Of a stretch of DNA of 64,000 nucleotides, positions 1 through 64,000 are shown piece after piece. The notes under the pieces are model-generated. The model searched no databases. It saw only the letters and a program-made list of their open reading frames with translations, and was not told the DNA's origin. Position numbers and translations under genes: made by a program. Position 1 is the stretch's first letter, and every line of letters begins with the position of its first letter. The stretch is from Solwaraspora sp. WMMD791 (lineage in GTDB: Bacteria > Actinomycetota > Actinomycetes > Mycobacteriales > Micromonosporaceae). The stretch lies in the NCBI RefSeq assembly GCF_029581195.1, contig NZ_CP120737.1, positions 434,001 through 498,000 of the forward strand. The letters run 5' to 3'.

Positions 1-105
1 CGCGATCATCAGCGGCGACTGCTCGTAGCCGGCGAACTGGTCGAGCGCCCAGGAACCGGCGAGCCACACGGTGGCACCGGACAGCGCGTGGGACGGACCC
101 ATCAT
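1..105 (-). CDS. YdjM/DUF457-type membrane metal-dependent hydrolase, N-terminal fragment
   Basis: The minus strand holds 35 open codons from an ATG at 105 to the window edge, beginning MMGPSHALSGATVWLAGSWA. This MGPSHALSG opening followed by a hydrophobic helix is typical of actinobacterial homologues of YdjM (DUF457, LexA-regulated inner-membrane protein annotated as a metal-dependent hydrolase); the conserved His near the start is visible. A GGAGG lies at 116-120, 10 nt upstream. The second ATG at 102 could also serve as start. The rest of the gene lies outside the window, so catalytic residues further on cannot be checked. Confidence 0.7.
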   Translation of the reverse strand, partial: MMGPSHALSGATVWLAGSWALDQFAGYEQSPLMIA

Positions 106-231
106 GGCAGAGCATCCTCCAAGGTCATCTTCTCGGCGGAGGTCACTCTGTCATGCGCGCGGGTGGTGGTGTGCACCGCACCCACCACTTAGGGCCGGCC
201 GACGGCCGGTGAGAGTCCACAGTGGGCCAGG

Positions 232-999
232 TCAGAGCACCCGGGTGACACCCTCGGTGCCGACGCGCACGTCGAGCAGATCCGGGTCCATGTTGACGCA
301 CAACACCACCGAGGCGCCGACCGCGAGCGGCGCGAGCAGCCAGAACAGCGGGTGCTCGTGCTGGTCGGCATCGACGAGCACCCGGTCACCCGCAGTGATG
401 TCCTGCTGCTCGGCGATCCCCAACGCGACCGTACGCCACTGTGCGTAGCTGGTCCCGTCGACACTCGCCGGGTCACCGGGGCTGATCAGCGCGTACTGCG
501 GGGCCAGCCCGGCGTACCGGGCCGCCTCGGCGAGGAAGTCCCGGTAGCCCTCCGGCGGCGGGGCACCCGGTGTGGCCCGGGCACCGACGTCGAGCACGAA
601 CCGGTGCCGGGCGTCGGGCACGTCCTCCAACCAGTCGTCGACCCGGCCGCGCGCGGCGAACACCGCGTCCAGCGGCTCGTCCGCGCCCGGCTCCAGTACC
701 GGCAACCCGGCGGTCGCGGCCAGCCGGATCGACACCGACACCCCGATCGACCAGGCACCGAGCAGCACAGCGGCGCTCTGCCAGTGCGGTGGCAGCAGCA
801 TCGCCGCGCGGTCGCCGGCACCGAGGCGGCACCCGTCACGCAGCAGCGCCGCCGTCCGGGCCGCCCACGCCCCGAGCGCCGTCGCCGACAACTCGGCGCG
901 CTCCCCGGTCGCGTCGTCGTAGCACGTCAGCAGCGGTGCGCCGGCGTCAGCTGGCAGCCGGCGCCGGCCCGGGGCACTGGCGAGAACGGATGCGTCCAT
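232..999 (-). CDS. TIGR03089 family protein (AMP-binding-enzyme-like)
   Basis: A 255-residue protein resembling the N-terminal part of acyl-CoA synthetase/AMP-binding enzymes, of the type known as TIGR03089, an actinobacterial family of unknown role. Visible are a helix-rich segment ending in a GAGDRAAMLLPPHW-like stretch and a LLGAWSIGVSVS segment near residues 75-95, as in adenylate-forming enzymes. There is no ATP-binding P-loop-like TSGTTG signature; the equivalent region reads DPASVDGTSYAQW, so enzymatic adenylation is doubtful. The ATG at 999 has GGAG 6 nt upstream and is preferred to a GTG at 1011. A small hairpin (CCGGCC-3 nt-GGCCGG, 195-209) follows the stop and may terminate transcription. 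Confidence 0.75.
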   Translation of the reverse strand: MDASVLASAPGRRRLPADAGAPLLTCYDDATGERAELSATALGAWAARTAALLRDGCRLGAGDRAAMLLPPHWQSAAVLLGAWSIGVSVSIRLAATAGLPVLEPGADEPLDAVFAARGRVDDWLEDVPDARHRFVLDVGARATPGAPPPEGYRDFLAEAARYAGLAPQYALISPGDPASVDGTSYAQWRTVALGIAEQQDITAGDRVLVDADQHEHPLFWLLAPLAVGASVVLCVNMDPDLLDVRVGTEGVTRVL

Positions 1000-1039
1000 C
1001 ACAGACTCCACGGTCGGTGCGGGCTGGTCGCTGCCGACC

Positions 1040-1933
1040 CTACCGGGTGGACGTGCCAGGCACCCGCAACCGTGAGGCTACGTGGCGCAGTCGCGGCCAG
1101 GTCGGCGTCACCGACCGCTGCGGTACGCCGACGACCCGACGCAACAGCCGGTCGGCCTCGTCGGCGTCGATCCGTCGACGTGGGTCCCGACGCAGCAGCC
1201 CGGCCAGCACCGGGCGCAGCGGCCCGGCCCGGGGCGCCGGGTCGGGCGGGGCGGTGGCCAGCGCCGTCAGGGTCGCCATCGGAGTGGACCGGGCGTACGG
1301 GGCGTGGCCCTGCACGGCGGCGTACAGCGTCGCGCCGAGCGACCACAGGTCGGCGGCCACGCTCGACACCCCGTCGCGGGCCCGCTCCGGGGCGATGTAC
1401 TGCGGTGAGCCGAGCACCAGCCCGGTACGGGTGAGCGATCCTTCGTCGTCGAGGGTGGCCAGTCCGAAGTCGGTCAGCACCACCCGGCCGTCCTCGCCGA
1501 TCAGCACGTTGTGCGGCTTGACGTCGCGGTGCAGCACGCCGCAGGCGTGGGCGGCCCGCAGCGCGGCCAGCACCCGCCGGCCGATCGCCGCCACCCGTAC
1601 CGGGGGCAGCGGGCCGTCCTCGGCGACGACCTGGTGCAGCGAACGCGACCGGACGTACTCCATCACGATCAGCGGGCTGGCACCGACGTTGCGGACGTCG
1701 TAGATGCGGACCACGTGCGGGTGGTTGAGCCGGGCGGCGCTACGGGCCTCGCGCAGCGTACGGTGGCGCAGCGCGTCTTGTTCGGCGTCGGTGAACCCGG
1801 TCGGCGGGTGCAGCTCCTTGACCGCGACGTCGCGGTGCAGGGCCTCGTCGCGGGCCAGCCAGACGCGACCCATCCCGCCACTACCGATCGGTCGGACCAG
1901 CCGGTAGCGGCCCGCGATCAGGTCCGGTCGCAC
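1040..1933 (-). CDS. Serine/threonine protein kinase (PknB family, soluble)
   Basis: A 297-residue Hanks-type kinase. Visible are the glycine loop GSGGMG near residue 17, the ATP-binding lysine AVK at about 39, the catalytic loop HRDVKPHN, the Mg-binding DFG, and the APE motif as SPQYIAPE. There is no transmembrane helix or sensory domain after the catalytic core, so it is cytosolic and needs a partner for input. The GTG start at 1933 is chosen because AGGAG (1942-1946) sits 8 nt upstream; a TTG at 1954 extends the frame but has no ribosome site and introduces a TTA codon. A perfect 12-bp palindrome and a 12-bp direct repeat lie just upstream. Confidence 0.9.
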   Translation of the reverse strand: MRPDLIAGRYRLVRPIGSGGMGRVWLARDEALHRDVAVKELHPPTGFTDAEQDALRHRTLREARSAARLNHPHVVRIYDVRNVGASPLIVMEYVRSRSLHQVVAEDGPLPPVRVAAIGRRVLAALRAAHACGVLHRDVKPHNVLIGEDGRVVLTDFGLATLDDEGSLTRTGLVLGSPQYIAPERARDGVSSVAADLWSLGATLYAAVQGHAPYARSTPMATLTALATAPPDPAPRAGPLRPVLAGLLRRDPRRRIDADEADRLLRRVVGVPQRSVTPTWPRLRHVASRLRVPGTSTR

Positions 1934-1953
1934 GATCCGGTCTCCTAACGTCA

Positions 1954-1982
1954 ACCCGCGACTACAAAAAGTAGTCGCGGGT
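1954..1982. repeat. Perfect 12-bp inverted repeat upstream of the kinase gene
   Basis: ACCCGCGACTAC (1954-1965), a loop of five A, then GTAGTCGCGGGT (1971-1982). The arms are fully complementary. It begins 20 nt upstream of the kinase GTG at 1933, outside its ribosome site, so it could act as an operator, a leader hairpin or a terminator of the upstream minus-strand gene. No U-run follows it on either strand. Confidence 0.6.
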
Positions 1983-2021
1983 GTGGCGTTGCTGTATCAG
2001 CTGGAAACCCGGCGAACTTCC

Positions 2022-2054
2022 ACCGTTTCGCTCCGGCGGAATACCGTTTCGCTC
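2022..2054. promoter_or_regulatory. 12-bp direct repeat, 21-nt spacing, upstream of the kinase gene
   Basis: ACCGTTTCGCTC occurs at 2022-2033 and again at 2043-2054, a spacing of 21 nt or two helical turns, in the non-coding gap between the glycosyltransferase stop and the kinase start. Identical 12-mers on one face of the helix suggest a dimeric regulator or a paired activator site. No regulator gene is adjacent, so this is only a candidate. Confidence 0.4.
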
Positions 2055-2063
2055 ATCCGACCA

Positions 2064-2104
2064 GCCGGTTCGCGCGGACCAGCGAGCTGATCGCGCGAAC
2101 CGGC
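2064..2104 (-). terminator. 13-bp hairpin after the GT4 gene
   Basis: G plus CCGGTTCGCGCG (2064-2076) pairs perfectly with CGCGCGAACCGG plus C (2092-2104) around a 15-nt loop. It lies 38 nt past the stop of the minus-strand glycosyltransferase. U-tails are commonly absent in high-GC actinomycete terminators, so a terminator is the simplest reading. Confidence 0.55.
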
Positions 2105-2141
2105 CGCCCGGCGGCTGTGCGCTGCCCGGCGGCAGTGCGCG

Positions 2142-3473
2142 CTACGACGCCGCGCCGGCGGCGGCGAGCAGGTTCCCCTCCGGCACGACGACCTTCCGGG
2201 CGCCCCCGGCCAGCTGGGCGGCGGCCCGCCGGGTGTTGAAGCCCGGCGCCTCCCGGACCGCCGTGGCGTACGTGGCGGCGGTCTGCGCGGCGATCGTCGA
2301 CCAGCCGTACTTCCTGGTCACCTGCTCACGGGCGGACCGGGCCACCCGCCGGGCGAAGATCTCGTCGGACAGCAGCGCGTGCACCGCCTGAGCCAACCCG
2401 TGGGTGTCCTGCGGCCGGAACGTCGTACCGGTCACACCCGGCTCGACGATCTCCGCCAGGCCGCCGGTGGCCGACACCGCCAGCGGCGCACCGGCCGACG
2501 CCGCCTCCAACGCCACCATGCCGAACGGCTCGTACAGACTCGGCACGACCGTCGCGTCGGTGGCCCCCAGCAGCGCGGGCAGCTGCGACTCGGTCATGAA
2601 GCCGGCGAAGTCGATCAGGTCGGCGACGCCGAGCCGCTCGGCCTGCGCCTGCAGCTCACCCCGGTACGGGCCGTCACCGGCGATCACCACCCGCATCCCG
2701 GGGTGGCGTTGGCGCAGCCACGGCAGGGCGGCGATCAGATGCTGGACACCCTTTTCGTAGACCAGCCGGCCGGCGAACCCGACCAGCGGACCGTCCGCCG
2801 CGTACCGCTGGCGGGCCGCCGCGACCGCCCGCGCCGACGAACGCCACACCCGGTCGTTGACCCCGTTGGCGATCACGTCCACCCGCGACGCCGGCAGCTC
2901 CAGCAGGTGGCTGACCTCCCACCGCATGTACTCCGAGCAGGCGATCACCCGGCACGACTCGTGGCCCAGCCAGTGTTCGATGGAGTGGATGGACTTGTTC
3001 ATCTCGTCGGGGAGCCAGCCCTGGTGGCGGCCGGCTTCGGTGGCGTGGATGGTGGCGACGAGGGGGATGTCGAGGTGTTCTTTGAGGGTGATGGCGGTGT
3101 GGGTGACGAGCCAGTCGTGGGCGTGGATGACGTCGTATTCGGCGGACTGGGTGGCGCGTAGGGCGGCGCGGGTGAGGGTGTGGTTGAAGGCCATGGTCCA
3201 GGCGAGGAGGCTGGGGGTGGCCAGGGGGAACAGGGGTGGGTCTTCGGCGGCGCGGATGATGCGGACGCCGTCGGCGTATTCCTCCAGGGGTGCGCCGGGG
3301 GCGTGGCGGGTGACGACGGTGACCTCGTGGCCGGCGTTGGCCAGGGCGACGGAGAGGGCGTGGACGTGTCGGCCGAGCCCGCCGACCAGTACCGGCGGGT
3401 ACTCCCAGGACAGCATCAACACCCGCTGCGACCGTGGTGCACGGATGTCGATCACGTCGGCGGTAGGTGACAT
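2142..3473 (-). CDS. GT4 glycosyltransferase, glycogen-synthase type
   Basis: A 443-residue GT-B fold glycosyltransferase of family 4. The N-terminal domain carries LSWEYPPVLVGGLGRH, the sugar-acceptor glycine loop typical of bacterial glucan and glycogen synthases. The C-terminal domain has GRLVYEKGVQHLIAA and the EX7E motif in PSLYEPFGMVALEAASAGAP, which binds the nucleotide sugar. It presumably makes or extends an alpha-glucan from an NDP-glucose, consistent with the glucan-degrading genes next to it. The ATG at 3473 follows a GGGGGG ribosome site; an upstream ATG at 3509 has none. Codons between about 3000 and 3350 are nearly all C-ending with unusual GAA/AAA/CTA, unlike the rest of the gene. 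Confidence 0.85.
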   Translation of the reverse strand: MSPTADVIDIRAPRSQRVLMLSWEYPPVLVGGLGRHVHALSVALANAGHEVTVVTRHAPGAPLEEYADGVRIIRAAEDPPLFPLATPSLLAWTMAFNHTLTRAALRATQSAEYDVIHAHDWLVTHTAITLKEHLDIPLVATIHATEAGRHQGWLPDEMNKSIHSIEHWLGHESCRVIACSEYMRWEVSHLLELPASRVDVIANGVNDRVWRSSARAVAAARQRYAADGPLVGFAGRLVYEKGVQHLIAALPWLRQRHPGMRVVIAGDGPYRGELQAQAERLGVADLIDFAGFMTESQLPALLGATDATVVPSLYEPFGMVALEAASAGAPLAVSATGGLAEIVEPGVTGTTFRPQDTHGLAQAVHALLSDEIFARRVARSAREQVTRKYGWSTIAAQTAATYATAVREAPGFNTRRAAAQLAGGARKVVVPEGNLLAAAGAAS

Positions 3474-3507
3474 CGACAGACCCCCCTCAATATGGTCGGT
3501 GCCGGGC

Positions 3508-3544
3508 ATGCGTGATCAAACACCATTAACGGGTGCTCACGCAT
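3508..3544. promoter_or_regulatory. Nested inverted repeat in the GT4 upstream region
   Basis: ATGCGTGA (3508-3515) and TCACGCAT (3537-3544) are perfect inverted 8-mers, and a CACC/GGTG pair nests between them. The element starts 35 bp upstream of the GT4 start codon and could be an operator or a leader hairpin. Nothing else in the 150-bp gap to the next gene looks coding. Confidence 0.35.
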
Positions 3545-3623
3545 CTTTGGGTTGCCGACAATCCTGCCGGCATCGGGATAACCAGGGAAGACATTCGCGT
3601 TGCGCTGATGTAACGGCAGCGGA

Positions 3624-5555
3624 TCAGTCGGGTCGGACCCGCAGGAGTTCGGCCACCGACCACGCCTGGAACGGGCAACCCGTCGCGCCGTGCGGCGGAT
3701 CCCCGTCAGCCGTTTCGCTGACCGAGCCCAGCCCGTACTCGCTCAGGTGCGCGGTCAGCCCGGTGAACACGTCGGAAACGTCCAGCCCCGCCCGGCGGGC
3801 CGCCGACACGTACGGACCGATCAGCCACGGCCAGACCGTCCCCTGGTGGTAGGCGCCGTCGCGGCGGGCCGGCCCACCCCGGTGCGCACCGAGATAGCCG
3901 GCCGAGTCCGGGGCCAGGCTGCGCAACCCCAGCGGCGTCAGCAGCGCCGCGCCGATCGCCCGCAGCGCCGCCGGGTCCGGCTCCAACGGGGCGTACGGCA
4001 GCGACCAGGCGAGCAGCTGGTTGGGGCGCAACGCGTCGTCGTCGGCGTGCGGATCCCCACCCAGTGGATACTGCGCCGGAGTGTCCAGCACGTCGTAGAG
4101 CCACCCCGACGGGGCCGGATACCGGGACCGGAACGACTCGTACGCCTTCGGGTGGACGGTCGCCGCCGCCCCCGGGTCGCCCTCCACCAGCTGCGCCAGC
4201 TCCGCCACGACGGCCAGCCCGTTGACCCACAACGCGTTGACCTCGACCGGTTTGCCCTCGCGGGAGGTGATCGGCACCCCGTACACCCGGGCGTCCATCC
4301 AGGTCAACGCCTCACCGGCCGCACCGCCGGTGAGCAGCCCGTCGGAGGAGTCGACCCGGATGCCGTACCGGGTGCCGCGCAGGTGCGCCGCCACCACCTC
4401 GCGCAGCGCCGGCAGCAGCTCGGCGGCCAGGTCCAGGTCACTGGTCGCGGCGACGTGCCGGTCCACCGCGTGCAGGAACCACAGCGTCCCGTCGACGGTG
4501 TTGTACTCCACGTGCCCGGTGTCGGCGGTGTTCGCCAGCATCCCCTCCGACAGCGTCGCGGCGTAGCCGCGCAGCAGCTCACGGCCCTCGTCGGCGCGTC
4601 CGGTGGCCAGGAACAGCCCTTCGTAGGAGGTCATCGTGTCCCGCGACCAGGTGCCGAACCACGGGTAACCGGCGACCACGTCCGGCCCGGTCGACGTGCG
4701 GACGATGAAGGCGTCGGCGGCCAACGCCAGCGTGGCGTCCACCGCGTCGGCCGGCTTCGCCGCCGCCACCACCGCCCGGTGGCGGACCCGGGCGGCCTCG
4801 ACGATCACCGCCGCCGGCTCCGGCCGCCGGTCCAGGTGCTCGGCCCAGGCGGTCACCTCCGCGGTGTCACCAGGGGAGTCCAGCGTGGCGGTGAAGGTGC
4901 CCGCGTACCACAGGTCCTCCTCGGCCAGCAGCCCGCGCGCCGCCTCCTCGCGGTGATGGACCCCGTCCCACCAGTTGCCCGCCGGCACCCAGTCCGGGCC
5001 GTGCAGCCGGAACGCCCCCTCGACGACCACCCCACCGTCGACGTTGTCCATCTTCGGTGGGGGAGCGTCGCCGTGCCGCTCGCCGTGCGCGTCCCGCCAG
5101 GTGGTCACCGCAGACAGGGTCAACGTCACCGGGCCGCCGCTGACCAGCCGGTGGGTCACCGCCACACACGGCGAGCCGTGCGTCATCGCGACCTCACGCT
5201 CGATCACCACGTCGCCGACCCGCCACCGCCAGCGCGGCACCCCGTCGGTCAGGTCGAACCGCTCCAACAAGGTGTGACCGGGCGGGTCCACCACGCCGGA
5301 GGCCCACTCGTGCACCCCGAGCCGGACCTGCGCCCCGGACGGCAGCGTCACCGCCGGATCCAGGCTGACCAGCCCCACCCGCCGGGCCGCCGGCGTCGCC
5401 CCGGCCACCACCAGCAGACCGTGGTACCGCCGGGTCCGCAGCCCGTTGACGGTACCCATCGCATAGCCGCCACGACCGTCGGTGACCAGCCACTCGCGGG
5501 CGGCCCCGGCGGTCAGATCGCCGCAGACCTGCGGTCCGAAGCTGATGTCGAGCAA
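3624..5555 (-). CDS. Glycogen debranching-type amylo-alpha-1,6-glucosidase (GDE family)
   Basis: A 643-residue protein of the bacterial/archaeal GDE family, which hydrolyses alpha-1,6 branch glucose of glycogen-like polymers. The N-terminal beta-domain opens with FGPQVCGDL and EWLVTDGRGGYAMGTVNGLRTRRYHGLL, the family signature. The C-terminal (alpha/alpha)6 barrel shows GYPWFGTWSRDTM, GHVEYNTVDGTLWF, and RRDGAYHQGTVWPWLIGPY with the expected acidic and aromatic residues. A TTG start at 5555 is selected because GGAGG lies directly upstream (5560-5564) and homologues begin at this point; the frame stays open to 5654 without a better site. It is transcribed divergently from the GH63-like gene, from a shared 120-bp gap, suggesting co-regulation in alpha-glucan turnover. 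Confidence 0.85.
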   Translation of the reverse strand: MLDISFGPQVCGDLTAGAAREWLVTDGRGGYAMGTVNGLRTRRYHGLLVVAGATPAARRVGLVSLDPAVTLPSGAQVRLGVHEWASGVVDPPGHTLLERFDLTDGVPRWRWRVGDVVIEREVAMTHGSPCVAVTHRLVSGGPVTLTLSAVTTWRDAHGERHGDAPPPKMDNVDGGVVVEGAFRLHGPDWVPAGNWWDGVHHREEAARGLLAEEDLWYAGTFTATLDSPGDTAEVTAWAEHLDRRPEPAAVIVEAARVRHRAVVAAAKPADAVDATLALAADAFIVRTSTGPDVVAGYPWFGTWSRDTMTSYEGLFLATGRADEGRELLRGYAATLSEGMLANTADTGHVEYNTVDGTLWFLHAVDRHVAATSDLDLAAELLPALREVVAAHLRGTRYGIRVDSSDGLLTGGAAGEALTWMDARVYGVPITSREGKPVEVNALWVNGLAVVAELAQLVEGDPGAAATVHPKAYESFRSRYPAPSGWLYDVLDTPAQYPLGGDPHADDDALRPNQLLAWSLPYAPLEPDPAALRAIGAALLTPLGLRSLAPDSAGYLGAHRGGPARRDGAYHQGTVWPWLIGPYVSAARRAGLDVSDVFTGLTAHLSEYGLGSVSETADGDPPHGATGCPFQAWSVAELLRVRPD

Positions 5556-5675
5556 TGTTCCTCCAGGGCAGATCAACCGACGGACGGGGCAGTGGTGTCG
5601 GGCACCGACGCTGGTGTGCCGACAAGGTGACGGTCCGACAAGTGCCGGAAACACGTCCCAGGAAGAATGACCCTC

Positions 5676-8351
5676 ATGGTCAACTCCAGGCGGACGTATC
5701 GTGATCCGGAGCGCACCCGATTGGCGGAAGCCGACGCGGGCGAGCAGCCGTGGCGGGCGTGGGGACCCTACGTGTCAGAACGGGCATGGGGCACGGTGCG
5801 GGAGGACTACAGCGAGCACGGTACGGCGTGGGACTACTTTCCGCATGATCATGCACGATCGCGGGCGTACCGCTGGAACGAGGATGGCATGGCCGGCGTC
5901 TGCGACGACCGGCAGACCTTCTGCTTCGGGCTGGCCCTGTGGAACGGGCAGGACCCGATCCTCAAGGAACGCATGTTCGGACTCGGCGGCGACGGTGGCA
6001 ACCACGGGGAGGACGCCAAGGACTACTGGTGGTACGAGGACTCCACCCCGACCCACTCCTGGATGCGCTGGCGTTACCACTATCCGCAGGCCGCCTTCCC
6101 CTACGATGACCTCGTCGCGGTCAACGGTATGCGCGGCCGCGACGAGACCGAGTATGAACTGGTCGACACCGGCGTGTTCGACGACGACCGGTACTGGGCG
6201 GTAACCGTCGACTACGCCAAGGCCGGACCGACCGACCTGTGCATCGAGATCACCGTGGCCAACCGGGGCGACACCGACGCCCGCCTGCACGTACTGCCCA
6301 GTCTGTGGTTCCGCAACACCTGGGCGTGGGGGCTGCCCGGCCGCGACCAGATCCCGGTGCTCACCGGCGAACGCAACCGGCTCGTCGGCCACCACTGGGT
6401 ACTCGGGCAGTTGGTGCTGCAGGGCGACGGCAACCCCACCCCGCTGCTGTGCGACAACGACAGCAACGCCGAGCGGCTCTGGGGACTGCCGTCACGCACC
6501 CCGTACCCCAAGGACGGCATCAACGACCACGTCGTCGACGGCGCCGACACCGTCAACCCCGACCGGACCGGGACCAAGGGCGCGCTGCACTACGTCCTCG
6601 ACGTACCGGCCGGCGGCGAGGACCGGATCCGGCTGCGGCTGACCTTGACCGCGCCCCCACCGGGCAACACCCCGCCGCCCCGGCTCAACCTCGGCGCCGG
6701 CCACGCCGCCGTCCTGGCCGCCCGGCAGGCCGAAGCCGACCGTTACTACGACACCGTCATCCCGGCCGCCGCCACCGACGACGAACGCCTCGTCGCCCGC
6801 CGGGCCTTCGCCGGAGTGCTCTGGGGCAAGCAGTTCTACCACTTCGACGTCGCCCAGTGGCTCGCCGGCGACCCGGCCAGCCCGCCGCCGCCGGAAGGCC
6901 GCGCCCACGGGCGCAACGCCGCCTGGTGGCACATGAACAGCTTCGACGTCATCTCCATGCCGGACCCCTGGGAATACCCCTGGTACGCCGCCTGGGACCT
7001 GGCGTTCCACTGCTCCACCCTGGCCCGGGTCGACCCCCAGTTCGCCAAGGACCAGCTGCTGTTGCTGCTGCGCGAGTGGTACATGCACCCCAACGGGCAG
7101 ATCCCCGCGTACGAGTGGGCGTTCGCCGACGTGAACCCGCCGGTACACGCCTGGGCCGCGCTGCGGGTGTTCGAGATCGACGGCCGGCGTGACTTCGAGT
7201 TCCTTGCCCGGATCATGCACAAGCTGCTGCTCAACTTCACCTGGTGGGTCAACCGCAAGGACATCAACGGCAACAACGTCTTCGAGGGCGGCTTCCTCGG
7301 GCTGGACAACGTCGGCCCGTTCGACCGCTCCGCCGCCCTGCCGGTCGCCGGCGTCCTGGAGCAGTCCGACGGCACCGGGTGGATGGCCACGTACGCGCTG
7401 AACATGCTCGACATGGCGTTGACCCTGGCCGTGCACGACCACACCTACACCGACATCGCCACGAAGTTCCTGGAACACTTCGCCTACATCGCGGCCGCCG
7501 CCTACGACCAGGGGCTGTGGGACGAGGAGGACTCGTTCTTCTACGACCAGCTGCGGCTGCCCGACGGTGACACCCTGCCGCTGAAGGTCCGGTCCGTGGT
7601 CGGCCTGCTGCCGTTGGCCGCCACCACCACCCTGCATTCGGGCACCATCGCCCGGCTGCCCGAGCTGGGCGCCCGGCTGCGCTGGTTCCTGACCAACAAG
7701 CCGGAGTACGCCGACGTGATCGGTGCCCGCCGGCTGGCCGGCGACGGTCGGCAGCACCGGCTGCTGTCGATGGTCGGCCCGGACCAGATCGTGCGGATCC
7801 TCGCCCCGATGCTCGACGAGGAGGAGTTCCTCTCCCCGTACGGGCTGCGCACCCTGTCGCGGCGGCACCTCGACGAGCCGTTCACCGTCTCCCTCGGCGG
7901 GCAGGACTTCACCGTCGGCTACGAGCCGGCCGAGTCGGCCAGTGGCCTGTTCGGCGGCAACTCCAACTGGCGTGGCCCGATCTGGATGCCGACCAACTAC
8001 CTGCTGGTCTGCGCGCTGCGCGACTTCGCCACCTTCTTCGGCGACGACCTGCTGATCGAGTACCCGACCCGGTCGGGCACCAAGCGCACCCTCAACGCCA
8101 TCGCCGACGACCTGTCGCACCGGCTGATCTCGCTGTTCCTGCGCGACGGGTACGGCCGGCGGCCGATCTACGGGGCGGCGGAGAAGTTCCAGCAGCACCC
8201 CGACTGGCGGGACCTGATCGCCTTCCCGGAGTACTTCCACGGCGACAACGGCGCCGGGCTGGGTGCCTGGCACCAGACCGGCTGGACGGCGCTGGTCGCC
8301 GACCTGATCCTGACCGTGCGCGCCGACCGACCCGACGGTCCACCCGACTGA
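5676..8351 (+). CDS. GH63-like glucosidase, mannosyl-oligosaccharide glucosidase fold
   Basis: An 891-residue protein resembling family GH63, inverting alpha-glucosidases with an (alpha/alpha)6 barrel. An N-terminal beta-sandwich (about residues 1-320) precedes the barrel. Barrel motifs include MPDPWEYPWYAAWDLAFH, LGLDNVGPFDR, SPYGLRTLSRRH and GGNSNWRGPIWMPTNYLL; the DPWEYPWYAAWD stretch holds the likely catalytic Asp. There is no signal peptide, so it acts in the cytosol. In actinobacteria this family handles glucosyl-containing small solutes or glucans; the substrate here is unknown. The ATG at 5676 is chosen for an AGGAAG 10 nt upstream; the ATG at 5667 lies too close to that site. Confidence 0.8.
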   Translation: MVNSRRTYRDPERTRLAEADAGEQPWRAWGPYVSERAWGTVREDYSEHGTAWDYFPHDHARSRAYRWNEDGMAGVCDDRQTFCFGLALWNGQDPILKERMFGLGGDGGNHGEDAKDYWWYEDSTPTHSWMRWRYHYPQAAFPYDDLVAVNGMRGRDETEYELVDTGVFDDDRYWAVTVDYAKAGPTDLCIEITVANRGDTDARLHVLPSLWFRNTWAWGLPGRDQIPVLTGERNRLVGHHWVLGQLVLQGDGNPTPLLCDNDSNAERLWGLPSRTPYPKDGINDHVVDGADTVNPDRTGTKGALHYVLDVPAGGEDRIRLRLTLTAPPPGNTPPPRLNLGAGHAAVLAARQAEADRYYDTVIPAAATDDERLVARRAFAGVLWGKQFYHFDVAQWLAGDPASPPPPEGRAHGRNAAWWHMNSFDVISMPDPWEYPWYAAWDLAFHCSTLARVDPQFAKDQLLLLLREWYMHPNGQIPAYEWAFADVNPPVHAWAALRVFEIDGRRDFEFLARIMHKLLLNFTWWVNRKDINGNNVFEGGFLGLDNVGPFDRSAALPVAGVLEQSDGTGWMATYALNMLDMALTLAVHDHTYTDIATKFLEHFAYIAAAAYDQGLWDEEDSFFYDQLRLPDGDTLPLKVRSVVGLLPLAATTTLHSGTIARLPELGARLRWFLTNKPEYADVIGARRLAGDGRQHRLLSMVGPDQIVRILAPMLDEEEFLSPYGLRTLSRRHLDEPFTVSLGGQDFTVGYEPAESASGLFGGNSNWRGPIWMPTNYLLVCALRDFATFFGDDLLIEYPTRSGTKRTLNAIADDLSHRLISLFLRDGYGRRPIYGAAEKFQQHPDWRDLIAFPEYFHGDNGAGLGAWHQTGWTALVADLILTVRADRPDGPPD

Positions 8352-8352
8352 T

Positions 8353-8377
8353 GCCCGACCATTGATCGGCGTCGGGC
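8353..8377. terminator. Hairpin between convergent genes
   Basis: GCCCGAC (8353-8359) pairs with GTCGGGC (8371-8377) around an 11-nt loop, immediately after the GH63-like stop and before the convergent FAD gene. Position supports a bidirectional terminator; the stem is only 7 bp. Confidence 0.45.
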
Positions 8378-8412
8378 GTCCGCTGCCGGCCGGCGCAGGC
8401 GGGGGCGACGGG

Positions 8413-9651
8413 TCAGGCGGACGCGGCCGGGCGGCGGGCGAAGGCCGGCGCGTGCTCAGGGCGCGGCCCGATGCCGATCAGGTAGGCCGGCAGCAGGGTC
8501 ACCTGTGGCAGCCGGCGGGCCAGCGCGAGCACCGGTGCCGGTGGACCGGCCCGCCGACCGGCCAGGATCGGCTCCACCAGGTTGCGGTGCATCGCCCGCT
8601 GCACCGACTGGACGGCGGCCGTCGGCAGGGCCCGGCGGGCCCGGACCCGGTCCAGCTCGGCCGGGCTGACCCGCCCTTGGCGCAGCGGCCCGGCCAGGCG
8701 GGTCGCTGCGGCGACCGCGTCGGCGACGGCCAGGTTGATCCCGACCCCGCCGACCGGGCTCATCGCGTGCGCCGCGTCGCCGATGCAGAGCAACCCGTCG
8801 AGGTGCCAGCGGCGCAGCCGGTTCACCCGTACGTCGAGGTGCTTGACGTCGTCCATGCCGGTCAGGGCGTCGACCCGGTCGGCGAGCCAGGGAGCGATCG
8901 CCGCCACGTCGCGCCGGAACGCCTCGACACCCCTGGCCCGTAGCTGTGCGTCGACGCCCTTGCGGCCGACGTACGCGATCTGCAGATGGCTGGTGCGGGC
9001 AATCACCACCAGGAACGCGCCCCGGCCGGCGGCCGGCAGCAGCCCCGGCAGCTGCTCGCCGTCGTACCGGGGCAGCCGGAACCACCAGGCGTCGATCGGC
9101 ACCGGAAACTCCCGTGGCCGCAGGCCCGCCGCCTGTCGGACCGTCGACCACCGCCCGTCGCAGGCCACCGTCAACGCCGCGTGGATCTCGTCGATGCTGC
9201 CGTCGGCGGTCCGCACCCGCACCCCGGTGATCCGGTCGCCGTCGCGCAGCAGCCCGGTGACCTCGGTGCGCATCCGGATCGTGAAGGTCGGCTCCTCGGT
9301 GGCGGCCTCGGTGAGCAGGTTGAGCAGGTCCCACTGCGGCACCATCGCGATGTACGGGTGCGGGGTCCGCAGCCGACGCAGGTCGCCGACGACGACCTGT
9401 CCACCGTCGCCGGTCGGGAAGGCGACCTGCTCGATCCGGCTCTGCGGCAGGGCGGCGAAGCGGGCGCCCAGGCCGAGCTCGTCGAGCAGCCGCATCGTGG
9501 CCGGGTGCACGGTGTCGCCCCGGAAGTCGCGGAGGAAGTCGGCGTGCTTCTCGCAGACGACGACCCGCACCCCGGCGCGGGCCAGCAGCAGGCCGAGCAT
9601 CACCCCGGCCGGCCCGCCCCCGGCGATCACACAGTCGACGGTTCGCGTCAT
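8413..9651 (-). CDS. FAD-dependent aromatic-type monooxygenase (UbiH/PHBH class)
   Basis: A 412-residue flavoprotein of the class A monooxygenase fold, using FAD and NAD(P)H to hydroxylate or oxidise an organic substrate. Visible are the N-terminal Rossmann motif GGGPAGVMLGLLLARAG, the central ACDGRWSTVRQAAGL motif (DG motif), and the FAD ribose motif LCIGDAAHAMSPVGGVGINLA. The C-terminal tail is basic and lacks a thioredoxin-like domain. The start at 9651 has a GGAGG (9657-9661) 5 nt upstream; the open frame continues far upstream but that extension is antisense to the next gene. Substrate cannot be inferred, since neighbours form no pathway with it. Confidence 0.8.
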   Translation of the reverse strand: MTRTVDCVIAGGGPAGVMLGLLLARAGVRVVVCEKHADFLRDFRGDTVHPATMRLLDELGLGARFAALPQSRIEQVAFPTGDGGQVVVGDLRRLRTPHPYIAMVPQWDLLNLLTEAATEEPTFTIRMRTEVTGLLRDGDRITGVRVRTADGSIDEIHAALTVACDGRWSTVRQAAGLRPREFPVPIDAWWFRLPRYDGEQLPGLLPAAGRGAFLVVIARTSHLQIAYVGRKGVDAQLRARGVEAFRRDVAAIAPWLADRVDALTGMDDVKHLDVRVNRLRRWHLDGLLCIGDAAHAMSPVGGVGINLAVADAVAAATRLAGPLRQGRVSPAELDRVRARRALPTAAVQSVQRAMHRNLVEPILAGRRAGPPAPVLALARRLPQVTLLPAYLIGIGPRPEHAPAFARRPAASA

Positions 9652-9676
9652 CACTACCTCCATCGATTTCATCGGA

Positions 9677-9690
9677 CGTTGAATTCGACG
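9677..9690. promoter_or_regulatory. Near-palindrome upstream of the FAD monooxygenase
   Basis: CGTTGAATTCGACG is a 14-bp palindrome with one mismatched pair, centred 32 bp before the ATG at 9651 in an otherwise short, relatively AT-rich gap. Its size and position suit a small dimeric repressor operator, but no regulator gene is next to it. Confidence 0.3.
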
Positions 9691-9716
9691 ATAGCGCGCC
9701 CGGCGGGGGCGGCAGG

Positions 9717-10595
9717 TCAGCCGATGAGGACCGGGAGCAGAGTGAGCGAATTGACCGCGCCGTGCACCGCGACGATCGCCCAGACGGCGCGGTACCGCGA
9801 CCACAGGTAGCCGAGGAACAGGCCGAGGCCGCCGTTGAACATCAGCACCACGGCGACCGTGTCGCCCGGCGGCCCGTCGCCGAGTCGGTGGGTGTGCATC
9901 GCCGCGTACAGCAGCGCGGTCGCGGTGATCGCCGGCCAGCGGCCGGACAGCGCCTCCCACCGGGTCTGCAACAGGAGCCGGTAGAAGACCTCCTCCAGCA
10001 CGCTCGCGGTGAGGAAGGTCAGCAGCATCGCCGTGACCAGTACGGCCGGGTCGTATGCGCGGTAGCCGGACAGGTCGGCCGCGCCGGCCAGTGGGCTGTA
10101 GTAGGCCAGCCACCCCCAGGCGGCGACCGCTGGCACCGGGCCCAGCCAGTACCAGCGTGTCGGCACGGCCCGCCGGTGCTCCCGGCCGCCCGGCGGCGGT
10201 GCCGGCCAGGCCCGCAGCACCCACCAGGCCCCGCCGAGCAACATCGCGACCTTCACCGGTCCGTACCAGACACTCCCCGGACCGAGCAGCAGCGCCAGCC
10301 CGGCGAACGCCACCGCGATCGCGGCCAGGCCGAGCACCTGCCGGGCGATGGCCGCCCGGTCCTGCGCGGGCGCCGGCCGTAGGGTCGGCAGCCGCGGCGG
10401 CACCAGCCTGGTCAGCGCCATCCCGACGGCCAGCGGCAGCAGCACCGCGAGGACCGACACCGGCGAGGCCTCGGCGTCCGCCGAGGTCGTCACCTCGGTA
10501 CGGCCGGTCGCCAGCAGCCACAGCGGTGCGCCGCCGATCACCGCCAGACCCAGCCCGGTCACCAGGTGGCGCGGGGTCACGGCGCGCAGCGTCAT
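9717..10595 (-). CDS. CPBP-family intramembrane protease (CAAX-like)
   Basis: A 292-residue polytopic membrane protein, with about seven to eight hydrophobic helices. The C-terminal half carries the family hallmark EEVFYRLLLQ (EExxxR) and later HTHR and a FNGGLGLFLGYLW helix followed by IVAVHGAVNS, which supply the conserved Glu and His residues of CPBP (Abi/Rce1-type) glutamyl proteases. These process prenylated or lipid-linked proteins or small peptides; the bacterial targets are mostly unknown. Start choice is uncertain: the ATG at 10595 or an in-frame one at 10622, neither with a strong ribosome site. It is divergent from the redoxin gene. Confidence 0.75.
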   Translation of the reverse strand: MTLRAVTPRHLVTGLGLAVIGGAPLWLLATGRTEVTTSADAEASPVSVLAVLLPLAVGMALTRLVPPRLPTLRPAPAQDRAAIARQVLGLAAIAVAFAGLALLLGPGSVWYGPVKVAMLLGGAWWVLRAWPAPPPGGREHRRAVPTRWYWLGPVPAVAAWGWLAYYSPLAGAADLSGYRAYDPAVLVTAMLLTFLTASVLEEVFYRLLLQTRWEALSGRWPAITATALLYAAMHTHRLGDGPPGDTVAVVLMFNGGLGLFLGYLWSRYRAVWAIVAVHGAVNSLTLLPVLIG

Positions 10596-10688
10596 GGCAC
10601 CGAGGCTAGCCAGCGGCCGCATCCGGGCGTCCCGGCCGTGTCCCGTGCGTGCCGGCCACGGCCCGGGCGCACGGGTAGGGTGGCCGGC

Positions 10689-11249
10689 ATGGCTGTCACC
10701 TCAGAGATGGTGCCGCTGGGCACCCCGGCCCCCGACTTCGCGCTCACCGACCTCGCCGGCCAGGTGGTCCGGCGCGACGACTTCGCCGAAGCACCGGCGC
10801 TGCTCGTCGCGTTCGTCTGCAACCACTGCCCCTACGTCCAGCACATCGAGACGGTGCTGGGCACAGTGATCGCCGACTTCCCGTCGCTGGCCGTGGTCGG
10901 CATCTGCACCAACGACGCCGACGCCTATCCCGACGACGCCCCGGCGAAGCTCGCCGAGCAGGCCCAGCGGGCCGGCTGGCGGTTCCCGTACCTGGTGGAC
11001 TCCACCCAGCAGGTCGGCCGCGCCTACCAGGCGGTGTGCACTCCGGACTTCTTCCTGTACGGCGCCGACCGGACCCTGGCCTACCGTGGTGCGTTCGACG
11101 ACTCGACCCCGGGCAACGGCAAGCCGGTGACCGGTGCCGCGCTGCGGTACGCGATCGAGGCGGTGCTCGCCGGCGCGGCGGTGCCCGAGCCGCACCAGCC
11201 CAGCATGGGCTGCTCGATCAAGTGGCGGTCGGAGGCCGGCCACCGGTAA
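10689..11249 (+). CDS. Thioredoxin-fold peroxiredoxin-like (AhpC/TSA redoxin) protein
   Basis: A 186-residue thioredoxin-fold protein. It opens PLGTPAPDFALTDLAGQ, the redoxin signature, and has CNHCPYVQHIE where the redox-active cysteines sit, then YQAVCTPDFFLY with the conserved cis-Pro. CxxCP spacing is seen in a subgroup of cytosolic thioredoxin-like proteins rather than classic 1-Cys Prx. It probably reduces peroxides or disulfides with an unknown electron donor. The ATG at 10689 is preceded by a G-rich GGGTAGGGTGG. It is followed after 31 nt by a lipoprotein gene, and the pair may be cotranscribed with the D-amino-acid oxidase. Confidence 0.75.
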   Translation: MAVTSEMVPLGTPAPDFALTDLAGQVVRRDDFAEAPALLVAFVCNHCPYVQHIETVLGTVIADFPSLAVVGICTNDADAYPDDAPAKLAEQAQRAGWRFPYLVDSTQQVGRAYQAVCTPDFFLYGADRTLAYRGAFDDSTPGNGKPVTGAALRYAIEAVLAGAAVPEPHQPSMGCSIKWRSEAGHR

Positions 11250-11280
11250 ACCCCGGCCGGTCCCCGCGCGTCAACCGGCC

Positions 11281-12033
11281 ATGAGCCGTCTACGTGCACC
11301 GATGATCGTCTGTCTCGTCGCCCTGGTGGCCCTCGCCGGCTGTGGCGGGGCCACCGGGCAGGAAGCCGCCGACCGGACCGGGCCCCCACCGAGCTGGTCC
11401 TGGCAGGACAGTGGACCACCACCGGACGGCTCCCGGCCGCCGGACCGACCGGGCGGACCGGAGGTGGAGTTGACCAGGGCCAGTCCGGACAGTCCGAGTG
11501 CGACGACCACCGACGTCTACCGCACCCGGTACGGCTGGGCGGTGCCGGCCGCTCCGGTCGTCGTCGGCCACGAGGTGCGGCCACCGGTGGCCCGGTGGCC
11601 GCAGCCGCCGTTGCCGTACCTGGTCGAGATCGACGCGGCGGCGCACCCGGCGGCCGTTCCGGCCTTCAGCCGGGTGACCTTCGCCTTCCGGTCCGGCTTC
11701 CCGTCGTACGAGGTCGGATACGTGCCGACGGTCGTCCTCGACGGCAGCGGTGACCCGCTCGACCTGCCAGGGAACTGCTACCTGCAGGTCCGGTTCGTCA
11801 CCGCCCAGGCCCACGACGAGCAGGGGCGGATGTCGGTACGCCGGTCGCCCCGACCGGAACTCGACCTGGGTAGCCTGCGTGGGTACGGCTTCGCCGGTGA
11901 CTTCGAGGGCCGGGTCACCTACGGTCTGGGTATCCAGGCCGGCGGTGACTCCGACCAGGTCCCCGCGGTACGGATCGCCGAACGCACCCGCGACGGCCTG
12001 TACGTCGTCGCCGTGGACGTCGCCCACGGCTGA
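11281..12033 (+). CDS. Hypothetical lipoprotein
   Basis: A 250-residue protein with a type II signal peptide: MSRLRAPMIVCLVALVALAG then Cys 21, giving lipobox LALAGC. The mature part starts with a Gly/Pro/Asp-rich linker of about 60 residues and continues as a compact domain with many Val, Tyr and Arg residues, ending VVAVDVAHG. I do not recognise the family. It likely sits on the outer face of the membrane. It is followed 15 nt later by the oxidase gene, so the two are probably one transcript, but nothing in the sequence links their functions. Confidence 0.7.
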   Translation: MSRLRAPMIVCLVALVALAGCGGATGQEAADRTGPPPSWSWQDSGPPPDGSRPPDRPGGPEVELTRASPDSPSATTTDVYRTRYGWAVPAAPVVVGHEVRPPVARWPQPPLPYLVEIDAAAHPAAVPAFSRVTFAFRSGFPSYEVGYVPTVVLDGSGDPLDLPGNCYLQVRFVTAQAHDEQGRMSVRRSPRPELDLGSLRGYGFAGDFEGRVTYGLGIQAGGDSDQVPAVRIAERTRDGLYVVAVDVAHG

Positions 12034-12048
12034 TCGGAAGGTGGGCAG

Positions 12049-13068
12049 GTGGCCGACGTGGTGGTGGTCGGTGCCGGGATCATCGGGCTGACCTGCGCGC
12101 TGCGGTTGCAGCGGCGCGGCCTGCGGGTCACCGTGGTGTACGCCGAACCGCCCGCCCGGACGGTCTCCGTGCTGGCCGCCGCCGTCTGGTACCCGACCCG
12201 CACCGACGCCGGACCGGCCGTGCTCGACCAGGCCGGCCGCACTTTCGACGTGTTCGCCGGACAGGCCCGTGACCGGGTGCCCGGTGTGACGATGCGACCC
12301 ACCCGGATGCTGCTGCGCGCCGGGGTCGACGGACCGCCGTGGTGGGGCCCGGCCGTGCCGGACCTGCGGTACTGCGCCGTGGTGGCGGCGTCCGACCCGG
12401 CACCTGCGGCGCCCGGCCCGGTGGTGACGGTGCCGCCGACCAATGCTGGCCCGGTGGTCGCCGAGTGGCGCTGTACCGTGCCGGCGGTGGAGATGCGCCC
12501 GTACCTCGACTGGCTCGTCGATCGGCTCGTCGCCGGTGGGGCCGTGCTGCGGCAGCGTCGACTGGCGACGTTGGCGCAGGCGGCGCAGTTCGCACCGGTC
12601 GTGGTGAACGCGTCCGGGCTGGCCGCCGGTCTGCTCGCCGACGACCCGGCGGTGCACCCGGTACGCGGGCAGGTCGTGGTGGTCGCGAATCCGGGCGTCA
12701 CCACGTCGGTACGCGACGAGGCGCACCCGGACGGGCCGACGTACGTCCACCCCCGCGCCCACGACGTGGTCCTCGGCGGCACCTTCGAGCCCGACGCGGC
12801 CGCCGCGCCGCCCGATCCGGCGACCAGCCGGGCGATCCGCCGGCGGTGTGTCGCGCTGGTCCCGCAGTTGTCCGGTGCCCCGGTGCGCGGTGAGTACGTC
12901 GGCCTGCGTCCGGCCCGTCACGGTGGTGCCCGCGTCGGCGTCGACCCCGCCCCGCCGCCCGGCGTGACCCGGCTGGTGCACTGCTACGGCCACGGCGGTG
13001 CCGGGATGACGTTGAGTTGGGGCTGCGCCGATCAGGTCGCCGCGCTCGTCACCGGTCAGGTCGACTGA
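12049..13068 (+). CDS. D-amino-acid oxidase-like FAD oxidoreductase (DAO family)
   Basis: A 339-residue flavoenzyme of the DAAO/glycine-oxidase family. It begins with VVVVGAGIIGLTCALRLQRRGL, the FAD Rossmann fingerprint, then AAAVWYPTRTD as in DAAO (the equivalent of GGLWQPY-type active-site segments). The C-terminal region holds RGEYVGLRPARHGG, with the carboxylate-binding Arg, and LVHCYGHGGAGMTLSWGCA, the second FAD-binding signature. These enzymes oxidise D-amino acids to 2-oxo acids plus H2O2 and ammonia. The GTG start at 12049 follows GGAAGG with 7-nt spacing. Its substrate is not evident; D-amino acids from peptidoglycan turnover are a plausible source. Confidence 0.85.
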   Translation: MADVVVVGAGIIGLTCALRLQRRGLRVTVVYAEPPARTVSVLAAAVWYPTRTDAGPAVLDQAGRTFDVFAGQARDRVPGVTMRPTRMLLRAGVDGPPWWGPAVPDLRYCAVVAASDPAPAAPGPVVTVPPTNAGPVVAEWRCTVPAVEMRPYLDWLVDRLVAGGAVLRQRRLATLAQAAQFAPVVVNASGLAAGLLADDPAVHPVRGQVVVVANPGVTTSVRDEAHPDGPTYVHPRAHDVVLGGTFEPDAAAAPPDPATSRAIRRRCVALVPQLSGAPVRGEYVGLRPARHGGARVGVDPAPPPGVTRLVHCYGHGGAGMTLSWGCADQVAALVTGQVD

Positions 13069-13105
13069 TCCGGCACGCGGTCGGTCCGTCCGACCCCGCC
13101 TGCGG

Positions 13106-13399
13106 TCAGGTCGGTTGACCCTGCACGATCGCGGCGGCGAGCCGGCAGAACTGCGCCATGTCCGGCTGGAAGCTGGCGGCGATGTCCGGATGCAGGGCGG
13201 CGCGGGTCTCCTCCAGCAGCGAACGGCACACCTGCTGCTCCGGCTCACCGGCGTACCGTTCCCGGACCCGCTCGGAGGCCAGCCGGACCGCCGAGGTCAA
13301 CTGCTTCTCCAACGGATCGTGCAGGTGCCGGGTGGGTGCCGGCAGGCTGGCGGGATCCAGCTTCACCTGCGGCTGGGGTACGACCTGCGACTCGGACAT
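13106..13399 (-). CDS. Hypothetical 97-aa protein
   Basis: A short soluble protein of 97 residues, MSESQVVPQPQVKLDP onward, rich in Arg/Glu/Leu and predicted helical, with two Cys (CRSLL and FCRLAAAI). No family recognised. The ATG at 13399 has AAGGGAG upstream. It follows the RusA-like gene on the same strand with a 57-nt gap, so the two may be cotranscribed. Confidence 0.6.
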   Translation of the reverse strand: MSESQVVPQPQVKLDPASLPAPTRHLHDPLEKQLTSAVRLASERVRERYAGEPEQQVCRSLLEETRAALHPDIAASFQPDMAQFCRLAAAIVQGQPT

Positions 13400-13456
13400 G
13401 GCGCTCCCTTCCGGCGCTGCGGTACCCGCGACGCACCGGCCGGCAAACCTGCCCCG

Positions 13457-13879
13457 CTAGTCGAGCGCGGCCACCTTCACCTGGTACGACGGTTCGTCGG
13501 CCGGCTCCTCCCGGTAGTTGATCTGCTGGATCTGCCGGTCGTCGACGAACAGCGCCACGTCGACGAGCACCCCGAGGTGGGCGACCGAGCCGGGCGGCAC
13601 CCGGTGCTTGTCCTGCAGCACGTCGCCGATGCCGCAGAGGAAGTTCGTCGCGTCACCGAGGTGCTGCTCCGGTGGCCGTCGTACCACGACTTCGAGCGCG
13701 ACCGGCGCGGTCAGCGGGGTCCAGCCGGTGCGCTGGGCGGCGTCGCACGCGGCGGTGAGCAGTGTCCGCACCCGGGTGGCCTGCCGGCTGCCGGCGGTGA
13801 AGATCGACAGAGCGGGGCTGCGCAGCGGTGGCAGGCCGGGGACCTCGAACGTCAACACGGGCGCCGCGGGGTCGCGCAT
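13457..13879 (-). CDS. RusA-like fold protein, candidate Holliday junction resolvase relative
   Basis: A 140-residue protein. After a FTAGSRQATRVRT start, a conserved block reads VVRRPPEQHLGDATNFLCGIGDVLQDK followed by GVLVDVALFVDDRQIQQINYREE. The pattern of Asp-x-x-Asn, Asp in a following helix, and FVDDRQI recalls RusA-family endonucleases, where paired Asp residues bind Mg. RusA-like genes usually occur in phage or cryptic elements; here no other phage gene is near. An excellent AAGGAGG (13887-13893) precedes the ATG at 13879. The assignment is inference, as sequence identity is low and no known partner is nearby. Confidence 0.5.
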   Translation of the reverse strand: MRDPAAPVLTFEVPGLPPLRSPALSIFTAGSRQATRVRTLLTAACDAAQRTGWTPLTAPVALEVVVRRPPEQHLGDATNFLCGIGDVLQDKHRVPPGSVAHLGVLVDVALFVDDRQIQQINYREEPADEPSYQVKVAALD

Positions 13880-13914
13880 GGCGTACCTCCTTGATGGACT
13901 GACAGTGCGGTCCA

Positions 13915-13946
13915 CGCCGGTCCGGCGGACAGCCGCCGGACCGGCG
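13915..13946. repeat. Perfect 14-bp stem hairpin, 4-nt loop
   Basis: C plus GCCGGTCCGGCGG (13915-13928) and CCGCCGGACCGGC plus G (13933-13946) pair perfectly around ACAG. It lies 36 bp upstream of the RusA-like start, in the gap 13880-14318. No gene is transcribed into it from the right, so it is not an ordinary terminator; a leader attenuator or operator is more likely. Confidence 0.55.
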
Positions 13947-13974
13947 CGGGTCGACGTCGCCGGCGACCAGGCTG

Positions 13975-13998
13975 TAACGAAAACTACCCACTTCGTTA
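13975..13998. promoter_or_regulatory. Operator-like inverted repeat TAACGAA/TTCGTTA
   Basis: TAACGAA (13975-13981) and TTCGTTA (13992-13998) form a 24-bp inverted repeat with a 10-nt spacer, in a locally AT-rich stretch between divergent genes. Size matches TetR/MarR-type operators. The remaining 250 bp to the wrbA upstream palindromes show nothing coding. Confidence 0.35.
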
Positions 13999-14249
13999 AC
14001 GCCTCGCCCAGGGTCCGTTCGTTCACAATCCCGGATCCAGAGTGGTGAGCGGCGGTAGTGGACGTTCGACCGCGTCCGGGCACCGCTGCCGACCGACCGA
14101 CGTCAGCCGCCCGCTGTCGTCAGCGCAACCGCCGTGGTGATCGCAGATGGTCGCCGTAGCTCCGCAGGCTGTCGAGCAGCGACCAGACGGTCCGAACAGT
14201 TCACTTGAATTCGGTCCGTCACAGTCCGGGTAGCCGGGCGGGGTCCGAG

Positions 14250-14281
14250 GTTTGCCACCGCGGCAAACGGGTACCGCGGTA
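14250..14281 (+). promoter_or_regulatory. Paired palindromes upstream of wrbA
   Basis: GTTTGCCACCGCGGCAAAC (14250-14268) is an inverted repeat of 7-bp arms around ACCGC. It is followed by TACCGCGGTA (14272-14281), a perfect 10-bp palindrome. Both contain CCGCGG. They lie 38-69 bp upstream of the wrbA start, where a regulator would overlap the promoter. Confidence 0.45.
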
Positions 14282-14318
14282 ATCGGGCAGCCCCGAGCCG
14301 AACCCGAAGGAGTGACCC

Positions 14319-14939
14319 ATGGAGGATCCGATCAAGCTGTCGGTGATCTACTACAGCGCGACCGGTACGACGTACAAGATGGCCCTGACGGCGGTCGAGG
14401 CCGCGGAGAAGGCCGGCGCCCAGGTACGCCTGCGCAAGGTACGCGAACTGGCCCCGGAGGAGGCGGTCCGGTCCAACTCCGGGTGGCACGCCCACCGGAT
14501 GGAGACCGAGGACGTCATGGAGGCCGAGATCGACGACCTGGCCTGGTCGGACGCGGTCATCTTCGGCACCCCCACCCGGTACGGCGTGATGGCCGCCCAG
14601 CTCAAGCAGTTCATCGACGGCAGCGGACCGCTGTGGGCCAAGGGCGCGCTGGTCAACAAGGTGTTCTCCGGGTTCTGCTCGACCGCGACCGCACACGGCG
14701 GACAGGAGGCCACCCTGCTGTCGCTGTACACGGTCGTCTACCACTGGGGCGGGATCGTGGTCACCCCCGGCTACGTCGAGCCGAGCCAGTTCGTCGGCGG
14801 CAACCCGTACGGGGGCTCCCACACCAGCAACAACGGCGAGGTCCCGCCGGACGAGGCGGCGTTGACCGCGACCGCGCTGACCGCCCGTCGGGTGGTCGAG
14901 ATCGCCACCGCGGTCAAGCGGGGCCTGGCCGCGACCTGA
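14319..14939 (+). CDS. wrbA: NAD(P)H:quinone oxidoreductase WrbA, flavodoxin fold
   Basis: A 206-residue WrbA/NQO-type flavoprotein. The FMN phosphate loop is YYSATGTTYKMA; FGTPTRYGVMAAQLKQFIDG and FCSTATAHGGQEATLLSLY are the WrbA-specific flavin and active-site segments; VVTPGY and GNPYGGSH follow in the standard order. It transfers two electrons from NAD(P)H to quinones, avoiding semiquinone formation, and acts in the cytosol as a tetramer. The ATG at 14319 has GAAGGAG upstream. Two palindromes in the upstream gap may control it. It ends 22 bp before the convergent synthase gene. Confidence 0.92.
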   Translation: MEDPIKLSVIYYSATGTTYKMALTAVEAAEKAGAQVRLRKVRELAPEEAVRSNSGWHAHRMETEDVMEAEIDDLAWSDAVIFGTPTRYGVMAAQLKQFIDGSGPLWAKGALVNKVFSGFCSTATAHGGQEATLLSLYTVVYHWGGIVVTPGYVEPSQFVGGNPYGGSHTSNNGEVPPDEAALTATALTARRVVEIATAVKRGLAAT

Positions 14940-14961
14940 CCCCGCCCGACCGCTGCACCGC

Positions 14962-17010
14962 CTACCTCGCGGACAGCCCCGTGGGGAGCAGCGCCACGAG
15001 CAGGTCCCGCAGGATCGCCACGCCGTCCGGGCTGAGCACCGACTCCGGATGGAACTGGACGCCGGCGAACGCCGGCCCGACCAGCGCGTGCACGGCACCG
15101 TCGGTGGCGTCGCGGCACAACCGCACCGGGCCGTGCCCGGTGACCAGCCGATCGGTCGGCGCCGTCGCCGTGTAGCTGGAGTAGAAACCGACCCGCCGAC
15201 CCACGCCGAAGAAGTCGATCTCACGCTGCAGACCCTGGTACGGCGAACGCCGGCGGGTCACCGCCAGGCCGAGCCGGTCGGCCAGCACCTGATGCCCCAG
15301 GCAGACGCCGAGCAGTGGCTGCCGGCGATCCAGCGCGGCGTCGACGACGTCGCGCAGCACCGCCATCCGGCGTGCCGCCGGATCCCGCGGATCCCCCGGG
15401 CCGGGACCGGCCACCAGCACCTGCGCCGCGACCAGTTCAGCGGCGTCCACTGTCTCCCAGGACGCCACCCGGACCCGCAGGCCCAACGCGCGCAGCAGGT
15501 GGGCGAGCATCCCGGTGAAGCTGTCCTCGGCGTCGACCACGAGCACGTCCCGGTCGCGCAGCCGGGGATCGACCAGCGCCCCCGGGGCACGCTGATCGAG
15601 CCAGAAACCGGCCAGCCGCGCGTTGCGGGCGGCCAGCGCGCGCACCACGTCGGGGTGTTCCGGCCGGTCGAGCGTGGCGACCACCCCGGTGGCCGGAGCG
15701 GCACCGGCGCCGTCGGCGGCGTCCCCCCGAACGGGCACCTCGGCCGCGTACCCGCTTCTCGCCTGGCCGGCCACCGGCGGCCCGGACCGCAGGCCGAGCG
15801 AGGCGAGTACCGCCGAGGCCTTGGCGTGGGTTTCGGCGACCTCACCGGCCGGCGTCGAGTGCCGTACCAGGGTCGCACCGACCGGCACCCGCACCTCACC
15901 GTCCATGGTGATCTCGGCCGCCCGGATCAGGATCGGCGCGTCCACCGTCTGCGCGCCGGTGTCGTCGTGGCCGAGCAGGGCCAGTACACCCGCGTAGTAG
16001 CGCCGCCCACCCGGGGTGTACCGGGCGATGACCCGGCAGGCGTTCTCGATCGGGCTGCCGGTGACCGTCGGCGCGAACATCGTCTGCCGCAGCACCTCGC
16101 GCACGTCGTGGCAGTTGCGGCCGGCGAGCAGGTACTCGGTGTGGCTCAACCGGGACATCCGTTTGAGGTACGGGCCGATGACCTGGCCGCCGTGTTCGGC
16201 CACCGTCGCCATCATCTTGAGCTCCTCGTCGAGCACCATGTATAGCTCCTCGACCTCCTTGGGATCGTCGAGGAACGCCAACAGCGTGGCGACGTCGGGC
16301 TCGCCAGACGGGTGCCGCAGCGTGCCACTGATCGGATTCATCATCGCCAGGCCGTCGCTGACGCTGACGTGCCGTTCCGGGGTGGCACCGACGAGCACCC
16401 GACCACCGGTGTACACCAGGAACGTCCAGTAGGCGCCGCGCTCGTCGCACAGCAGCCGCCGCAACGCGCTGAACCCGGCCGACAACGCGGCGGTACGGTC
16501 CCGCCCGGCCAGCGTGGCCCGGTAGGTGCGGTGCAGGACGAAGTTCGCACCGGCACCGTGGCCGATCTCGTCCCGCAGTACCCGGGCGACCAGCTCCGCG
16601 TACTCGTCGTCGTCGACGTCGAACCCGCCGCCGGTGGTCGCGACCGGTGCGTCGGGCAGGGCGGCGACGACGTCACGTACGGGCACCCGCTGACAGCTCG
16701 ACACCCTGATGCACTCCATCGGCACCCCGTCGTCGACATGGGCGAAACCGCGTTCGGCGAGCTGCCGGTAGGGAACCACCGCCAGGGTCGCCGGGCCGGT
16801 CGTACCACCGGGTTCGAGTGGGATCTCCGCCAACCGGTCGACCTGGTGGGCGGTGCCGACCAGCACCTCCACGTGGTCGGCGTCGCCGCGGCGCAGCAGC
16901 GCGAAGGGGCCGGGACCGGGGTCGACACGGGTGGCGGCCGGACCAGGATCCGCGCCGGCGCCGGCGCCGGCGCCGACCGCGGCCAGCAGGCGGGACAGGT
17001 GATCGTTCAT
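14962..17010 (-). CDS. Fused anthranilate/ADIC synthase (TrpEG/PhzE type)
   Basis: A 682-residue fusion of a chorismate-binding synthase (about 1-440) and a class I glutamine amidotransferase (about 490-680). Synthase motifs include MNPISGTLRHP, DPKEVEELYMVLDEELKMM, HTEYLLAGRNCHDVREVL and TVTGSPIENACRVIARY. The amidotransferase triad is in GVCLGHQVLADRLGL (Cys) and GVQFHPESVLS (His, Glu). It aminates chorismate with glutamine ammonia. The DPKEV-type segment is shared by PhzE-like ADIC synthases and the fused Streptomyces anthranilate synthase, so the exact product is open. The upstream Trp attenuator argues for an anthranilate role in tryptophan supply. A Gly/Ala-rich GAGAGADPGP linker follows the start. 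GAGGGG lies 8 nt before the ATG. Confidence 0.88.
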   Translation of the reverse strand: MNDHLSRLLAAVGAGAGAGADPGPAATRVDPGPGPFALLRRGDADHVEVLVGTAHQVDRLAEIPLEPGGTTGPATLAVVPYRQLAERGFAHVDDGVPMECIRVSSCQRVPVRDVVAALPDAPVATTGGGFDVDDDEYAELVARVLRDEIGHGAGANFVLHRTYRATLAGRDRTAALSAGFSALRRLLCDERGAYWTFLVYTGGRVLVGATPERHVSVSDGLAMMNPISGTLRHPSGEPDVATLLAFLDDPKEVEELYMVLDEELKMMATVAEHGGQVIGPYLKRMSRLSHTEYLLAGRNCHDVREVLRQTMFAPTVTGSPIENACRVIARYTPGGRRYYAGVLALLGHDDTGAQTVDAPILIRAAEITMDGEVRVPVGATLVRHSTPAGEVAETHAKASAVLASLGLRSGPPVAGQARSGYAAEVPVRGDAADGAGAAPATGVVATLDRPEHPDVVRALAARNARLAGFWLDQRAPGALVDPRLRDRDVLVVDAEDSFTGMLAHLLRALGLRVRVASWETVDAAELVAAQVLVAGPGPGDPRDPAARRMAVLRDVVDAALDRRQPLLGVCLGHQVLADRLGLAVTRRRSPYQGLQREIDFFGVGRRVGFYSSYTATAPTDRLVTGHGPVRLCRDATDGAVHALVGPAFAGVQFHPESVLSPDGVAILRDLLVALLPTGLSAR

Positions 17011-17072
17011 CGGGTTCCCCTCGGGTGCGGGGCCGGCCCGACGAGAACGTGGAACCGGTGGGAGATCCCGGA

Positions 17073-17094
17073 CGGCCGCCTCGACGGGCGGCCG
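17073..17094 (-). terminator. Attenuator hairpin (3:4) of the Trp leader
   Basis: CGGCCGCC pairs with GGCGGCCG (8 bp, 6-nt loop) between the leader peptide stop and the synthase start. A GGCGGCC inside the leader (minus strand of 17122-17128) can pair instead with the GGCCGCC arm, and a CCGCC near the Trp codons (17134-17138) can pair with the first five bases of that leader segment. This gives the full set of 1:2, 2:3 and 3:4 alternatives of ribosome-mediated attenuation. Confidence 0.7.
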
Positions 17095-17106
17095 GATGGA
17101 TGCGCG

Positions 17107-17166
17107 CTAGACGCGGGTCAGGGCCGCCTGATCGGCGGGCCACCAACGGCGAGTGAGCGCGAGCAT
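17107..17166 (-). CDS. trpL: Trp leader peptide with tandem Trp codons
   Basis: A 19-codon minus-strand ORF, MLALTRRWWPADQAALTRV, ends 97 nt upstream of the synthase start. Two adjacent TGG codons sit at positions 8-9, followed by mutually exclusive stem segments and the hairpin at 17073-17094. Leader peptides of this kind stall ribosomes when charged Trp-tRNA is scarce, allowing the antiterminator to form. A comparable attenuator is known ahead of the fused anthranilate synthase gene of Streptomyces venezuelae. TATGCT (minus strand, about 17174-17179) lies just ahead of the ATG and could be a -10 box, which would make the leader nearly leaderless. The gene is missed by length-limited ORF callers. 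Confidence 0.82.
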   Translation of the reverse strand: MLALTRRWWPADQAALTRV

Positions 17167-17214
17167 GGCGAGAGCATACCGGTCGGGTGTCGCGGCTGGG
17201 TACCGTAACCGACG

Positions 17215-18630
17215 ATGAGCATCCTCGCCCTGGACCTCGGCACCTCGTCGGTGCGTGGCCTGATCCTGGACAACGCCGCCGTACCGCAGCCGGACGCGTT
17301 GGCCCGGCGCCGGGTCGCGCTCGCGGTCGACCGGGACGGAGCCGCCACCCTCGACCCGGCCGACTACCTCGCCGCCCTCATCGACTGTCTCGACGACCTC
17401 AACGCCGCGGGCCAGCTCGACGGCGTCGAGCTGGTCGCCACGGCCGCCCAATGGCATTCGGTGCTGCCGCTGGACGTCACCGGCGCACCGATCGGTCCGC
17501 TGATGACCTGGCTCGACACCCGCCCGACCAGCCCACCCGGGTCGGTCGGGCCGGCCGACGCCGACGACTTCCACCAGCGCACCGGCGCCTGGTGGCACCG
17601 GTTCTACTGGACCGTCCGGCTGCCGTGGCTGCGCCGGCACTGGGGTGGCCGGCCGGCACGGTTCGTCGGCCTGCCCGAGTACGTACTGGCCGGTCTGCTC
17701 GGAGCCGCCCCGATGTCGGTGTCGCAGGCGTCCGGCACCGGGATGCTCGACCTGGTCACCATGACCTGGGACGACGAGGCCGCCGAGTTGGCCGCCGTAC
17801 GCCCCGGAGAGCTGCCGGAGCTCGCGCCGGCGCACTGGCGCGGTCAGCTGCGCGAGGAGTTCGCCCGGCGGTGGCCGGCCCTCGCCGGTGTGCCATGGTC
17901 ACCGCCGATCGGCGACGGTGCCGCCTCCAACATCGGCTCCGGCTGCCTCGACCCGACCCGGGCGGCGGTCACCGTCGGCACCTCGGCGGCGGTGCGGCTG
18001 GTCCAGCCCGCCGGGGCCGGTGTGCCGCTGCCGCCGCTGCCCGACCAGTTGTGGCGCTACCGCGTCGACCACACCCGGATCGTCACCGGCCGGGCCTACT
18101 CCGCCGGGGGCAACCTGTTCGGCTGGGCCAACCGGGAGCTGCGGCTGCCCCAGGGCGCGGAACTGGACCAGGCCCTCGATCTGATCGAACCCGGCGAAGG
18201 GGTGCCGGCGGATCCGCGCTTCGGCGGTGACCGGCCGCCCGGACTGGCCCCCGCCGGAGTCGGCGAACTACGGGGACTCGGCTTCGGCACCACGGCGGTC
18301 GACATCCTCGCCGGCCTGATGGAAGGAGTCTGCCGGCAGGTCGCCGGCGACCTCGACCAACTGGAGTCGATGGTGGATGCTCCGGTGTCGGAGGTGGTCC
18401 TCGGCGGCGGCGCGCTCGCCGCGTCCGGATGGTGGCGTCGGGCGTTCGGCGCGGTTCTCGCTCCGCGGCAGGTCAGCTACATGCCGGAACCGGAGGTAGG
18501 TGCTATCGGTGCCGCCCTCGTCGCTCTCGGTCGACATGACGGCCCAGGGCCGGCCCGGGACATCGGCCGGACGGACGATGGTGACTCGGCGAGTAAGCTA
18601 CCCGCCAGTCAGCCACTGTATCCTTCGTGA
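17215..18630 (+). CDS. FGGY-family carbohydrate kinase
   Basis: A 471-residue sugar kinase of the FGGY/XylB-gluconokinase group. The first phosphate loop is ALDLGTSSVRGLILD; the sugar-binding region has AAQWHSVLPLD and MTWLDTRP; GDGAASNIGSGCLDPTRAAVTVGTSAAVRL and EVVLGGGALAASGWWRR supply the second ATP site. It phosphorylates an open-chain or furanose sugar, possibly gluconate, in the cytosol; the exact substrate is unclear. A C-terminal tail of about 35 residues after GAIGAALVALG is disordered. It is divergent from the Trp leader with only 48 bp between, so their promoters must overlap. Confidence 0.85.
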   Translation: MSILALDLGTSSVRGLILDNAAVPQPDALARRRVALAVDRDGAATLDPADYLAALIDCLDDLNAAGQLDGVELVATAAQWHSVLPLDVTGAPIGPLMTWLDTRPTSPPGSVGPADADDFHQRTGAWWHRFYWTVRLPWLRRHWGGRPARFVGLPEYVLAGLLGAAPMSVSQASGTGMLDLVTMTWDDEAAELAAVRPGELPELAPAHWRGQLREEFARRWPALAGVPWSPPIGDGAASNIGSGCLDPTRAAVTVGTSAAVRLVQPAGAGVPLPPLPDQLWRYRVDHTRIVTGRAYSAGGNLFGWANRELRLPQGAELDQALDLIEPGEGVPADPRFGGDRPPGLAPAGVGELRGLGFGTTAVDILAGLMEGVCRQVAGDLDQLESMVDAPVSEVVLGGGALAASGWWRRAFGAVLAPRQVSYMPEPEVGAIGAALVALGRHDGPGPARDIGRTDDGDSASKLPASQPLYPS

Positions 18631-18730
18631 GTCTTCCCGCAGGTCGCCACGTTGACAGCGCAACCTGGCCTGGTTGGATGGACTCCGCTCCTCGGCCTGG
18701 CCGGTGCCGGGGAAACTGCGAGGAGGCGTG

Positions 18731-21439
18731 GTGGTTGCTCCCGGTGACCCGTCCGACAACATGGTGTCCAGTCCACGCCGCCGTCCGCTCGACACCGACG
18801 GGGTGACCCCGCACCGACGACGACTGCGCCTGCGCCCCCGCGACTGGCGGATGGGGGCGAAACTCGCCGCCGTCCTCGTCGTCCCCTCGGTGGCGTTCCT
18901 CGTGGTCGCCTCGGTCCAGACCGGTTCCCTGGTGGGGCAGGCGACCGTGCTCAACGAGTTCGCCGACCAGGTCCGGGTCAGTGAGCAGGCCACCGCGTTG
19001 ATCCACGAGTTGCAGCAGGAGCGGGACCGGTCAGCCGGGGAACTCGCCGCCCGCGAGGGCGGCGCGTCGTTCGACCCGCAGGCCAGCAGCGAGGCGCTGC
19101 AGGAGCACTACGACGCCGTCGACCGGCGTATCGCCGACTTCCGCGCCGTGGCCGATTCCCAGTCCGGCGGTGACGCCGCCTGGCAGGTGGCGTACAGCAC
19201 GGTCCTGGAGTCGCTGTCGCAGTTGGTGCCGCTGCGGGCCTCGATCGCCAGCGGCGTGGTCGGCGCCGATACGGCCTTCGGCAACTACACCCGGGCCATC
19301 GAGGCGTTGCTGACCCTGATCGCCGAGCCGTCGCCGGGCCTGGACCGACCCGAGCTGACCCAGGCCGTGCTGCGCAACGTCCAGCTGTCCCGGGTGAAGG
19401 AGATGAGCTCGCGGATCCGGGCGCAGCTCTACGCCGCCGCCCGGGCCGGCGGGTACGGCCCGGAGGCTCTGGTCGAGTTGACCGACCTGCGGGCCCAGCA
19501 GCTGACCTTGTTGGCCGACTTTCGGATCACCGCCACGAGCAACCAGATCGCCCGCTACGAGCAGGTGACCGCTGACCCCCGGTTCGTCGCCGCCGTACAG
19601 ATGGAGGAGACCACCATCGCCAGCGGCTCCGGCCCGGCGGCGGTGCTGGAGCCCAACGGGTGGTGGACCGCCAGTCAGGACCGTCACCAGCTGCTGCGGC
19701 AGATCGAGTCGACCGTGCTCGGCGACGCCATCCGGCTGGCCGACTCGCGCAGCGACCAGCAACTGCAGCGCACCCTTCTGGTCGCCGGCGCGGTACTCAG
19801 CGTACTGTTGATCGCCCTGCTGACCTCGGTGCTGATCGGCCGGTCGATCGCCCGGTCGCTGCGGGCGCTGCGCGGCCAGGCGTTGCAGGTCGCCCAGCTG
19901 GACCTGCCGGAGGCCCTCGAACGGCTGCGTACGGTGGACGCGGGGGTGCCGCAGATCGACGTCGCGCCGGCGGCGGTCCGGACCCGCGACGAGATCGGCG
20001 AGGTGGCCGAGGCGTTCGTCGCCGTGCACCGCAGCGCCGTCACCGTCGCGGTCGAGCAGGCGGTGATGCGTCGCAACGTCAACGCGATGTTCGTCAACCT
20101 GGCCCGCCGCAGCCAGGTGCTGGTGGAGCGGCAACTGGAGCTGCTCGACGAACTGGAACGCGACGAGAGCGATCCGGACCAGCTCGAGTACCTGTTCAAG
20201 CTCGACCACCTGGCGGCCCGGATGCGCCGTAACGACGAGAGCCTGCTGGTGCTCGCCGGCACCGAGGCCAGCCGGCGGTGGGGCCGACCGGTGGCGTTGT
20301 CCGCCGTCACGCTGGCGGCCGCCGCCGAGATCGAGCAGTATCCGCGGATCCGCCACGACGTCGAGGAACGGCTGCACATCGTCGGGCACGCGGTCGGCGA
20401 CCTGGTCCACCTGCTCGCCGAACTGCTGGAGAACGCCACCGCCTTCTCCCCGCCGTACACCAATGTGCACGTCACCGGGCACGAGTACGCGCCCCAGGCG
20501 GTACTCATCGAGATCACCGACGAGGGCATGGGGATGTCCGCCGAGGCGATCGACCAGGCGAACGTGACGTTGGCCGAGCCGCCCGCCGCCGACGTCGCCG
20601 CCTCCGAGCGGATGGGTCTGTTCGTGGTCAGCCACCTGGCGGCCCGGCTCGGCGTACGGGTGCGACTGCGGGCCGCCGCGCGGGGACTGGTGGCCAACGT
20701 CTGGCTGCCGGCGGCGGTCCTCGCCCCACCACCGGAGCAGGACCTGCCGTACGCGGTGCCGTCGGGACGTAAGAACACCGACTATCCGACCCGGGAGATC
20801 CGTGCGGTCGGTGCGGCCGCCCGGGCTCTCCCGGACGAACCCGTCGCGGGCCGCCCGCCGGCGATCGTCGGCGCCGGATTCGGCCCGGCGTTCGCCGCGC
20901 CGGCACCCCGCCAGCCCGGTGCGGCCGAGCCGGTGACGCCGTCCGCTCCGCCGGCCGTCGCCGGGCAGCGGCTCGCGGTGGCACCCCAGCAGCGGGCGGC
21001 GTTGCCGGCCGGCCCGGCCGGTGCCCCCAGCCGGGCGACGCCAACCCGTCGGACCGGTAAGCGTCCCACCTCGGCGCGGGCCGAGGACATCCTCGCCTCG
21101 GCCGGCGGCGTAGCGGTGACCGGCACCGGCAGTGTCTGGTGGGAGCGGCAACGTGGGCCGGTCGCCCCGCTGCCGCCGACCCCTGCGCCGCCGGTGGTGC
21201 CGGTCACCGCCGGGACCAGCGACAAGGGCCTGCCGGTACGGGTGCCGATGGCCTCGCTGCCGGTCGCGGCCGAACCCGTACCGCCTGCTCCGCAGGTACC
21301 CCGAGACGAACCGGACCCGGACGCGGTGAGCAGCATGCTGTCGAGCTTCTACGGCGGCGTGCGACGGGCCGAGTCCGAGGATCCCGGTCAGATGACCCTG
21401 GCGCCGGCCGGCCGCCGTGTTGAGGAGGAACGACAGTGA
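18731..21439 (+). CDS. Conservon-type sensor histidine kinase (CvnA-like, NIT domain)
   Basis: A 902-residue membrane sensor. After a basic N-terminus comes a helix [22 protein letters not shown], then a large extracellular helical region resembling the NIT (nitrate/nitrite sensing) domain, a second helix [22 protein letters not shown] and a HAMP segment. The ATPase domain shows [16 protein letters not shown] (N box), DEGMGMS (G1) and [19 protein letters not shown] (G2), with no typical H-box, as in CvnA proteins. A long Pro/Ala-rich tail follows. GTG at 18731 is chosen downstream of AGGAGG; GTG at 18728 and ATG at 18761 are alternatives. It overlaps the roadblock gene by 4 nt. Confidence 0.82.
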
Positions 21440-21858
21440 GAACGCTGAGCCAGGAGGCACGCGACCTCAGTTGGTTGGTGAGCGCGTTCGCCGAACGCGT
21501 GCCGGGAGTCGCCCACGCCATCGTGGTGTCGTCCGACGGGCTGCTCGTCGCGGTCTCGGACCACCTGCCGCGGGACCACGCGGACAAGCTCGCCGCGGTC
21601 ACCTCCGGCTTGATGAGCATCACCACGGGTGCCGCGCAGATGTTCGACAACGACGTGGTCAAGCAGACCGTGGTGGAGATGGGCCGTGGCTACTTCCTCA
21701 TCATGAACATCCGGGACGGCTCGATCCTGGCCACCCTGGCGGCCAGCGACGCCGACATCGGCGTGGTCGGCTACGAGATGGCGCGGCTGGCCAAGCAGGC
21801 GGGGGAGATGCTGACCCCGGCGTTGCGCGCGGAGCTGCAGCAGGCCCTGCCCCGCTGA
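21436..21858 (+). CDS. Roadblock/LC7 domain protein (CvnB-like)
   Basis: A 140-residue roadblock/LC7 protein, with [31 protein letters not shown] at the start and the characteristic [27 protein letters not shown]. In Streptomyces conservons this second protein acts with the sensor kinase (CvnA), a DUF742 protein (CvnC) and a small GTPase (CvnD) in a membrane complex. Its GTG start overlaps the kinase stop (GTGA), showing translational coupling, with GAGGAGG just upstream. The next gene is on the other strand, so CvnC and CvnD are not encoded here; they may lie elsewhere. Confidence 0.88.
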
Positions 21859-21885
21859 ATCGGCTCGGCCAGCTGGCCCGGTGGT

Positions 21886-21908
21886 GTCCGCCGACTCGGT
21901 CGTCGGAC
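21886..21908. terminator. Hairpin between convergent roadblock and kinase genes
   Basis: GTCCGCCGA (21886-21894) pairs with TCGTCGGAC (21900-21908) with one mismatch around a 5-nt loop, in the 67-bp convergent gap. Confidence 0.4.
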
Positions 21909-21925
21909 CGGTGACGCGCGCCGGT

Positions 21926-23488
21926 TCAGTCGCCGGCCTGGGCCACCAGTGCGGCGAGCATCAGGTCCAGGCTGATCGAGACGTCGACGTCGACGGTGCC
22001 CGCCTGCCGGTGGTCGGCGAGTCGGGTCCGGAGCTGACCCACCTGGCCGCGTAGGTGCTCGGTGGTGGTGCCGTCGGCGACCACGAGCCGCAGCTGGTCG
22101 ACGGCCGTACGCAGGTCGGCGGCCGCGTCGGCGCGGACCGATCCGGTCGCGGCGGCGTCGGCGACGGCCAGGTCGAACTGCTCGACGACCGACGCCGCTG
22201 CCACCAGCAGCTCGGGTGCGGCCAGCCCTGGACCGGCCGGCGTGGCCGACGTCGATGGGGTGCCCGCCGCCGACGGTGCCACCTGGCTGTCCTCGACCGG
22301 TGTCGGGGCGATCAGGAACGCGGCGGCGACGACCGTGGCCGCCATGAGCGCGGCCGCGCCCGCGCCAGCCAGGCCGACCGTGGTCAGCGAGGGCCGGTGA
22401 CCGGGGCCGTCGGCGGCGCCGGCCGGCCCGAGGTCCGCGTCGACGGCAGGTGACCGGGCCGAGGCGACCCGGGACGGTCGGGTGGCGACGACCCCGGCCG
22501 GGCCGGCCACCCCGGTGGCTCGAGTCCGTTCGACCAGGGTCCGGTCACCGCGACCGGCTGCTCTGTCGACGCCCGGCCGGGGCGTCCTGTCGACGCAGCC
22601 GGGCCGGGCCGCCCTGTCGCCGGGGGCCCGCATCGGCACGTCGACCACCACACCGAGCAGGGTGTGCAACGCCGACGCGACCTCGGCGGCGCTCGGCCGG
22701 GCCGCCGGGTCGCGGCGCAGGCAGGCCAGGCAGAGGTCGGCCGCCGCCGGCGGTAGCCCAGGGGCGGCCGGCCGGACCGGGGTGGCCGCCCGCCGCAGCT
22801 GCTGCGCCGCTTCCGCCCAGCTGCGCGCCGGTGACGGCGGCGTACCGGTCAGCATCTCGTAGTACAGGACGCCGAGGGCGTACACGTCGGCGGCCGGATG
22901 TGCCGGGCCGTGGCCGAGCAGCTCCGGAGCGGCGTACGTCGGGGTGCCGAGCAGCCAGCCTGCCTCCGACGCGGGCGGGTCGTCCGGCGCCGGCGTTCCG
23001 TCGACGACGGCGGCGATGCCGAAGTCGAGGATCTTCGCCCCGGTGGGGGTCAGCATGATGTTGCCGGGTTTGACGTCGCGGTGCACCACACCGATCCGGT
23101 GGGCGGCGGCCAGCCCGCTGGCGACCTGCGCGGCGAGCCATCCGGCGGCCGGCCAGGGAAGCGGCCCGTCGGCGAGGCGTGCGGCCAGATTCTCCCCGTC
23201 CACCAGTTCGAGCACCAGGTACGGGATCACCTCGTCGCCGGCCGGACACGCTTCGCCGTAGTCGTACACCTGGGTGACGTGCGGATGGGTGATCCGGGCT
23301 GCGGCACGGGCCTCCTGCCGACAGGCCGCGCGTACCGCTGGGGCGACCGGCGGTGTCAGGGCCTTGACCGCGACCGCCCGGTCGAGCAGTTCGTCGTCGG
23401 CCCGCCAGACCTGCGACATGCCGCCCAGCCCGATCAGGTCGGCGAGCACGTACCGGCGGTCCAACCGCAGACCGGGCGCGAACACCAT
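21926..23488 (-). CDS. Membrane serine/threonine protein kinase (PknB-like)
   Basis: A 520-residue Hanks-type kinase with an extracellular tail. The catalytic core (about 1-280) shows LIGLGGMSQVW, AVKALT, HRDVKPGNIML and DFGIAAVVDG in place of DFG-LA, then PTYAAPE. A proline/arginine-rich linker of about 90 residues precedes one helix TVGLAGAGAAALMAATVVAAAFLIA, and an extracellular domain of about 140 residues rich in Ala/Asp/Leu and coiled-coil-like follows. Such kinases sense envelope state. The ATG at 23488 is preferred; a GTG at 23494 precedes it. No ribosome site is visible, so the gene may be leaderless. Confidence 0.85.
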   Translation of the reverse strand: MVFAPGLRLDRRYVLADLIGLGGMSQVWRADDELLDRAVAVKALTPPVAPAVRAACRQEARAAARITHPHVTQVYDYGEACPAGDEVIPYLVLELVDGENLAARLADGPLPWPAAGWLAAQVASGLAAAHRIGVVHRDVKPGNIMLTPTGAKILDFGIAAVVDGTPAPDDPPASEAGWLLGTPTYAAPELLGHGPAHPAADVYALGVLYYEMLTGTPPSPARSWAEAAQQLRRAATPVRPAAPGLPPAAADLCLACLRRDPAARPSAAEVASALHTLLGVVVDVPMRAPGDRAARPGCVDRTPRPGVDRAAGRGDRTLVERTRATGVAGPAGVVATRPSRVASARSPAVDADLGPAGAADGPGHRPSLTTVGLAGAGAAALMAATVVAAAFLIAPTPVEDSQVAPSAAGTPSTSATPAGPGLAAPELLVAAASVVEQFDLAVADAAATGSVRADAAADLRTAVDQLRLVVADGTTTEHLRGQVGQLRTRLADHRQAGTVDVDVSISLDLMLAALVAQAGD

Positions 23489-23558
23489 GACCACAGTGTG
23501 TCGCCGTGACGACGCGGTACGTGGGCGTTCTTCACGACCGGCCGCCGGGTTCCACCGG

Positions 23559-23624
23559 AGGGTGGACCCTGCGGAGGAGGAGGGTGGACCCTGCGGAGGA
23601 GGAGGGTGGACCCTGCGGAGACGG
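23559..23624. repeat. Three tandem 22-bp repeats
   Basis: Three head-to-tail 22-bp units (23559-23580, 23581-23602, 23603-23624), the first two identical and the third with two changes, then a decayed fourth. Each contains the palindrome AGGGTGGACCCT. They fill the gap between the GH1 gene and the kinase gene, both on the minus strand. 22 bp is about two helical turns, so the three palindromes lie on the same face of the DNA. Confidence 0.7.
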
Positions 23625-23677
23625 AGGGGGAGACCCTGGCGTAGACCGGCGGCCGGTGTCGAGCGGGCGGCCGTAGG

Positions 23678-25105
23678 TCAGACGGCGTGCTCGGCGATCA
23701 CCCGTCGGTACCAGTGCGCGCTGCGCTTGAGGATCCGTCGTTGACTGGGATAGTCGACGTAGATCAAGCCCCAGCGCTGCTCGTACCCCTCGGCCCATTC
23801 GAAGTTGTCCATCAACGACCAGACGTGGTAGCTCTCCACCGGCACCCCGGTGCCGATCGCCCGGTGCACGGCGGCGAGATGGTCGCGCAGGAACAGGATC
23901 CGGCCCGAGTCGTCGACGGTGCCGTCGGCCCCGACACGGTCCGGGGTCGGCAGCCCGTTCTCGGTGATCGTGATCGGCACCGCGCCATAGTCGCGGTGCA
24001 CCCTGGTCAACACGTCGAACATGCCGTCGGGGTAGATCTGCTGCCAGTCCGCCTCGGACGTCGTCCACCGGCCCACGGTGGTGCCGTCGGCGGTGACGTA
24101 GAACGGGGTGTAGTACTGCACCGCGAGCAGATCCACCGGCGCTGCGATGATCTGCAGATCACCGTCGCGGATGCCGCGGGCCATCCGGCTGTCCGGGCCG
24201 AGGTCGGCCAGGACGTCGGCCGGGTAACTTGCCTGGAAGATGGAGTCGAGGTAGAGCCGGTTCTCGTACCCGTCGTAGAGGCGCGCTGCGGCGGCCGCGC
24301 CGGCGCTGTCGTCGGCGGGATAGCACGGGTGCAGGTTCAGCGCCGGGCCGATCCGGCACGCCGTACGGCTGGCGCGTAGCGCCTGCACCGCCAGGCCGTG
24401 CGCGAGTTGCAGGTGATGGGCGACCAGGTAGGCGGCGTCCGGGTCGGGCAGGCCGGGCGCGTGGTGTCCGGTGAGGTACCCGTTCTGCACCACGGTCTTC
24501 GGCTCGTTGATCGTCAACCAGACCCCGACGGTGTCGCCGAGTGCCCGGAACAGGATCTCCGCGTACTCGGCGAACCGGTACGCCACGTCGCGCGACTCCC
24601 AGCCGCCGGTGTCCTGCAGGGCCTGGGGCAGGTCCCAGTGGAACAGCGTGGCCATCGGCGCGATGCCCCGGTCGAGCAGGCCGTCGACCAGCCGGCGGTA
24701 GAAGTCCACGCCGCGTTGGTTCGGTGCGCCGGTGCCGTCGGGCTGAATTCGGGGCCAGGAGATGGAGAAGCGGTAGCTGTGCAGCCCGAGATCGCGCATC
24801 AGATCGAGGTCGGCGTCGTAGCGGTGGTAGTGGTCCGCGGCAAGGTCGCCGTTGTCGTCACCCCGGATGCGGCCGGGGGTGTGGCTGAAGGTGTCCCAGA
24901 TCGATTCGCCACGGCCGTCCTCCTTGGCGCCACCTTCGATCTGGTACGCCGATGTCGCCGCGCCCCACTGGAAGCCGTCCGGGAAGTGCAGACCCAGCGG
25001 TCGCTCCGGGGCGGGCCGCAGTTGCTGCGGCGGCTCGGCGGCGGCCGGACCGGCGGCGGAGCGTTCGGCCCGGCGCTGCAGGTGCCGGCGGGAAAGTGCG
25101 GCCAT
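23678..25105 (-). CDS. GH1 beta-glucosidase
   Basis: A 475-residue family 1 glycoside hydrolase. Acid/base glutamate is in LTINEPKTV; nucleophile glutamate in ITENGLPTPDRVG. GFQWGAATSAYQIEGGAKEDGRGESIWDTFSHTPG and the glucose-binding WSLMDNFEWAEGYEQRWGLIYVDY complete the signature. It cleaves cellobiose and other beta-glucosides to glucose in the cytosol, completing cellulose use with the GH48 gene downstream. The 35-residue N-terminal region preceding the barrel is Ala/Arg-rich. The ATG at 25105 has GAGGAG upstream; the frame stays open to 25378 without a good start. It is transcribed leftward from the long intergenic region that holds the CebR-like sites. Confidence 0.9.
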   Translation of the reverse strand: MAALSRRHLQRRAERSAAGPAAAEPPQQLRPAPERPLGLHFPDGFQWGAATSAYQIEGGAKEDGRGESIWDTFSHTPGRIRGDDNGDLAADHYHRYDADLDLMRDLGLHSYRFSISWPRIQPDGTGAPNQRGVDFYRRLVDGLLDRGIAPMATLFHWDLPQALQDTGGWESRDVAYRFAEYAEILFRALGDTVGVWLTINEPKTVVQNGYLTGHHAPGLPDPDAAYLVAHHLQLAHGLAVQALRASRTACRIGPALNLHPCYPADDSAGAAAAARLYDGYENRLYLDSIFQASYPADVLADLGPDSRMARGIRDGDLQIIAAPVDLLAVQYYTPFYVTADGTTVGRWTTSEADWQQIYPDGMFDVLTRVHRDYGAVPITITENGLPTPDRVGADGTVDDSGRILFLRDHLAAVHRAIGTGVPVESYHVWSLMDNFEWAEGYEQRWGLIYVDYPSQRRILKRSAHWYRRVIAEHAV

Positions 25106-25343
25106 CGGGACTCCTCGACAGTGGTATCCCTTCCACTGCTGATGCGGCACGGGCACGGTATGCCGGACGGGGTCGCGTGAGTGGGGGATTCGGCTGACTG
25201 TGAACGGGCGAGGGGGCGGCCTCGCCGCCGGGTGCGGTGGACCGGGGCGCCGTACGGGCGGGCGTGTGACGGTCCAGGCGTCGGCCGGACGGCGGCCCGG
25301 GTTGCCGGGTCGACCGATTCCCCGGGGTGATCGGAAAACTAGT

Positions 25344-25375
25344 GTGGGGACGGGGAGGGCAACCCCCGTCCCCAC
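25344..25375 (-). terminator. 12-bp hairpin, probable terminator of a lost minus-strand gene
   Basis: GTGGGGACGGGG (25344-25355) pairs perfectly with CCCCGTCCCCAC (25364-25375) around 8 nt. It begins 3 nt past a minus-strand stop codon (25378-25380) that closes a short open frame. Its position immediately after a stop suggests it once terminated a gene there. It also lies in the leader of the GH1 gene if that is transcribed from further right. Confidence 0.5.
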
Positions 25376-25377
25376 CA

Positions 25378-25620
25378 TCAGTTGCTTTCACGCACGAGCG
25401 GTTTGGCGTCCAGGTCGTGCGTGACGCGCGGGAGCCGGGCCACGCGAGTGGCTCTGGATCCACCTCCTCTCCCGGGTGGTGTCCGCAACTGTCGGCGGAG
25501 TCCGGGCTGGCCCGCCGGCAGTTGTGCGTCCGGTAGCGGCACCCCGCCTCCGACGGCGGCGCACCGCAAGCGCGGTGTAGCATCAAGTGTTGCCACGTCT
25601 GTCGATGGAAGCGCTCCCAT
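25378..25620 (-). pseudogene. Possible relic of a LacI-type regulator C-terminus
   Basis: The minus strand from 25620 to 25378 has one open frame ending with RVTHDLDAKPLVRESN and a stop. This ending resembles the C-terminal LVVRES-type tail of LacI-family sugar repressors, and a strong hairpin follows directly. Upstream of it the frame gives no DNA-binding HTH domain. With CebR-like boxes on the same gap, a degraded LacI/CebR gene is conceivable. The family resemblance is confined to about 15 residues, so this is speculative and I would not call a gene. Confidence 0.2.
25588..25619 (+). promoter_or_regulatory. CebR-like operator 1 with TGTTGCCAC
   Basis: TGGAAGCGCTCCCA (25606-25619) matches the LacI-family CebR operator TGGGAGCGCTCCCA, known to control cellulose/cellobiose genes in Streptomyces and Thermobifida, with one mismatch. 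TGTTGCCAC precedes it at 25588-25596; TTGCCA could be a -35 element with the operator placed between -35 and -10. It lies between the GH1 and GH48 genes, so cellobiose-dependent repression of either is expected. Confidence 0.75.
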
Positions 25621-25784
25621 CGACGTTGGTTTTGGACTGTAGTCCCCGTCACGGGTTTGTGAAAGACCCAAAACGAGATCGAAACATGTCGGTGGCGTGT
25701 GTGGTGGGGGTGGCCGGCGTCCGCCTGGGTGGCGAACGCCCAGCTCGGACCGGCGGGATCCACGTCCGGCGGCCGGATCGTCGA

Positions 25785-25813
25785 TGTTGCCACTTGCTGC
25801 GGGAGCGCTCCCA
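25785..25813 (+). promoter_or_regulatory. CebR-like operator 2 with TGTTGCCAC
   Basis: CGGGAGCGCTCCCA (25800-25813) again matches the CebR operator with one mismatch and is preceded by the same TGTTGCCAC (25785-25793). It sits 194 bp from operator 1 and 283 bp before the GH48 start codon. The shared 5' flank and core suggest duplicated promoter-operator modules, one for each transcription unit or tandem for GH48. Confidence 0.75.
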
Positions 25814-26095
25814 TGTAACACTGTCGACCATCGCGGTGGGAGCCAGCAGACCGCGCGACAGGGGTAGCCGAGGGCATCCGACGTCACGTCGGTACGGCAC
25901 ACCAGGTACATGTTCCGGAGCCGCCGGTGAGGCGCTTCCGGCCGTACGTCGACCCCGGTCCGGGACGGGAGCCACCAACCAATCCGGCGCCATGCGTCCC
26001 ACGCGCTGCTCCACGACATCGCCCACCGCGCATCAGGCGCCAAGCCGAGCCGTACCCCCACTGTCTCGGCCTGGTTCGCGAGGAGAACCCCGCAC

Positions 26096-29008
26096 ATGAG
26101 ATTGACCGCTACGAGACGACGGCTGGCGATGCTGGCCGCCGGCGCGATGGTCGTCGGAGGTGTCGCCGTCGTCCCCGGCGTCGCCAACGCGGCCACCGCC
26201 TGCAACGTCGTCTATGCGACCAACGACTGGAACAACGGCTTCACCGCCAACGTGACGATCGAGAACCTTGGCGACCCGCTGACCGGCTGGACCCTGCGGT
26301 TCACCTTCCCCGGTGGCCAGCGGGTGACACAGGGCTGGTCGGCCAACTGGACGCAGTCCGGCAACGTGGTGACCGCCACCAACGCCGGCTGGAACGGCAA
26401 TCTCGCCACCGGCCAGTCGACCAACATCGGCTTCAACGGTAGCCACACCGGGTCGAACCCCAAGCCGACCTCGTTCTCCATCAATGGTGTGACCTGCAAC
26501 GGCGCCCAGCAGAACCAGCCACCGACAGTCGGCCTGACCGTCCCGTCAGGACCCTTCACCGCCCCCGCCGACGTGCCGCTGACCGCGACCGCGAGCGACC
26601 CCGACGGCACCATCGACCGGGTCGAGTTCTACCGCAACGGCCTGCTGGTCAACACCGACACCACCAGCCCGTACCAGTACGTCCTGGAGGACCTGCCCGC
26701 CGGCAGCTACACGGTCCAGGCCCGGGCCTACGACAACGCCGGCGCCTCCGCGACGGCCGAGCGGGCCTTCACCGTCGGCCAGGCCAACCCCGGCCCGACA
26801 TTGGTCGCGACCCCGTCGTCGGTCAGCGTGGACGAAGGCGGCAGCTCCACCTTCAACCTGCGGCTGAGTTCGGCGCCGACCGCCAACGTGCCGGTCACCC
26901 TGGCCATCGCCGGTGACAGCAGCATCACCCGGTCCCCGTCGTCGGTCACCCTCACCCCGAGCAACTGGAACACCGGGGCGACGGTCACCGTGTCGGCCGC
27001 CGAGGACGAGGACACGGTCAGTGGTACGGCCACGATCACCGCGTCGGCGAGCGGAATCGCTCCCCTGTCCATCGTGGTCACCGAGATGGACAACGACTCG
27101 ACCGGTGGTGACAACGACTACATCGAGCGCTTCCTGGAGCAGTACGGCAAGATCAAGAACTCCGGGTACTTCAGCCCCGAGGGTGTGCCGTACCACTCGA
27201 TCGAGACGTTGATCGTCGAGGCACCGGACCATGGCCACGAGACCACCTCCGAGGCGTTCAGCTTCTGGATCTGGCTGGAGGCCAGCTACGGTCGGGTCAC
27301 CGAGAACTGGGCACCGTTCAACAACGCCTGGACGGTGATGGAGCGGTACATCATCCCCGGCACGGCGGACCAGCCCACCGCTGGCGTCGCCGGCACCCCG
27401 CAGTACGCCGCCGAGTACCTGCAGCCGAACCAGTACCCGTCCCGACTGGACCAGAACGTACCGGTCGGCGTCGACCCGCTGCGCAACGAGCTGCAGTCGG
27501 CGTACGGCACGGGACAGATCTACGGCATGCACTGGCTGCTCGACGTCGACAACGTCTACGGCTTCGGTCGCTGTGGCGACGGCACCAGCCGGCCGGCGTA
27601 CATCAACACCTTCCAGCGTGGCCCGCAGGAGTCGGTCTGGGAGACCGTCCCGCAGCCGTCCTGTGACACCAAGGCCCACGGCGGCCCGAACGGCTACCTC
27701 GACCTGTTCGTGGCCGAGGACAACGCCCCGGCGTCGCAGTGGAAGTACACCAACGCCCCGGACGCCGACGCCCGCGCGATCCAGGCCGCCTACTGGGCAC
27801 TGATCTGGGCCCGTGAGCAGGGTAAGCAGGCCGACGTCGCGGCGACCGTGGCCAAGGCCGCCCGGATGGGTGACTACCTGCGGTACGCGATGTTCGACAA
27901 GTACTTCAAGCGGATCGGCAACTGCGTCGGCGCTTCCACCTGCCCGGCCGGCACCGGCAAGGACTCGGCGCACTACCTGATGTCCTGGTACTACGCCTGG
28001 GGTGGTGCCACCGACACCTCGGCGGCGTGGTCGTGGCGGATCGGATCCAGCCACAACCACTTCGGCTACCAGAACCCGTTCGCCGCCTGGGCGCTGACCA
28101 ACGTGCCCGAGCTGCGCCCGCGTGGTGCCACGGCGAACCAGGACTGGACGCAGAGCTTCAACCGGCAGATGGAGTTCTACCAGTGGCTGCAGTCCGCTGA
28201 CGGCGCGATCGCCGGTGGTGCCACCAACAGCTGGAACGGCTCCTACGCCCAGCCGCCGGCCGGCACCCCGACCTTCTACGGCATGTACTACACGGAGCAC
28301 CCGGTCTACCACGACCCGGGCAGCAACGAGTGGTTCGGCATGCAGGTCTGGTCCCTGCAGCGGGTCGCCGAGGTCTACCACGTCACCGGTGACGCCCGCG
28401 CCAAGCAGATCCTGGACAAGTGGGTGCCGTGGGCCATCTCGCACACCGACATCGGCACCGGCGGGGACTTCTCCATCCCGTCGACCATGGAGTGGAGCGG
28501 CGCGCCGGACACCTGGAACGCGACCAACCCCGGCGCCAACAACAACCTGCGCGTCGAGGTCGTCGGCTACGGGCAGGACGTCGGTGTCGCCTCCGCCTAC
28601 GCCCGGACCCTGATGTGGTACGCGGCGCGGTCGGGTAACACCGCCGCCCGGGACACCGCCAAGGGCCTGCTGGACGCGTTGCACGCCAACGCCGGCCCCA
28701 AGGGTGTCACCACGGTGGAGACCCGTGGCGACTACCGCCGCTTCGACGACGTCTACAACGCCTCCACCGGGCAGGGCCTGTACATCCCGAACGGCTGGTC
28801 CGGGACCATGCCCAACGGTGACGTGATCGAGCCGGGCAAGAGCTTCCTCGACATCCGGTCCTTCTACAAGGACGACCCCGACTGGCCCAAGGTCGAGGCG
28901 TACCTCAACGGTGGACCGGAACCGCAGTTCGAGTACCACCGGTTCTGGGCACAGGCGGACCTGGCGATGGCCTACGCGGACTTCGCCCTGCTGTTCCCGG
29001 ACAACTGA
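26096..29008 (+). CDS. Secreted GH48 cellulase with CBM2 and two beta-sandwich linkers
   Basis: A 970-residue exocellulase. The signal peptide (to about residue 35, PGVANA-ATACN) is followed by a CBM2 cellulose-binding module (about 36-135) with NDWNNGFTANVTIEN, TLRFTFPGGQRVTQGWSANW and the surface Trp residues. Next are a bacterial Ig-like domain (about 140-230, FTAPADVPLTATASDPDGTIDRVEFYRNG split over the core) and a second beta-sandwich of Calx-beta type (about 235-332). The GH48 catalytic module (340-970) starts with YIERFLEQYGKIKNSGYFSPEG and has EAPDHGHETTSEAFSFWIWLE with the catalytic Glu. GH48 enzymes release cellobiose from reducing ends. RBS GAGGAG lies 10 nt upstream. Confidence 0.95.
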   Translation: MRLTATRRRLAMLAAGAMVVGGVAVVPGVANAATACNVVYATNDWNNGFTANVTIENLGDPLTGWTLRFTFPGGQRVTQGWSANWTQSGNVVTATNAGWNGNLATGQSTNIGFNGSHTGSNPKPTSFSINGVTCNGAQQNQPPTVGLTVPSGPFTAPADVPLTATASDPDGTIDRVEFYRNGLLVNTDTTSPYQYVLEDLPAGSYTVQARAYDNAGASATAERAFTVGQANPGPTLVATPSSVSVDEGGSSTFNLRLSSAPTANVPVTLAIAGDSSITRSPSSVTLTPSNWNTGATVTVSAAEDEDTVSGTATITASASGIAPLSIVVTEMDNDSTGGDNDYIERFLEQYGKIKNSGYFSPEGVPYHSIETLIVEAPDHGHETTSEAFSFWIWLEASYGRVTENWAPFNNAWTVMERYIIPGTADQPTAGVAGTPQYAAEYLQPNQYPSRLDQNVPVGVDPLRNELQSAYGTGQIYGMHWLLDVDNVYGFGRCGDGTSRPAYINTFQRGPQESVWETVPQPSCDTKAHGGPNGYLDLFVAEDNAPASQWKYTNAPDADARAIQAAYWALIWAREQGKQADVAATVAKAARMGDYLRYAMFDKYFKRIGNCVGASTCPAGTGKDSAHYLMSWYYAWGGATDTSAAWSWRIGSSHNHFGYQNPFAAWALTNVPELRPRGATANQDWTQSFNRQMEFYQWLQSADGAIAGGATNSWNGSYAQPPAGTPTFYGMYYTEHPVYHDPGSNEWFGMQVWSLQRVAEVYHVTGDARAKQILDKWVPWAISHTDIGTGGDFSIPSTMEWSGAPDTWNATNPGANNNLRVEVVGYGQDVGVASAYARTLMWYAARSGNTAARDTAKGLLDALHANAGPKGVTTVETRGDYRRFDDVYNASTGQGLYIPNGWSGTMPNGDVIEPGKSFLDIRSFYKDDPDWPKVEAYLNGGPEPQFEYHRFWAQADLAMAYADFALLFPDN

Positions 29009-29014
29009 TGGACC

Positions 29015-29054
29015 GGTGTCCGGGTGGGCGGCCGGCCCCGCCCACCCGGACACC
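29015..29054 (+). terminator. 17-bp perfect hairpin after the GH48 gene
   Basis: GGTGTCCGGGTGGGCGG (29015-29031) is fully complementary to 29038-29054 around a CCGGCC loop, starting 6 nt after the GH48 stop. This is the strongest terminator in the window. Confidence 0.8.
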
Positions 29055-29059
29055 TCACC

Positions 29060-29107
29060 ACCGCATCACCGCATCACCGCATCACCGCATCACCGCATCA
29101 CCGCATA
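29060..29107. repeat. Six tandem copies of an 8-bp unit
   Basis: ACCGCATC repeats head to tail from 29060; the sixth copy has one base changed. It sits directly behind the GH48 terminator, outside any gene. The 8-bp period is not a multiple of 3. Phase-variable length is possible, but no start codon or promoter depends on it. The rest of the gap to 29295 shows no feature. Confidence 0.7.
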
Positions 29108-29295
29108 CCATCCGCCCCACTCGCGGTCGGGCACTCCGGTGACGGAGCGCCAGGACCGCCCGCAGACGGCCTGATTCCCACGGTCAGGCCCGCCCGTGGT
29201 GGGTCGGCCGGGACTGGACAACGCAGCGGTCCCGGTCGGCCCACCACACCTTCGTGTGGACGACACGCCGGCAGGCAGCCGTCGGAAACCTCGCG

Positions 29296-30393
29296 TCAGC
29301 GCCGGTAACAGCGCCAGCTGAACGGATCCCGGCGGTCACCGGCCTCGGCGTACGCCGGTTCCCCGTACCGCGTCACGCAGGCCTGACCGACGTCGAGGTC
29401 GCGGTCGTCACTGGTCCACGGCCGGACACACTCCCAGTCGTTGCCGGACCCCGGCCAGCTCCTGGGCCAGGCCATCCACGGGCCGCCGAAGCGCTGCTTG
29501 CAGTAGTCGTCGAGCATCCGGCGCAGATCGTCGTCGCTGTCGGGGCCGAGCCGCACCGGCGCGGCCGCCGGGGGAGCCGCACTGGTCGGCGGCGGCGTGG
29601 GCACCAGAGTCGGCGCCACAGGAGGGGCCGCCGACGACGGCGGCCGGGCGACGCCCTGCGGGTCACCCGCCGGTGCCGCCGGTTCGCCGTCGCGGCCCGC
29701 CCCAGCCGCCGGTGACACCTCAGTCGTCTGCGGGGTCGGCGGCGGTGCGGACTCGCTGACCGTCGGTACCGGTGGCGACGGGGTCAGCGACGAGTCCGCC
29801 GGAGTCCAGGTCAGTCCGCTGCCGGACACGAATGGCGCCGAGCAGAGCAGCACCACCGTCGCGACCGCGCCCGCCGCCGCCACCCACCCGTACCGCCGGA
29901 CCACCGCGATGAACCGGTCCGGCTCGTCCGGTGGTGCTGTCGGCATCGGCCGGCTCGACGCGCCCGCCGGGGCCGGTGCAGGGGCCGGGGTCGGGGCTGC
30001 TGCGGTGGTGACGCCCACCGGCTCCGGCTCAGGCACCGGTTGTGGTGCCGGCGGCGCCGGTTGTGGTGCCGGCGGTGGGTCGGCCGACGCGGCTGCAGGG
30101 GCCGGCGAGGCCGAACGGTTCGCCGCCGGCGCGGACCTGGGTCGGACGACCGGCTGCTCCACGGTCGGCTCGTTGAGCCCGTCAGCCGCACGGTCCTCCG
30201 GACCACCCTGCCGCTGCGGTGGACCGCCCGGCCGGCGGACGATCGGTTGTTCGGCCGTCGGCTCGTCGTAGCCCCCGGCGGCCACCCGGCCGCCGAGCAC
30301 GTTCAGCTCGACCGTCGGTTGAGCGAGGGCACCTTCCGCGGCCGGGCCACCGCGTCCAGCGGCACCAGCGGGGTCAGCGGGTTTCTCGGCCAC
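29296..30393 (-). CDS. Hypothetical Pro-rich single-pass membrane protein
   Basis: A 365-residue protein. Residues 1-150 are disordered and contain repeated motifs such as EPTAEQPIVRR and EPTVEQPVVRP. A single helix RYGWVAAAGAVATVVLLCSAPF (about 165-190) is followed by an extracellular Pro/Thr/Ala-rich stalk, then a compact C-terminal domain of about 75 residues with CKQRFGGPW, WECVRPW, QACVTRYGEPAY and WRCYRR, suggesting two disulfides. The tail domain is similar in style to small secreted domains of Micromonosporaceae, but I recognise no known family. The start is GTG at 30393 with GAGGAGG upstream. Confidence 0.7.
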   Translation of the reverse strand: MAEKPADPAGAAGRGGPAAEGALAQPTVELNVLGGRVAAGGYDEPTAEQPIVRRPGGPPQRQGGPEDRAADGLNEPTVEQPVVRPRSAPAANRSASPAPAAASADPPPAPQPAPPAPQPVPEPEPVGVTTAAAPTPAPAPAPAGASSRPMPTAPPDEPDRFIAVVRRYGWVAAAGAVATVVLLCSAPFVSGSGLTWTPADSSLTPSPPVPTVSESAPPPTPQTTEVSPAAGAGRDGEPAAPAGDPQGVARPPSSAAPPVAPTLVPTPPPTSAAPPAAAPVRLGPDSDDDLRRMLDDYCKQRFGGPWMAWPRSWPGSGNDWECVRPWTSDDRDLDVGQACVTRYGEPAYAEAGDRRDPFSWRCYRR

Positions 30394-30601
30394 GAAACGC
30401 CGGCCTCCTCGGACAGGGACATTGGGACAGCGACGTCACTCTAGTCACACCCGTGGGGCGGTGGTTCAGGCGGCGAGCCTGTCGGCATCCGCAGATCGGC
30501 CGACCGGTCCTCGCCGGACGGTCCGGTGCCGGCACCCGGGCGGCCCGGTCCCTGGACCGGTCAGTGGGGCAACATCGCCCGAGCCCTGGTCGGGGGCAGC
30601 G

Positions 30602-31363
30602 TCAGGTGCCCGGCCGGGAAGCACCGTCGGCGGTGTCGATCTCGGCGGCCGGCTGCCGGGCCGGCCGGGGTGTCGTGACCGGTGCCGTGGCCGGCGACGA
30701 GTCAGCGGGGGACACCGCACCGGACCGGGGGTGACGCAGTCCAGGGTGCGTGGCCGGCAGCGACCGGCGGACCACCCACCAGCTCACTGCCAGGCAGGTG
30801 GCGACCAGCGGCCAGCTCAACCCGGCCCGGGCGACCACCAACGCCATGACCTGGTCGGCGAGGTAGAGCGGGACGAAGACCGCGACCCGAACGACGTACT
30901 GACCGACCCACACCCAGCTGCCGCGACCGTACGCCCGCAGCAGCTCCGGGTCGCGTCGCCACCGGCCGCGCTGGCCCAGCACCCCACCGACCACCACACC
31001 CAGCAACGGCCAGCGCACCACGATGCTGACCATCCAGACCAGCGCGCTCGCCGCGTTGGACAGCACCTGCAGCAGGAAGAAATCGGTGGCCCGGCCGGTG
31101 TAGAGCGCGATGATCGCCGCCACGCAGACCGCGAGCAGCCCGATCAGTACGGAGCGGGGCCGGTCGTCACGGCGCAGCCGCAGGGCCGCGATCAGCACAC
31201 CGGTCGCGACCGCCGCGATGACGCCGATCCAGATCGACTGCCCACCCAGCGCCCACCCGAGCCCGAACGCCACCGGCGGCGCGGTCGCGTCGATCGCGCC
31301 CCGCCGACCGCCGAGCAGCTGTGCCAACGACTCTGTCCGGGTGTCCTCCGACGTTGCGGTCAT
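30602..31363 (-). CDS. DUF3159 family membrane protein
   Basis: A 253-residue polytopic membrane protein of the actinobacterial DUF3159 family, with about six helices, among them AFGLGWALGGQSIWIGVIAAVATGVL broken after the Trp. The C-terminal 40 residues are soluble. Function is unknown. It follows 41 nt behind the transglutaminase-like gene and may be cotranscribed; an iron-box-like palindrome lies just ahead of its start. The ATG at 31363 has GGGAGG upstream. Confidence 0.8.
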   Translation of the reverse strand: MTATSEDTRTESLAQLLGGRRGAIDATAPPVAFGLGWALGGQSIWIGVIAAVATGVLIAALRLRRDDRPRSVLIGLLAVCVAAIIALYTGRATDFFLLQVLSNAASALVWMVSIVVRWPLLGVVVGGVLGQRGRWRRDPELLRAYGRGSWVWVGQYVVRVAVFVPLYLADQVMALVVARAGLSWPLVATCLAVSWWVVRRSLPATHPGLRHPRSGAVSPADSSPATAPVTTPRPARQPAAEIDTADGASRPGT

Positions 31364-31388
31364 CGTTCCGCCTCCCGCCCACCAACGC

Positions 31389-31407
31389 TTAGGTAAGCCT
31401 AACGTCA
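31389..31407 (-). promoter_or_regulatory. Iron-box-like site (IdeR/DmdR type)
   Basis: TTAGGTAAGCCTAACGTCA matches the IdeR/DmdR iron-box consensus at about 15 of 19 positions; the core TTAGG/CCTAA is perfect. It overlaps the stop of the upstream gene and lies 26 bp ahead of the DUF3159 start, so it would act on an internal promoter. No siderophore or iron-transport gene is near. Confidence 0.4.
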
Positions 31408-33732
31408 GTGGTGACCGCGCCGGTACGTCGGCGACCCTCGTCGGTGCCAGCGCAACGGCCCCGGATGCAGCGACCAGAGGATCCGTCGCCACCACGGGCG
31501 GCGCGACCGCAACGCTGTCACGTACTCGGTGGCGTACGTCCCGGCCTGGGCCGCCTGCGTCTGGTCGGCCTGCCCGGGCGCGAACGTGGCGAGATTCACC
31601 ACTTCGGCGAGCGGCGCCAGGTTCGGCAGCGGCCCGCCCGGCAGCGACCCGCTGTGCCGGGTCACCTCACTGGCGGACAGATGCGCGCCGGCCGGATGAC
31701 CGGCGAGCCGCAGGGCGTCGACCACCTCCAGCCAGGCACCGGCGATCCGGTCGGCCGGTGCCCCGACTGCCAACCGGTGCCGCCGCTGCCGGCGGCGCAG
31801 CGCCAGCAGCGCGACGGTCCCGCCGGCGACCGTGGCGACGATGACGCCGCCGACGGTGGCGATCAGCCATCCGTCGCCACGCGCGGGGGGCGGCCCGCCG
31901 GCCGCCGCCGACGGGGGAGTGGGCGCCGCGTCGACCTCGGGCAGCGACGTCGGCTCCACCGGCGGCGTCGACTCGACCGGTGCCGGCCGGAAATCCTCCT
32001 CGACCGGGCGGGGGGTGGTGTCCGGTCGGGGCAGCGGATCGAACGGTACCCAACCGACACCGGCGAACAACACCTCCGGCCAGGCGACCGCGTGCACACC
32101 CTGCACCGTCCCGCCCCCGGGCGGCCCCACGAACCCGACGACGACCCGGGTCGGCAGACCCATCAGCCGACCGAGCAGGGCGTACGCGGTGGCGAACTGC
32201 TCAGAAGTGCCACGTTGGCCGCCGGCATCGCGCGGGCCGAGCAGGAAGAAGCCCAGATTCGGGTACGCGTGCCCGCTCGGCGCGTCGGCGACCAGCCGGT
32301 AGTGCTCGGCGAGGAACTGTTCGGCGGCCAGCGCACGCTGATACGGTGCGCCGTTGTCCTCGGCGAGCTGCCGGGCCAGCCGGCTGATGTCGGCTGGTAC
32401 GCCGTCGGCGACCCGCAGCACCCGCGCCACCGACTCTCCGGAGGGTACGTCGGCCGTGGTCAACGTGTTCAGCGCCGGCCGTGGCGGCACCGACTCGACC
32501 TCGTAGGTCACCCCGGCGGCGAGCCCTTCCGGGTGCAGCAGGGTGCCGCTGGACGCGTCGTAGGCGATCCGGATCCCGTCCACCCGTGACGGCGTCGGCA
32601 TCGCGGGCAGCAGCCGACCGGTCAGCTGCGCGACGGTGATCCGCTGGTGGACCGGCCGACTCTCGGCGTCCGCCAGCGTGATCGGGTCCGACGGGGACTC
32701 CGGCAGGACCCGGCCGGCGTTGCGGTAGGTGCCACCGACCCGCCAGGTCACCCCGTCGTAGTCGTGCAGCACCGCCAGCCGTAGGCGTGCCGGGCCGGCC
32801 TGCACCGCCGGCCCGCCCGGCACCTCGCCGCTGTCGCCGCCGACGGTGACCTGTACGTCGAACAACGGCTGGTCCGGGTTGAGTGCCCAGCCGGAGATCC
32901 GGCTCAACGGATTCTCGTCGAGACTGTCCACCTGCGGTGGGGTGACGTAGCGCCGGGGATCGACGCCGGTGGTGGAGATCCGGGCGACCAGCACCGGGGC
33001 GGTCAGCGCCACCACGAGCAGCACCGCACCGGCGCCGGCGGCGGACAGCACCGCCGAACGCAGCCGCAGCGCGCCGACCCTCGTCGGCGTCGGCCGGCCC
33101 TCGCCCGACGCCGACGCGACGCCTGCCCGCGCCGCCGCCGTCCCACCGTCGCGCGCCTCGGCGGTGAGAGCCAGGCCGAGCGCCGTCGCCGCGATGAAGC
33201 CGACCGCCGGCCAGTGCGCCGGCTCGGCGTTCGGGCCGACGACGAACACGGCGGCGCCGAAGAGCACCACCGGTGGCAGACAGCCGAGCAGCATCCGCCG
33301 ACCCCGGACCGCGAGCTCGGTCGCGGTGAAACCGGCGAGCCAGCTGGCGACGATCGGCACCAGCACCGTGTCCGGCACCGGCTCCATCGGGATCATCGCG
33401 GTCAACAGCCGGGGGACACCGTTGACCGCTGCCTCGGCCAGCAGCGCCGACACCGGACCGGGCAGCTCGGACCGACGTGCCGTCCACCAACCGGCGGCCA
33501 GCAGGTAGCCAGCCATCGACACCACCGACAGCGGAGCCACCTGCCAGTTCGGCAGTCGCCGGGCCGCCGTGCCGACCACGACGGCGCTCCCGCCGGCCCC
33601 GGCGACGAGCCAGGCGGCCGTCGGCCCGTCGTAGATCCGCCCGAGCAGGGCCGCCGCGCACCCGATCAGCACGATCAGCACCGCCGGCACCGCCAGCCGA
33701 TCGACCACACCTCTGCGCCGGACACCGTTCAC
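31405..33732 (-). CDS. Transglutaminase-like membrane protein (TgpA type)
   Basis: A 775-residue membrane protein with an N-terminal membrane domain (about six helices), an extracellular transglutaminase-like domain, one helix near residue 640 (LIATVGGVIVATVAGGTVALLAL) and a soluble tail with a DUF4129-like end. The transglutaminase region has GTSEQFATAYALLGRLMGLPTRVVVGFV, then AVAWPEVLF and GWVPFDPLPR for His and Asp. The catalytic Cys position of the G-x-C motif reads Ser (GTSEQFA), as in several actinobacterial homologues, so peptide-bond chemistry may be lost. GTG at 33732 overlaps the DUF58 stop by 4 nt. It belongs to the MoxR operon. Confidence 0.8.
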   Translation of the reverse strand: MNGVRRRGVVDRLAVPAVLIVLIGCAAALLGRIYDGPTAAWLVAGAGGSAVVVGTAARRLPNWQVAPLSVVSMAGYLLAAGWWTARRSELPGPVSALLAEAAVNGVPRLLTAMIPMEPVPDTVLVPIVASWLAGFTATELAVRGRRMLLGCLPPVVLFGAAVFVVGPNAEPAHWPAVGFIAATALGLALTAEARDGGTAAARAGVASASGEGRPTPTRVGALRLRSAVLSAAGAGAVLLVVALTAPVLVARISTTGVDPRRYVTPPQVDSLDENPLSRISGWALNPDQPLFDVQVTVGGDSGEVPGGPAVQAGPARLRLAVLHDYDGVTWRVGGTYRNAGRVLPESPSDPITLADAESRPVHQRITVAQLTGRLLPAMPTPSRVDGIRIAYDASSGTLLHPEGLAAGVTYEVESVPPRPALNTLTTADVPSGESVARVLRVADGVPADISRLARQLAEDNGAPYQRALAAEQFLAEHYRLVADAPSGHAYPNLGFFLLGPRDAGGQRGTSEQFATAYALLGRLMGLPTRVVVGFVGPPGGGTVQGVHAVAWPEVLFAGVGWVPFDPLPRPDTTPRPVEEDFRPAPVESTPPVEPTSLPEVDAAPTPPSAAAGGPPPARGDGWLIATVGGVIVATVAGGTVALLALRRRQRRHRLAVGAPADRIAGAWLEVVDALRLAGHPAGAHLSASEVTRHSGSLPGGPLPNLAPLAEVVNLATFAPGQADQTQAAQAGTYATEYVTALRSRRPWWRRILWSLHPGPLRWHRRGSPTYRRGHH

Positions 33733-34901
33733 CGGGCACCCACCGCGTCCCAGCCGGCGGCGAACTCGGCACCGTCGGCGGCGTCGACGACCAGGACGCC
33801 GGCGAGCGGCACCGTGCCGGCTCCGGCTACCGGGTCCGCCGTACCCGTGATCCGACCGACCAGCACCACCGGGAACACCGCCTTCAGGGCCCCGACCCGC
33901 GCGACGGCCTCGCCGTCGCCGGCACCGGTCAGGTAGACCAGTGTGTCGCCCGGCCGTTGCTGACGCAGCTGGTCGCAGACCTGCCGGACCGGGTCGGGCC
34001 CGACGAGGCGCCCGGCCGGGGCCAACGTAACTGCGGCCAACCTGTCCAGCGGGTGGCCGTCGACGGGCGGCTGGTCCACCACCATCCGCAGCAGCACCGG
34101 CAGTTCCGCCCGGATCGCGGCGTCGACGACCGACGCGGCGGCCTCGCAGGCCGCCTCGAAGGTCAGCGAACCGTCGCTGGTGCTGTCCGGGTGAGCGAGC
34201 GTCCGGTTGTCCAGCAGCACCACCAGCCGGGGCAGGCTGGTGTCCACCTGCTCACGCACCATCAGCTGGCCGATCCGGGCACTGGTGCGCCAGTGGACCC
34301 GGCGGAGCTCGTCGCCGACGACGTACTCCCGCAACGAGTCGAAGGTGATGCTGCCGTGCGGGACCCGGTCGATCTGCCCGTCGAGGCTGCGGGCGACCCC
34401 GGCCGGCACCGCCCGCAACGGGTGCACCTGCGGCCGGACCCACACCTGGACCGGGTCGCCGTACCGACGGGCCAGAGTGACCAGCCCGAACGGATCCCGG
34501 CGCGACACCCGCAGCGGGCCGACCGTCAGCACCGCGCGCCGGTCGGTCGGCACGGTGTAGCGCACCGTCGTCTGCGCCCCGGGCCGGAGTCTGACCAGCG
34601 GCACCGTGAGCCAGCGCGGTCCGCAGCGCTCCTCGGCGAGCAGACTCGCCGACCCCCAGCGGCGCTGGTTGTCGACCACCAGGGTCGCCACACACTCCTC
34701 GCCCCGGTTCACCCGGTCCGGCTGCACGCTGCGGCGTACCGCCAGACGCGGCTGCCAGGACACGGCGCCGGCGGCGTAGCCGATCACGACCAGCCCGGCG
34801 GTGCCCAGCAGCACCAGCTCGGCGTAACCGAGCACAGAGCCGACGGCGGTGAGCAGCGCCGATGCGACGCCGAGGCCGAGACAGCGGGACGTGACGGTCA
34901 T
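33729..34901 (-). CDS. DUF58 membrane protein, MoxR partner
   Basis: A 390-residue DUF58 protein: two N-terminal helices then a soluble vWA-like region. The DUF58 signature appears as RRVHWRTSARIGQLMVREQ; FDSLREYVVGDE and LVVLLDNRT are also visible. DUF58 proteins work with the adjacent MoxR ATPase in a chaperone-like membrane complex. It shares 4 nt with the transglutaminase-like gene and is separated from MoxR by 11 nt, a typical operon. The start ATG at 34901 has no strong ribosome site. Confidence 0.85.
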   Translation of the reverse strand: MTVTSRCLGLGVASALLTAVGSVLGYAELVLLGTAGLVVIGYAAGAVSWQPRLAVRRSVQPDRVNRGEECVATLVVDNQRRWGSASLLAEERCGPRWLTVPLVRLRPGAQTTVRYTVPTDRRAVLTVGPLRVSRRDPFGLVTLARRYGDPVQVWVRPQVHPLRAVPAGVARSLDGQIDRVPHGSITFDSLREYVVGDELRRVHWRTSARIGQLMVREQVDTSLPRLVVLLDNRTLAHPDSTSDGSLTFEAACEAAASVVDAAIRAELPVLLRMVVDQPPVDGHPLDRLAAVTLAPAGRLVGPDPVRQVCDQLRQQRPGDTLVYLTGAGDGEAVARVGALKAVFPVVLVGRITGTADPVAGAGTVPLAGVLVVDAADGAEFAAGWDAVGAR

Positions 34902-34912
34902 GGCGGCCGGGC

Positions 34913-35908
34913 TCAGACCGGCGTCGGCGCGGGCTGACCCGAGGGCAGCGGCACCGGTACCGCGCGGATCGCCTCGGCGAGCACCTCGGCGGCGGTGACG
35001 CCCCGCAGTTGGGCGTCGGCGGTGAGCAGCAGCCGATGGGCGAACACCGGCTCCACCAGTGCCTTGAGATCCTCCGGCAGGACGAAGCCGCGCCCGTTGA
35101 CGAGCGCGTACGCGCACGCGGCACGGGTCAACGCGATCACCCCCCGTGGACTGACCCCCACCCGGACCTGAGGATGCGACCGGGTGGCGGTGGCCAGCCG
35201 GACGGCGTACCCGTAGAGCGGGTCGGCGATGTGCACCCGCTGGGCCAACCGAATCAGCTCACCGACGGTGGCGGTGTCGGTGACCGCCTCCAGCGCATCG
35301 GGGGAGCGCAGCGTGGCCCCACGGAGCACCTCGATCTCGGTCTGCTCGTCCGGATAGCCCACCGACAGCCGGACGAGGAAACGGTCCAGTTGCGCCTCCG
35401 GCAGCCGGTACGTGCCATCCATCTCGACCGGGTTCTGGGTGGCGACGACGAGGAACGGCCGGGGGACGGCGTGCCGTACCCCGTCGACGGTGACCGTCCG
35501 TTCCTCCATCACCTCCAGCAGCGCGGACTGGGTCTTCGGGGAGGCCCGGTTGATCTCGTCGGCGATGACGATGTTGGCGAACACCGGCCCCGGGTGGAAC
35601 TCGAAACCCTGGGTCGACTGGTTGAAGATCGTCACCCCGGACACGTCGGCCGGCAGGAGGTCGGGGGTGAACTGGATGCGCCGCCAGTGGCCGTGCACCG
35701 TGGCGGCGATCGCCCGGGCCAGCGTCGTCTTGCCCACTCCCGGTACGTCCTCCAGCAGCACGTGCCCCTGGGCGAACAGGGCCGTCAACGCGAGCCGGAC
35801 CACCTCGGGCTTGCCCAGCACCACGGTGGCGATCCGGTTGGCGAGGCGGGTGGCGACCGAGGCGAAGCCGGCCACCTCGGACGGGGTCAAGGGTGCGGTC
35901 GCGGTCAC
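34913..35908 (-). CDS. MoxR-family AAA+ ATPase
   Basis: A 331-residue AAA+ ATPase. Walker A is EDVPGVGKTTLAR; Walker B is ADEINRASPKTQSALLEVMEE; sensor I ATQNPVEMDGTYRLPEAQLDRFL follows, and arginine-finger and sensor II regions lie toward the end. MoxR proteins remodel partner proteins in envelope or metalloenzyme maturation. It heads the three-gene operon MoxR, DUF58, transglutaminase. The GTG at 35908 is selected because GAGGAG is 9 nt upstream; the longer frame lacks a ribosome site. Confidence 0.9.
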   Translation of the reverse strand: MTATAPLTPSEVAGFASVATRLANRIATVVLGKPEVVRLALTALFAQGHVLLEDVPGVGKTTLARAIAATVHGHWRRIQFTPDLLPADVSGVTIFNQSTQGFEFHPGPVFANIVIADEINRASPKTQSALLEVMEERTVTVDGVRHAVPRPFLVVATQNPVEMDGTYRLPEAQLDRFLVRLSVGYPDEQTEIEVLRGATLRSPDALEAVTDTATVGELIRLAQRVHIADPLYGYAVRLATATRSHPQVRVGVSPRGVIALTRAACAYALVNGRGFVLPEDLKALVEPVFAHRLLLTADAQLRGVTAAEVLAEAIRAVPVPLPSGQPAPTPV

Positions 35909-36005
35909 GGGGTCGTTCTCCTCGCCGAGCGGATCGTGGCCGGTCGGGTGACCGGCTGGGCGTGCTGGGCCAGGGCGGGCCGACCGGACCACCCTGGCCG
36001 GGTGG

Positions 36006-38699
36006 TCAGCAGGTGGGCAGAGCGTTCAGGTTGTCGCCGCCGGCCAGGTTCAGCCAGGCCCATGGGATGTAGTTCTGGCCGGAGTACTCGACCCGGATCC
36101 ACCAGGTGCTGGCCTTGTTCCCGTTGTAGATCCAGGCGTCGACATGCTCACCGGAGCGCCGGCACAGCGCGGTCAGCCGGGTGCCGTTGGGTACCCAACC
36201 CACCTGACGATCGTTGTCCTGCTCCGGCACGGAGAAGATCTCGTTGCCGTTGCGACCGGCCACGTCGGAGTCGCAGTACGTGCGCTGTTCGCCGTCCGGT
36301 CCGTTGACACAGGTAGCGGTCCCCTGCAGGGCGGCCGTCGCCCGGGTGTGGTTGGCGGTGCCGGTGCCGGCGGCGTTGCTGGCGCGGACGGTGAGGGTGT
36401 ACGACCGCCCCGGCCACAGCCCGGTCACCCGGATGCTGTCGCACCCGCCGGTGACGGTCTGCCCGCCGTCGACCCCGGCACTGCAGCTCGGCTGCCCGCC
36501 GCCGGCGTCGACGGTGAAGGCCAGGGTCACCGAGTTGGTGTCGGCGGTGGCCCCGGTGACGGTGACCTTCGGCGGTGCGACGGTCCGGGCGGTGGTGGTG
36601 ACCGCCGGTCCGTCGCCGGCCTCGTTGACCGCGTGGACCGACACCGGAACGTCGGCACCGTCGCCGAGCCCGGTGACGGTGACCCCGGTGCCGTCGGCGA
36701 CGTCGGTGCGTCGGTCCCCGGCGACCACGACGTACCCGGTCACCGGACGGCCGTTGCCGGCCGCCGGCTGCCAGCCGACCCGGATCGCGCCGCGCTGGTC
36801 GGCGACGGTGGTGGCGGTCACCACCCCCGGTTCACCGGGAACCGTGAACGGCACGACCGAGTTGCTCAGCGGCGATGCCGTCGAGTGGGCACCCTGGTCA
36901 GTGACGGCGACGACGGTGAACGCGTACTGCGTGCCGTAGTCGAGGGTGCCGGGCGCGACGACCAGTTCGGTGCCGTCGGCGTCGCCAGCCGGTGCGTCGG
37001 CCTGCGCGGACACGGCGGTGACCGCGTACCCGGTGACGGTGTTGCCCTGACCGTCGGCGGCCGGCCAGCTCACCAGGACCGAACCGTCCGGGCGGGCCTC
37101 GGCTGTGACACTGGTCGGGGCGTCGGGAACCGCAGCGGTGGGCACGACCGGATTGGACTCCCGGCGCGGGCCGACGCCTTCGGCGTTGACCGCGTGTACG
37201 GAGAACCGGTAGGTCTCGCCGTTGGTCAGCCCGGTGACGTCGAACGACCGCTGGTTGGCACCGACCTCGACGGTGGTTCCAGCACCGGTGATCACGTACC
37301 GCAGGATGCTCGCGCCGTTGTCCGGCGCCGCGCGCCAGGTGATCCGCGCCGTGGTGTCCCCGGCGGCGGCGGTGACGTCGCGCGGGGCGCCCGGCGGGCC
37401 GACCGTCGGTGCCGGCGGCGGTGGCGGTGGCGGTGGCGCCGGTGGCGGGTCACCGCCGAGGATGTCGTTGGCGTACTTGTCGACCTCGTGCACCTGGTGC
37501 TGGTCGGTGACGACCCGGGCGGTGGCCGCGTCGGGCGCGTTGATGAACAGATGGTTCTCCCGGACCTCCAGCTCCAGCGGCCCGGCCGATTCGGGGATGC
37601 CGATCGTCGTCGACGCCGCGCCGGAGGCGTCGAAGGCGTAGACCTCACGGGCGCGTTCGTCGGCACAGTAGATCCGGCCGGCCCAGGCGACCGCGGCCCG
37701 CAACGCCGTGCCCTCGCCCGGCACCGTCAACTCGCTGACCGCGCCGGCGGGGTCGATCATCAGCACCCGACGTCGCTCCGGCACGGTCACCACGAGCTGA
37801 TCGCCGGCGGACCGGGTCGGCATGATCCCCGGACCCCGCAGGTCCAGACGGACCTCGCGGGTGGTGTCGCCGCGCAGCAGGGTCACCGTGCCGGCCGTGC
37901 GGTTGAGCACCGCGACCCCGTCGTCGAGTGCGGACAACGCGAGCTCGTTGCGGGGCGGCGCGACGGCGACCGTCCGGACCAGGGTGGGCCCGGGCAGCCC
38001 GGTGGTGGCGTCCGGGGCCGTCGGCGTCGCCACCGGCAGGGAGGAGTCGAAGACCGTGGCCGGAGCGCCCTGCGCGGGCGCCTCCGGCAGCGGGGCGGCG
38101 GTGATCGCCGACACGGTGCCTTCGCTCGGCACCCCGATCCACAGTCGTCCGGCCCCGTCGAAGTACCCGCCGGTGATCCCCGGGGGGTAGCGCACCGGTT
38201 CACCGACCGGCTGCAGCGACCTCGGGTCGATCTGACGGACCACCCCCTGCACCGCGTCGACGATGAAGGCCGCGTCGTCGTGCAGGGCGACGCTGACACC
38301 GAGGCCGGTGGTGCTGCGGGTCGTAGCGCTGATCTGCAGGGTGGCGAGATTGAGGGAGCTGATCTGACCGGTCGCGAGGTCGCGCAGGACGAGGAACTGG
38401 TCGGTCTGGACGATCTGCATCTGATGGCTGCGGGAGTCGGCGACCTCCACCCGGGTGTCGACCCGTCCGGTCAGCCCGTTGACTCTGGCCAGCTCGCTGC
38501 GCGCGGAACTCCACAGCCAGGAACTCGCGTCGTAGCCGGCGACCGCGTGGTCGGCGGCGCCGAGCCCGAGCACGGTCAGACCCATCCCGGCGATCAGGGC
38601 CGTCACCGTACCGATCGTGACCAGCGCGCCCCTGCCGCGCAGCGGCCGCCGGACCGCCGCCGCAGTGCCCTGCGTGATGCCTCTGCCGGTACGCGACAC
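36006..38699 (-). CDS. Membrane-anchored protein with propeller-like region and FN3 domains
   Basis: An 897-residue protein with a short basic N-terminus and one helix (about 30-50, GTVTALIAGMGLTVLGLG). A beta-rich region (about 60-430) looks like a WD40/NHL-style propeller. A polyproline run leads into at least three fibronectin type III domains (about 455-740; motifs TARITWRAAPDNGAS and VTGLTNGETYRFSVHAVN), one further partial FN3, and a C-terminal Cys-containing SH3-like domain with WVPNGTRLTALCRRSGEHV. It likely projects outside the cell. It sits upstream of the MoxR operon and could be its client. GTG at 38699 with GGGAGG upstream. Confidence 0.75.
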   Translation of the reverse strand: MSRTGRGITQGTAAAVRRPLRGRGALVTIGTVTALIAGMGLTVLGLGAADHAVAGYDASSWLWSSARSELARVNGLTGRVDTRVEVADSRSHQMQIVQTDQFLVLRDLATGQISSLNLATLQISATTRSTTGLGVSVALHDDAAFIVDAVQGVVRQIDPRSLQPVGEPVRYPPGITGGYFDGAGRLWIGVPSEGTVSAITAAPLPEAPAQGAPATVFDSSLPVATPTAPDATTGLPGPTLVRTVAVAPPRNELALSALDDGVAVLNRTAGTVTLLRGDTTREVRLDLRGPGIMPTRSAGDQLVVTVPERRRVLMIDPAGAVSELTVPGEGTALRAAVAWAGRIYCADERAREVYAFDASGAASTTIGIPESAGPLELEVRENHLFINAPDAATARVVTDQHQVHEVDKYANDILGGDPPPAPPPPPPPPAPTVGPPGAPRDVTAAAGDTTARITWRAAPDNGASILRYVITGAGTTVEVGANQRSFDVTGLTNGETYRFSVHAVNAEGVGPRRESNPVVPTAAVPDAPTSVTAEARPDGSVLVSWPAADGQGNTVTGYAVTAVSAQADAPAGDADGTELVVAPGTLDYGTQYAFTVVAVTDQGAHSTASPLSNSVVPFTVPGEPGVVTATTVADQRGAIRVGWQPAAGNGRPVTGYVVVAGDRRTDVADGTGVTVTGLGDGADVPVSVHAVNEAGDGPAVTTTARTVAPPKVTVTGATADTNSVTLAFTVDAGGGQPSCSAGVDGGQTVTGGCDSIRVTGLWPGRSYTLTVRASNAAGTGTANHTRATAALQGTATCVNGPDGEQRTYCDSDVAGRNGNEIFSVPEQDNDRQVGWVPNGTRLTALCRRSGEHVDAWIYNGNKASTWWIRVEYSGQNYIPWAWLNLAGGDNLNALPTC

Positions 38700-38944
38700 A
38701 GTCGCTCGCCTCCCGTGACGTCGCCGGATCGTCCGTTGTGCCCCATTGTCGGCCGCCGTTGCCCTGTCGCCACTGCCGATCACGTCGGACGACGCGTACA
38801 CCCAGGCTGGCCGCAGGCCATCCTATGGGCCCTGCGGTCAATGCGTAAAACCCGCGCACCCGCCCTGTGGACAACTGTCGGACCCGGTCCGCCGAATACG
38901 TACGGCATTCACGTCCATGCAGGCCAGCCCGGGGATCCCGGCGC

Positions 38945-40087
38945 TCAGTCCGGATTCTGGCGACCCGTGCACACCTGATCGGACGGTAGGTACTCGTCGG
39001 CAGAGTAGACAGCCAGCACCGCGAAGCAATAGTCGGCTTCGGGATTCAGACCGTTGACGGTGAACGTCGTCGTGCCGGGTGGAACCGTGGCCAACGCACC
39101 GAGTTGCTGCCCGCTGCGACCACTGGCCACGATGAACGGCACCGTTCCGGCGGTCGGATCGGTCCAGTTGACCGTGATGGCCGTGCGGTCGTCGACGAGC
39201 CGTACCCCGGTCGGTGGGTCGGCCGCCGCGTCCACCGGGTCAGACCCTTGCGGTGTCCCGGCCGGGCTGGTCTGCCGGTCGAGCAGGACCGTCATCCCCA
39301 CCATGACCACGACGACGGCGGCGATCACTGCGGCCGCCGCAGCGCCGATCGCCACCACGGCCGGTACGCCGGACGTGCCTCGGACGTTCGGTGCCGCAGG
39401 GGCGGCGACGGGGTCGGGTGGCAGCGCGAGCGGCTGGCCCGGCGCGGCCGGCGCGAGGGCGTGACCCGGTCGGGGCAGCCCTACGGGCGGCTCCGACGGT
39501 GCCTGTCCGGGTGGCGGTACCTGTCCGGGTGGCGGTGCCTGTCCACCTGACAGTGGCTGCTCGGGTGGCGGTGCCGGTGGTGCCTCCGGCGACCACTGGC
39601 GGAGATGGCGCAGCGCCTCGGTCACCTGCCAGTGGTCGGCGCCGAGCACCGCCGCGCCGACGCTGGCGACCCGCTTCATGTTGCGGCGAGCCTCGTGCCG
39701 GTTGCCGAGCTCGTCGGCGACCAGGCCCAGGTCGAACGCGATGGCGAGGATGGCGGGATGGGTCTCGCCGAGACGGCGTTCGCCAGCGGCCAACGTCTCC
39801 TCGAGCACCCGGCGGGCCGCCGACGGATCACCCTGGGTCCGGTACAGGTTGGCAAGCAGGTGGCCGGTGCGCAGCACCTCGGGGTCGTCGTCGCCGAAGG
39901 TGCCGCGTCCGGCGGTCAGCGCGCGATGCAGGTAGTCGACCGCGCCACGTAGCTCGCCCGCGTCGCGCATCGCGCCCGCAGTTCGACGCACCTCGGTGAG
40001 GGGGGAAGGTTGTGCCACGCCGCCATGCTGCCGGTCGACCACCCCGTCGCGCCAGCGCCACGCGCCATGCTCGACGCGAACAAACAT
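38945..40087 (-). CDS. TPR protein with membrane anchor and FN3 domain
   Basis: A 380-residue protein with tetratricopeptide repeats in the N-terminal half (about 25-160; HLLANLYRTQGDPSAARRVL and DLGLVADELGNRHEARRNM match TPR spacing). A Pro/Gly/Gln-rich linker holds tandem PPPGQ repeats, one helix follows (VAIGAAAAAVIAAVVVVMVGMT) and the extracellular end is an FN3 domain. It combines a cytosolic scaffold with an outer FN3 module similar to that of the gene downstream. The ATG at 40087 has only a weak AGGA ahead. It is divergent from the large synthase genes. Confidence 0.75.
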   Translation of the reverse strand: MFVRVEHGAWRWRDGVVDRQHGGVAQPSPLTEVRRTAGAMRDAGELRGAVDYLHRALTAGRGTFGDDDPEVLRTGHLLANLYRTQGDPSAARRVLEETLAAGERRLGETHPAILAIAFDLGLVADELGNRHEARRNMKRVASVGAAVLGADHWQVTEALRHLRQWSPEAPPAPPPEQPLSGGQAPPPGQVPPPGQAPSEPPVGLPRPGHALAPAAPGQPLALPPDPVAAPAAPNVRGTSGVPAVVAIGAAAAAVIAAVVVVMVGMTVLLDRQTSPAGTPQGSDPVDAAADPPTGVRLVDDRTAITVNWTDPTAGTVPFIVASGRSGQQLGALATVPPGTTTFTVNGLNPEADYCFAVLAVYSADEYLPSDQVCTGRQNPD

Positions 40088-40218
40088 CGTCCTGACTGAT
40101 GACACAGTGCTGACTCCGGCCGGACCGACGCGGTGGGACGGGTCTGCGGAGTCGGTTGCGGTGGCGACCCGGCGGCACACCCGGGTCTCGGGTGATCCGA
40201 CTGACGCGCGAGGCTGTG

Positions 40219-40328
40219 CGGACAGCTGTCCGACGGTGTCCGTCGCCCGCACGTTCCATGATGGACAGCTGGTGTTCACTGGTCGCTGCGGTCGGTCAGC
40301 TCTCGGTCAGTTGGCTCGAAACTGACCG
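40219..40328 (+). promoter_or_regulatory. Palindromes upstream of the synthase cluster
   Basis: In the 418-bp gap before the first synthase gene, CGGACAGCTGTCCG (40219-40232) is a perfect 14-bp palindrome. A second element, CGGTCAGTT (40304-40312) with AACTGACCG (40320-40328), is a 9-bp inverted repeat with a 7-nt spacer, preceded by a further CGGTCAG one turn upstream (40293-40299). GGACAGCTG recurs at 40263-40271. These look like operators for a pathway-specific regulator. The rest of the gap holds no gene. Confidence 0.45.
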
Positions 40329-40505
40329 CGCAAGATCCAGTTTGTTGGTCGCGGGAATTCACACCGCCGTAACTGAACGCCGCTAGGTTTCTCCGAGGAG
40401 TGACATCCAGGGATGGAAAATCTTCGCTCCAGGCTGCCGTGACGACACGATTCTCCGGCGGTCAGCACAGTATCCGCCGACCACTGCCCACCGAGCGGGA
40501 GTCTG

Positions 40506-43500
40506 ATGAGTACTGCACTCGAGCCGCGCGATCTGGTGATCGCCTACGACCCGTGCGGCCACATCGAGTCGAGCCCACGCATCGCTGGTGCGGTGCGCCG
40601 GGGCGGCGGAATCGGCGTGCTCGACCTGGCTGACGGGTCGGCACGCCCCATGCGGGCGTTGGACCAGCTCGTCGCCTGGTCCGCTGAGCCGGTCGCGGTC
40701 CGTGTACCGGCCAACTGCCTGGCCTCGCTCGACCAGGTCGAGCAGGTCACCGGCGGCCAGATCGACCTGGTGGTGGTCACCGGCGAACTGCCGTGGCGCC
40801 TCGACCAGCTGGTGGCCCGTTACCGGGTGCTCGCCGAAGTGACCAGTCTCACTGCCGCCCGTGCGGCGGTCGGGGCCGGCGTGCACGGCCTGATCGCCAG
40901 GGGCATGGAGTCCGGCGGCGAGGTCGGCGAGCTGAGCACCTTCATCCTGGTGCAACAGTTGGTGGCGGCCGACCTCGGCGTACCCGTCTGGGCCCTGGGC
41001 GGCATCGGTCCGCACACCGCCGCCGCCTGCGTGGCCGGCGGCGCGGCCGGCGTCGTGCTGGACACCCAGCTCGCGCTGATGCCCGAATCAGACCTGCCGA
41101 CGGACGTGATGGCCACGATCCGCCGGATGGACGGATCCGAGGCCGTCCTGGTCGACGGCTTCCGGGGCGTCGCCCGGACCCCCCGGCGGCCCGGCACGAC
41201 CGGTACGCCGCCCCGGGCCGACCTGCTGCCCGTCGGCCAGGACGGCTGGCTCGCCGCCGAGTTCCGTCGACGCTGGGCCGACAGCGCCGCCGCCGTACGG
41301 GGTCTGCGGGCCGCCATCGTCGAGGCCGTGACCGACGGCACCGCCGCCGACGTGCTGCGACCCGACGGCCCCCTGGCCCGGGCCCTGGGGTTGCGCGTGC
41401 CGGTCGCCCAAGGGCCGATGACCCGGGTCAGCGACGAGGCCGGCTTCGCCGCGGCGGTCGCCGCCGACGGAGCCTTGCCGTTCATCGCGCTGGCGCTGGC
41501 CACCGCCGAGCGTACCGAGGAGATGCTCACCGCGACCGCCGCCCGCCTCGGTGACCGACCGTGGGGTGTCGGCGTGCTCGGGTTCGCCCCCGACGACATC
41601 CGCACCGCGCAACTGGAGGTGATCAGGCGGGTCCGCCCCGGGTTCGCGATCATCGCTGGCGGGCGGCCGCCTCAGGCCAAGGAGCTGGAACGGGAAGGGA
41701 TCCGTACCTTCCTGCACGTGCCGTCGCCCGGCCTGCTGCGGCAGTTCCTACGGTCCGGGGCACGGCGGTTCATCTTCGAAGGCGCCGAATGTGGCGGTCA
41801 TGTCGGGCCACGGGCCAGCTTCCCGCTGTGGGAGGCGCAGCTGGCCGTCCTCGCCGAACATGTCGACGCCGTCCCGGCCGAGCAGGCCGCCGACCTGCAG
41901 GTGTTCTTCGCCGGTGGCATCCACGACGACCGCTCGGCGGCGATGGTCGCCGCCATGGCGGCACCACTGACCCGGCGCGGGGTGCAGGTCGGGGTGCTGA
42001 TGGGCACCGCCTACCTGTTCACCAACGAGGCGGTCGACCACGGCGCGATCCGTCCGGCGTTCTCCCGGATGGCCCGCTCGGCGACCCGTACCGCGCTGCT
42101 GGAGACCGCTCCTGGCCACGTCACCCGCTGTCTGCACAGCGACTTCGTCGACGACTTCCATGCCCTGCGGGTCGAGCTGGAGTCGGCCGGTCTGGCCAAC
42201 CGCCAGATCTGGGAGCACCTCGAACTGCTCAACGTCGGGCGGCTGCGGATCGCGAGCAAGGGCAAGAAACGCGACGGCGACGCCCTGGTCGACGTCGACG
42301 AGGCCACCCAGCTCAGCGAAGGGCTGTTCATGGCCGGGCAGGTCGCGGTGCTGCGCGACAGCGAGACGACCGTGGCCGAGCTGCACCGTACGGTCACCGA
42401 CCAGGCAGCGGCCTTCCACCAGAGCCGTGCCGGGGCGCTGCGCGACGCCTGGGCCGCGCCGGCACAGGAACAGGACGCCGCGCCGCTGGACATCGCCGTC
42501 GTCGGGATGGCCTGCATGCTGCCGAACTCGCCGGATCTGGCGGCCTTCTGGCGGACGGTGCTCGACAGCGTCGACGCCGTCACCGAGGTACCGCCACACC
42601 GTTGGAACCCGGACATCTACTACGCCCCCGAGGTCGGTCCCGGCCAGACCGGTCGGATCAGCGTCTCCAAGTGGGGCGGTTTCCTCGCCGAGGTGCCCTT
42701 CGACGCCATCGCGTACGGGATCCCGCCCGCCGCGTTGGCCAGCATCGACCCGACCCAGCTGCTGGCCCTGGAGGTCTCACACCGCGCCCTGGTCGACGCC
42801 GGCTACACCCCCGGTCGCGACGGTGTCGACCACTCCCGGACCGGTGTGATCTTCGGTGCCGAGGCCGGCAGCGACATGGGGCACGCCCAGACGCTGCGGA
42901 CGATGCTGCCGGCGTACCTGGCGGACGTCCCCGCGGAACTGGCCGACCAGCTGCCGACGGTGACCGAGGACTCGTTCCCCGGCATCCTGGCCAACGTCAT
43001 CGCCGGGCGGGTCGCCAACCGGCTCGACCTCGGCGGACCCAACTACACGGTCGACGCGGCGTGCGCCTCGTCGCTGGCCGCCATGGACGCGGCCTGCAAG
43101 GAACTCGCCTCCGGCGGCAGCGATCTGATGATCTGCGGTGGCGCGGACCTGCACAACGGCATCAACGACTATCTGATGTTCACCTCGGCGCACGCCCTGT
43201 CGCCGACCGGCCGCTGCCGGTCCTTCGACAGCACCGGCGACGGCATCGCGCTCGGCGAGGGCGTTGCCGCCGTCGTGCTCAAGCGGCTGTCCGACGCCGA
43301 GCGGGACGGGGACCGGATCTACGCGGTGATCAAGGGCCTGGGCGGCTCCAGCGACGGCCGGGCACTCGGCCTGACCGCACCACGGGCGGACGGCCAGCGG
43401 CGGGCGTTGGACCGCGCGTACCGGCAGGCCGGGGTGTCCCCGGCGCAGGTCGGCCTGATCGAGGCGCACGGCACCGGGACCGTCGTCGGTGACCGCACCG

Positions 43501-46500
43501 AGCTGGAGACGTTGACCACCGTGTTCAACGAGGCCGGCGCGGCACCGGGCAGCTGCACCCTCGGCTCGGTCAAGTCGCAGATCGGCCACACCAAGTGCGT
43601 CGCCGGACTCGCCGGTCTGATCAAGGCATCGCTGGCGCTGTACACCGGGGTACGCCCACCGACCCTGCACCTGACCCGGCCGAATCCGGCCTGGCACCCC
43701 GACCACAGCCCGTTCGCCTTCTACACCCAGGCCCGGCCGTGGGCGACGCCGGCGGCCGAGCGGATCGCCGGGGTGAGCGCGTTCGGCTTCGGCGGCACCA
43801 ACTTCCACGCGGTGCTCGCCGCGTACCCCAACGCCCCGGAGCCCCGGCACGCCCGGGACGACTGGCCGGCCGAGCTGTTCTGCTTCCGCGCCGGCGACCG
43901 GGCCGGTGCCCAGCCGGGCATCCGGCAGCTGCTGGCCACCATCGACACCCGCGACGCCATGGGCCGGCGCTGGCGGCTGCGTGACCTCGCCGCTGCCCAG
44001 TCCCGCGAGTGCGAGACCCGCTCCGGCCCCGTGCAGGTCGCCGTCGTTGCCAGCGACCTCGACGAACTCGCCGGCCTGCTGCGGCGGGCGCTCGACGGCG
44101 ACCACGACCCGGCTAGCGGCCTGCACCAGCCGGCCGCCACCCACACCGGCGGCAAGGTCGCGTTCCTGTTCCCGGGCCAGGGCAGCCAACGGCCCGGTGC
44201 TCTGGCCGACCTGTTCGTGGCCTTCCCCGAGCTGCGCCGGTTCCTCGACCTCGGCCGTGATCTGGCCGGTCCGCTGTTCCCACCGGCCGCCTTCGACCCC
44301 GACGGTGACCGTGGCCAGCAGGAGCGGGTCCGCGACACCCGGGTCGCACAACCGGTGCTGGGAATCGGCGGGCTGGCCATGCACCACCTGCTCGGCCGGG
44401 TCAACGTGCGTCCCGACCTGGCCGGCGGACACAGCTACGGCGAACTGGTCGCCCTCTGCGTCGCCGGCGCGTTCGACGACCGTACCCTGCTGGCGCTGAG
44501 CCGGCAGCGGGCCGAGGCGATCCTCGCGGCGGCCGGTACCGATCCCGGCACCATGGCGGCGGTCGCCGCCACCGCTGACCGGATCAGCGAGGTCCTGTCA
44601 GCGGCGGGACTGTCCGACGAGGTCGTCCTGGCCAACCACAACGGGCCACAGCAGGTGGTGATCTCCGGACCCACCTCGGCGGTGCGTCAGGCGGTGACCG
44701 CGCTCAAGGCGGGCGGTGTCTCAGCGCGGCCGATCCCGGTGGCCTGCGCGTTCCACAGCCCGGTAGTGGCCGGCGGCGTGCCGGCCTTCCGGTCCGTCCT
44801 GGCCGGGCACCGGGTGGCCGCGCCGGCTTTCCCGGTCTGGTCGAACCGCACGGCCGACAGCTATCCGACCAACCCCGAGGCGGTACGCGACGAGCTGGCC
44901 GGCCAGATCGCCGCGCCGGTGCGGTTCGTCGACGAGATCGAGTCGATGTACGCCGCCGGCGCCCGGATCTTCGTCGAGGCCGGCCCGGGCAAGGTTCTCA
45001 GTCGGCTGGTCGACGCCGTACTGGGCGACCGGCCGCATCTGGCCGTGGCCGTCGAGGGACGGCGCACCGGCGGGCTGCGCGGTTTCCTGTCCACCCTCGC
45101 CGAGCTGGCGTGCGCCGGTGTCCCGGTGCAGACCGACTGGCTGTTCCGTGGCCGCCGGATCGCCGAGGTCACCGCGTCAGCCTCGTCGAGCCGGCCGATC
45201 TGGACGGTCGACGGGCAGCTGGTACGCGACCAGCACGGCCGGCCGCTGCCTGGCGGCATGACGCCTCCCCGACAAATCAAGGAGCTGTCGATGACTGCAT
45301 CCACCGAGGCCGGAAACGGCCATGCTCACGGCAACGTGTCCGGTGACGGTAACGGCAACGGTGTCACGCACGTGGCCGGCAACGGTAACGGCAACGGTGT
45401 CACGCACGTGGCCGGCAACGGTAACGGCAACGGCGTCGCGCACGTGGCCGACAACGGCAACGGGATCAGCCATCCTCTGGGCGCCGGTGACGGTGTCCGG
45501 CACGTCGCCGGCGCCATGGCCGGCTACCGGGACGGGCGCGACGAACTGATCAGCGAGTTCCTGCGGACGAGTCGGGACCTGATCGCCTCCCAGCGGGACG
45601 TGCTGCTGGCGTACTTCGGGGAGCGGCCGGCAGCCGGCAACGGGTGGGTCGAACCCGCGGCGTACCAGTCGATGGTTGCCCAGCCGGCGATCGCCGCGCC
45701 GAGCCGCTATCCCGAGGTGGTGGTGCCGCCCAGCGCGCCCCCGGTGACGGACGTGCCGGACGTGCCGGCCATCCCGGCGTCGCCTGCCGTCTCGTCGGCT
45801 CCGCCGGCACCCGCGGTCCGCTCGGCTCCACCGGCACCCGCCGTCCAGCCCGCTGCGGTGCCGCGTGCGGAGGTGGCCGCGGTCACGACGGTCCACGGCA
45901 GCGCCGTACCGGCCGTGGCCGCCAAGCCGGTAGCGGCCCCTACGGGCCTGGTATCGACGGCAGCGACGGTGACCGCGACGGTCGCGGTACGGCCGTCGGT
46001 GCCGTCGGTGGAGGTGGCGCAGTTCCAGGAGGCGATCCTGGCGGTGTTGAGTGAGCGGACCGGGTATCCGGTGGATCTGATCGAGTTGGATCTGGATCTT
46101 GAGGCGGATCTGAGTATCGATTCGATCAAGCGGGCTGAGGTCGCGGGTGAGGTGGCGACCCGGTTGCGGTTGTCGGTGGATGGTGACGAGTCGGAGTTGG
46201 AGGATCTGGTGCGGGCCCGGACGGTCCGGACCATGGTGGCTTGGCTGGCCGAGAAGATGGCGGCTGCACCCACCGCCGTCGCATCGCCGGCGCCGGTGAC
46301 CGCACCTGATCCGGCACCTGTCGTCACGGCACCTGTCGTCACGGCACCTGCGGTCTCCGTGCCGACGCCGACGCCGGCTGCGGCACCGGTTCCGGCGTCG
46401 GTGCCGTCGGTGGAGGTGGCGCAGTTCCAGGAGGCGATCCTGGCGGTGTTGAGTGAGCGGACCGGGTATCCGGTGGATCTGATCGAGTTGGATCTGGATC

Positions 46501-48566
46501 TTGAGGCGGATCTGAGTATCGATTCGATCAAGCGGGCTGAGGTCGCGGGTGAGGTGGCGACCCGGTTGCGGTTGTCGGTGGATGGTGACGAGTCGGAGTT
46601 GGAGGATCTGGTGCGGGCCCGGACGGTCCGGACCATGGTGGCTTGGCTGGCCGAGAAGATGGCGGCTGCACCCACCGCCGTCGCATCGCCGGCGCCGGTG
46701 ACCGCACCTGATCCGGCACCTGTCGTCACGGCACCTGCGGTCTCCGCGCCGACGCCGACGCCGGCTGCGGCACCGGTTCCGGCGTCGGTGCCGTCGGTGG
46801 AGGTGGCGCAGTTCCAGGAGGCGATCCTGGCGGTGTTGAGTGAGCGGACCGGGTATCCGGTGGATCTGATCGAGTTGGATCTGGATCTTGAGGCGGATCT
46901 GAGTATCGATTCGATCAAGCGGGCTGAGGTCGCGGGTGAGGTGGCGACCCGGTTGCGGTTGTCGGTGGATGGTGACGAGTCGGAGTTGGAGGATCTGGTG
47001 CGGGCCCGGACGGTCCGGACCATGGTGGCTTGGCTGGCCGAGAAGATGGCGGCCGACCAGGCACCCGAGGCGGCTCCCGCAGCGTCGGCTGCCGTGCCTG
47101 CCGGCCCCGACCGCGGTACCGCGCCCCGTCGACTCGTCGCTCGGCCGGTGCCGGCCACCGGCGCGGTCGTCGCGCCCGAGGCCCTCGCCGGCGCCCGGTT
47201 CCTGATCACCGGAGGGTCACCGGCGCTGGCACCGCTGGCCGAGCAGCTCGCCCAGCGTGGCGCGGCAGGTGCCACCGGATCGATCCACGCCGGCGGAGCG
47301 GACCAGGTGGCCGGCTACGACGGCGTGATCATCCTGGACGGGCTGAGCGACAGCGGCGGACCGCTGCTGCCCGGCATCTTCCCGTTCATCAAGCAGGCCC
47401 TCGCCGCAGGTGTGCGGTGGCTGGTCGCCGCCGGCACCGCAGGTCCGCGTACCGACGGGTTCGCCGGTCTTTTCCGCACCATCAGCCGTGAGTACCCGCA
47501 GGTCTCGGCGACCTACCTGGAAGTACCGGCGGGCGCCGACCACAGCCGTCTCGCCACCGGTCTGGTCACCGAACTGCTCAGCGGTGGGCAGACCCCGATC
47601 GTCACCTGGTCGACGACCGGGCGGCAGACCGTCGACCTGACCTCGGTCGATCTCGGCCCGCTCGCCGCAGGCGGTGCCGGGCCCGCCGGTGACGGTGCCG
47701 CCGAGGCCCAGGCGATCGGTCTGGACCAGGACTCGGTGGTGGTGCTGGTCGGCGGTGCCCGAGGCATCACCCCCTGGTTCGCCCGCACTCTGGCCGCCGC
47801 AAGCCGGTGCCGCATCGAACTGGTCGGCCGGACCCCGCTGCCGGAGGAGACGGAACCCCCGGCGTTGGCCGCCGCTGCGGACAAGCCGGCGCTGCGGGCC
47901 GCGCTGGTGGCCCAGGGGATGCGGGCACCGGCGGAGATCGATCGCGCGGCGACCGCGATCCTCGCCGCCCGGGAGGTCCGCGCGACCCTGGACGAGCTTC
48001 GGGAACTCGGCAGTCAGGTGCGCTACCACAGCCTCGACGTCACCGACGCCGACGCCACCCGGCAACTGCTCAAGGAGATCCAGGGCGAGCGGGGACGCAT
48101 CGACGGTCTGGTCTACGCGGCCGGCCGGATCGAGGACAAGCTGATCGCCGAGAAGGACCCCGCGTCGTTCGACCGGGTGTTCCAGACGAAGGTGCAGGGC
48201 GCGGTGACGGTGCTCGACGCACTGCGCGACGGTGCCGACCCGCGTTTCGTGGTGCTGTTCGGCAGCATCGCGGCTGCGTACGGCAACCGGGGTCAGAGCG
48301 ACTACGCCGCCGCCAACGACGCGCTCGACCGGATCGGCGGCCGCTGGGCAGCCGACACCGGCGTGCGCTGCCTGACCGTGCACTGGGGCCCATGGGCGCC
48401 GGGCTCCGTACACGGCGGGATGGTCAGCGCGGAACTGAGCCGGGAGTACGCCCGCCGGGGCATCGACCTGATCGATCCCGAGGAAGGCGCGCTGAGTCTG
48501 CTGCGTGAACTCGCCTGGGGCGACCCGGCGGTCACCTCCGTGGTCTACACCGCCTCGGGATGGTGA
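40506..48566 (+). CDS. Iterative PUFA/glycolipid-type synthase 1: ER-ER-KS-AT-(ACP)3-KR
   Basis: A 2686-residue multi-domain synthase. Domain order: a nitronate-monooxygenase-like barrel (about 1-230), a second and complete barrel (about 298-640) with ECGGHVGP and catalytic His 432, resembling PfaD-type trans-enoyl reductases. KS (662-1100) has Cys 853 in DAACASS plus both His motifs EAHGTG and KSQIGHT. AT (1215-1510) has FPGQGSQ and Ser 1310 in GHSYGEL. A 12-residue repeat linker precedes three ACPs (Ser 1873, 2007, 2136). KR (2410-2680) has GGARGIT, Ser 2587 and Tyr 2600. It iteratively elongates and reduces an acyl chain. GGGAG lies 5 nt before the ATG. It overlaps synthase 2 by 7 nt. Confidence 0.9.
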   Translation: MSTALEPRDLVIAYDPCGHIESSPRIAGAVRRGGGIGVLDLADGSARPMRALDQLVAWSAEPVAVRVPANCLASLDQVEQVTGGQIDLVVVTGELPWRLDQLVARYRVLAEVTSLTAARAAVGAGVHGLIARGMESGGEVGELSTFILVQQLVAADLGVPVWALGGIGPHTAAACVAGGAAGVVLDTQLALMPESDLPTDVMATIRRMDGSEAVLVDGFRGVARTPRRPGTTGTPPRADLLPVGQDGWLAAEFRRRWADSAAAVRGLRAAIVEAVTDGTAADVLRPDGPLARALGLRVPVAQGPMTRVSDEAGFAAAVAADGALPFIALALATAERTEEMLTATAARLGDRPWGVGVLGFAPDDIRTAQLEVIRRVRPGFAIIAGGRPPQAKELEREGIRTFLHVPSPGLLRQFLRSGARRFIFEGAECGGHVGPRASFPLWEAQLAVLAEHVDAVPAEQAADLQVFFAGGIHDDRSAAMVAAMAAPLTRRGVQVGVLMGTAYLFTNEAVDHGAIRPAFSRMARSATRTALLETAPGHVTRCLHSDFVDDFHALRVELESAGLANRQIWEHLELLNVGRLRIASKGKKRDGDALVDVDEATQLSEGLFMAGQVAVLRDSETTVAELHRTVTDQAAAFHQSRAGALRDAWAAPAQEQDAAPLDIAVVGMACMLPNSPDLAAFWRTVLDSVDAVTEVPPHRWNPDIYYAPEVGPGQTGRISVSKWGGFLAEVPFDAIAYGIPPAALASIDPTQLLALEVSHRALVDAGYTPGRDGVDHSRTGVIFGAEAGSDMGHAQTLRTMLPAYLADVPAELADQLPTVTEDSFPGILANVIAGRVANRLDLGGPNYTVDAACASSLAAMDAACKELASGGSDLMICGGADLHNGINDYLMFTSAHALSPTGRCRSFDSTGDGIALGEGVAAVVLKRLSDAERDGDRIYAVIKGLGGSSDGRALGLTAPRADGQRRALDRAYRQAGVSPAQVGLIEAHGTGTVVGDRTELETLTTVFNEAGAAPGSCTLGSVKSQIGHTKCVAGLAGLIKASLALYTGVRPPTLHLTRPNPAWHPDHSPFAFYTQARPWATPAAERIAGVSAFGFGGTNFHAVLAAYPNAPEPRHARDDWPAELFCFRAGDRAGAQPGIRQLLATIDTRDAMGRRWRLRDLAAAQSRECETRSGPVQVAVVASDLDELAGLLRRALDGDHDPASGLHQPAATHTGGKVAFLFPGQGSQRPGALADLFVAFPELRRFLDLGRDLAGPLFPPAAFDPDGDRGQQERVRDTRVAQPVLGIGGLAMHHLLGRVNVRPDLAGGHSYGELVALCVAGAFDDRTLLALSRQRAEAILAAAGTDPGTMAAVAATADRISEVLSAAGLSDEVVLANHNGPQQVVISGPTSAVRQAVTALKAGGVSARPIPVACAFHSPVVAGGVPAFRSVLAGHRVAAPAFPVWSNRTADSYPTNPEAVRDELAGQIAAPVRFVDEIESMYAAGARIFVEAGPGKVLSRLVDAVLGDRPHLAVAVEGRRTGGLRGFLSTLAELACAGVPVQTDWLFRGRRIAEVTASASSSRPIWTVDGQLVRDQHGRPLPGGMTPPRQIKELSMTASTEAGNGHAHGNVSGDGNGNGVTHVAGNGNGNGVTHVAGNGNGNGVAHVADNGNGISHPLGAGDGVRHVAGAMAGYRDGRDELISEFLRTSRDLIASQRDVLLAYFGERPAAGNGWVEPAAYQSMVAQPAIAAPSRYPEVVVPPSAPPVTDVPDVPAIPASPAVSSAPPAPAVRSAPPAPAVQPAAVPRAEVAAVTTVHGSAVPAVAAKPVAAPTGLVSTAATVTATVAVRPSVPSVEVAQFQEAILAVLSERTGYPVDLIELDLDLEADLSIDSIKRAEVAGEVATRLRLSVDGDESELEDLVRARTVRTMVAWLAEKMAAAPTAVASPAPVTAPDPAPVVTAPVVTAPAVSVPTPTPAAAPVPASVPSVEVAQFQEAILAVLSERTGYPVDLIELDLDLEADLSIDSIKRAEVAGEVATRLRLSVDGDESELEDLVRARTVRTMVAWLAEKMAAAPTAVASPAPVTAPDPAPVVTAPAVSAPTPTPAAAPVPASVPSVEVAQFQEAILAVLSERTGYPVDLIELDLDLEADLSIDSIKRAEVAGEVATRLRLSVDGDESELEDLVRARTVRTMVAWLAEKMAADQAPEAAPAASAAVPAGPDRGTAPRRLVARPVPATGAVVAPEALAGARFLITGGSPALAPLAEQLAQRGAAGATGSIHAGGADQVAGYDGVIILDGLSDSGGPLLPGIFPFIKQALAAGVRWLVAAGTAGPRTDGFAGLFRTISREYPQVSATYLEVPAGADHSRLATGLVTELLSGGQTPIVTWSTTGRQTVDLTSVDLGPLAAGGAGPAGDGAAEAQAIGLDQDSVVVLVGGARGITPWFARTLAAASRCRIELVGRTPLPEETEPPALAAAADKPALRAALVAQGMRAPAEIDRAATAILAAREVRATLDELRELGSQVRYHSLDVTDADATRQLLKEIQGERGRIDGLVYAAGRIEDKLIAEKDPASFDRVFQTKVQGAVTVLDALRDGADPRFVVLFGSIAAAYGNRGQSDYAAANDALDRIGGRWAADTGVRCLTVHWGPWAPGSVHGGMVSAELSREYARRGIDLIDPEEGALSLLRELAWGDPAVTSVVYTASGW
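45348..45455 (+). repeat. Three tandem 36-bp repeats (12-aa unit) in synthase 1
   Basis: Units 45348-45383, 45384-45419 and 45420-45455 encode GNGNGVTHVAGN-type 12-mers; the first two are identical in amino acids and nearly identical in DNA. They form a flexible linker between AT and the ACP series. Equal-length in-frame copies point to recent slippage or recombination. Confidence 0.85.
45999..47049 (+). repeat. Three DNA-identical ACP repeats
   Basis: Starting at 45999, 46401 and 46788, the ACP cores are the same at DNA level over about 260 bp each; periods are 402 and 387 bp, the difference being 15 bp (VVTAP) in the linker. Codons in these cores use many GAT, TTG, AGT and CTT, unlike the GAC/CTG/AGC habit of flanking domains. 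Identity at silent sites indicates recent duplication or ongoing gene conversion. Confidence 0.9.
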
Positions 48567-51500
48567 ACCGGATGTCGGACCTGACTGACCCCCACCAGAC
48601 CATCGCGATCGTCGGCATGGCGGCGCTGATGCCCGGTGCCCCCGACCTCGACGCCTACTGGCGTAACCTGGTCGACGGCGTCGACGCCATCACCGACGTG
48701 CCGCCGCACCGGTGGGACGACGAGTTCTACGATCCGGAGCAGGCCCACCGACCGGACCGGTTGTACTGCCGGCGGGGTGGCTTCGTCGACGACTTCGCCA
48801 CCTTCGAGCCACTGCGGTTCGGCATCATGCCGACCTCGATCGGCGACATCGAACCGGACCAGCTGATCACCCTGCAGGTGGCGGCCGCCGCGATCGACGA
48901 CGCCGGCGGCCAGGACCGCCTGCCGGATCGGGACCGGATCGGCGTACTGCTCGGCCGGGGCGGGATCCTGAGCCCGGCACAGGCGCGGTACGCCCAGCGG
49001 GTCCGGATGTCCAGCCAGGTCATCGGCATCCTCAAGGAGCTGATCCCCGACCTGCCGCCGGAGAGTCTCGACCGGGTCCGGCGCAAGTTCGACGAACGGC
49101 TCGGCCCGCAGCAACCTGAGGGCACGATCGGGCTGGTGCCCAACCTCGCCGCCTCCCGGGTGGCGAACCGGCTGAACCTCCGTGGTCCCTCGTACACCAT
49201 CGACGCCGCCTGCGCCTCGTCGCTGATCGCGGTCGACCAGGGCATGACCGAACTGCGGGCCGGCCGGTTGGACGCGGTGCTCGCCGGCGGTGTGCACCAC
49301 GTGCACGACATCAGCTTCTGGTCGGTGTTCAGCCAGCTCCGGGCGCTGTCCCGGCAGGGTGAGATCCGTCCGTTCGACTCGTCGGCCGACGGCCTGCTGA
49401 TCGGTGAGGGCACCGGGATCGTGGTGCTGAAACGGCTGGCCGACGCGCTGGACGCCGGTGACCGGGTGTACGCGGTGATCCGTGGCAGCGGCGTCTCCAG
49501 CGACGGTCGGTCGGCGAGCATGTTCAACCCGGCGAGCAGCGGACAGTCGCTGGCCATCCGGCGGGCCTGGCAGGCCGCCGGGCTGGATCCGACCGCGCCG
49601 GACGCGCTCGGCCTGCTCGAGGCGCACGGCACCGGCACGCCGACCGGGGACGCCGCCGAACTGGTCACCGTCGCCGAGGTGTTCGGTGGGTACCAGGGTG
49701 GGCCACGGCCGGTGATCGGCTCGGTCAAGTCGATGATCGGGCACACCATGCCGGCGGCCGGGATCGCCGGTCTGATCAAGGCGACCCTCGCCGTGCACCG
49801 GGGTGTCCTGCCACCCACCCTGCACTGTGGGCAGCCACGGGAGGAGATGGCCGCGACCCGGTTCGCGCCGATCGCCGCCGCCCAGCCGTGGGAGAGCGAC
49901 GGACCGCGTCGGGCCGGGGTCAACGCGTTCGGCTTCGGTGGGATCAACGCCCACCTCATCGTCGAACAGCCGCCGTCCGCCCCGTCGGCCTGGGCGGCCG
50001 TGCCGAACGGTACGGCCGGCCAACCGGCCCGCCCGGCCGCCGTCGAGGTCGCCGAGCCGGACCAGGTGGTGTGGTTGGCCGCCGCCGATCCGGCCGGCCT
50101 CGCCGCGCTGCTGGACCGCGACGATTCGGTGGTACGGCGTGACGGTGCCGCGTTCGCCGAGGGTCCGCAGGCCCACGCCGCGCCGCCGTGCCGGATCGGG
50201 GTGGTGGACCCGACCGACAAGCGGCTGGCCACCGCCCGCCGCGCGGTGAGTCGGGGGGAGCCCTGGCGGGGCGCCCGGGACATCTGGTTCACCACGGCTC
50301 CGCTGCTGACCGCCGGCGGGAAACTGGCGTTCGTGTTTCCCGGCCTGGAGGCCGAGTTCACTCCACGTACCAAGGATCTGGCCGCGCACTTCGGTCTGGC
50401 GGACCGGGAGTGGTCCGCCGCTGACCTGGGCCGGCACGGTGCCGGTCTGATCGAGGTGGGCAAGTTCCTCGACGAGGTGCTCGGCCGGATCGGGATCCGC
50501 CCGGACGCGGTCGCCGGGCACAGCATCGGTGAGTGGTCTGCGGCGGCGGTGACCGGGCAGGTCAGTACCACCGACATGGACGGCTTCCTCAAGTTGTTCG
50601 ATGCCGATTCGGTCGCGGTGTCCGGCTACGTCTTCGCCGCTGTCGGCGCCGGTGCCGACCAGGTGACGCCGGTGCTCGGCGACTATCCGGGAGTGGTCCT
50701 GTCGCACGACAACGCGCCCGCGCAGTCGGTGGTCAACGGCCCCGAGGAGCAGGTCGACCAGCTGGTGAACGAACTACGTCGGCGCAACGTGCTGTGTCAG
50801 AAGTTGCCGTTCCGGTCGGCCTTCCACACCCCGGCGTTCGCCGACGGGTTGCGGTCGATCGGGGCCGCCCTGCAGTCCTGGCGGGTGCATCCGACGACGG
50901 TCCCGGTCTGGTCGGCGACCCTGGCGGCGCCGTTCCCCACCGACGAGCAGCAGGTCAACCAGATCTTCGTCCGGCACATGATGGAGCCGGTCTGGTTCCG
51001 GCAGCTGACCGCCGCGATGTACGACGCCGGTTTCCGGGTCTTCCTGCAGGTCGGCGCGGGACAGCTGGCATCGTTGGTCAGCGACAACCTGCGGGGTCGG
51101 GAACATCTCGCCATGCCGGTCAACGTGGGTCACCGTACCGGTCTCGACCAGCTGCGCCGGGTCGCCACCGCGCTGTGGGTGGAGGGTGCGGCACCAGACC
51201 TGCGGGTGCTGCGGCCACCCGCCGCAGCCGCCGCCCCGGCGACGCCGGCACCGGCTGCTCCGGCGCGTCGTGGGCCGAAGATCCAGCTGGACCTGGGCGG
51301 TCCGTTGGTGCGCCTCGGACCGGGTGCAGACACCCTGCTCGGCCTGGCCGACCGGCCGACGCACCAGTCGTCCGGCCCGCCGGTCGGCCAGGCGCGGCCG
51401 CCGGCCAGCGCCGCGCAGGAACCACCCGTACCGCCGGTCGGGCCCCGCCCCTCGGCCGAAACCGAGCCGTCGGTCGCCGCGCAGCCGTCGGTCGCCACGC

Positions 51501-53362
51501 AGCCGTCGGCTGTCGCCGAGCCGTCGGCCGGTTCGCTCACCGCGTTGCACCGGCTCGCCGGCCGGTCCAAGGCCGCCGCGGAGCTCGCCGCGCTGCTGCG
51601 GGACACCGCGGACGGCGCAGTGACCGTGCTGGACGCCGCCACCCGACCCGCCGATCCGGCACGGGTGCCCCCAGCGCCGGTGTCGCCGACCGTGCCGGCC
51701 AGGTCGGCCGCCGTACCGGCGACCGACGCCCGGTCGGCCGCCGTACCGGCCGTAGCCGGGCCGACCACGCCGGTGCCGGCACCGAAGGTCGTCCCGCCGC
51801 CCCGCACCGAGATCGCCCGGACCACCCTGCGGGTCTCCGTGCAGACCATGCCGTACCTGCTCGACCACTGTTTCTTCGTGCAGCCGGCCGACTGGCCGAA
51901 CCCCGAGGACCGGTGGCCGGTGGTGCCGGCGACGACCGTCGTCGCGCACATGATGGACGCGGTCGCGCAGGCCGTTCCCGGTCTGCGGGTGGTCGGCGTG
52001 CGGGACGCCCGGTTCAACCGGTGGACCATCGCCGCACCGGCGCAGGACGTCGAGATCGTGGTCCGGGCAGCCGGCCCGGACTCGTACGCGGTGAACTTCG
52101 GCAGCTTCGCCCGGGCGACGGTCGACGTGGCCGCGGACTATCCGGCCCCGGTCAGCGCACCGTGGACGCACGACCCGGCCACCGAGACCGCTCCCCGGAT
52201 CAGCGCCGAGGAGATGTACGCGGAGCGGTTGATGTTCCACGGTCCCCAGTTCCACGGGGTGACCACGGTGCACGCCCTTGGCGAGATGCACGTACGCGGT
52301 GTCGTCACCGCGCCCGTCCCGCCGGGCGCACTGCTGGACAACGCCCTGCAGCTGATCGGAAACTGGCTCATCACCACGCAGCCGATGCGGACCGTGGCGC
52401 TACCGGTCGGTCTCGGCCACGTCCGGTTCTTCGGCCCGCCACCCGAGCCCGGCACGGCGTTCGAGTGCGTCGCCCGAGTCCGATCGATCGACGACGCTCA
52501 ACTGGTCGCGGACACCCAGCTGTCCGTCGGCGGCCGGGTCTGGGCGCAGATCGACGGCGCGGTCGACCGTCGATTCGACAGCCATCCGCAGGCGCGGCCG
52601 GCCGAACGGTTCCCGGAACGTTTCCCGATGTCGGTGCGACAGCCGGAAGGGTGGACCGCCGTCTTCGACTGCTGGACCGATCTGGTCACCCAGTCGATGG
52701 CCGCGCGGGGCATCCTCGGCACCGCCGCGTCCGTCGACTACGAGCGACAGCCGGGGAAGGCCCGCAAGCAGTGGCTGCTCGGTCGGATCGCGGCGAAGGA
52801 CGCGGTGCGGTTCCGGCAGTGGGACGCCGGGCACACCGACGTCTACCCGATCGAGTTGACCATCGCCAACGATCCGAACGGCCGGCCGCGCGTGGACCTG
52901 CGCCCCGGTCGGGGGCTGCAGGATTGCGACCTGTCCCTGGCGCACTGCGCCGAGGCCGCCGTGGCGATCGCGGGTCCGGCCCGGTCGGCGCCGGACGGCC
53001 CCGGGGTCGGTATCGACATCGTCGAGGTCACCGACCGACCGGCCAGCACCGTCGACTATGCCCTGTCCAGTACGGAGAGCGCGTTGCTCGACCAGGTCTG
53101 TGCCGGCGGGGACCGGCAGTTCTGGTTCGCCTGCTTCTGGGCGGCCAAGGAAGCCGCCGGCAAGGCGGAGGGAACGGGACTGGACGCGGCGCCCCGCCGG
53201 CTGCGGGTGGTCGCCGTCGACGCCGGCACCCTGCTGGTGCAGGTCCCCTCCGGCAGGTCCTACCGGGTCACCTGCCGGAGTCTGGAGAACCCACCCGATC
53301 TGCCGCAGCGACGCTACGTCGTCGGTTGGACCTGGGGCCCGGAACCTGCCCGGCATGCCTGA
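48560..53362 (+). CDS. Iterative PUFA/glycolipid-type synthase 2: KS-AT*-DH-PPTase
   Basis: A 1600-residue synthase. KS (about 14-450) has Cys 218 in DAACASS, plus EAHGTG and GSVKSMIGHT. An AT-like domain (about 585-880) has GHSIGE with Ser 655 but reads FPGLEAEF instead of FPGQGSQ, so the oxyanion-hole Gln is missing. A Pro/Ala-rich linker (about 900-1085) follows. A double-hotdog DH (1085-1370) keeps His 1103 in PYLLDHCFF and Asp 1260 in LLDNALQL. A PPTase (about 1400-1600) has GIDIVE at 1484 and WAAKEAAGKAEG at 1527 onward, and would activate the ACPs. It complements synthase 1 by dehydration and holo-ACP formation. The ATG at 48560 overlaps the upstream stop; an ATG at 48572 is an alternative. 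Confidence 0.88.
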   Translation: MVNRMSDLTDPHQTIAIVGMAALMPGAPDLDAYWRNLVDGVDAITDVPPHRWDDEFYDPEQAHRPDRLYCRRGGFVDDFATFEPLRFGIMPTSIGDIEPDQLITLQVAAAAIDDAGGQDRLPDRDRIGVLLGRGGILSPAQARYAQRVRMSSQVIGILKELIPDLPPESLDRVRRKFDERLGPQQPEGTIGLVPNLAASRVANRLNLRGPSYTIDAACASSLIAVDQGMTELRAGRLDAVLAGGVHHVHDISFWSVFSQLRALSRQGEIRPFDSSADGLLIGEGTGIVVLKRLADALDAGDRVYAVIRGSGVSSDGRSASMFNPASSGQSLAIRRAWQAAGLDPTAPDALGLLEAHGTGTPTGDAAELVTVAEVFGGYQGGPRPVIGSVKSMIGHTMPAAGIAGLIKATLAVHRGVLPPTLHCGQPREEMAATRFAPIAAAQPWESDGPRRAGVNAFGFGGINAHLIVEQPPSAPSAWAAVPNGTAGQPARPAAVEVAEPDQVVWLAAADPAGLAALLDRDDSVVRRDGAAFAEGPQAHAAPPCRIGVVDPTDKRLATARRAVSRGEPWRGARDIWFTTAPLLTAGGKLAFVFPGLEAEFTPRTKDLAAHFGLADREWSAADLGRHGAGLIEVGKFLDEVLGRIGIRPDAVAGHSIGEWSAAAVTGQVSTTDMDGFLKLFDADSVAVSGYVFAAVGAGADQVTPVLGDYPGVVLSHDNAPAQSVVNGPEEQVDQLVNELRRRNVLCQKLPFRSAFHTPAFADGLRSIGAALQSWRVHPTTVPVWSATLAAPFPTDEQQVNQIFVRHMMEPVWFRQLTAAMYDAGFRVFLQVGAGQLASLVSDNLRGREHLAMPVNVGHRTGLDQLRRVATALWVEGAAPDLRVLRPPAAAAAPATPAPAAPARRGPKIQLDLGGPLVRLGPGADTLLGLADRPTHQSSGPPVGQARPPASAAQEPPVPPVGPRPSAETEPSVAAQPSVATQPSAVAEPSAGSLTALHRLAGRSKAAAELAALLRDTADGAVTVLDAATRPADPARVPPAPVSPTVPARSAAVPATDARSAAVPAVAGPTTPVPAPKVVPPPRTEIARTTLRVSVQTMPYLLDHCFFVQPADWPNPEDRWPVVPATTVVAHMMDAVAQAVPGLRVVGVRDARFNRWTIAAPAQDVEIVVRAAGPDSYAVNFGSFARATVDVAADYPAPVSAPWTHDPATETAPRISAEEMYAERLMFHGPQFHGVTTVHALGEMHVRGVVTAPVPPGALLDNALQLIGNWLITTQPMRTVALPVGLGHVRFFGPPPEPGTAFECVARVRSIDDAQLVADTQLSVGGRVWAQIDGAVDRRFDSHPQARPAERFPERFPMSVRQPEGWTAVFDCWTDLVTQSMAARGILGTAASVDYERQPGKARKQWLLGRIAAKDAVRFRQWDAGHTDVYPIELTIANDPNGRPRVDLRPGRGLQDCDLSLAHCAEAAVAIAGPARSAPDGPGVGIDIVEVTDRPASTVDYALSSTESALLDQVCAGGDRQFWFACFWAAKEAAGKAEGTGLDAAPRRLRVVAVDAGTLLVQVPSGRSYRVTCRSLENPPDLPQRRYVVGWTWGPEPARHA

Positions 53363-53380
53363 GCTCGGCCCTGACGGAGG

Positions 53381-53480
53381 TGCCGACGAGCCGATCGGCG
53401 TGCCGACAAGCTGACTGCCGTCCCGACAAGCTGACCGACGTCCCGACAAGCCGACTGACGTCCCGACAAGGAGACCCGCA
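53381..53480 (+). repeat. Five 20-bp tandem repeats before the ACP gene
   Basis: Five units of exactly 20 bp from 53381 share the core CCGACAAG (first copy CCGACGAG). The last unit contains the ACP ribosome site AAGGAG. They fill nearly all of the 120-bp gap between synthase 2 and the ACP gene. The spacing is not a multiple of three and there are no spacers, so these are neither coding nor CRISPR repeats. Confidence 0.85.
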
Positions 53481-53482
53481 TC

Positions 53483-53797
53483 ATGCCCGCCGACCACGAC
53501 ACCATCCTGACGGAGATCTCGCAGATGCTGCGCGCGGTGCTGCCCGGGATCGATCCGGACGAAGAGATCACGATGGACACCAGCTTCCGTGACGACCTGG
53601 AGATGGAGAGCATCGACGTCATTTCGCTGGCCGGGCGGCTGCAGGCCCGGTACGGCGACTCCGTCAACTTCGCTCAGTTCGTCGCGGGGCTCGACGTGGA
53701 CTCGCTGCGCGCGCTGCGGGTCGGTGAGCTGGTCGGGCACATCTCCGCCGCGCTGGACGGACCGCCAGCCACGGTGGCGCAGGTGGCCGGCCAGTGA
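53483..53797 (+). CDS. Free acyl carrier protein
   Basis: A 104-residue type II ACP. The phosphopantetheine motif is LEMESIDVISL with Ser 43. Helix arrangement ILTEISQMLRAVLPG and FRDDLEMESIDV is normal for ACPs. It may receive the chain for release or feed starter units to the synthases; the PPTase domain of synthase 2 would modify it. The ATG lies after the AAGGAG in the last 20-bp repeat. Its stop overlaps the hydrolase start (GTGA), so both are translationally coupled. Confidence 0.88.
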   Translation: MPADHDTILTEISQMLRAVLPGIDPDEEITMDTSFRDDLEMESIDVISLAGRLQARYGDSVNFAQFVAGLDVDSLRALRVGELVGHISAALDGPPATVAQVAGQ

Positions 53798-54711
53798 CGA
53801 TGATCCAGGTCAACGGCCTGGTGACGCACGTCCAGGAACTGCCGGCGGTGGCGGCCGGTCCGCCCGCCGGGGCAGCTGCCACCGACCTGGACGGCGGTCC
53901 GCCCGCCGATCCGGGTGGCGGTCCGCCCGCCGATCCGGCGGGCGGTCCAGTTGCCGAAGCTGTTGCCGGCCGGCCGGTCGCGGTCCTGATCCACGGTATC
54001 GGGCCGGACAGCCTGGCCAGCTGGTATCTCAGCCTGGCGCACCCACTGGCCGATGCCGGGTTCCGGGTGATCATGTACGACCTGCGGGGCCACGGACGGA
54101 CCGAGCGACCGCCGACCGGCTACCGGATGGACGACCTGGTCGACGACCTGGTCGGGCTGCTGGACCGGCTCGGCGTCGACGTACCGGTGCATCTGCTCGG
54201 CAACTCGCTGGGCGGTTCCATCGCCTTCGGATACGCGGCCCGGTACCCGGACCGGGTCGCCTCGATGGTCGCGGTGGAGTCGGCGCCTGCCACCGCACAG
54301 TGGCTCGCCCGGGTGGGCCGGCAGCTGGTCCGGGCCGTGCATCCGGAGGGAGACGGCGGTCCGTTGGCGACGGCCACCCGTGGCGGTGAGCGGGGTGCCC
54401 GCTACGCCGCGGCGGTCCGCCAGCTCGTCGCCGCCACCACCGCCGGTCGGGACCTACCGGCCAGCACCCCCGCCGATCCGGCGGCGGTACGGGCGATCAC
54501 CTGCCCGGTGCTCGGCATCTTCGGTAGCGACTCGTCCGCTGCCGATCTGGCGCCGGCACTGGTCGAACTACTGCCGCAGACCGAGCTGGCGATCGTTCCC
54601 GGGCACCGGCACGCGGTGCTGATCACCGCCCGCGACCAGGTCCGCGAACTGGTGCTGCCCTGGCTCGCCCGGCAACTTGCCGACACCGGGCAGCCCGCCC
54701 TGCGCCGTTGA
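53794..54711 (+). CDS. Alpha/beta hydrolase, candidate chain-releasing thioesterase
   Basis: A 305-residue alpha/beta hydrolase. Nucleophile elbow GNSLGG with Ser 138; HGIGPDSLASWY forms the oxyanion region; the acid lies in LGIFGSDSSAAD and the His in PGHRHAVLI. The N-terminal 60 residues carry a low-complexity GGPPADPGG duplication inserted between strands. Lying between a free ACP and a sulfotransferase, it may hydrolyse or transesterify the acyl thioester. GTG 53794 overlaps the ACP stop; ATG 53800 is an alternative. Confidence 0.8.
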   Translation: MTMIQVNGLVTHVQELPAVAAGPPAGAAATDLDGGPPADPGGGPPADPAGGPVAEAVAGRPVAVLIHGIGPDSLASWYLSLAHPLADAGFRVIMYDLRGHGRTERPPTGYRMDDLVDDLVGLLDRLGVDVPVHLLGNSLGGSIAFGYAARYPDRVASMVAVESAPATAQWLARVGRQLVRAVHPEGDGGPLATATRGGERGARYAAAVRQLVAATTAGRDLPASTPADPAAVRAITCPVLGIFGSDSSAADLAPALVELLPQTELAIVPGHRHAVLITARDQVRELVLPWLARQLADTGQPALRR

Positions 54712-54739
54712 CGTCGTCGTTCTCACCCAGGAGGTTCCG

Positions 54740-55699
54740 ATGCAGTTCGAGGCGCCCGGCCGGGCGATCATCATCAGCAGCGGGCGGTGTGGCTCCACGC
54801 TGCTGTCCGACCTGATCGTCGAGGAGCCGTCGACCCTGTCCGTCCAGGAGTTCTTCATGGCCACCCCGTCGTGGGCGAAGGCCACTGAGCCGATCACCGG
54901 GGCGGCGTACTGGCAGGTGCTGAGCAGCCCGAAGCCGGAGCTTGCCACCCTGTTCGCCATCGGCCTGCCGCCGAAGGAGGTCCGCTACCCGGCGGACGGC
55001 AGGTGGGCCGGCAACCTGACCGAGCTGCCGCAGCTGCTGGCGATCACCCTGCCGAAGCTCACCGACGATCCGGACGGCCTGTTCGACCAGCTCGCCGGGG
55101 AGGTACCGGACTTCCCCGAGCAGCCCTTCGTCGACCACCACCGGATGTTCCTGGACCTGCTCGCCCGGTTGACCGGCCGGCGCCGCTGGGTGGAGCGCTC
55201 CGGCGGGTCCAGCCAGATCGCCCCGTACCTGCTGCGGTCGTTCCCGGACACCAGGATCGTCTATCTGACCCGCAACTGGGCGGACACGGCGCGGTCGATG
55301 AGCCGGCACTCGTCGTTCCAGCTCATCCAGCTGCGGCTGGAGTTCGTCTCCCGGTGCGGCGTGGACCCCTTCCAGATGGGTCCGGACCAGCGGGTGCCGG
55401 CGGATCTCGAGCATCTGCTACCCGACCGGATCACCGCCGACCTGCTCCGTGAGCGGGGCGAGGACAGCACCCGTTACCTCGGGCTCTGCGCGTTCATGGC
55501 GGCACAGGCGGAGCAGGCACTCGCCGACAACCCGCCGGCGCACCTGCTCACCATGACCTACGAGGACCTGGTCGCCGACCCGGAGCCGCAGTTGGCCCGG
55601 CTCGGTGAGTTCCTGGAGTTCGACGACCCGTCCGGCTGGGCCCGCCAGGTCGCCGGCCGGGTGGGCAAGGGCGCGGTACGGCAGACCGCAGCCGTGTGA
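54740..55699 (+). CDS. PAPS-dependent sulfotransferase
   Basis: A 319-residue sulfotransferase. The 5'-phosphosulfate loop is IIISSGRCGSTLLSDLI; the 3'-phosphate site is IVYLTRNWADTARSMSRH with Arg and Ser; the WVERSGGSSQ segment belongs to the same fold. The likely acceptor is a hydroxyl on the lipid or polyketide made by the synthases, as in sulfolipid pathways. The ATG at 54740 is chosen for a perfect AGGAGG 5 nt upstream. A longer open frame from 54677 overlaps the hydrolase and lacks a ribosome site. Confidence 0.85.
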   Translation: MQFEAPGRAIIISSGRCGSTLLSDLIVEEPSTLSVQEFFMATPSWAKATEPITGAAYWQVLSSPKPELATLFAIGLPPKEVRYPADGRWAGNLTELPQLLAITLPKLTDDPDGLFDQLAGEVPDFPEQPFVDHHRMFLDLLARLTGRRRWVERSGGSSQIAPYLLRSFPDTRIVYLTRNWADTARSMSRHSSFQLIQLRLEFVSRCGVDPFQMGPDQRVPADLEHLLPDRITADLLRERGEDSTRYLGLCAFMAAQAEQALADNPPAHLLTMTYEDLVADPEPQLARLGEFLEFDDPSGWARQVAGRVGKGAVRQTAAV

Positions 55700-55747
55700 A
55701 CAGCAGACATCCGCACCAGCCAACCACAGTAGAGGGAGAAGTGTTTG

Positions 55748-57625
55748 ATGCGTAGGTTGCGCCCATCCGCGAGCCGGTCGGTTGCCGCCGCCGTGCTCGC
55801 TGGGCTGCTTCTGGCCGCCGGTCCGGCCGCCGCCGCACCGGTGGCCGGTACCGACTCGGCAGCCACCACTGACGGCAGGCACGGTGGACACCACGGCGGG
55901 ACCCGCTACCAGAGCACCCTGCTGGCCAAGGCATCGGCCGACGAGTGTTTCGTCGACATCGGCGTCGACTATCCGCCGGGACCGCCCTGCGAGGTAGGGC
56001 AGCCCAAGGTCAACCAGGCCTACGTCTGGGGACTGACCCGCTACAAGGACCGGTTGTGGTTCGGCACCGGCGCCAACCCCAACTGCCTGACCAGCGGGAA
56101 CAACCTGCGCAACACCCAGCCGACCCGCAACGCCGACTGGGTCTGCGAGTACGGCCAGAGCCAGATCGCCCGGGCCAATCCGGACCTGCCGCCAACTGTC
56201 GGTGACCACCGCGCTCCCCGCGTGTACACCTACGACCTGAAGCGGCACAGCATGGTCGAACGTACTGGCGACCTGCGCGGGGCCTCACCCGACGACGAGG
56301 CCCGGCTGCTGCGGACCGTCGGCTTCCGGGCCGCCGGCAACCACCGCGGGGTGGTGCTGCTCGGCGGCCCGGCGCTCGGTGCCACGATCAACCTGTTCGC
56401 GTTCGACGCGGACACCGGTGCCTACCTCGGCTCGCGGAACTTCACCGAGTACGGCAACATCCGGCACTTCGTCATCGCCGACGGCGAGATGTACGCCGGG
56501 GTCGGGGTGGGCCCCAACGGTGGTCAGCGCGGGCTGGTGCTGCGGTGGACCGGGAGCAAGTCCGACCCGTTCAGCTTCCTGCCGGTGGCGGACCTGCCGG
56601 CGCAGGCGGTCGACCTGACCGTGCACCAGGGCCGGATCTTCGTCACCACCTGGCCGGGCGCGGAGGACACCCAGTCGTTCGGCCCGGGGCCGGTGTCACC
56701 GACCGCCGGCACCGCCGACGAACCTACCGACGAGGAACCGGTCCCGGCGAACATCGCCGGGGTCTGGATGAGTCCGAAGCTGTCCGCGAACGGACCCGGC
56801 CTGGACAGCCGGGACGTGGACGGGTGGACCCGGGTGTGGCACGTGATGGAGTACGAACCGGACCCGGTCGTCGCCCGCACCTACGGGTTGGGCGGGATCG
56901 CCTCCTACGGTGGCTACCTCTACTGGGGGACCATGCACGTGCCCTTCAAGTCGACGACGGTGCACCTGGCGGTGTATCCGCCGACCGACGAGCAGGGGGT
57001 ACGGGACTCGGTACGCAACACCCAGCGCGCGATCGGCATCTTCCGGGGGAGTTTCGGTCATGGCCACGGCCACGCCCACGGGCAGCACGGTGGCGGACAC
57101 GACCGGGTCGACCTGCTCTACGGTGCCAGTGAGCTGCCGGCCTACGACCCGGCGGCCGGCGACGGTACCGGCGTCTGGGCCAGCACGTCGACCGGTTACA
57201 CCCCGCTCTACGGGGCGTCCGGGTTCGACAACCCGATGCTCAACTACACCTGGAAGATGGTCGTCGCCGGTGGCCGGCTCTATGTCGGCACGATGGACTG
57301 GAGCTACCTGGCGAAGGAGTTGCAGCAGGAGGAGCCGCCACCGCCGACCGCCGCCGCCCGCACCGGTGACGACGACGATGAGGAGGAACTGGCCTTCGGC
57401 GCAGACCTCTGGGTCTTCGAGTCGCCGCACCACTCCGCCAAGAAGGTGGACAACGCGGGTCTCGGTAACTACCTCAATTACGGCGTACGTAGCATGGTGG
57501 TGGACGGGTCCACGGTATACCTCGGTATGGCCAACCCGATGAATCTGCGGACAGATCCGACAGATGACGTCCCTGAGGGCGGCTGGGAGTTGATCAAGTT
57601 GACTCCGAAACACCACCACCACTAA
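55748..57625 (+). CDS. Secreted His-rich protein of unknown function
   Basis: A 625-residue exported protein. A Sec signal peptide (about 1-33, GLLLAAGPAAAA) precedes beta-rich sequence with repeated Gly-Tyr and W/F-rich blocks such as QAYVWGLTRYKDRLWFGTGA, RHFVIADGEMYAGVGVG and GRLYVGTMDWSYL, suggesting a propeller. Two His-rich stretches stand out: GHGHGHAHGQHGGGHD near 440 and HHHH at the very C-terminus, possible metal sites. I recognise no family. It sits between the sulfotransferase and the esterase lipoprotein in one direction, so an envelope role with the lipid product is plausible. An ATG at 55748 follows GAGGGAG; a TTG at 55745 precedes it. Confidence 0.75.
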   Translation: MRRLRPSASRSVAAAVLAGLLLAAGPAAAAPVAGTDSAATTDGRHGGHHGGTRYQSTLLAKASADECFVDIGVDYPPGPPCEVGQPKVNQAYVWGLTRYKDRLWFGTGANPNCLTSGNNLRNTQPTRNADWVCEYGQSQIARANPDLPPTVGDHRAPRVYTYDLKRHSMVERTGDLRGASPDDEARLLRTVGFRAAGNHRGVVLLGGPALGATINLFAFDADTGAYLGSRNFTEYGNIRHFVIADGEMYAGVGVGPNGGQRGLVLRWTGSKSDPFSFLPVADLPAQAVDLTVHQGRIFVTTWPGAEDTQSFGPGPVSPTAGTADEPTDEEPVPANIAGVWMSPKLSANGPGLDSRDVDGWTRVWHVMEYEPDPVVARTYGLGGIASYGGYLYWGTMHVPFKSTTVHLAVYPPTDEQGVRDSVRNTQRAIGIFRGSFGHGHGHAHGQHGGGHDRVDLLYGASELPAYDPAAGDGTGVWASTSTGYTPLYGASGFDNPMLNYTWKMVVAGGRLYVGTMDWSYLAKELQQEEPPPPTAAARTGDDDDEEELAFGADLWVFESPHHSAKKVDNAGLGNYLNYGVRSMVVDGSTVYLGMANPMNLRTDPTDDVPEGGWELIKLTPKHHHH

Positions 57626-57641
57626 CAGAAGCAGGTGAGCG

Positions 57642-58649
57642 ATGTCGCGGTTCCGACGCCGGTCGACGGTTCTGGTCGTCACGGGAGTCCTCTGGACACT
57701 CGTCGCAGGCTGCACGTCGGCGTCGGACCCGGCGCCACCGACATCGGGTGCCACCCCGCCGTCCGTGGACGGCGGGGTGGCCGCTCCGGTCGACACCCCA
57801 CCGGTCGGCTCGTCGGCGGGGTCGATAACCGTCGGCGGGTACGAGCGGACCTACCGGGTGTACCGTCCGGCCAGCGTCGCCGAGACGACGTCGGTCCCGG
57901 TCGTCGTCATGCTGCACGGCCTGCTCGGCAGCGGGCGGCAGGCCGAATCCTGGTACGGCTGGAACGCCGTCGCCGACCAGCACGGGTTCGTCGTGGTCTA
58001 CCCGGACTCCCGTAACCGGGCCTGGGCGGTGACCGAGGAGTGCTGCGGTGCCTCGGCCCGCGACGGCGTCGACGACGTCGGGTTCGTCCTCGCCCTGGTG
58101 GAGTCGCTGGGGCAGCGACTCGCCTTCGATCCCGACCGTCACTACCTCGCCGGCATGTCCAACGGCGGCATGCTGGCCTATCGGATCGCCTGCGACAGCT
58201 CGACCTTCGCCGCGGTGACCGGGGTGGCCACGACCATGCTCGGTGACTGCCCGGCCCCGGAGCCGATCTCCGTTCTGCACATCCACGGCACCGGCGACGA
58301 GACGATTCCCTACACCGGGGGGCCGGGCCGCCGTGACGGCGCCGGCAACGGCCGGGTGCCGGACAAGGTCGACGGCCCCGCTATACCGGATCTCGTGGGC
58401 CGGTGGCGGCAGGTCGACGAGTGCGGTGCCGCGCGGACGACCGCACAAAACGGAGTCACCACCTCGGTGGCCGACTGCGCCGGGGGCCGCGGCGTCACCC
58501 TGATCACCATCGACGGCGCCGGACACCAGTGGCCGGGCTCCGAGATGTCCGCCGCGGGCCGGCTGCTCGGCCTGGACCCGCCCGCTACCGAACTGGACGC
58601 CACCGCGACCAGCTGGCAGTTCTTCGCCTCGCATCCCAGACCCGCCTGA
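57642..58649 (+). CDS. LpqC-like esterase lipoprotein (PHB depolymerase/CE1 type)
   Basis: A 335-residue lipoprotein: signal VVTGVLWTLVAGC with lipobox LVAGC. The mature enzyme is an alpha/beta hydrolase of the LpqC/PHB-depolymerase group: HGLLGSGRQAESWYGWN, nucleophile AGMSNGGM, Asp in HIHGTGDETIPY and His in DGAGHQWPGS. It would hydrolyse esters on the outside of the cell, perhaps processing the exported product. It lies 16 nt after the His-rich protein gene, with a GCAGGTGAG ribosome site, in one operon. Confidence 0.82.
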   Translation: MSRFRRRSTVLVVTGVLWTLVAGCTSASDPAPPTSGATPPSVDGGVAAPVDTPPVGSSAGSITVGGYERTYRVYRPASVAETTSVPVVVMLHGLLGSGRQAESWYGWNAVADQHGFVVVYPDSRNRAWAVTEECCGASARDGVDDVGFVLALVESLGQRLAFDPDRHYLAGMSNGGMLAYRIACDSSTFAAVTGVATTMLGDCPAPEPISVLHIHGTGDETIPYTGGPGRRDGAGNGRVPDKVDGPAIPDLVGRWRQVDECGAARTTAQNGVTTSVADCAGGRGVTLITIDGAGHQWPGSEMSAAGRLLGLDPPATELDATATSWQFFASHPRPA

Positions 58650-58661
58650 GCAGGAGAGCAG

Positions 58662-59930
58662 ATGCCCAGTACCGGCACCCATCCGTTGGTCGACGGTCGC
58701 GCCGCCGACGCGACCCCGGCCGGCGAGTCCGGCGTCCTTGCCGCCGGCCTGGCCGGCCAGCGCGGCGCCGGCCCGGCCGTCGAGGTCGTCGATCTGGTCA
58801 AGCGGTTTCCAGGCCAGGACCGCAACGCCATCGACTCGCTGTCGTTCGCGGTCCACCCCGGTGAGGTCTTCGGCCTGCTGGGGCCCAATGGCGCCGGCAA
58901 GTCGACCACGGTCGGCGTGCTCACCACGACGATCCGGGCCAGCTCCGGTACGGCCCGGGTGGACGGCGTCGACGTCGTCCGGCACCCGGTGGCGGCCCGG
59001 ACACGGTTCGCGGTGGTGCCGCAGTACAACAACCTGGACCGGGCGTTGACTCCCCGGCAGAACCTGCTCAGCCACGCCGCCTACCACGGGGTGCCCCGGG
59101 CCGAGCGGCGCAGCCGGGCCGACCGGTTGCTGACCGAGTTCGGTCTGGACAAGCAGGCCGACTCGCGGGTCGACTTCTTCTCCGGCGGAATGTCCCAGCG
59201 CCTGATGATCGCCCGGGCGCTGATGCACGACCCCCGGGTGGTCTTCCTCGACGAACCGACCAACGGGTTGGAGCCGCAGGCCCGACTGCTGATCCGGACC
59301 CGGATCCGGCAGCTGCGCGAGCGCGGGGTGACCGTCGTGCTGACCAGCCACGAGATGACCGAGGTGGCGGAGCTGGCCGACCGGGTGGCGATCGTCGACC
59401 ACGGCCGGCTGCTGGCCCTGGACACCCCGGCCAACCTGGTACGCGGGGTGGCCGGCCGGGCGGTGCTCGATCTGGCCCTGCGCCCCGGGCCGGGCGACGG
59501 GGCACAGGATCTGCTCACCGCGCTCACCGCGCTCGACGGTGTCCGTACCGGGGAGATCACCGCCGGCGGTGGCGCGGCTGCCGGCCCGACGGGCCGTGGT
59601 GGTCCCGGGCCGGCCGGGCTGGCCGCCGACCCGCGGATCGCGGCACGTGTCGCCGCCGCCAGGTCCGATCCGCGTAAGGCGGCGAAACTCGCCGCCGCCC
59701 GCAACGATCCACGGTTCGCCGCGCTGTTCGCGGCCGCACCGGCCGCCGCAGCCGACGGGCCGACGGGGGAGATCCGGCTGCGGCTGCACCTCGACGCTGA
59801 TCCCGCCGCCGTGCTCGGACCGGCGTTGACGGTGCTGACCGACCGCGCGGCCCAGTTGACCGACGTGCACATCGGCAAGCCCGGCCTGGAGGACATCTTC
59901 CTGAGCCTGACCGGTAAGGAGATCCGTTGA
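58662..59930 (+). CDS. ABC exporter ATP-binding protein (DrrA-like)
   Basis: A 422-residue ABC ATPase. Walker A GPNGAGKST, signature SGGMSQRLMIARAL, Walker B VVFLDEPTNGLE and the switch His in LTSHEM are all intact, with RFAVVPQYNNLDRALTPRQNLL typical of DrrA. A C-terminal insertion after about 290 carries a repeated DPRIAARVAAARSDPRK/NDPRFAALFAAAP motif, absent from ordinary DrrA. It energises export with the permease downstream; both overlap by 4 nt. It lies 12 nt after the esterase gene, so the exporter is part of the cluster transcript. Confidence 0.9.
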   Translation: MPSTGTHPLVDGRAADATPAGESGVLAAGLAGQRGAGPAVEVVDLVKRFPGQDRNAIDSLSFAVHPGEVFGLLGPNGAGKSTTVGVLTTTIRASSGTARVDGVDVVRHPVAARTRFAVVPQYNNLDRALTPRQNLLSHAAYHGVPRAERRSRADRLLTEFGLDKQADSRVDFFSGGMSQRLMIARALMHDPRVVFLDEPTNGLEPQARLLIRTRIRQLRERGVTVVLTSHEMTEVAELADRVAIVDHGRLLALDTPANLVRGVAGRAVLDLALRPGPGDGAQDLLTALTALDGVRTGEITAGGGAAAGPTGRGGPGPAGLAADPRIAARVAAARSDPRKAAKLAAARNDPRFAALFAAAPAAAADGPTGEIRLRLHLDADPAAVLGPALTVLTDRAAQLTDVHIGKPGLEDIFLSLTGKEIR

Positions 59931-60769
59931 GCCTGGCCGAGGTCACCCCCGTACCGGATCACGCCACCGCGCCGTCGGCGCCGGTCGCTCCCGGCCGACC
60001 GCCGGTCGCGCGGGCATTCGGCGCGATCCTGCTGCGGGACCTGTTCGTCGCCGGCAAGGACATCTGGTTCGTCCTGGCCCAGGTCCTGCTCACCCCGCTG
60101 TTCATGTTGTTCATCTTCACCCGGGTGCTGACGATGCAGGGCATCGTCGGCGCCGGCTTCGCGGACATCCTGCTGCCCGGCACGGTCGCGCTCGCCACCT
60201 TCACCACGTCGCTGCAGAGTGTCGCGGTGCCGCTGGTCAAGGAGTTCGGGTTCACCCGCGAGATCGAGGACCGGCTGCTGGCACCGCTGCCGACGACGTT
60301 GGTCGCGGTCGGCAAACTGGTGGTCGCGACCCTCCGGGGGCTGTTCGCGGCGGCCGTGGTCTACCCGCTGGGTGCGCTGGTGGTCGGCGCTGCTCCCGGC
60401 AGCTGGTCGGCGCTGCCGTTGTCGGTGCTGGTGGTGCTGCTCGCCGGGTGGGTGGGTGCGGGGCTGGGCATGATGTTGGCGACGGTGCTGCCGCTGCAGC
60501 GGATCCAGGCCACCTTCTCGTTGTTCGTGACCCCGATCATCTGGACCGGCTGTGTGCACTATCCGTGGCAGCGGTTGGCCGAGATGCCCTGGTTCCAGGT
60601 GGCCACCGCGGTCAACCCGATGACGTACGCCGCCGAGGCGCTGCGCGGCGCACTGGCACCGCACGTCACCCACCTGCCGATCGGGCTGTGTCTGCTGGTT
60701 CTGACGCTGGTGGCGGCCGCCGTCACGGCCGCCGCGCTGGCCACGTTCACCCGCCGCGCGCGGCGCTGA
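59927..60769 (+). CDS. ABC-2 type permease (DrrB-like)
   Basis: A 280-residue ABC-2 permease with six predicted helices; RAFGAILLRDLFVAGKDIWF and the conserved GTVALATFTTSLQSVAVPLVKEFGFTREIEDRLLAPLP region identify the DrrB group. A TTG start at 59927 is chosen because AAGGAG (59916-59921) lies 5 nt upstream and it overlaps the ATPase stop as TTGA. With the ATPase it forms an exporter like that for anthracyclines or glycolipids; here the likely cargo is the cluster product. It is the last cluster gene; the next gene is on the opposite strand. Confidence 0.85.
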   Translation: MSLAEVTPVPDHATAPSAPVAPGRPPVARAFGAILLRDLFVAGKDIWFVLAQVLLTPLFMLFIFTRVLTMQGIVGAGFADILLPGTVALATFTTSLQSVAVPLVKEFGFTREIEDRLLAPLPTTLVAVGKLVVATLRGLFAAAVVYPLGALVVGAAPGSWSALPLSVLVVLLAGWVGAGLGMMLATVLPLQRIQATFSLFVTPIIWTGCVHYPWQRLAEMPWFQVATAVNPMTYAAEALRGALAPHVTHLPIGLCLLVLTLVAAAVTAAALATFTRRARR

Positions 60770-60817
60770 TCGCCATGCGCGGCGCGCGGATCTGCGGCGT
60801 GCGCCATGGGGAGGACG

Positions 60818-61717
60818 TCAACAGCTGAGCCGGTAGACCCGTCGGGCGGTGTCGGCGAAGACCGCCCGACGCTGCGCCGCCGGTAGCCCCGCGCAGGCCG
60901 TGTGGACGATGCCGAGCCAGCGGCGGTAGCCGGTGGCGAGCGTGGCGACCGGCCAGTCGCCGCCGAAGAGGCATCGGTCGGCGCCGAAGCGGCGCAGCGC
61001 GTGTTCCAGGTACGGCAGCAGATCCGCGCCGACCCAACCGGGCGTGGACTCGGTGGCCAGGCCGGAGAGCTTGCAGACCACGTTCGGCAGGTCGGCCAGG
61101 CGGGACAGATCGTCGCGCCACGAACCGGTCGGTCCGGCGGCGACCGGCGGCTTGCCGACGTGGTCGAGTACGAAGGTGACCTGCGGTACCCGGGCCACCA
61201 GCAGCGTCACCTCGGCCAACTGGTGGTGCCGGACGCAGAGGTCGAAGCAGAGCCCGTTGGCGGCGAGCAGCCGCACACCATCGACGAAGTCGTCGCAGAC
61301 GCTGAAGCCGGGAGCCTCGTCCTGGATGTTGCGGCGCACCCCGGTGACCAGCCGACGGCGGCCCAGTGCCGCGACCTGGGCGGCCGCCCCGCCGCCGCGT
61401 TCCAGTGGCGCGTGGGCCACGACGGCCCGCAGCACGGGCCACTCGGCGGCGAGCTGCTCCACCCAGTCCACCTCGGCGTCGGCGTGTCGGTCGGTGCGGC
61501 CCGCTTCGACGAAGACCGCAGCCTCCAGCCGGAATCCGGTCTGGTCCAGACCTGTGGTGGCGACCTGCAGATCCGCCGGCAGGTAGCTGCGGTGCAGGCT
61601 GGGCACCTGGGCCAACCACGGATAGTCGAGCCGGGCGGGATCCCACAGGTGAAGATGCGAATCGACGACCTCGACCAGGTGGTCGGGAGTCCGGTGGTCG
61701 GTCGTCGTCGCGTTCAT
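60818..61717 (-). CDS. Amidohydrolase_2 family metal-dependent hydrolase (fuconolactonase-like)
   Basis: A 299-residue TIM-barrel amidohydrolase. VVDSHLHLWDPARLDYPW carries the HxH metal motif; FVLDHVGKPP and FGGDWPVA supply the later His and Asp residues, as in L-fuconolactonase-type lactonases (COG3618). Substrate is unknown; a lactone or a decarboxylation is likely. The ATG at 61717 has GGGAG 4 nt upstream; the longer ATG at 61738 is less supported. It is convergent with the exporter genes and separate from their transcript. Confidence 0.82.
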   Translation of the reverse strand: MNATTTDHRTPDHLVEVVDSHLHLWDPARLDYPWLAQVPSLHRSYLPADLQVATTGLDQTGFRLEAAVFVEAGRTDRHADAEVDWVEQLAAEWPVLRAVVAHAPLERGGGAAAQVAALGRRRLVTGVRRNIQDEAPGFSVCDDFVDGVRLLAANGLCFDLCVRHHQLAEVTLLVARVPQVTFVLDHVGKPPVAAGPTGSWRDDLSRLADLPNVVCKLSGLATESTPGWVGADLLPYLEHALRRFGADRCLFGGDWPVATLATGYRRWLGIVHTACAGLPAAQRRAVFADTARRVYRLSC

Positions 61718-61800
61718 ACGGCTCCCGTCGCCGGCCATGGGGTCGGCAACGATCCTTCCGTACCGGGTGCGTGGGGTAAAGGAGCAACGGACAGCAACCT

Positions 61801-61840
61801 GCTTATCAGGATTTAGCTCATCTAAGGGCGGCTTATCAGG
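61801..61840 (+). promoter_or_regulatory. GCTTATCAGG direct repeat upstream of ctaD
   Basis: GCTTATCAGG occurs at 61801-61810 and 61831-61840, 30 nt apart (about three helical turns), in the AT-richer part of the gap before ctaD. They may bind an activator or contain alternative -10 elements. The regulator is unknown. Confidence 0.4.
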
Positions 61841-61874
61841 TTAGTGTCGGGCGAGCACGGGCGGAGGGGCGGTC

Positions 61875-63869
61875 ATGGCTGAACAGATCACGGCCGGTAC
61901 GCGTCCGGCGTCGCATACCCGCCCGATCGCCCCTGGGTCGACCGGTGGATTTCCCGGCCCGGTGCGGCCAGCGGTCCCCGGCAACTCGCTGGCCCGGCTG
62001 CTGCGCAGCACCGACGCCAAACAGATCGGGCTGCTCTACCTCGTCACCTCGTTCGGCTACTTCGTCGTCGGCGGTGCGATGGCCCTGCTGATGCGGGCGG
62101 AGCTGGCCCGACCCGGAATGCAGGTGCTGTCCCCGGAGCAGTACAACCAGCTGTTCACCATGCACGGCACGATCATGATGCTGCTCTTCGCCACCCCGTT
62201 GGTGTTCGGCTTCGCCAACTACCTGGTGCCGTTGCAGATCGGTGCCCCGGACGTGTCGTTCCCCCGGCTCAATGCCCTGGCCTACTGGCTCTACCTGCTG
62301 GGTGGGCTGCTGGTCATGGGCGGCTTCCTGACTCCGGGTGGCGCCGCCGACTTCGGCTGGTTCGCGTACACGCCGTTGAGCCTGACCGAGCACACCCCCG
62401 GAGTCGGTGCCAACATGTGGATCGTCGGGCTGGTGATCTCCGGACTCGGTACGATCCTCGGCTCGGTGAATCTGATCGCCACCATCCTGACGCTGCGGGC
62501 CCCCGGCATGACGATGTTCCGGATGCCGATCTTCACCTGGAACATTCTGATCACCGCGCTCCTGGTGATCCTGGTGTTCCCGTTGCTGGCCGCCGCCCTG
62601 TTGGCGCTGCTGGCCGACCGGCTGCTGGGCGCGCAGGTCTACGCGCCGGCCACCGGTGGCCCGCTGTTGTGGCAGCACCTGTTCTGGTTCTTCGGTCACC
62701 CGGAGGTCTACATCGTCGCGCTGCCGTTCTTCGGCATCATCAGCGAGGTCATCCCGGTCTTCTCCCGCAAGCCGATCTTCGGCTACAAGGGCCTGGTCGC
62801 CGCGACGATCGCGATCGCCGCGCTGTCGATGAGCGTCTGGGCGCACCACATGTTCGGCACCGGCCAGGTGCTGTTGCCGTTCTTCTCCCTGCTCAGCTTC
62901 CTCATCGCCGTCCCCACCGGAATCAAGTTCTTCAACTGGATCGGCACGATGTGGAAGGGCCAGCTGACTTTCGATACCCCGATGCTGTTCGCCGTCGGTT
63001 TCCTGGTGACCTTCCTGCTCGGCGGGTTGACCGGCGTCCTGCTGGCCAGCCCGCCGGTGGATTTCCACGTCACCGACAGCTACTTCGTGGTCGCTCACTT
63101 CCACTATGTGCTGTTCGGCACGATCGTGTTCGCCGCCTTCGCCGGCGTCTACTTCTGGTTCCCCAAGATGACCGGCCGACTGCTCGACGAGCGGCTCGGC
63201 AGAGCGCACTTCTGGACGATGTTCATCGGGTTCCACCTGACGTTCCTCGTGCAACACTGGCTCGGCGGCGAGGGCATGCCCCGCCGGTACGCCGACTACC
63301 TGCCCAGCGACGGGTTCACCACGCTCAACATGATCTCCACGGTCGGGTCGTTCGTCCTCGGTGCGTCGACGTTGTTCTTCATCTGGAACGTCTGGAAGTC
63401 CTACCGGTTCGGGGAGATCGTGACCGCACACGATCCGTGGGGTTTCGGCAACTCGCTCGAATGGGCCACCAGTTGCCCGCCGCCGCTGCGCAACTTCGAC
63501 CGCCTGCCCCGGATCCGGTCCGAGCGGCCGGCGTTCGAGGTCAAGTACGGCACCCTCGTCGCCGATCTGGGCCGGGACCTGCCGCAGCGGGACACCGCGC
63601 CACCCCAGCACCTGCTCGACGAACTGCACCGCGAGCGGGCCACCGACCGCGCGGTCCGCCCCGGGACGGCACCGGCGGCCGACCTGACCACGACCCGGCC
63701 CGACCCGGTGACGGGTGCCCGCGCCATCGAGGTGCCCCGGCCGGAGCGACTGCGCCGGCCGAGCTTCGAGCACACCACCGAGCCGCGCAACATGCTCGGC
63801 GCCGAACGCGACCCGCACGAACAGCGACCGTCGCCGGCCACCGGCGACGGACCCCCGGATCGGTCCTGA
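61875..63869 (+). CDS. ctaD: Cytochrome c oxidase subunit I
   Basis: A 664-residue haem-copper oxidase subunit I with 12 helices. Ligands: haem a His in [13 protein letters not shown], CuB His-Tyr in [14 protein letters not shown], CuB HH in WAHHMFGTG, and haem a3/a His pair in [14 protein letters not shown]. It reduces O2 to water and pumps protons in the membrane. A soluble tail of about 110 residues with [18 protein letters not shown] and Arg/Pro-rich sequence extends the usual length. It lacks adjacent subunit II, III or assembly genes on the left, so may be an accessory copy; the next gene is cut. A palindrome of 18 bp (63885-63902) follows the stop. Confidence 0.93.
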
Positions 63870-63949
63870 CCCGAAACCGCCACGGCGGCGGCCGGCCGCC
63901 GCAGCACCGCACCACAGCGCCGTGGGCCACCACGGTAGGAAGGACGACA

Positions 63950-64000
63950 ATGGTCCGCACCAGCACCGCGACCACCGGCCGGGCCACCGCCCGGCAACCG
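63950..64000 (+). CDS. Unknown protein, N-terminal fragment
   Basis: Seventeen codons, MVRTSTATTGRATARQP, begin after GGAAGGA with 8-nt spacing, 80 nt behind ctaD on the same strand. Position suggests another oxidase subunit or an accessory protein, but the visible part is basic, disordered and uninformative. Confidence 0.55.
   Translation, partial: MVRTSTATTGRATARQP

Follow-up and report, generated by a model that had tools for sequence, protein, structure and literature searches.

A sulfotransferase in the glycosyltransferase slot of a secondary-lipid synthase cluster in one Micromonosporaceae clade

The nine genes at positions 40506..60769 of the window, a 64,000-nt stretch of the Solwaraspora sp. 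WMMD791 genome, comprise a two-protein synthase (genes A and B) and, where the clusters of relatives carry a glycosyltransferase (GT), a PAPS-type sulfotransferase (ST). On a rooted tree, this difference corresponds to one head-group swap, from glycosyltransferase to sulfotransferase, in one Micromonosporaceae clade. The special part of the cluster is this sulfotransferase and not the synthase core. Judging from the gene content, A and B together with ST probably yield a PAPS-dependent sulfated long-chain lipid that is exported and handled outside the cell. It is possible, though somewhat doubtful, that a one-time switch of the slot from sugar to sulfate gave the clade an exported sulfolipid of its own and, travelling with it, a dedicated extracellular protein family, SEC.

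Gene content and domain organisation

All nine genes lie on the + strand, their reading frames are open and their third-position GC is of the coding type (0.84–0.94). The intergenic distances are, in order, −7, 120, −4, 25, 48, 16, 12 and −4 nt; the only gap above 50 nt is that of 120 nt before the free ACP, and the HYD–ST distance becomes 28 nt instead of 25 nt with the ST start at ATG 54740. This start, which follows AGGAGG, is more likely than TTG 54677. Searches against Pfam and NCBIfam assigned domains to A, B, the free ACP, HYD, ST, EST and the ABC transporter pair, whereas SEC was left without a family. The preliminary description, which had claimed nine co-directional genes with these domains and mostly overlaps or gaps below 50 nt, was thus confirmed. 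Chance can be excluded as the origin of the gene set because the gene order is kept over dozens of genomes. An APS kinase gene is present in the same genome. The features are as follows.

40506..48566, + strand: gene A, 2686 aa, ER1-ER2-KS-AT-ACP-ACP-ACP-KR, PfaD+PfaA-like (TIGR02813, 964.9 bits)
40506..41375, + strand: ER1, partial, divergent NMO/FabK-like domain (PF03060, 39 bits; TIGR03151, 55 bits)
41376..42455, + strand: ER2, full-length NMO/FabK-like (PfaD-type) enoyl reductase (PF03060, 69 bits; TIGR03151, 85 bits)
42489..43835, + strand: KS of A, Cys-His-His present
44154..45047, + strand: AT of A, with GHSYG, the catalytic His and the malonyl-type Arg (RQRA)
46032..47036, + strand: three ACP domains of A, near-identical around each DSIK motif
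47736..48398, + strand: KR of A (PF08659, 117 bits)
48560..53362, + strand: gene B, 1600 aa, KS-AT-DH-PPTase
50450..51058, + strand: AT of B, Ser/His intact, malonyl-type Arg absent
51839..52591, + strand: DH of B, PKS-type PS-DH (PF14765, 47.9 bits; LLDHCF...P and DNALQ)
53003..53233, + strand: PPTase core of B, ACPS-type (PF01648, 36 bits; GVGIDIVE, WAAKEA)
53483..53797, + strand: free acyl carrier protein (PF00550, 30.2 bits)
53794..54711, + strand: HYD, alpha/beta hydrolase (S138, E162, H273)
54740..55699, + strand: ST, PAPS-type sulfotransferase in the head-group slot (PF13469, 52.7 bits; GRCGSTLL, TRNWxDTARSMSRH)
55748..57625, + strand: SEC, secreted protein without convincing Pfam or PDB relatives
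57642..58649, + strand: EST, PHB-depolymerase-like esterase lipoprotein (PF10503; NF050058; lipobox VAGC)
58662..59930, + strand: DrrA-like ABC ATPase (TIGR01188, 270.7 bits, below the cut-off of 312)
59927..60769, + strand: DrrB-like ABC-2 permease (PF01061; TIGR01247, 56.8 bits, below the cut-off of 223)

Gene A scored highest against the PfaA model, below its curated cut-off of 1010.1 bits. Two NMO/FabK-type ER domains are present in A, as had been claimed, although ER1 is only a partial, divergent match covering profile positions 139–240; ER1 is also present in relatives. The score of ER2 against TIGR03151 is below the cut-off of that model. The DSIK motifs of the three ACPs are located at aa 1870, 2004 and 2133; this motif-based count, which is too low in cut loci, was used for the window only.

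The AT of B had been regarded as dead. However, no such defect is visible: its Ser and His, as well as the KS Cys-His-His, are intact in 98/98 aligned rows, and what is missing is the malonyl-type Arg found in A (RQRA). The dehydratase of B is PKS-type, and no FabA-type domain was matched in the DH segment (E up to 1) or in A and B (E up to 0.01); thus, the term “PUFA” denotes kinship and not product. The PPTase core of B is preceded by the motifs NGRP (P1a) and LSLAH (P1b′), and the motif check of B found x(G/D)xP and hShxH present, and P0 (hRxhLS) and FNxSH absent.

The phosphopantetheine site of the free ACP (EMESIDV) differs from those in A. ST carries GRCGSTLL, R179 and S187, which we take to be residues of the 5′- and 3′-PAPS-binding motifs; these are invariant in 12/12 aligned ST rows and, with the PF13469 match, mark ST as PAPS-dependent. 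ST has no close likeness to any characterised lipid sulfotransferase, the best PDB matches of its profile (Teg14, Teg12 and the ST of CurM) all being weak. The esterase lipoprotein (168 bits against NF050058, above the cut-off of 150) and the DrrAB-like pair were found as described, the latter with both members below their NCBIfam cut-offs. SEC is secreted, as had been stated, but its His-rich loop and tail are not conserved among relatives. Its profile had no PDB match up to E 10, and only weak, scattered Pfam matches were obtained up to E 1 (best E 0.022). SEC may perhaps adopt a propeller-like fold, given seven regex matches, two of which overlap, to a strand pattern resembling GxLYxGT, and the Reg_prop match of a paralog (18.7 bits, just below the cut-off of 20.4).

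Glycosyltransferase and sulfotransferase in one slot

The slot, which follows the genes for the free ACP and HYD, was surveyed in 99 loci with a single GT and a single ST sequence as tblastn queries (E ≤ 1e-10). GT without ST was found in 73/73 loci reaching the slot outside the clade of the window, and ST without GT in 20/20 loci within it; six loci end before the slot. HYD was unmatched in two loci (L047 and L049), in which the GT follows the ACP. In the rooted tree, the ST loci form one clade (100/100) inside the GT radiation, corresponding to one change; the 73-versus-20 contrast and the 25 genomes described below are therefore not independent cases, the genomes being related. The trees comprised 55 of the 99 rows (tree 1) and 30 rows (tree 2, rooted), chosen to limit near copies. 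Three rows of tree 1 without a readable slot were counted as neither GT nor ST, L127_B was removed after tree 1 owing to a very long branch (probably a wrong KS), and L130 duplicates L051.

Searches of 150 Micromonosporaceae genomes pointed to the same coupling. Close DH and close ST matches occurred in an identical set of 25 genomes, 1633–2066 nt apart on the same strand, and the remaining three DH-bearing genomes have the GT version. SEC was present in 25/25 genomes with close synthase and ST, and only weaker matches were found in two of the other 125. As these searches scored 3 to 16 first-look candidates per genome (15–16 for ST and DH, 8 for SEC), absences are not absolute. The synthase–ST coupling is strong. 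SEC is not linked to ST in four of the 25 genomes, and unlinked SEC paralogs exist; by eye, the neighbours of the unlinked SEC (own genome and G003) and of a distant SEC (G044) gave no functional hint. With tblastn at 1e-5, a set of 66 loci outside the clade gave no match to SEC or EST. Among the ST loci, EST was linked in 16/20 and DrrAB in 9/20, which shows that the export part is not uniform, although some loci end 1.6–4 kb past EST.

It is highly improbable that the substrate of ST is unrelated and that its place in the operon serves regulation only. The link between ST and the synthase is genomic, and the cluster is not the only place with relatives of ST, more distant ones being found elsewhere. 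Searched at E ≤ 1e-30, the ST profile matched 34/150 genomes, 25 with close (at least 485 bits) and nine with distant matches only. The distant sites number eleven, one of which is a further copy in G104; nine of the eleven were examined and had no ER, KR, DH, PPTase, SEC, EST, Drr or GT/MT match; KS-AT matches at 34–36% lay beside the distant ST in three (L099, L101, L102) and a HYD-type match at 30% in two (L102, L106). Exact co-occurrence in 25/150 genomes and the fact that ST strictly takes the place of GT in the slot nevertheless argue against such a role.

Proposed pathway and alternative readings

In the proposed pathway, A and B would form an iterative synthase of the secondary-lipid kind that assembles malonyl units into a long acyl chain, with A catalysing condensation, ketoreduction and enoyl reduction, and B catalysing dehydration and ACP activation. 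Since the AT of B lacks the malonyl-type Arg, it probably hands on the finished chain in the manner of PfaB; the free ACP is perhaps the recipient. HYD could release the chain. In most lineages, the glycosyltransferase would decorate a hydroxyl on the chain, and in the Micromonosporaceae clade a PAPS-dependent sulfotransferase would take over this step, with the acyl-chain hydroxyl as the presumed acceptor and the sulfate probably kept in the product. The DrrAB-type exporter (linked in part of the clade), SEC and EST might serve to export the product and to hold or trim it outside; export, like chain length and structure, is a prediction. The preliminary description had likewise proposed a sulfated exported lipid. 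Its PUFA/hgl-like iterative synthase did prove to be coupled to ST in the same 25/150 genomes, and a sulfated lipid is now a better-founded guess because ST occupies the slot used by GT elsewhere, but the product itself is still one that we infer.

The adjacency of ACP, HYD and ST would also suit another role for sulfate, in which ST would act on the beta-hydroxyl of the ACP-bound chain and the sulfate would leave as HYD hydrolyses and decarboxylates the chain, giving a long terminal alkene without sulfate. In effect, the ST-TE pair known from CurM and from the cyanobacterial olefin synthase would here be split into separate proteins. We regard it as quite unlikely. The acid of the CurM TE has a position similar to that of Glu162 in HYD, which lies 24 residues after Ser138 and is joined by His273, and the weak PDB matches obtained with the ST profile include the CurM ST (E 0.0029). 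However, Teg14 and Teg12 rank above it, and the Ser/Cys-Glu-His set is present in all 61 aligned GT-version HYD rows; this set, common to the sulfo and glyco versions, probably did not arise for sulfated substrates. The two versions are separated only at positions 45 (gap), 69, 70 and 77 (85%/80% thresholds). Moreover, Glu162 need not be the acid, since 59/73 rows have Asp or Glu at position 246, close to where the late acid usually lies. The CurM TE was absent from the eight PDB chains matching the HYD profile at E ≤ 1e-20 and from the best 60 of 276 PDB matches of HYD alone, and SEC, EST and the exporter are not obviously needed for a hydrocarbon. The mechanism of the CurM ST-TE pair is treated in PMC6274090.

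It is unlikely that the product is not a lipid but a polyene- or enediyne-like polyketide, tailored by ST or GT and exported by DrrAB for self-resistance. Although the PS-DH of B is fused to a PPTase, as DH is in enediyne PKSEs, gene A scored best against PfaA (965 bits, just below the cut-off), and the FabK-type ER and tandem ACPs favour chain reduction. The GT of relatives comes closest to the macrolide type (TIGR01426; 148 bits against a cut-off of 260), but no enediyne-type names occurred among the matches listed for the nine genes (best 25 of long tables). Transporters of the DrrAB type can export both drugs and lipids.

Relation to known systems

Among characterised systems, PfaA–E synthases share the KS-AT-ACPn-KR order, the FabK/NMO-type ER, the tandem ACPs (three here) and a second KS-AT without the malonyl Arg (PfaB). 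They differ in that here ER is fused to A, PPTase is fused to B and a PS-DH replaces the FabA-type DH/isomerase domains. Enediyne PKSEs are single proteins with KS-AT-ACP-KR-DH-PPTase, whereas the cluster has two proteins, two KS-AT and two ER domains. Heterocyst glycolipid synthases, which are marked by a thioester reductase and a fatty alcohol head, are also iterative and have kindred parts; no Pfam match to a thioester reductase was found in A or B, and ST replaces the GT that is paired with the synthase in the relatives of the cluster. Mycobacterial sulfolipid-1 is made with Pks2, Stf0 and exporters, and likewise involves an iterative synthase, a PAPS sulfotransferase and outer-face lipid processing; however, A is not Pks2 (NF041183, 433 of 2400 bits), and ST belongs to Sulfotransfer_3. 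In CurM and olefin synthases, carrier protein, sulfotransferase and hydrolase are also side by side but fused as ACP-ST-TE, whereas here they are separate genes in the order ACP-HYD-ST, with ST similarity that is weak at best and without a close match to the TE. Unlike that of bacterial PfaB (compare PMC12895367), the AT of B keeps GHS. PUFA-PKS-NRPS hybrids (zeamines, chitinimines; PMC13291983) also recruited a PUFA-like synthase to a specialised lipid, but the nine genes include no modular PKS or NRPS gene; the word “sulfotransferase” is absent from the main text of that paper.

The idea that the fused tandem ER and C-terminal PPTase set the cluster apart is not supported, as the architecture is widespread: the synthase core is also known from Streptomyces, Kitasatospora, Pseudonocardiaceae, a Williamsia, other actinobacterial classes and one acidobacterium. 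Actinobacterial Pfa-like clusters were catalogued in 2011, most types with products then uncharacterised (Shulse and Allen 2011; PMC3098273), and the cluster fits the uncharacterised “secondary lipid synthases” outlined there. Type M, described there as an actinobacterial PfaA-like cluster with a linked PPTase, as here, is a likely match by description, its named genomes lying outside the 80 loci compared. B has the PPTase motifs given for Type M (P1a and P1b′ present, P0 absent), but these do not single it out, being common to Types M–T in that account. The passages on Type M considered here mention no glycosyl- or sulfotransferase with it. Judged by titles and abstract openings, the papers listed in literature searches describe no sulfotransferase with such a synthase, no product of the GT or ST version and no later assignment for the type.

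The GT/ST exchange indicates what to seek: a sugar-bearing lipid in Streptomyces-type strains and a sulfate-bearing one in the Micromonosporaceae clade, perhaps with a common acyl scaffold. Because it predicts this product pair, an old orphan class becomes testable by paired lipidomics. If the proposal is true, nature would have run a head-group exchange experiment in this clade, and the product would be a sulfated bacterial lipid of a new class. SEC, which in the sampled genomes of the family is nearly confined to those with the pathway, offers an entry to outer-surface lipid handling.

Anatomy of the cluster and spread of its synthase core

The genome is a single contig of 6.93 Mb, and the GC content of the window is 72%. 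Open reading frames together with domain searches confirmed the nine one-direction genes and the domains named in the preliminary description. All nine were open, had third-position GC of coding type, and were separated at their eight junctions by −7, 120, −4, 25, 48, 16, 12 and −4 nt (the 25-nt junction becomes 28 nt if the sulfotransferase begins at ATG).

Features of the cluster (40506 to 60769; domain searches)
A, + strand: synthase, ER1-ER2-KS-AT-ACP3-KR
B, + strand: synthase, KS-AT-DH-PPTase
After B, in order, + strand: free ACP, alpha/beta hydrolase (HYD), sulfotransferase (ST), secreted protein (SEC), esterase lipoprotein (EST), DrrA, DrrB

Outside the cluster, more than 930 codons were open on both strands at 36006–38978 of the window; of the two frames, the one on the minus strand, which ends at 36006, was chosen as coding from its third-position GC.

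A and B both keep the KS and AT catalytic residues, those of B being present in 98/98 aligned rows. The Arg of A's AT is missing from the AT of B, and the same Arg is reported to be absent from PfaB, called a terminal acyltransferase; PfaB is described there as having also lost the His of GHS, whereas B keeps it (PMC12895367, 2026). The DH of B is PKS-type (PF14765) and domain searches of A and B found no FabA-type match; methylene-interrupted PUFAs are therefore not expected as the product, judging from what is known of these families. The phosphopantetheine site of the free ACP (EMESIDV) is unlike that of A's ACPs. The three ACP domains of A (window 46032–47036) are near-identical across the compared stretch around each DSIK motif, which suggests recent duplication or conversion.

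A genome-contig scan with B yielded at least 582 relatives, of which the best 80 loci were kept, and 14 window segments served as tblastn queries against the relatives' loci. Among these 80, the string ER-ER-KS-AT-KR / KS-AT-DH-PPTase / ACP / HYD was found in Streptomyces, Kitasatospora, Pseudonocardiaceae, a Williamsia and the acidobacterium Sulfidibacter corallicola, except in loci cut by contig ends and in L047 and L049, where HYD gave no tblastn match at 1e-5. Thus, the fused ER and PPTase, previously put forward as distinguishing this cluster, are not peculiar to it. In an even sample of the phylum, B's DH was detected in 9 of 396 genomes (E ≤ 1e-20). The Sulfidibacter corallicola (Acidobacteriota) locus has a glycosyltransferase (GT) version with two HYD-like genes, and this version may reflect transfer between phyla.

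Glycosyltransferase or sulfotransferase after the hydrolase

Gene-neighbourhood clustering indicated that the gene after HYD is conserved in loci outside the window's clade, where Pfam and NCBIfam assigned it to the UGT/EryCIII/macrolide-type glycosyltransferases; a class I methyltransferase often comes next. This slot was scored in 99 loci (the best 80 from the B scan plus 19 further; GT match at E ≤ 1e-10), among which L130, from the same family as the window, repeats L051 (Plantactinospora endophytica) with an identical B row, and on this identity the family is taken to be Micromonosporaceae. ST was present and GT absent in all 20 loci of the window's clade, GT was present and ST absent in 73/73 other loci reaching the slot, and six loci ended before it (L013, L029, L042, L078, L082 and L084). 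The slot gene adjoins HYD or, in L047 and L049, ACP. The GT loci take in three genomes of the same family, Micromonosporaceae (L120–L122), and loci of other classes.

Two trees were built, one quick (55 B rows) and one careful (30 rows), and each required a single GT/ST change, with rows lacking a readable slot left uncounted. With the acidobacterial row and two distant actinobacterial rows as the root, the careful tree placed the ST rows in a single clade (100/100) inside the GT rows. The simplest reading is that GT was replaced by ST once, with the fork order beside the ST clade not fixed by the tree.

Co-occurrence of the synthase, sulfotransferase and secreted protein

Among 150 family genomes, the ST profile (E ≤ 1e-30) matched 34, 25 of them at ≥ 485 bits, and B's DH (E ≤ 1e-20) matched 28, 25 of them at ≥ 419 bits. 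The two high-scoring sets were the same 25 genomes, which, being relatives, are not independent events; in every one, ST lay 1633–2066 nt downstream of DH on the same strand. The three further DH genomes all had GT. SEC occurred in 25/25 ST and DH genomes and in 2/125 others as far weaker matches (237 and 173 bits). It directly followed ST in 21 of the 25, lay 14–15 kb off on the opposite strand in G078 and G092, and was on a different contig from ST in G095 and G104. The phylum sample gave SEC in 3/396 genomes; of these three matches, one was weaker (296 bits) and came from outside the family. Neither SEC nor EST had a tblastn match at 1e-5 in 66 loci outside the window's clade.

The reading of the locus as a sulfated-lipid pathway was upheld in part: GT/ST exclusion and co-occurrence mark ST as a slot variant tied to the synthase, while the core is of a known kind. 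Pfa-like actinobacterial clusters, Type M included, have been listed with uncharacterised products (PMC3098273, 2011), and the window's PPTase fits the PPTase motifs given there for Types M–T, which do not single out Type M. Genes similar to omega-3 PUFA synthases are also described in Kutzneria albida (PMC4210621). The term 'sulfotransferase' is absent from the main text of a 2026 hybrid survey (PMC13291983), and no published sulfotransferase cluster of this sort was found, judged by titles and abstract starts, with most subscription literature outside coverage. The head-group variant is new in this respect, and its product would be a sulfated lipid.

Several SEC copies and distant sulfotransferases were also observed. 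The window's own genome has an unlinked SEC paralog (882 bits; L134:9617–11698, G000:C1:1539892–1541688), and by eye one lipoprotein-like ORF and one subtilase-like ORF are among its neighbours. All of the seven same-genus genomes in which SEC was matched have an unlinked second copy. ST is followed by three tandem SEC copies in G056 (= L137), G090 and G111, all of genus g30, and by two in G119. The family also has a group of more distant sulfotransferases (L099–L107; 28–36% identical) located away from the cluster, with a KS-AT at 34–36% nearby in 3/9 stretches examined.

Proposed pathway and possible roles of the sulfate

From the computed anatomy, residues, GT/ST exclusion and co-occurrence, we infer the following reactions. 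A and B would elongate and reduce the chain, and the AT of B would hand it on, perhaps to the free ACP. ST would transfer sulfate from PAPS onto a hydroxyl, HYD would release the chain, and the exporter and outer proteins would act last. An APS kinase is encoded in the same genome, and ST carries two stretches of the PAPS-binding kind, with key residues invariant in 12/12 aligned rows. DrrAB was linked in 9/20 and EST in 16/20 ST loci, so both are features of only part of the clade; some of these loci stop 1.6–4 kb past EST.

The main alternative is that the sulfate would be a leaving group, as in CurM, where decarboxylation turns a sulfated β-hydroxyacyl chain into a terminal alkene (PMC6274090). 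The Ser138, Glu162 and His273 of HYD would suit such a route, but the same residues also occur with GT, so HYD does not look built for sulfated chains; we consider the route less probable. In 73 aligned HYD rows (12 ST, 61 GT), position 273 was always His, and position 162 was Glu except for Asp in one ST row; position 246 was Asp/Glu in 59/73, so either 162 or 246 may supply the acid of the triad. Position 138 was Ser except in seven GT rows, namely L036 and six more of the 61 GT loci aligned, where the nucleophile is Cys, which might be a mark of acyl transfer rather than hydrolysis.
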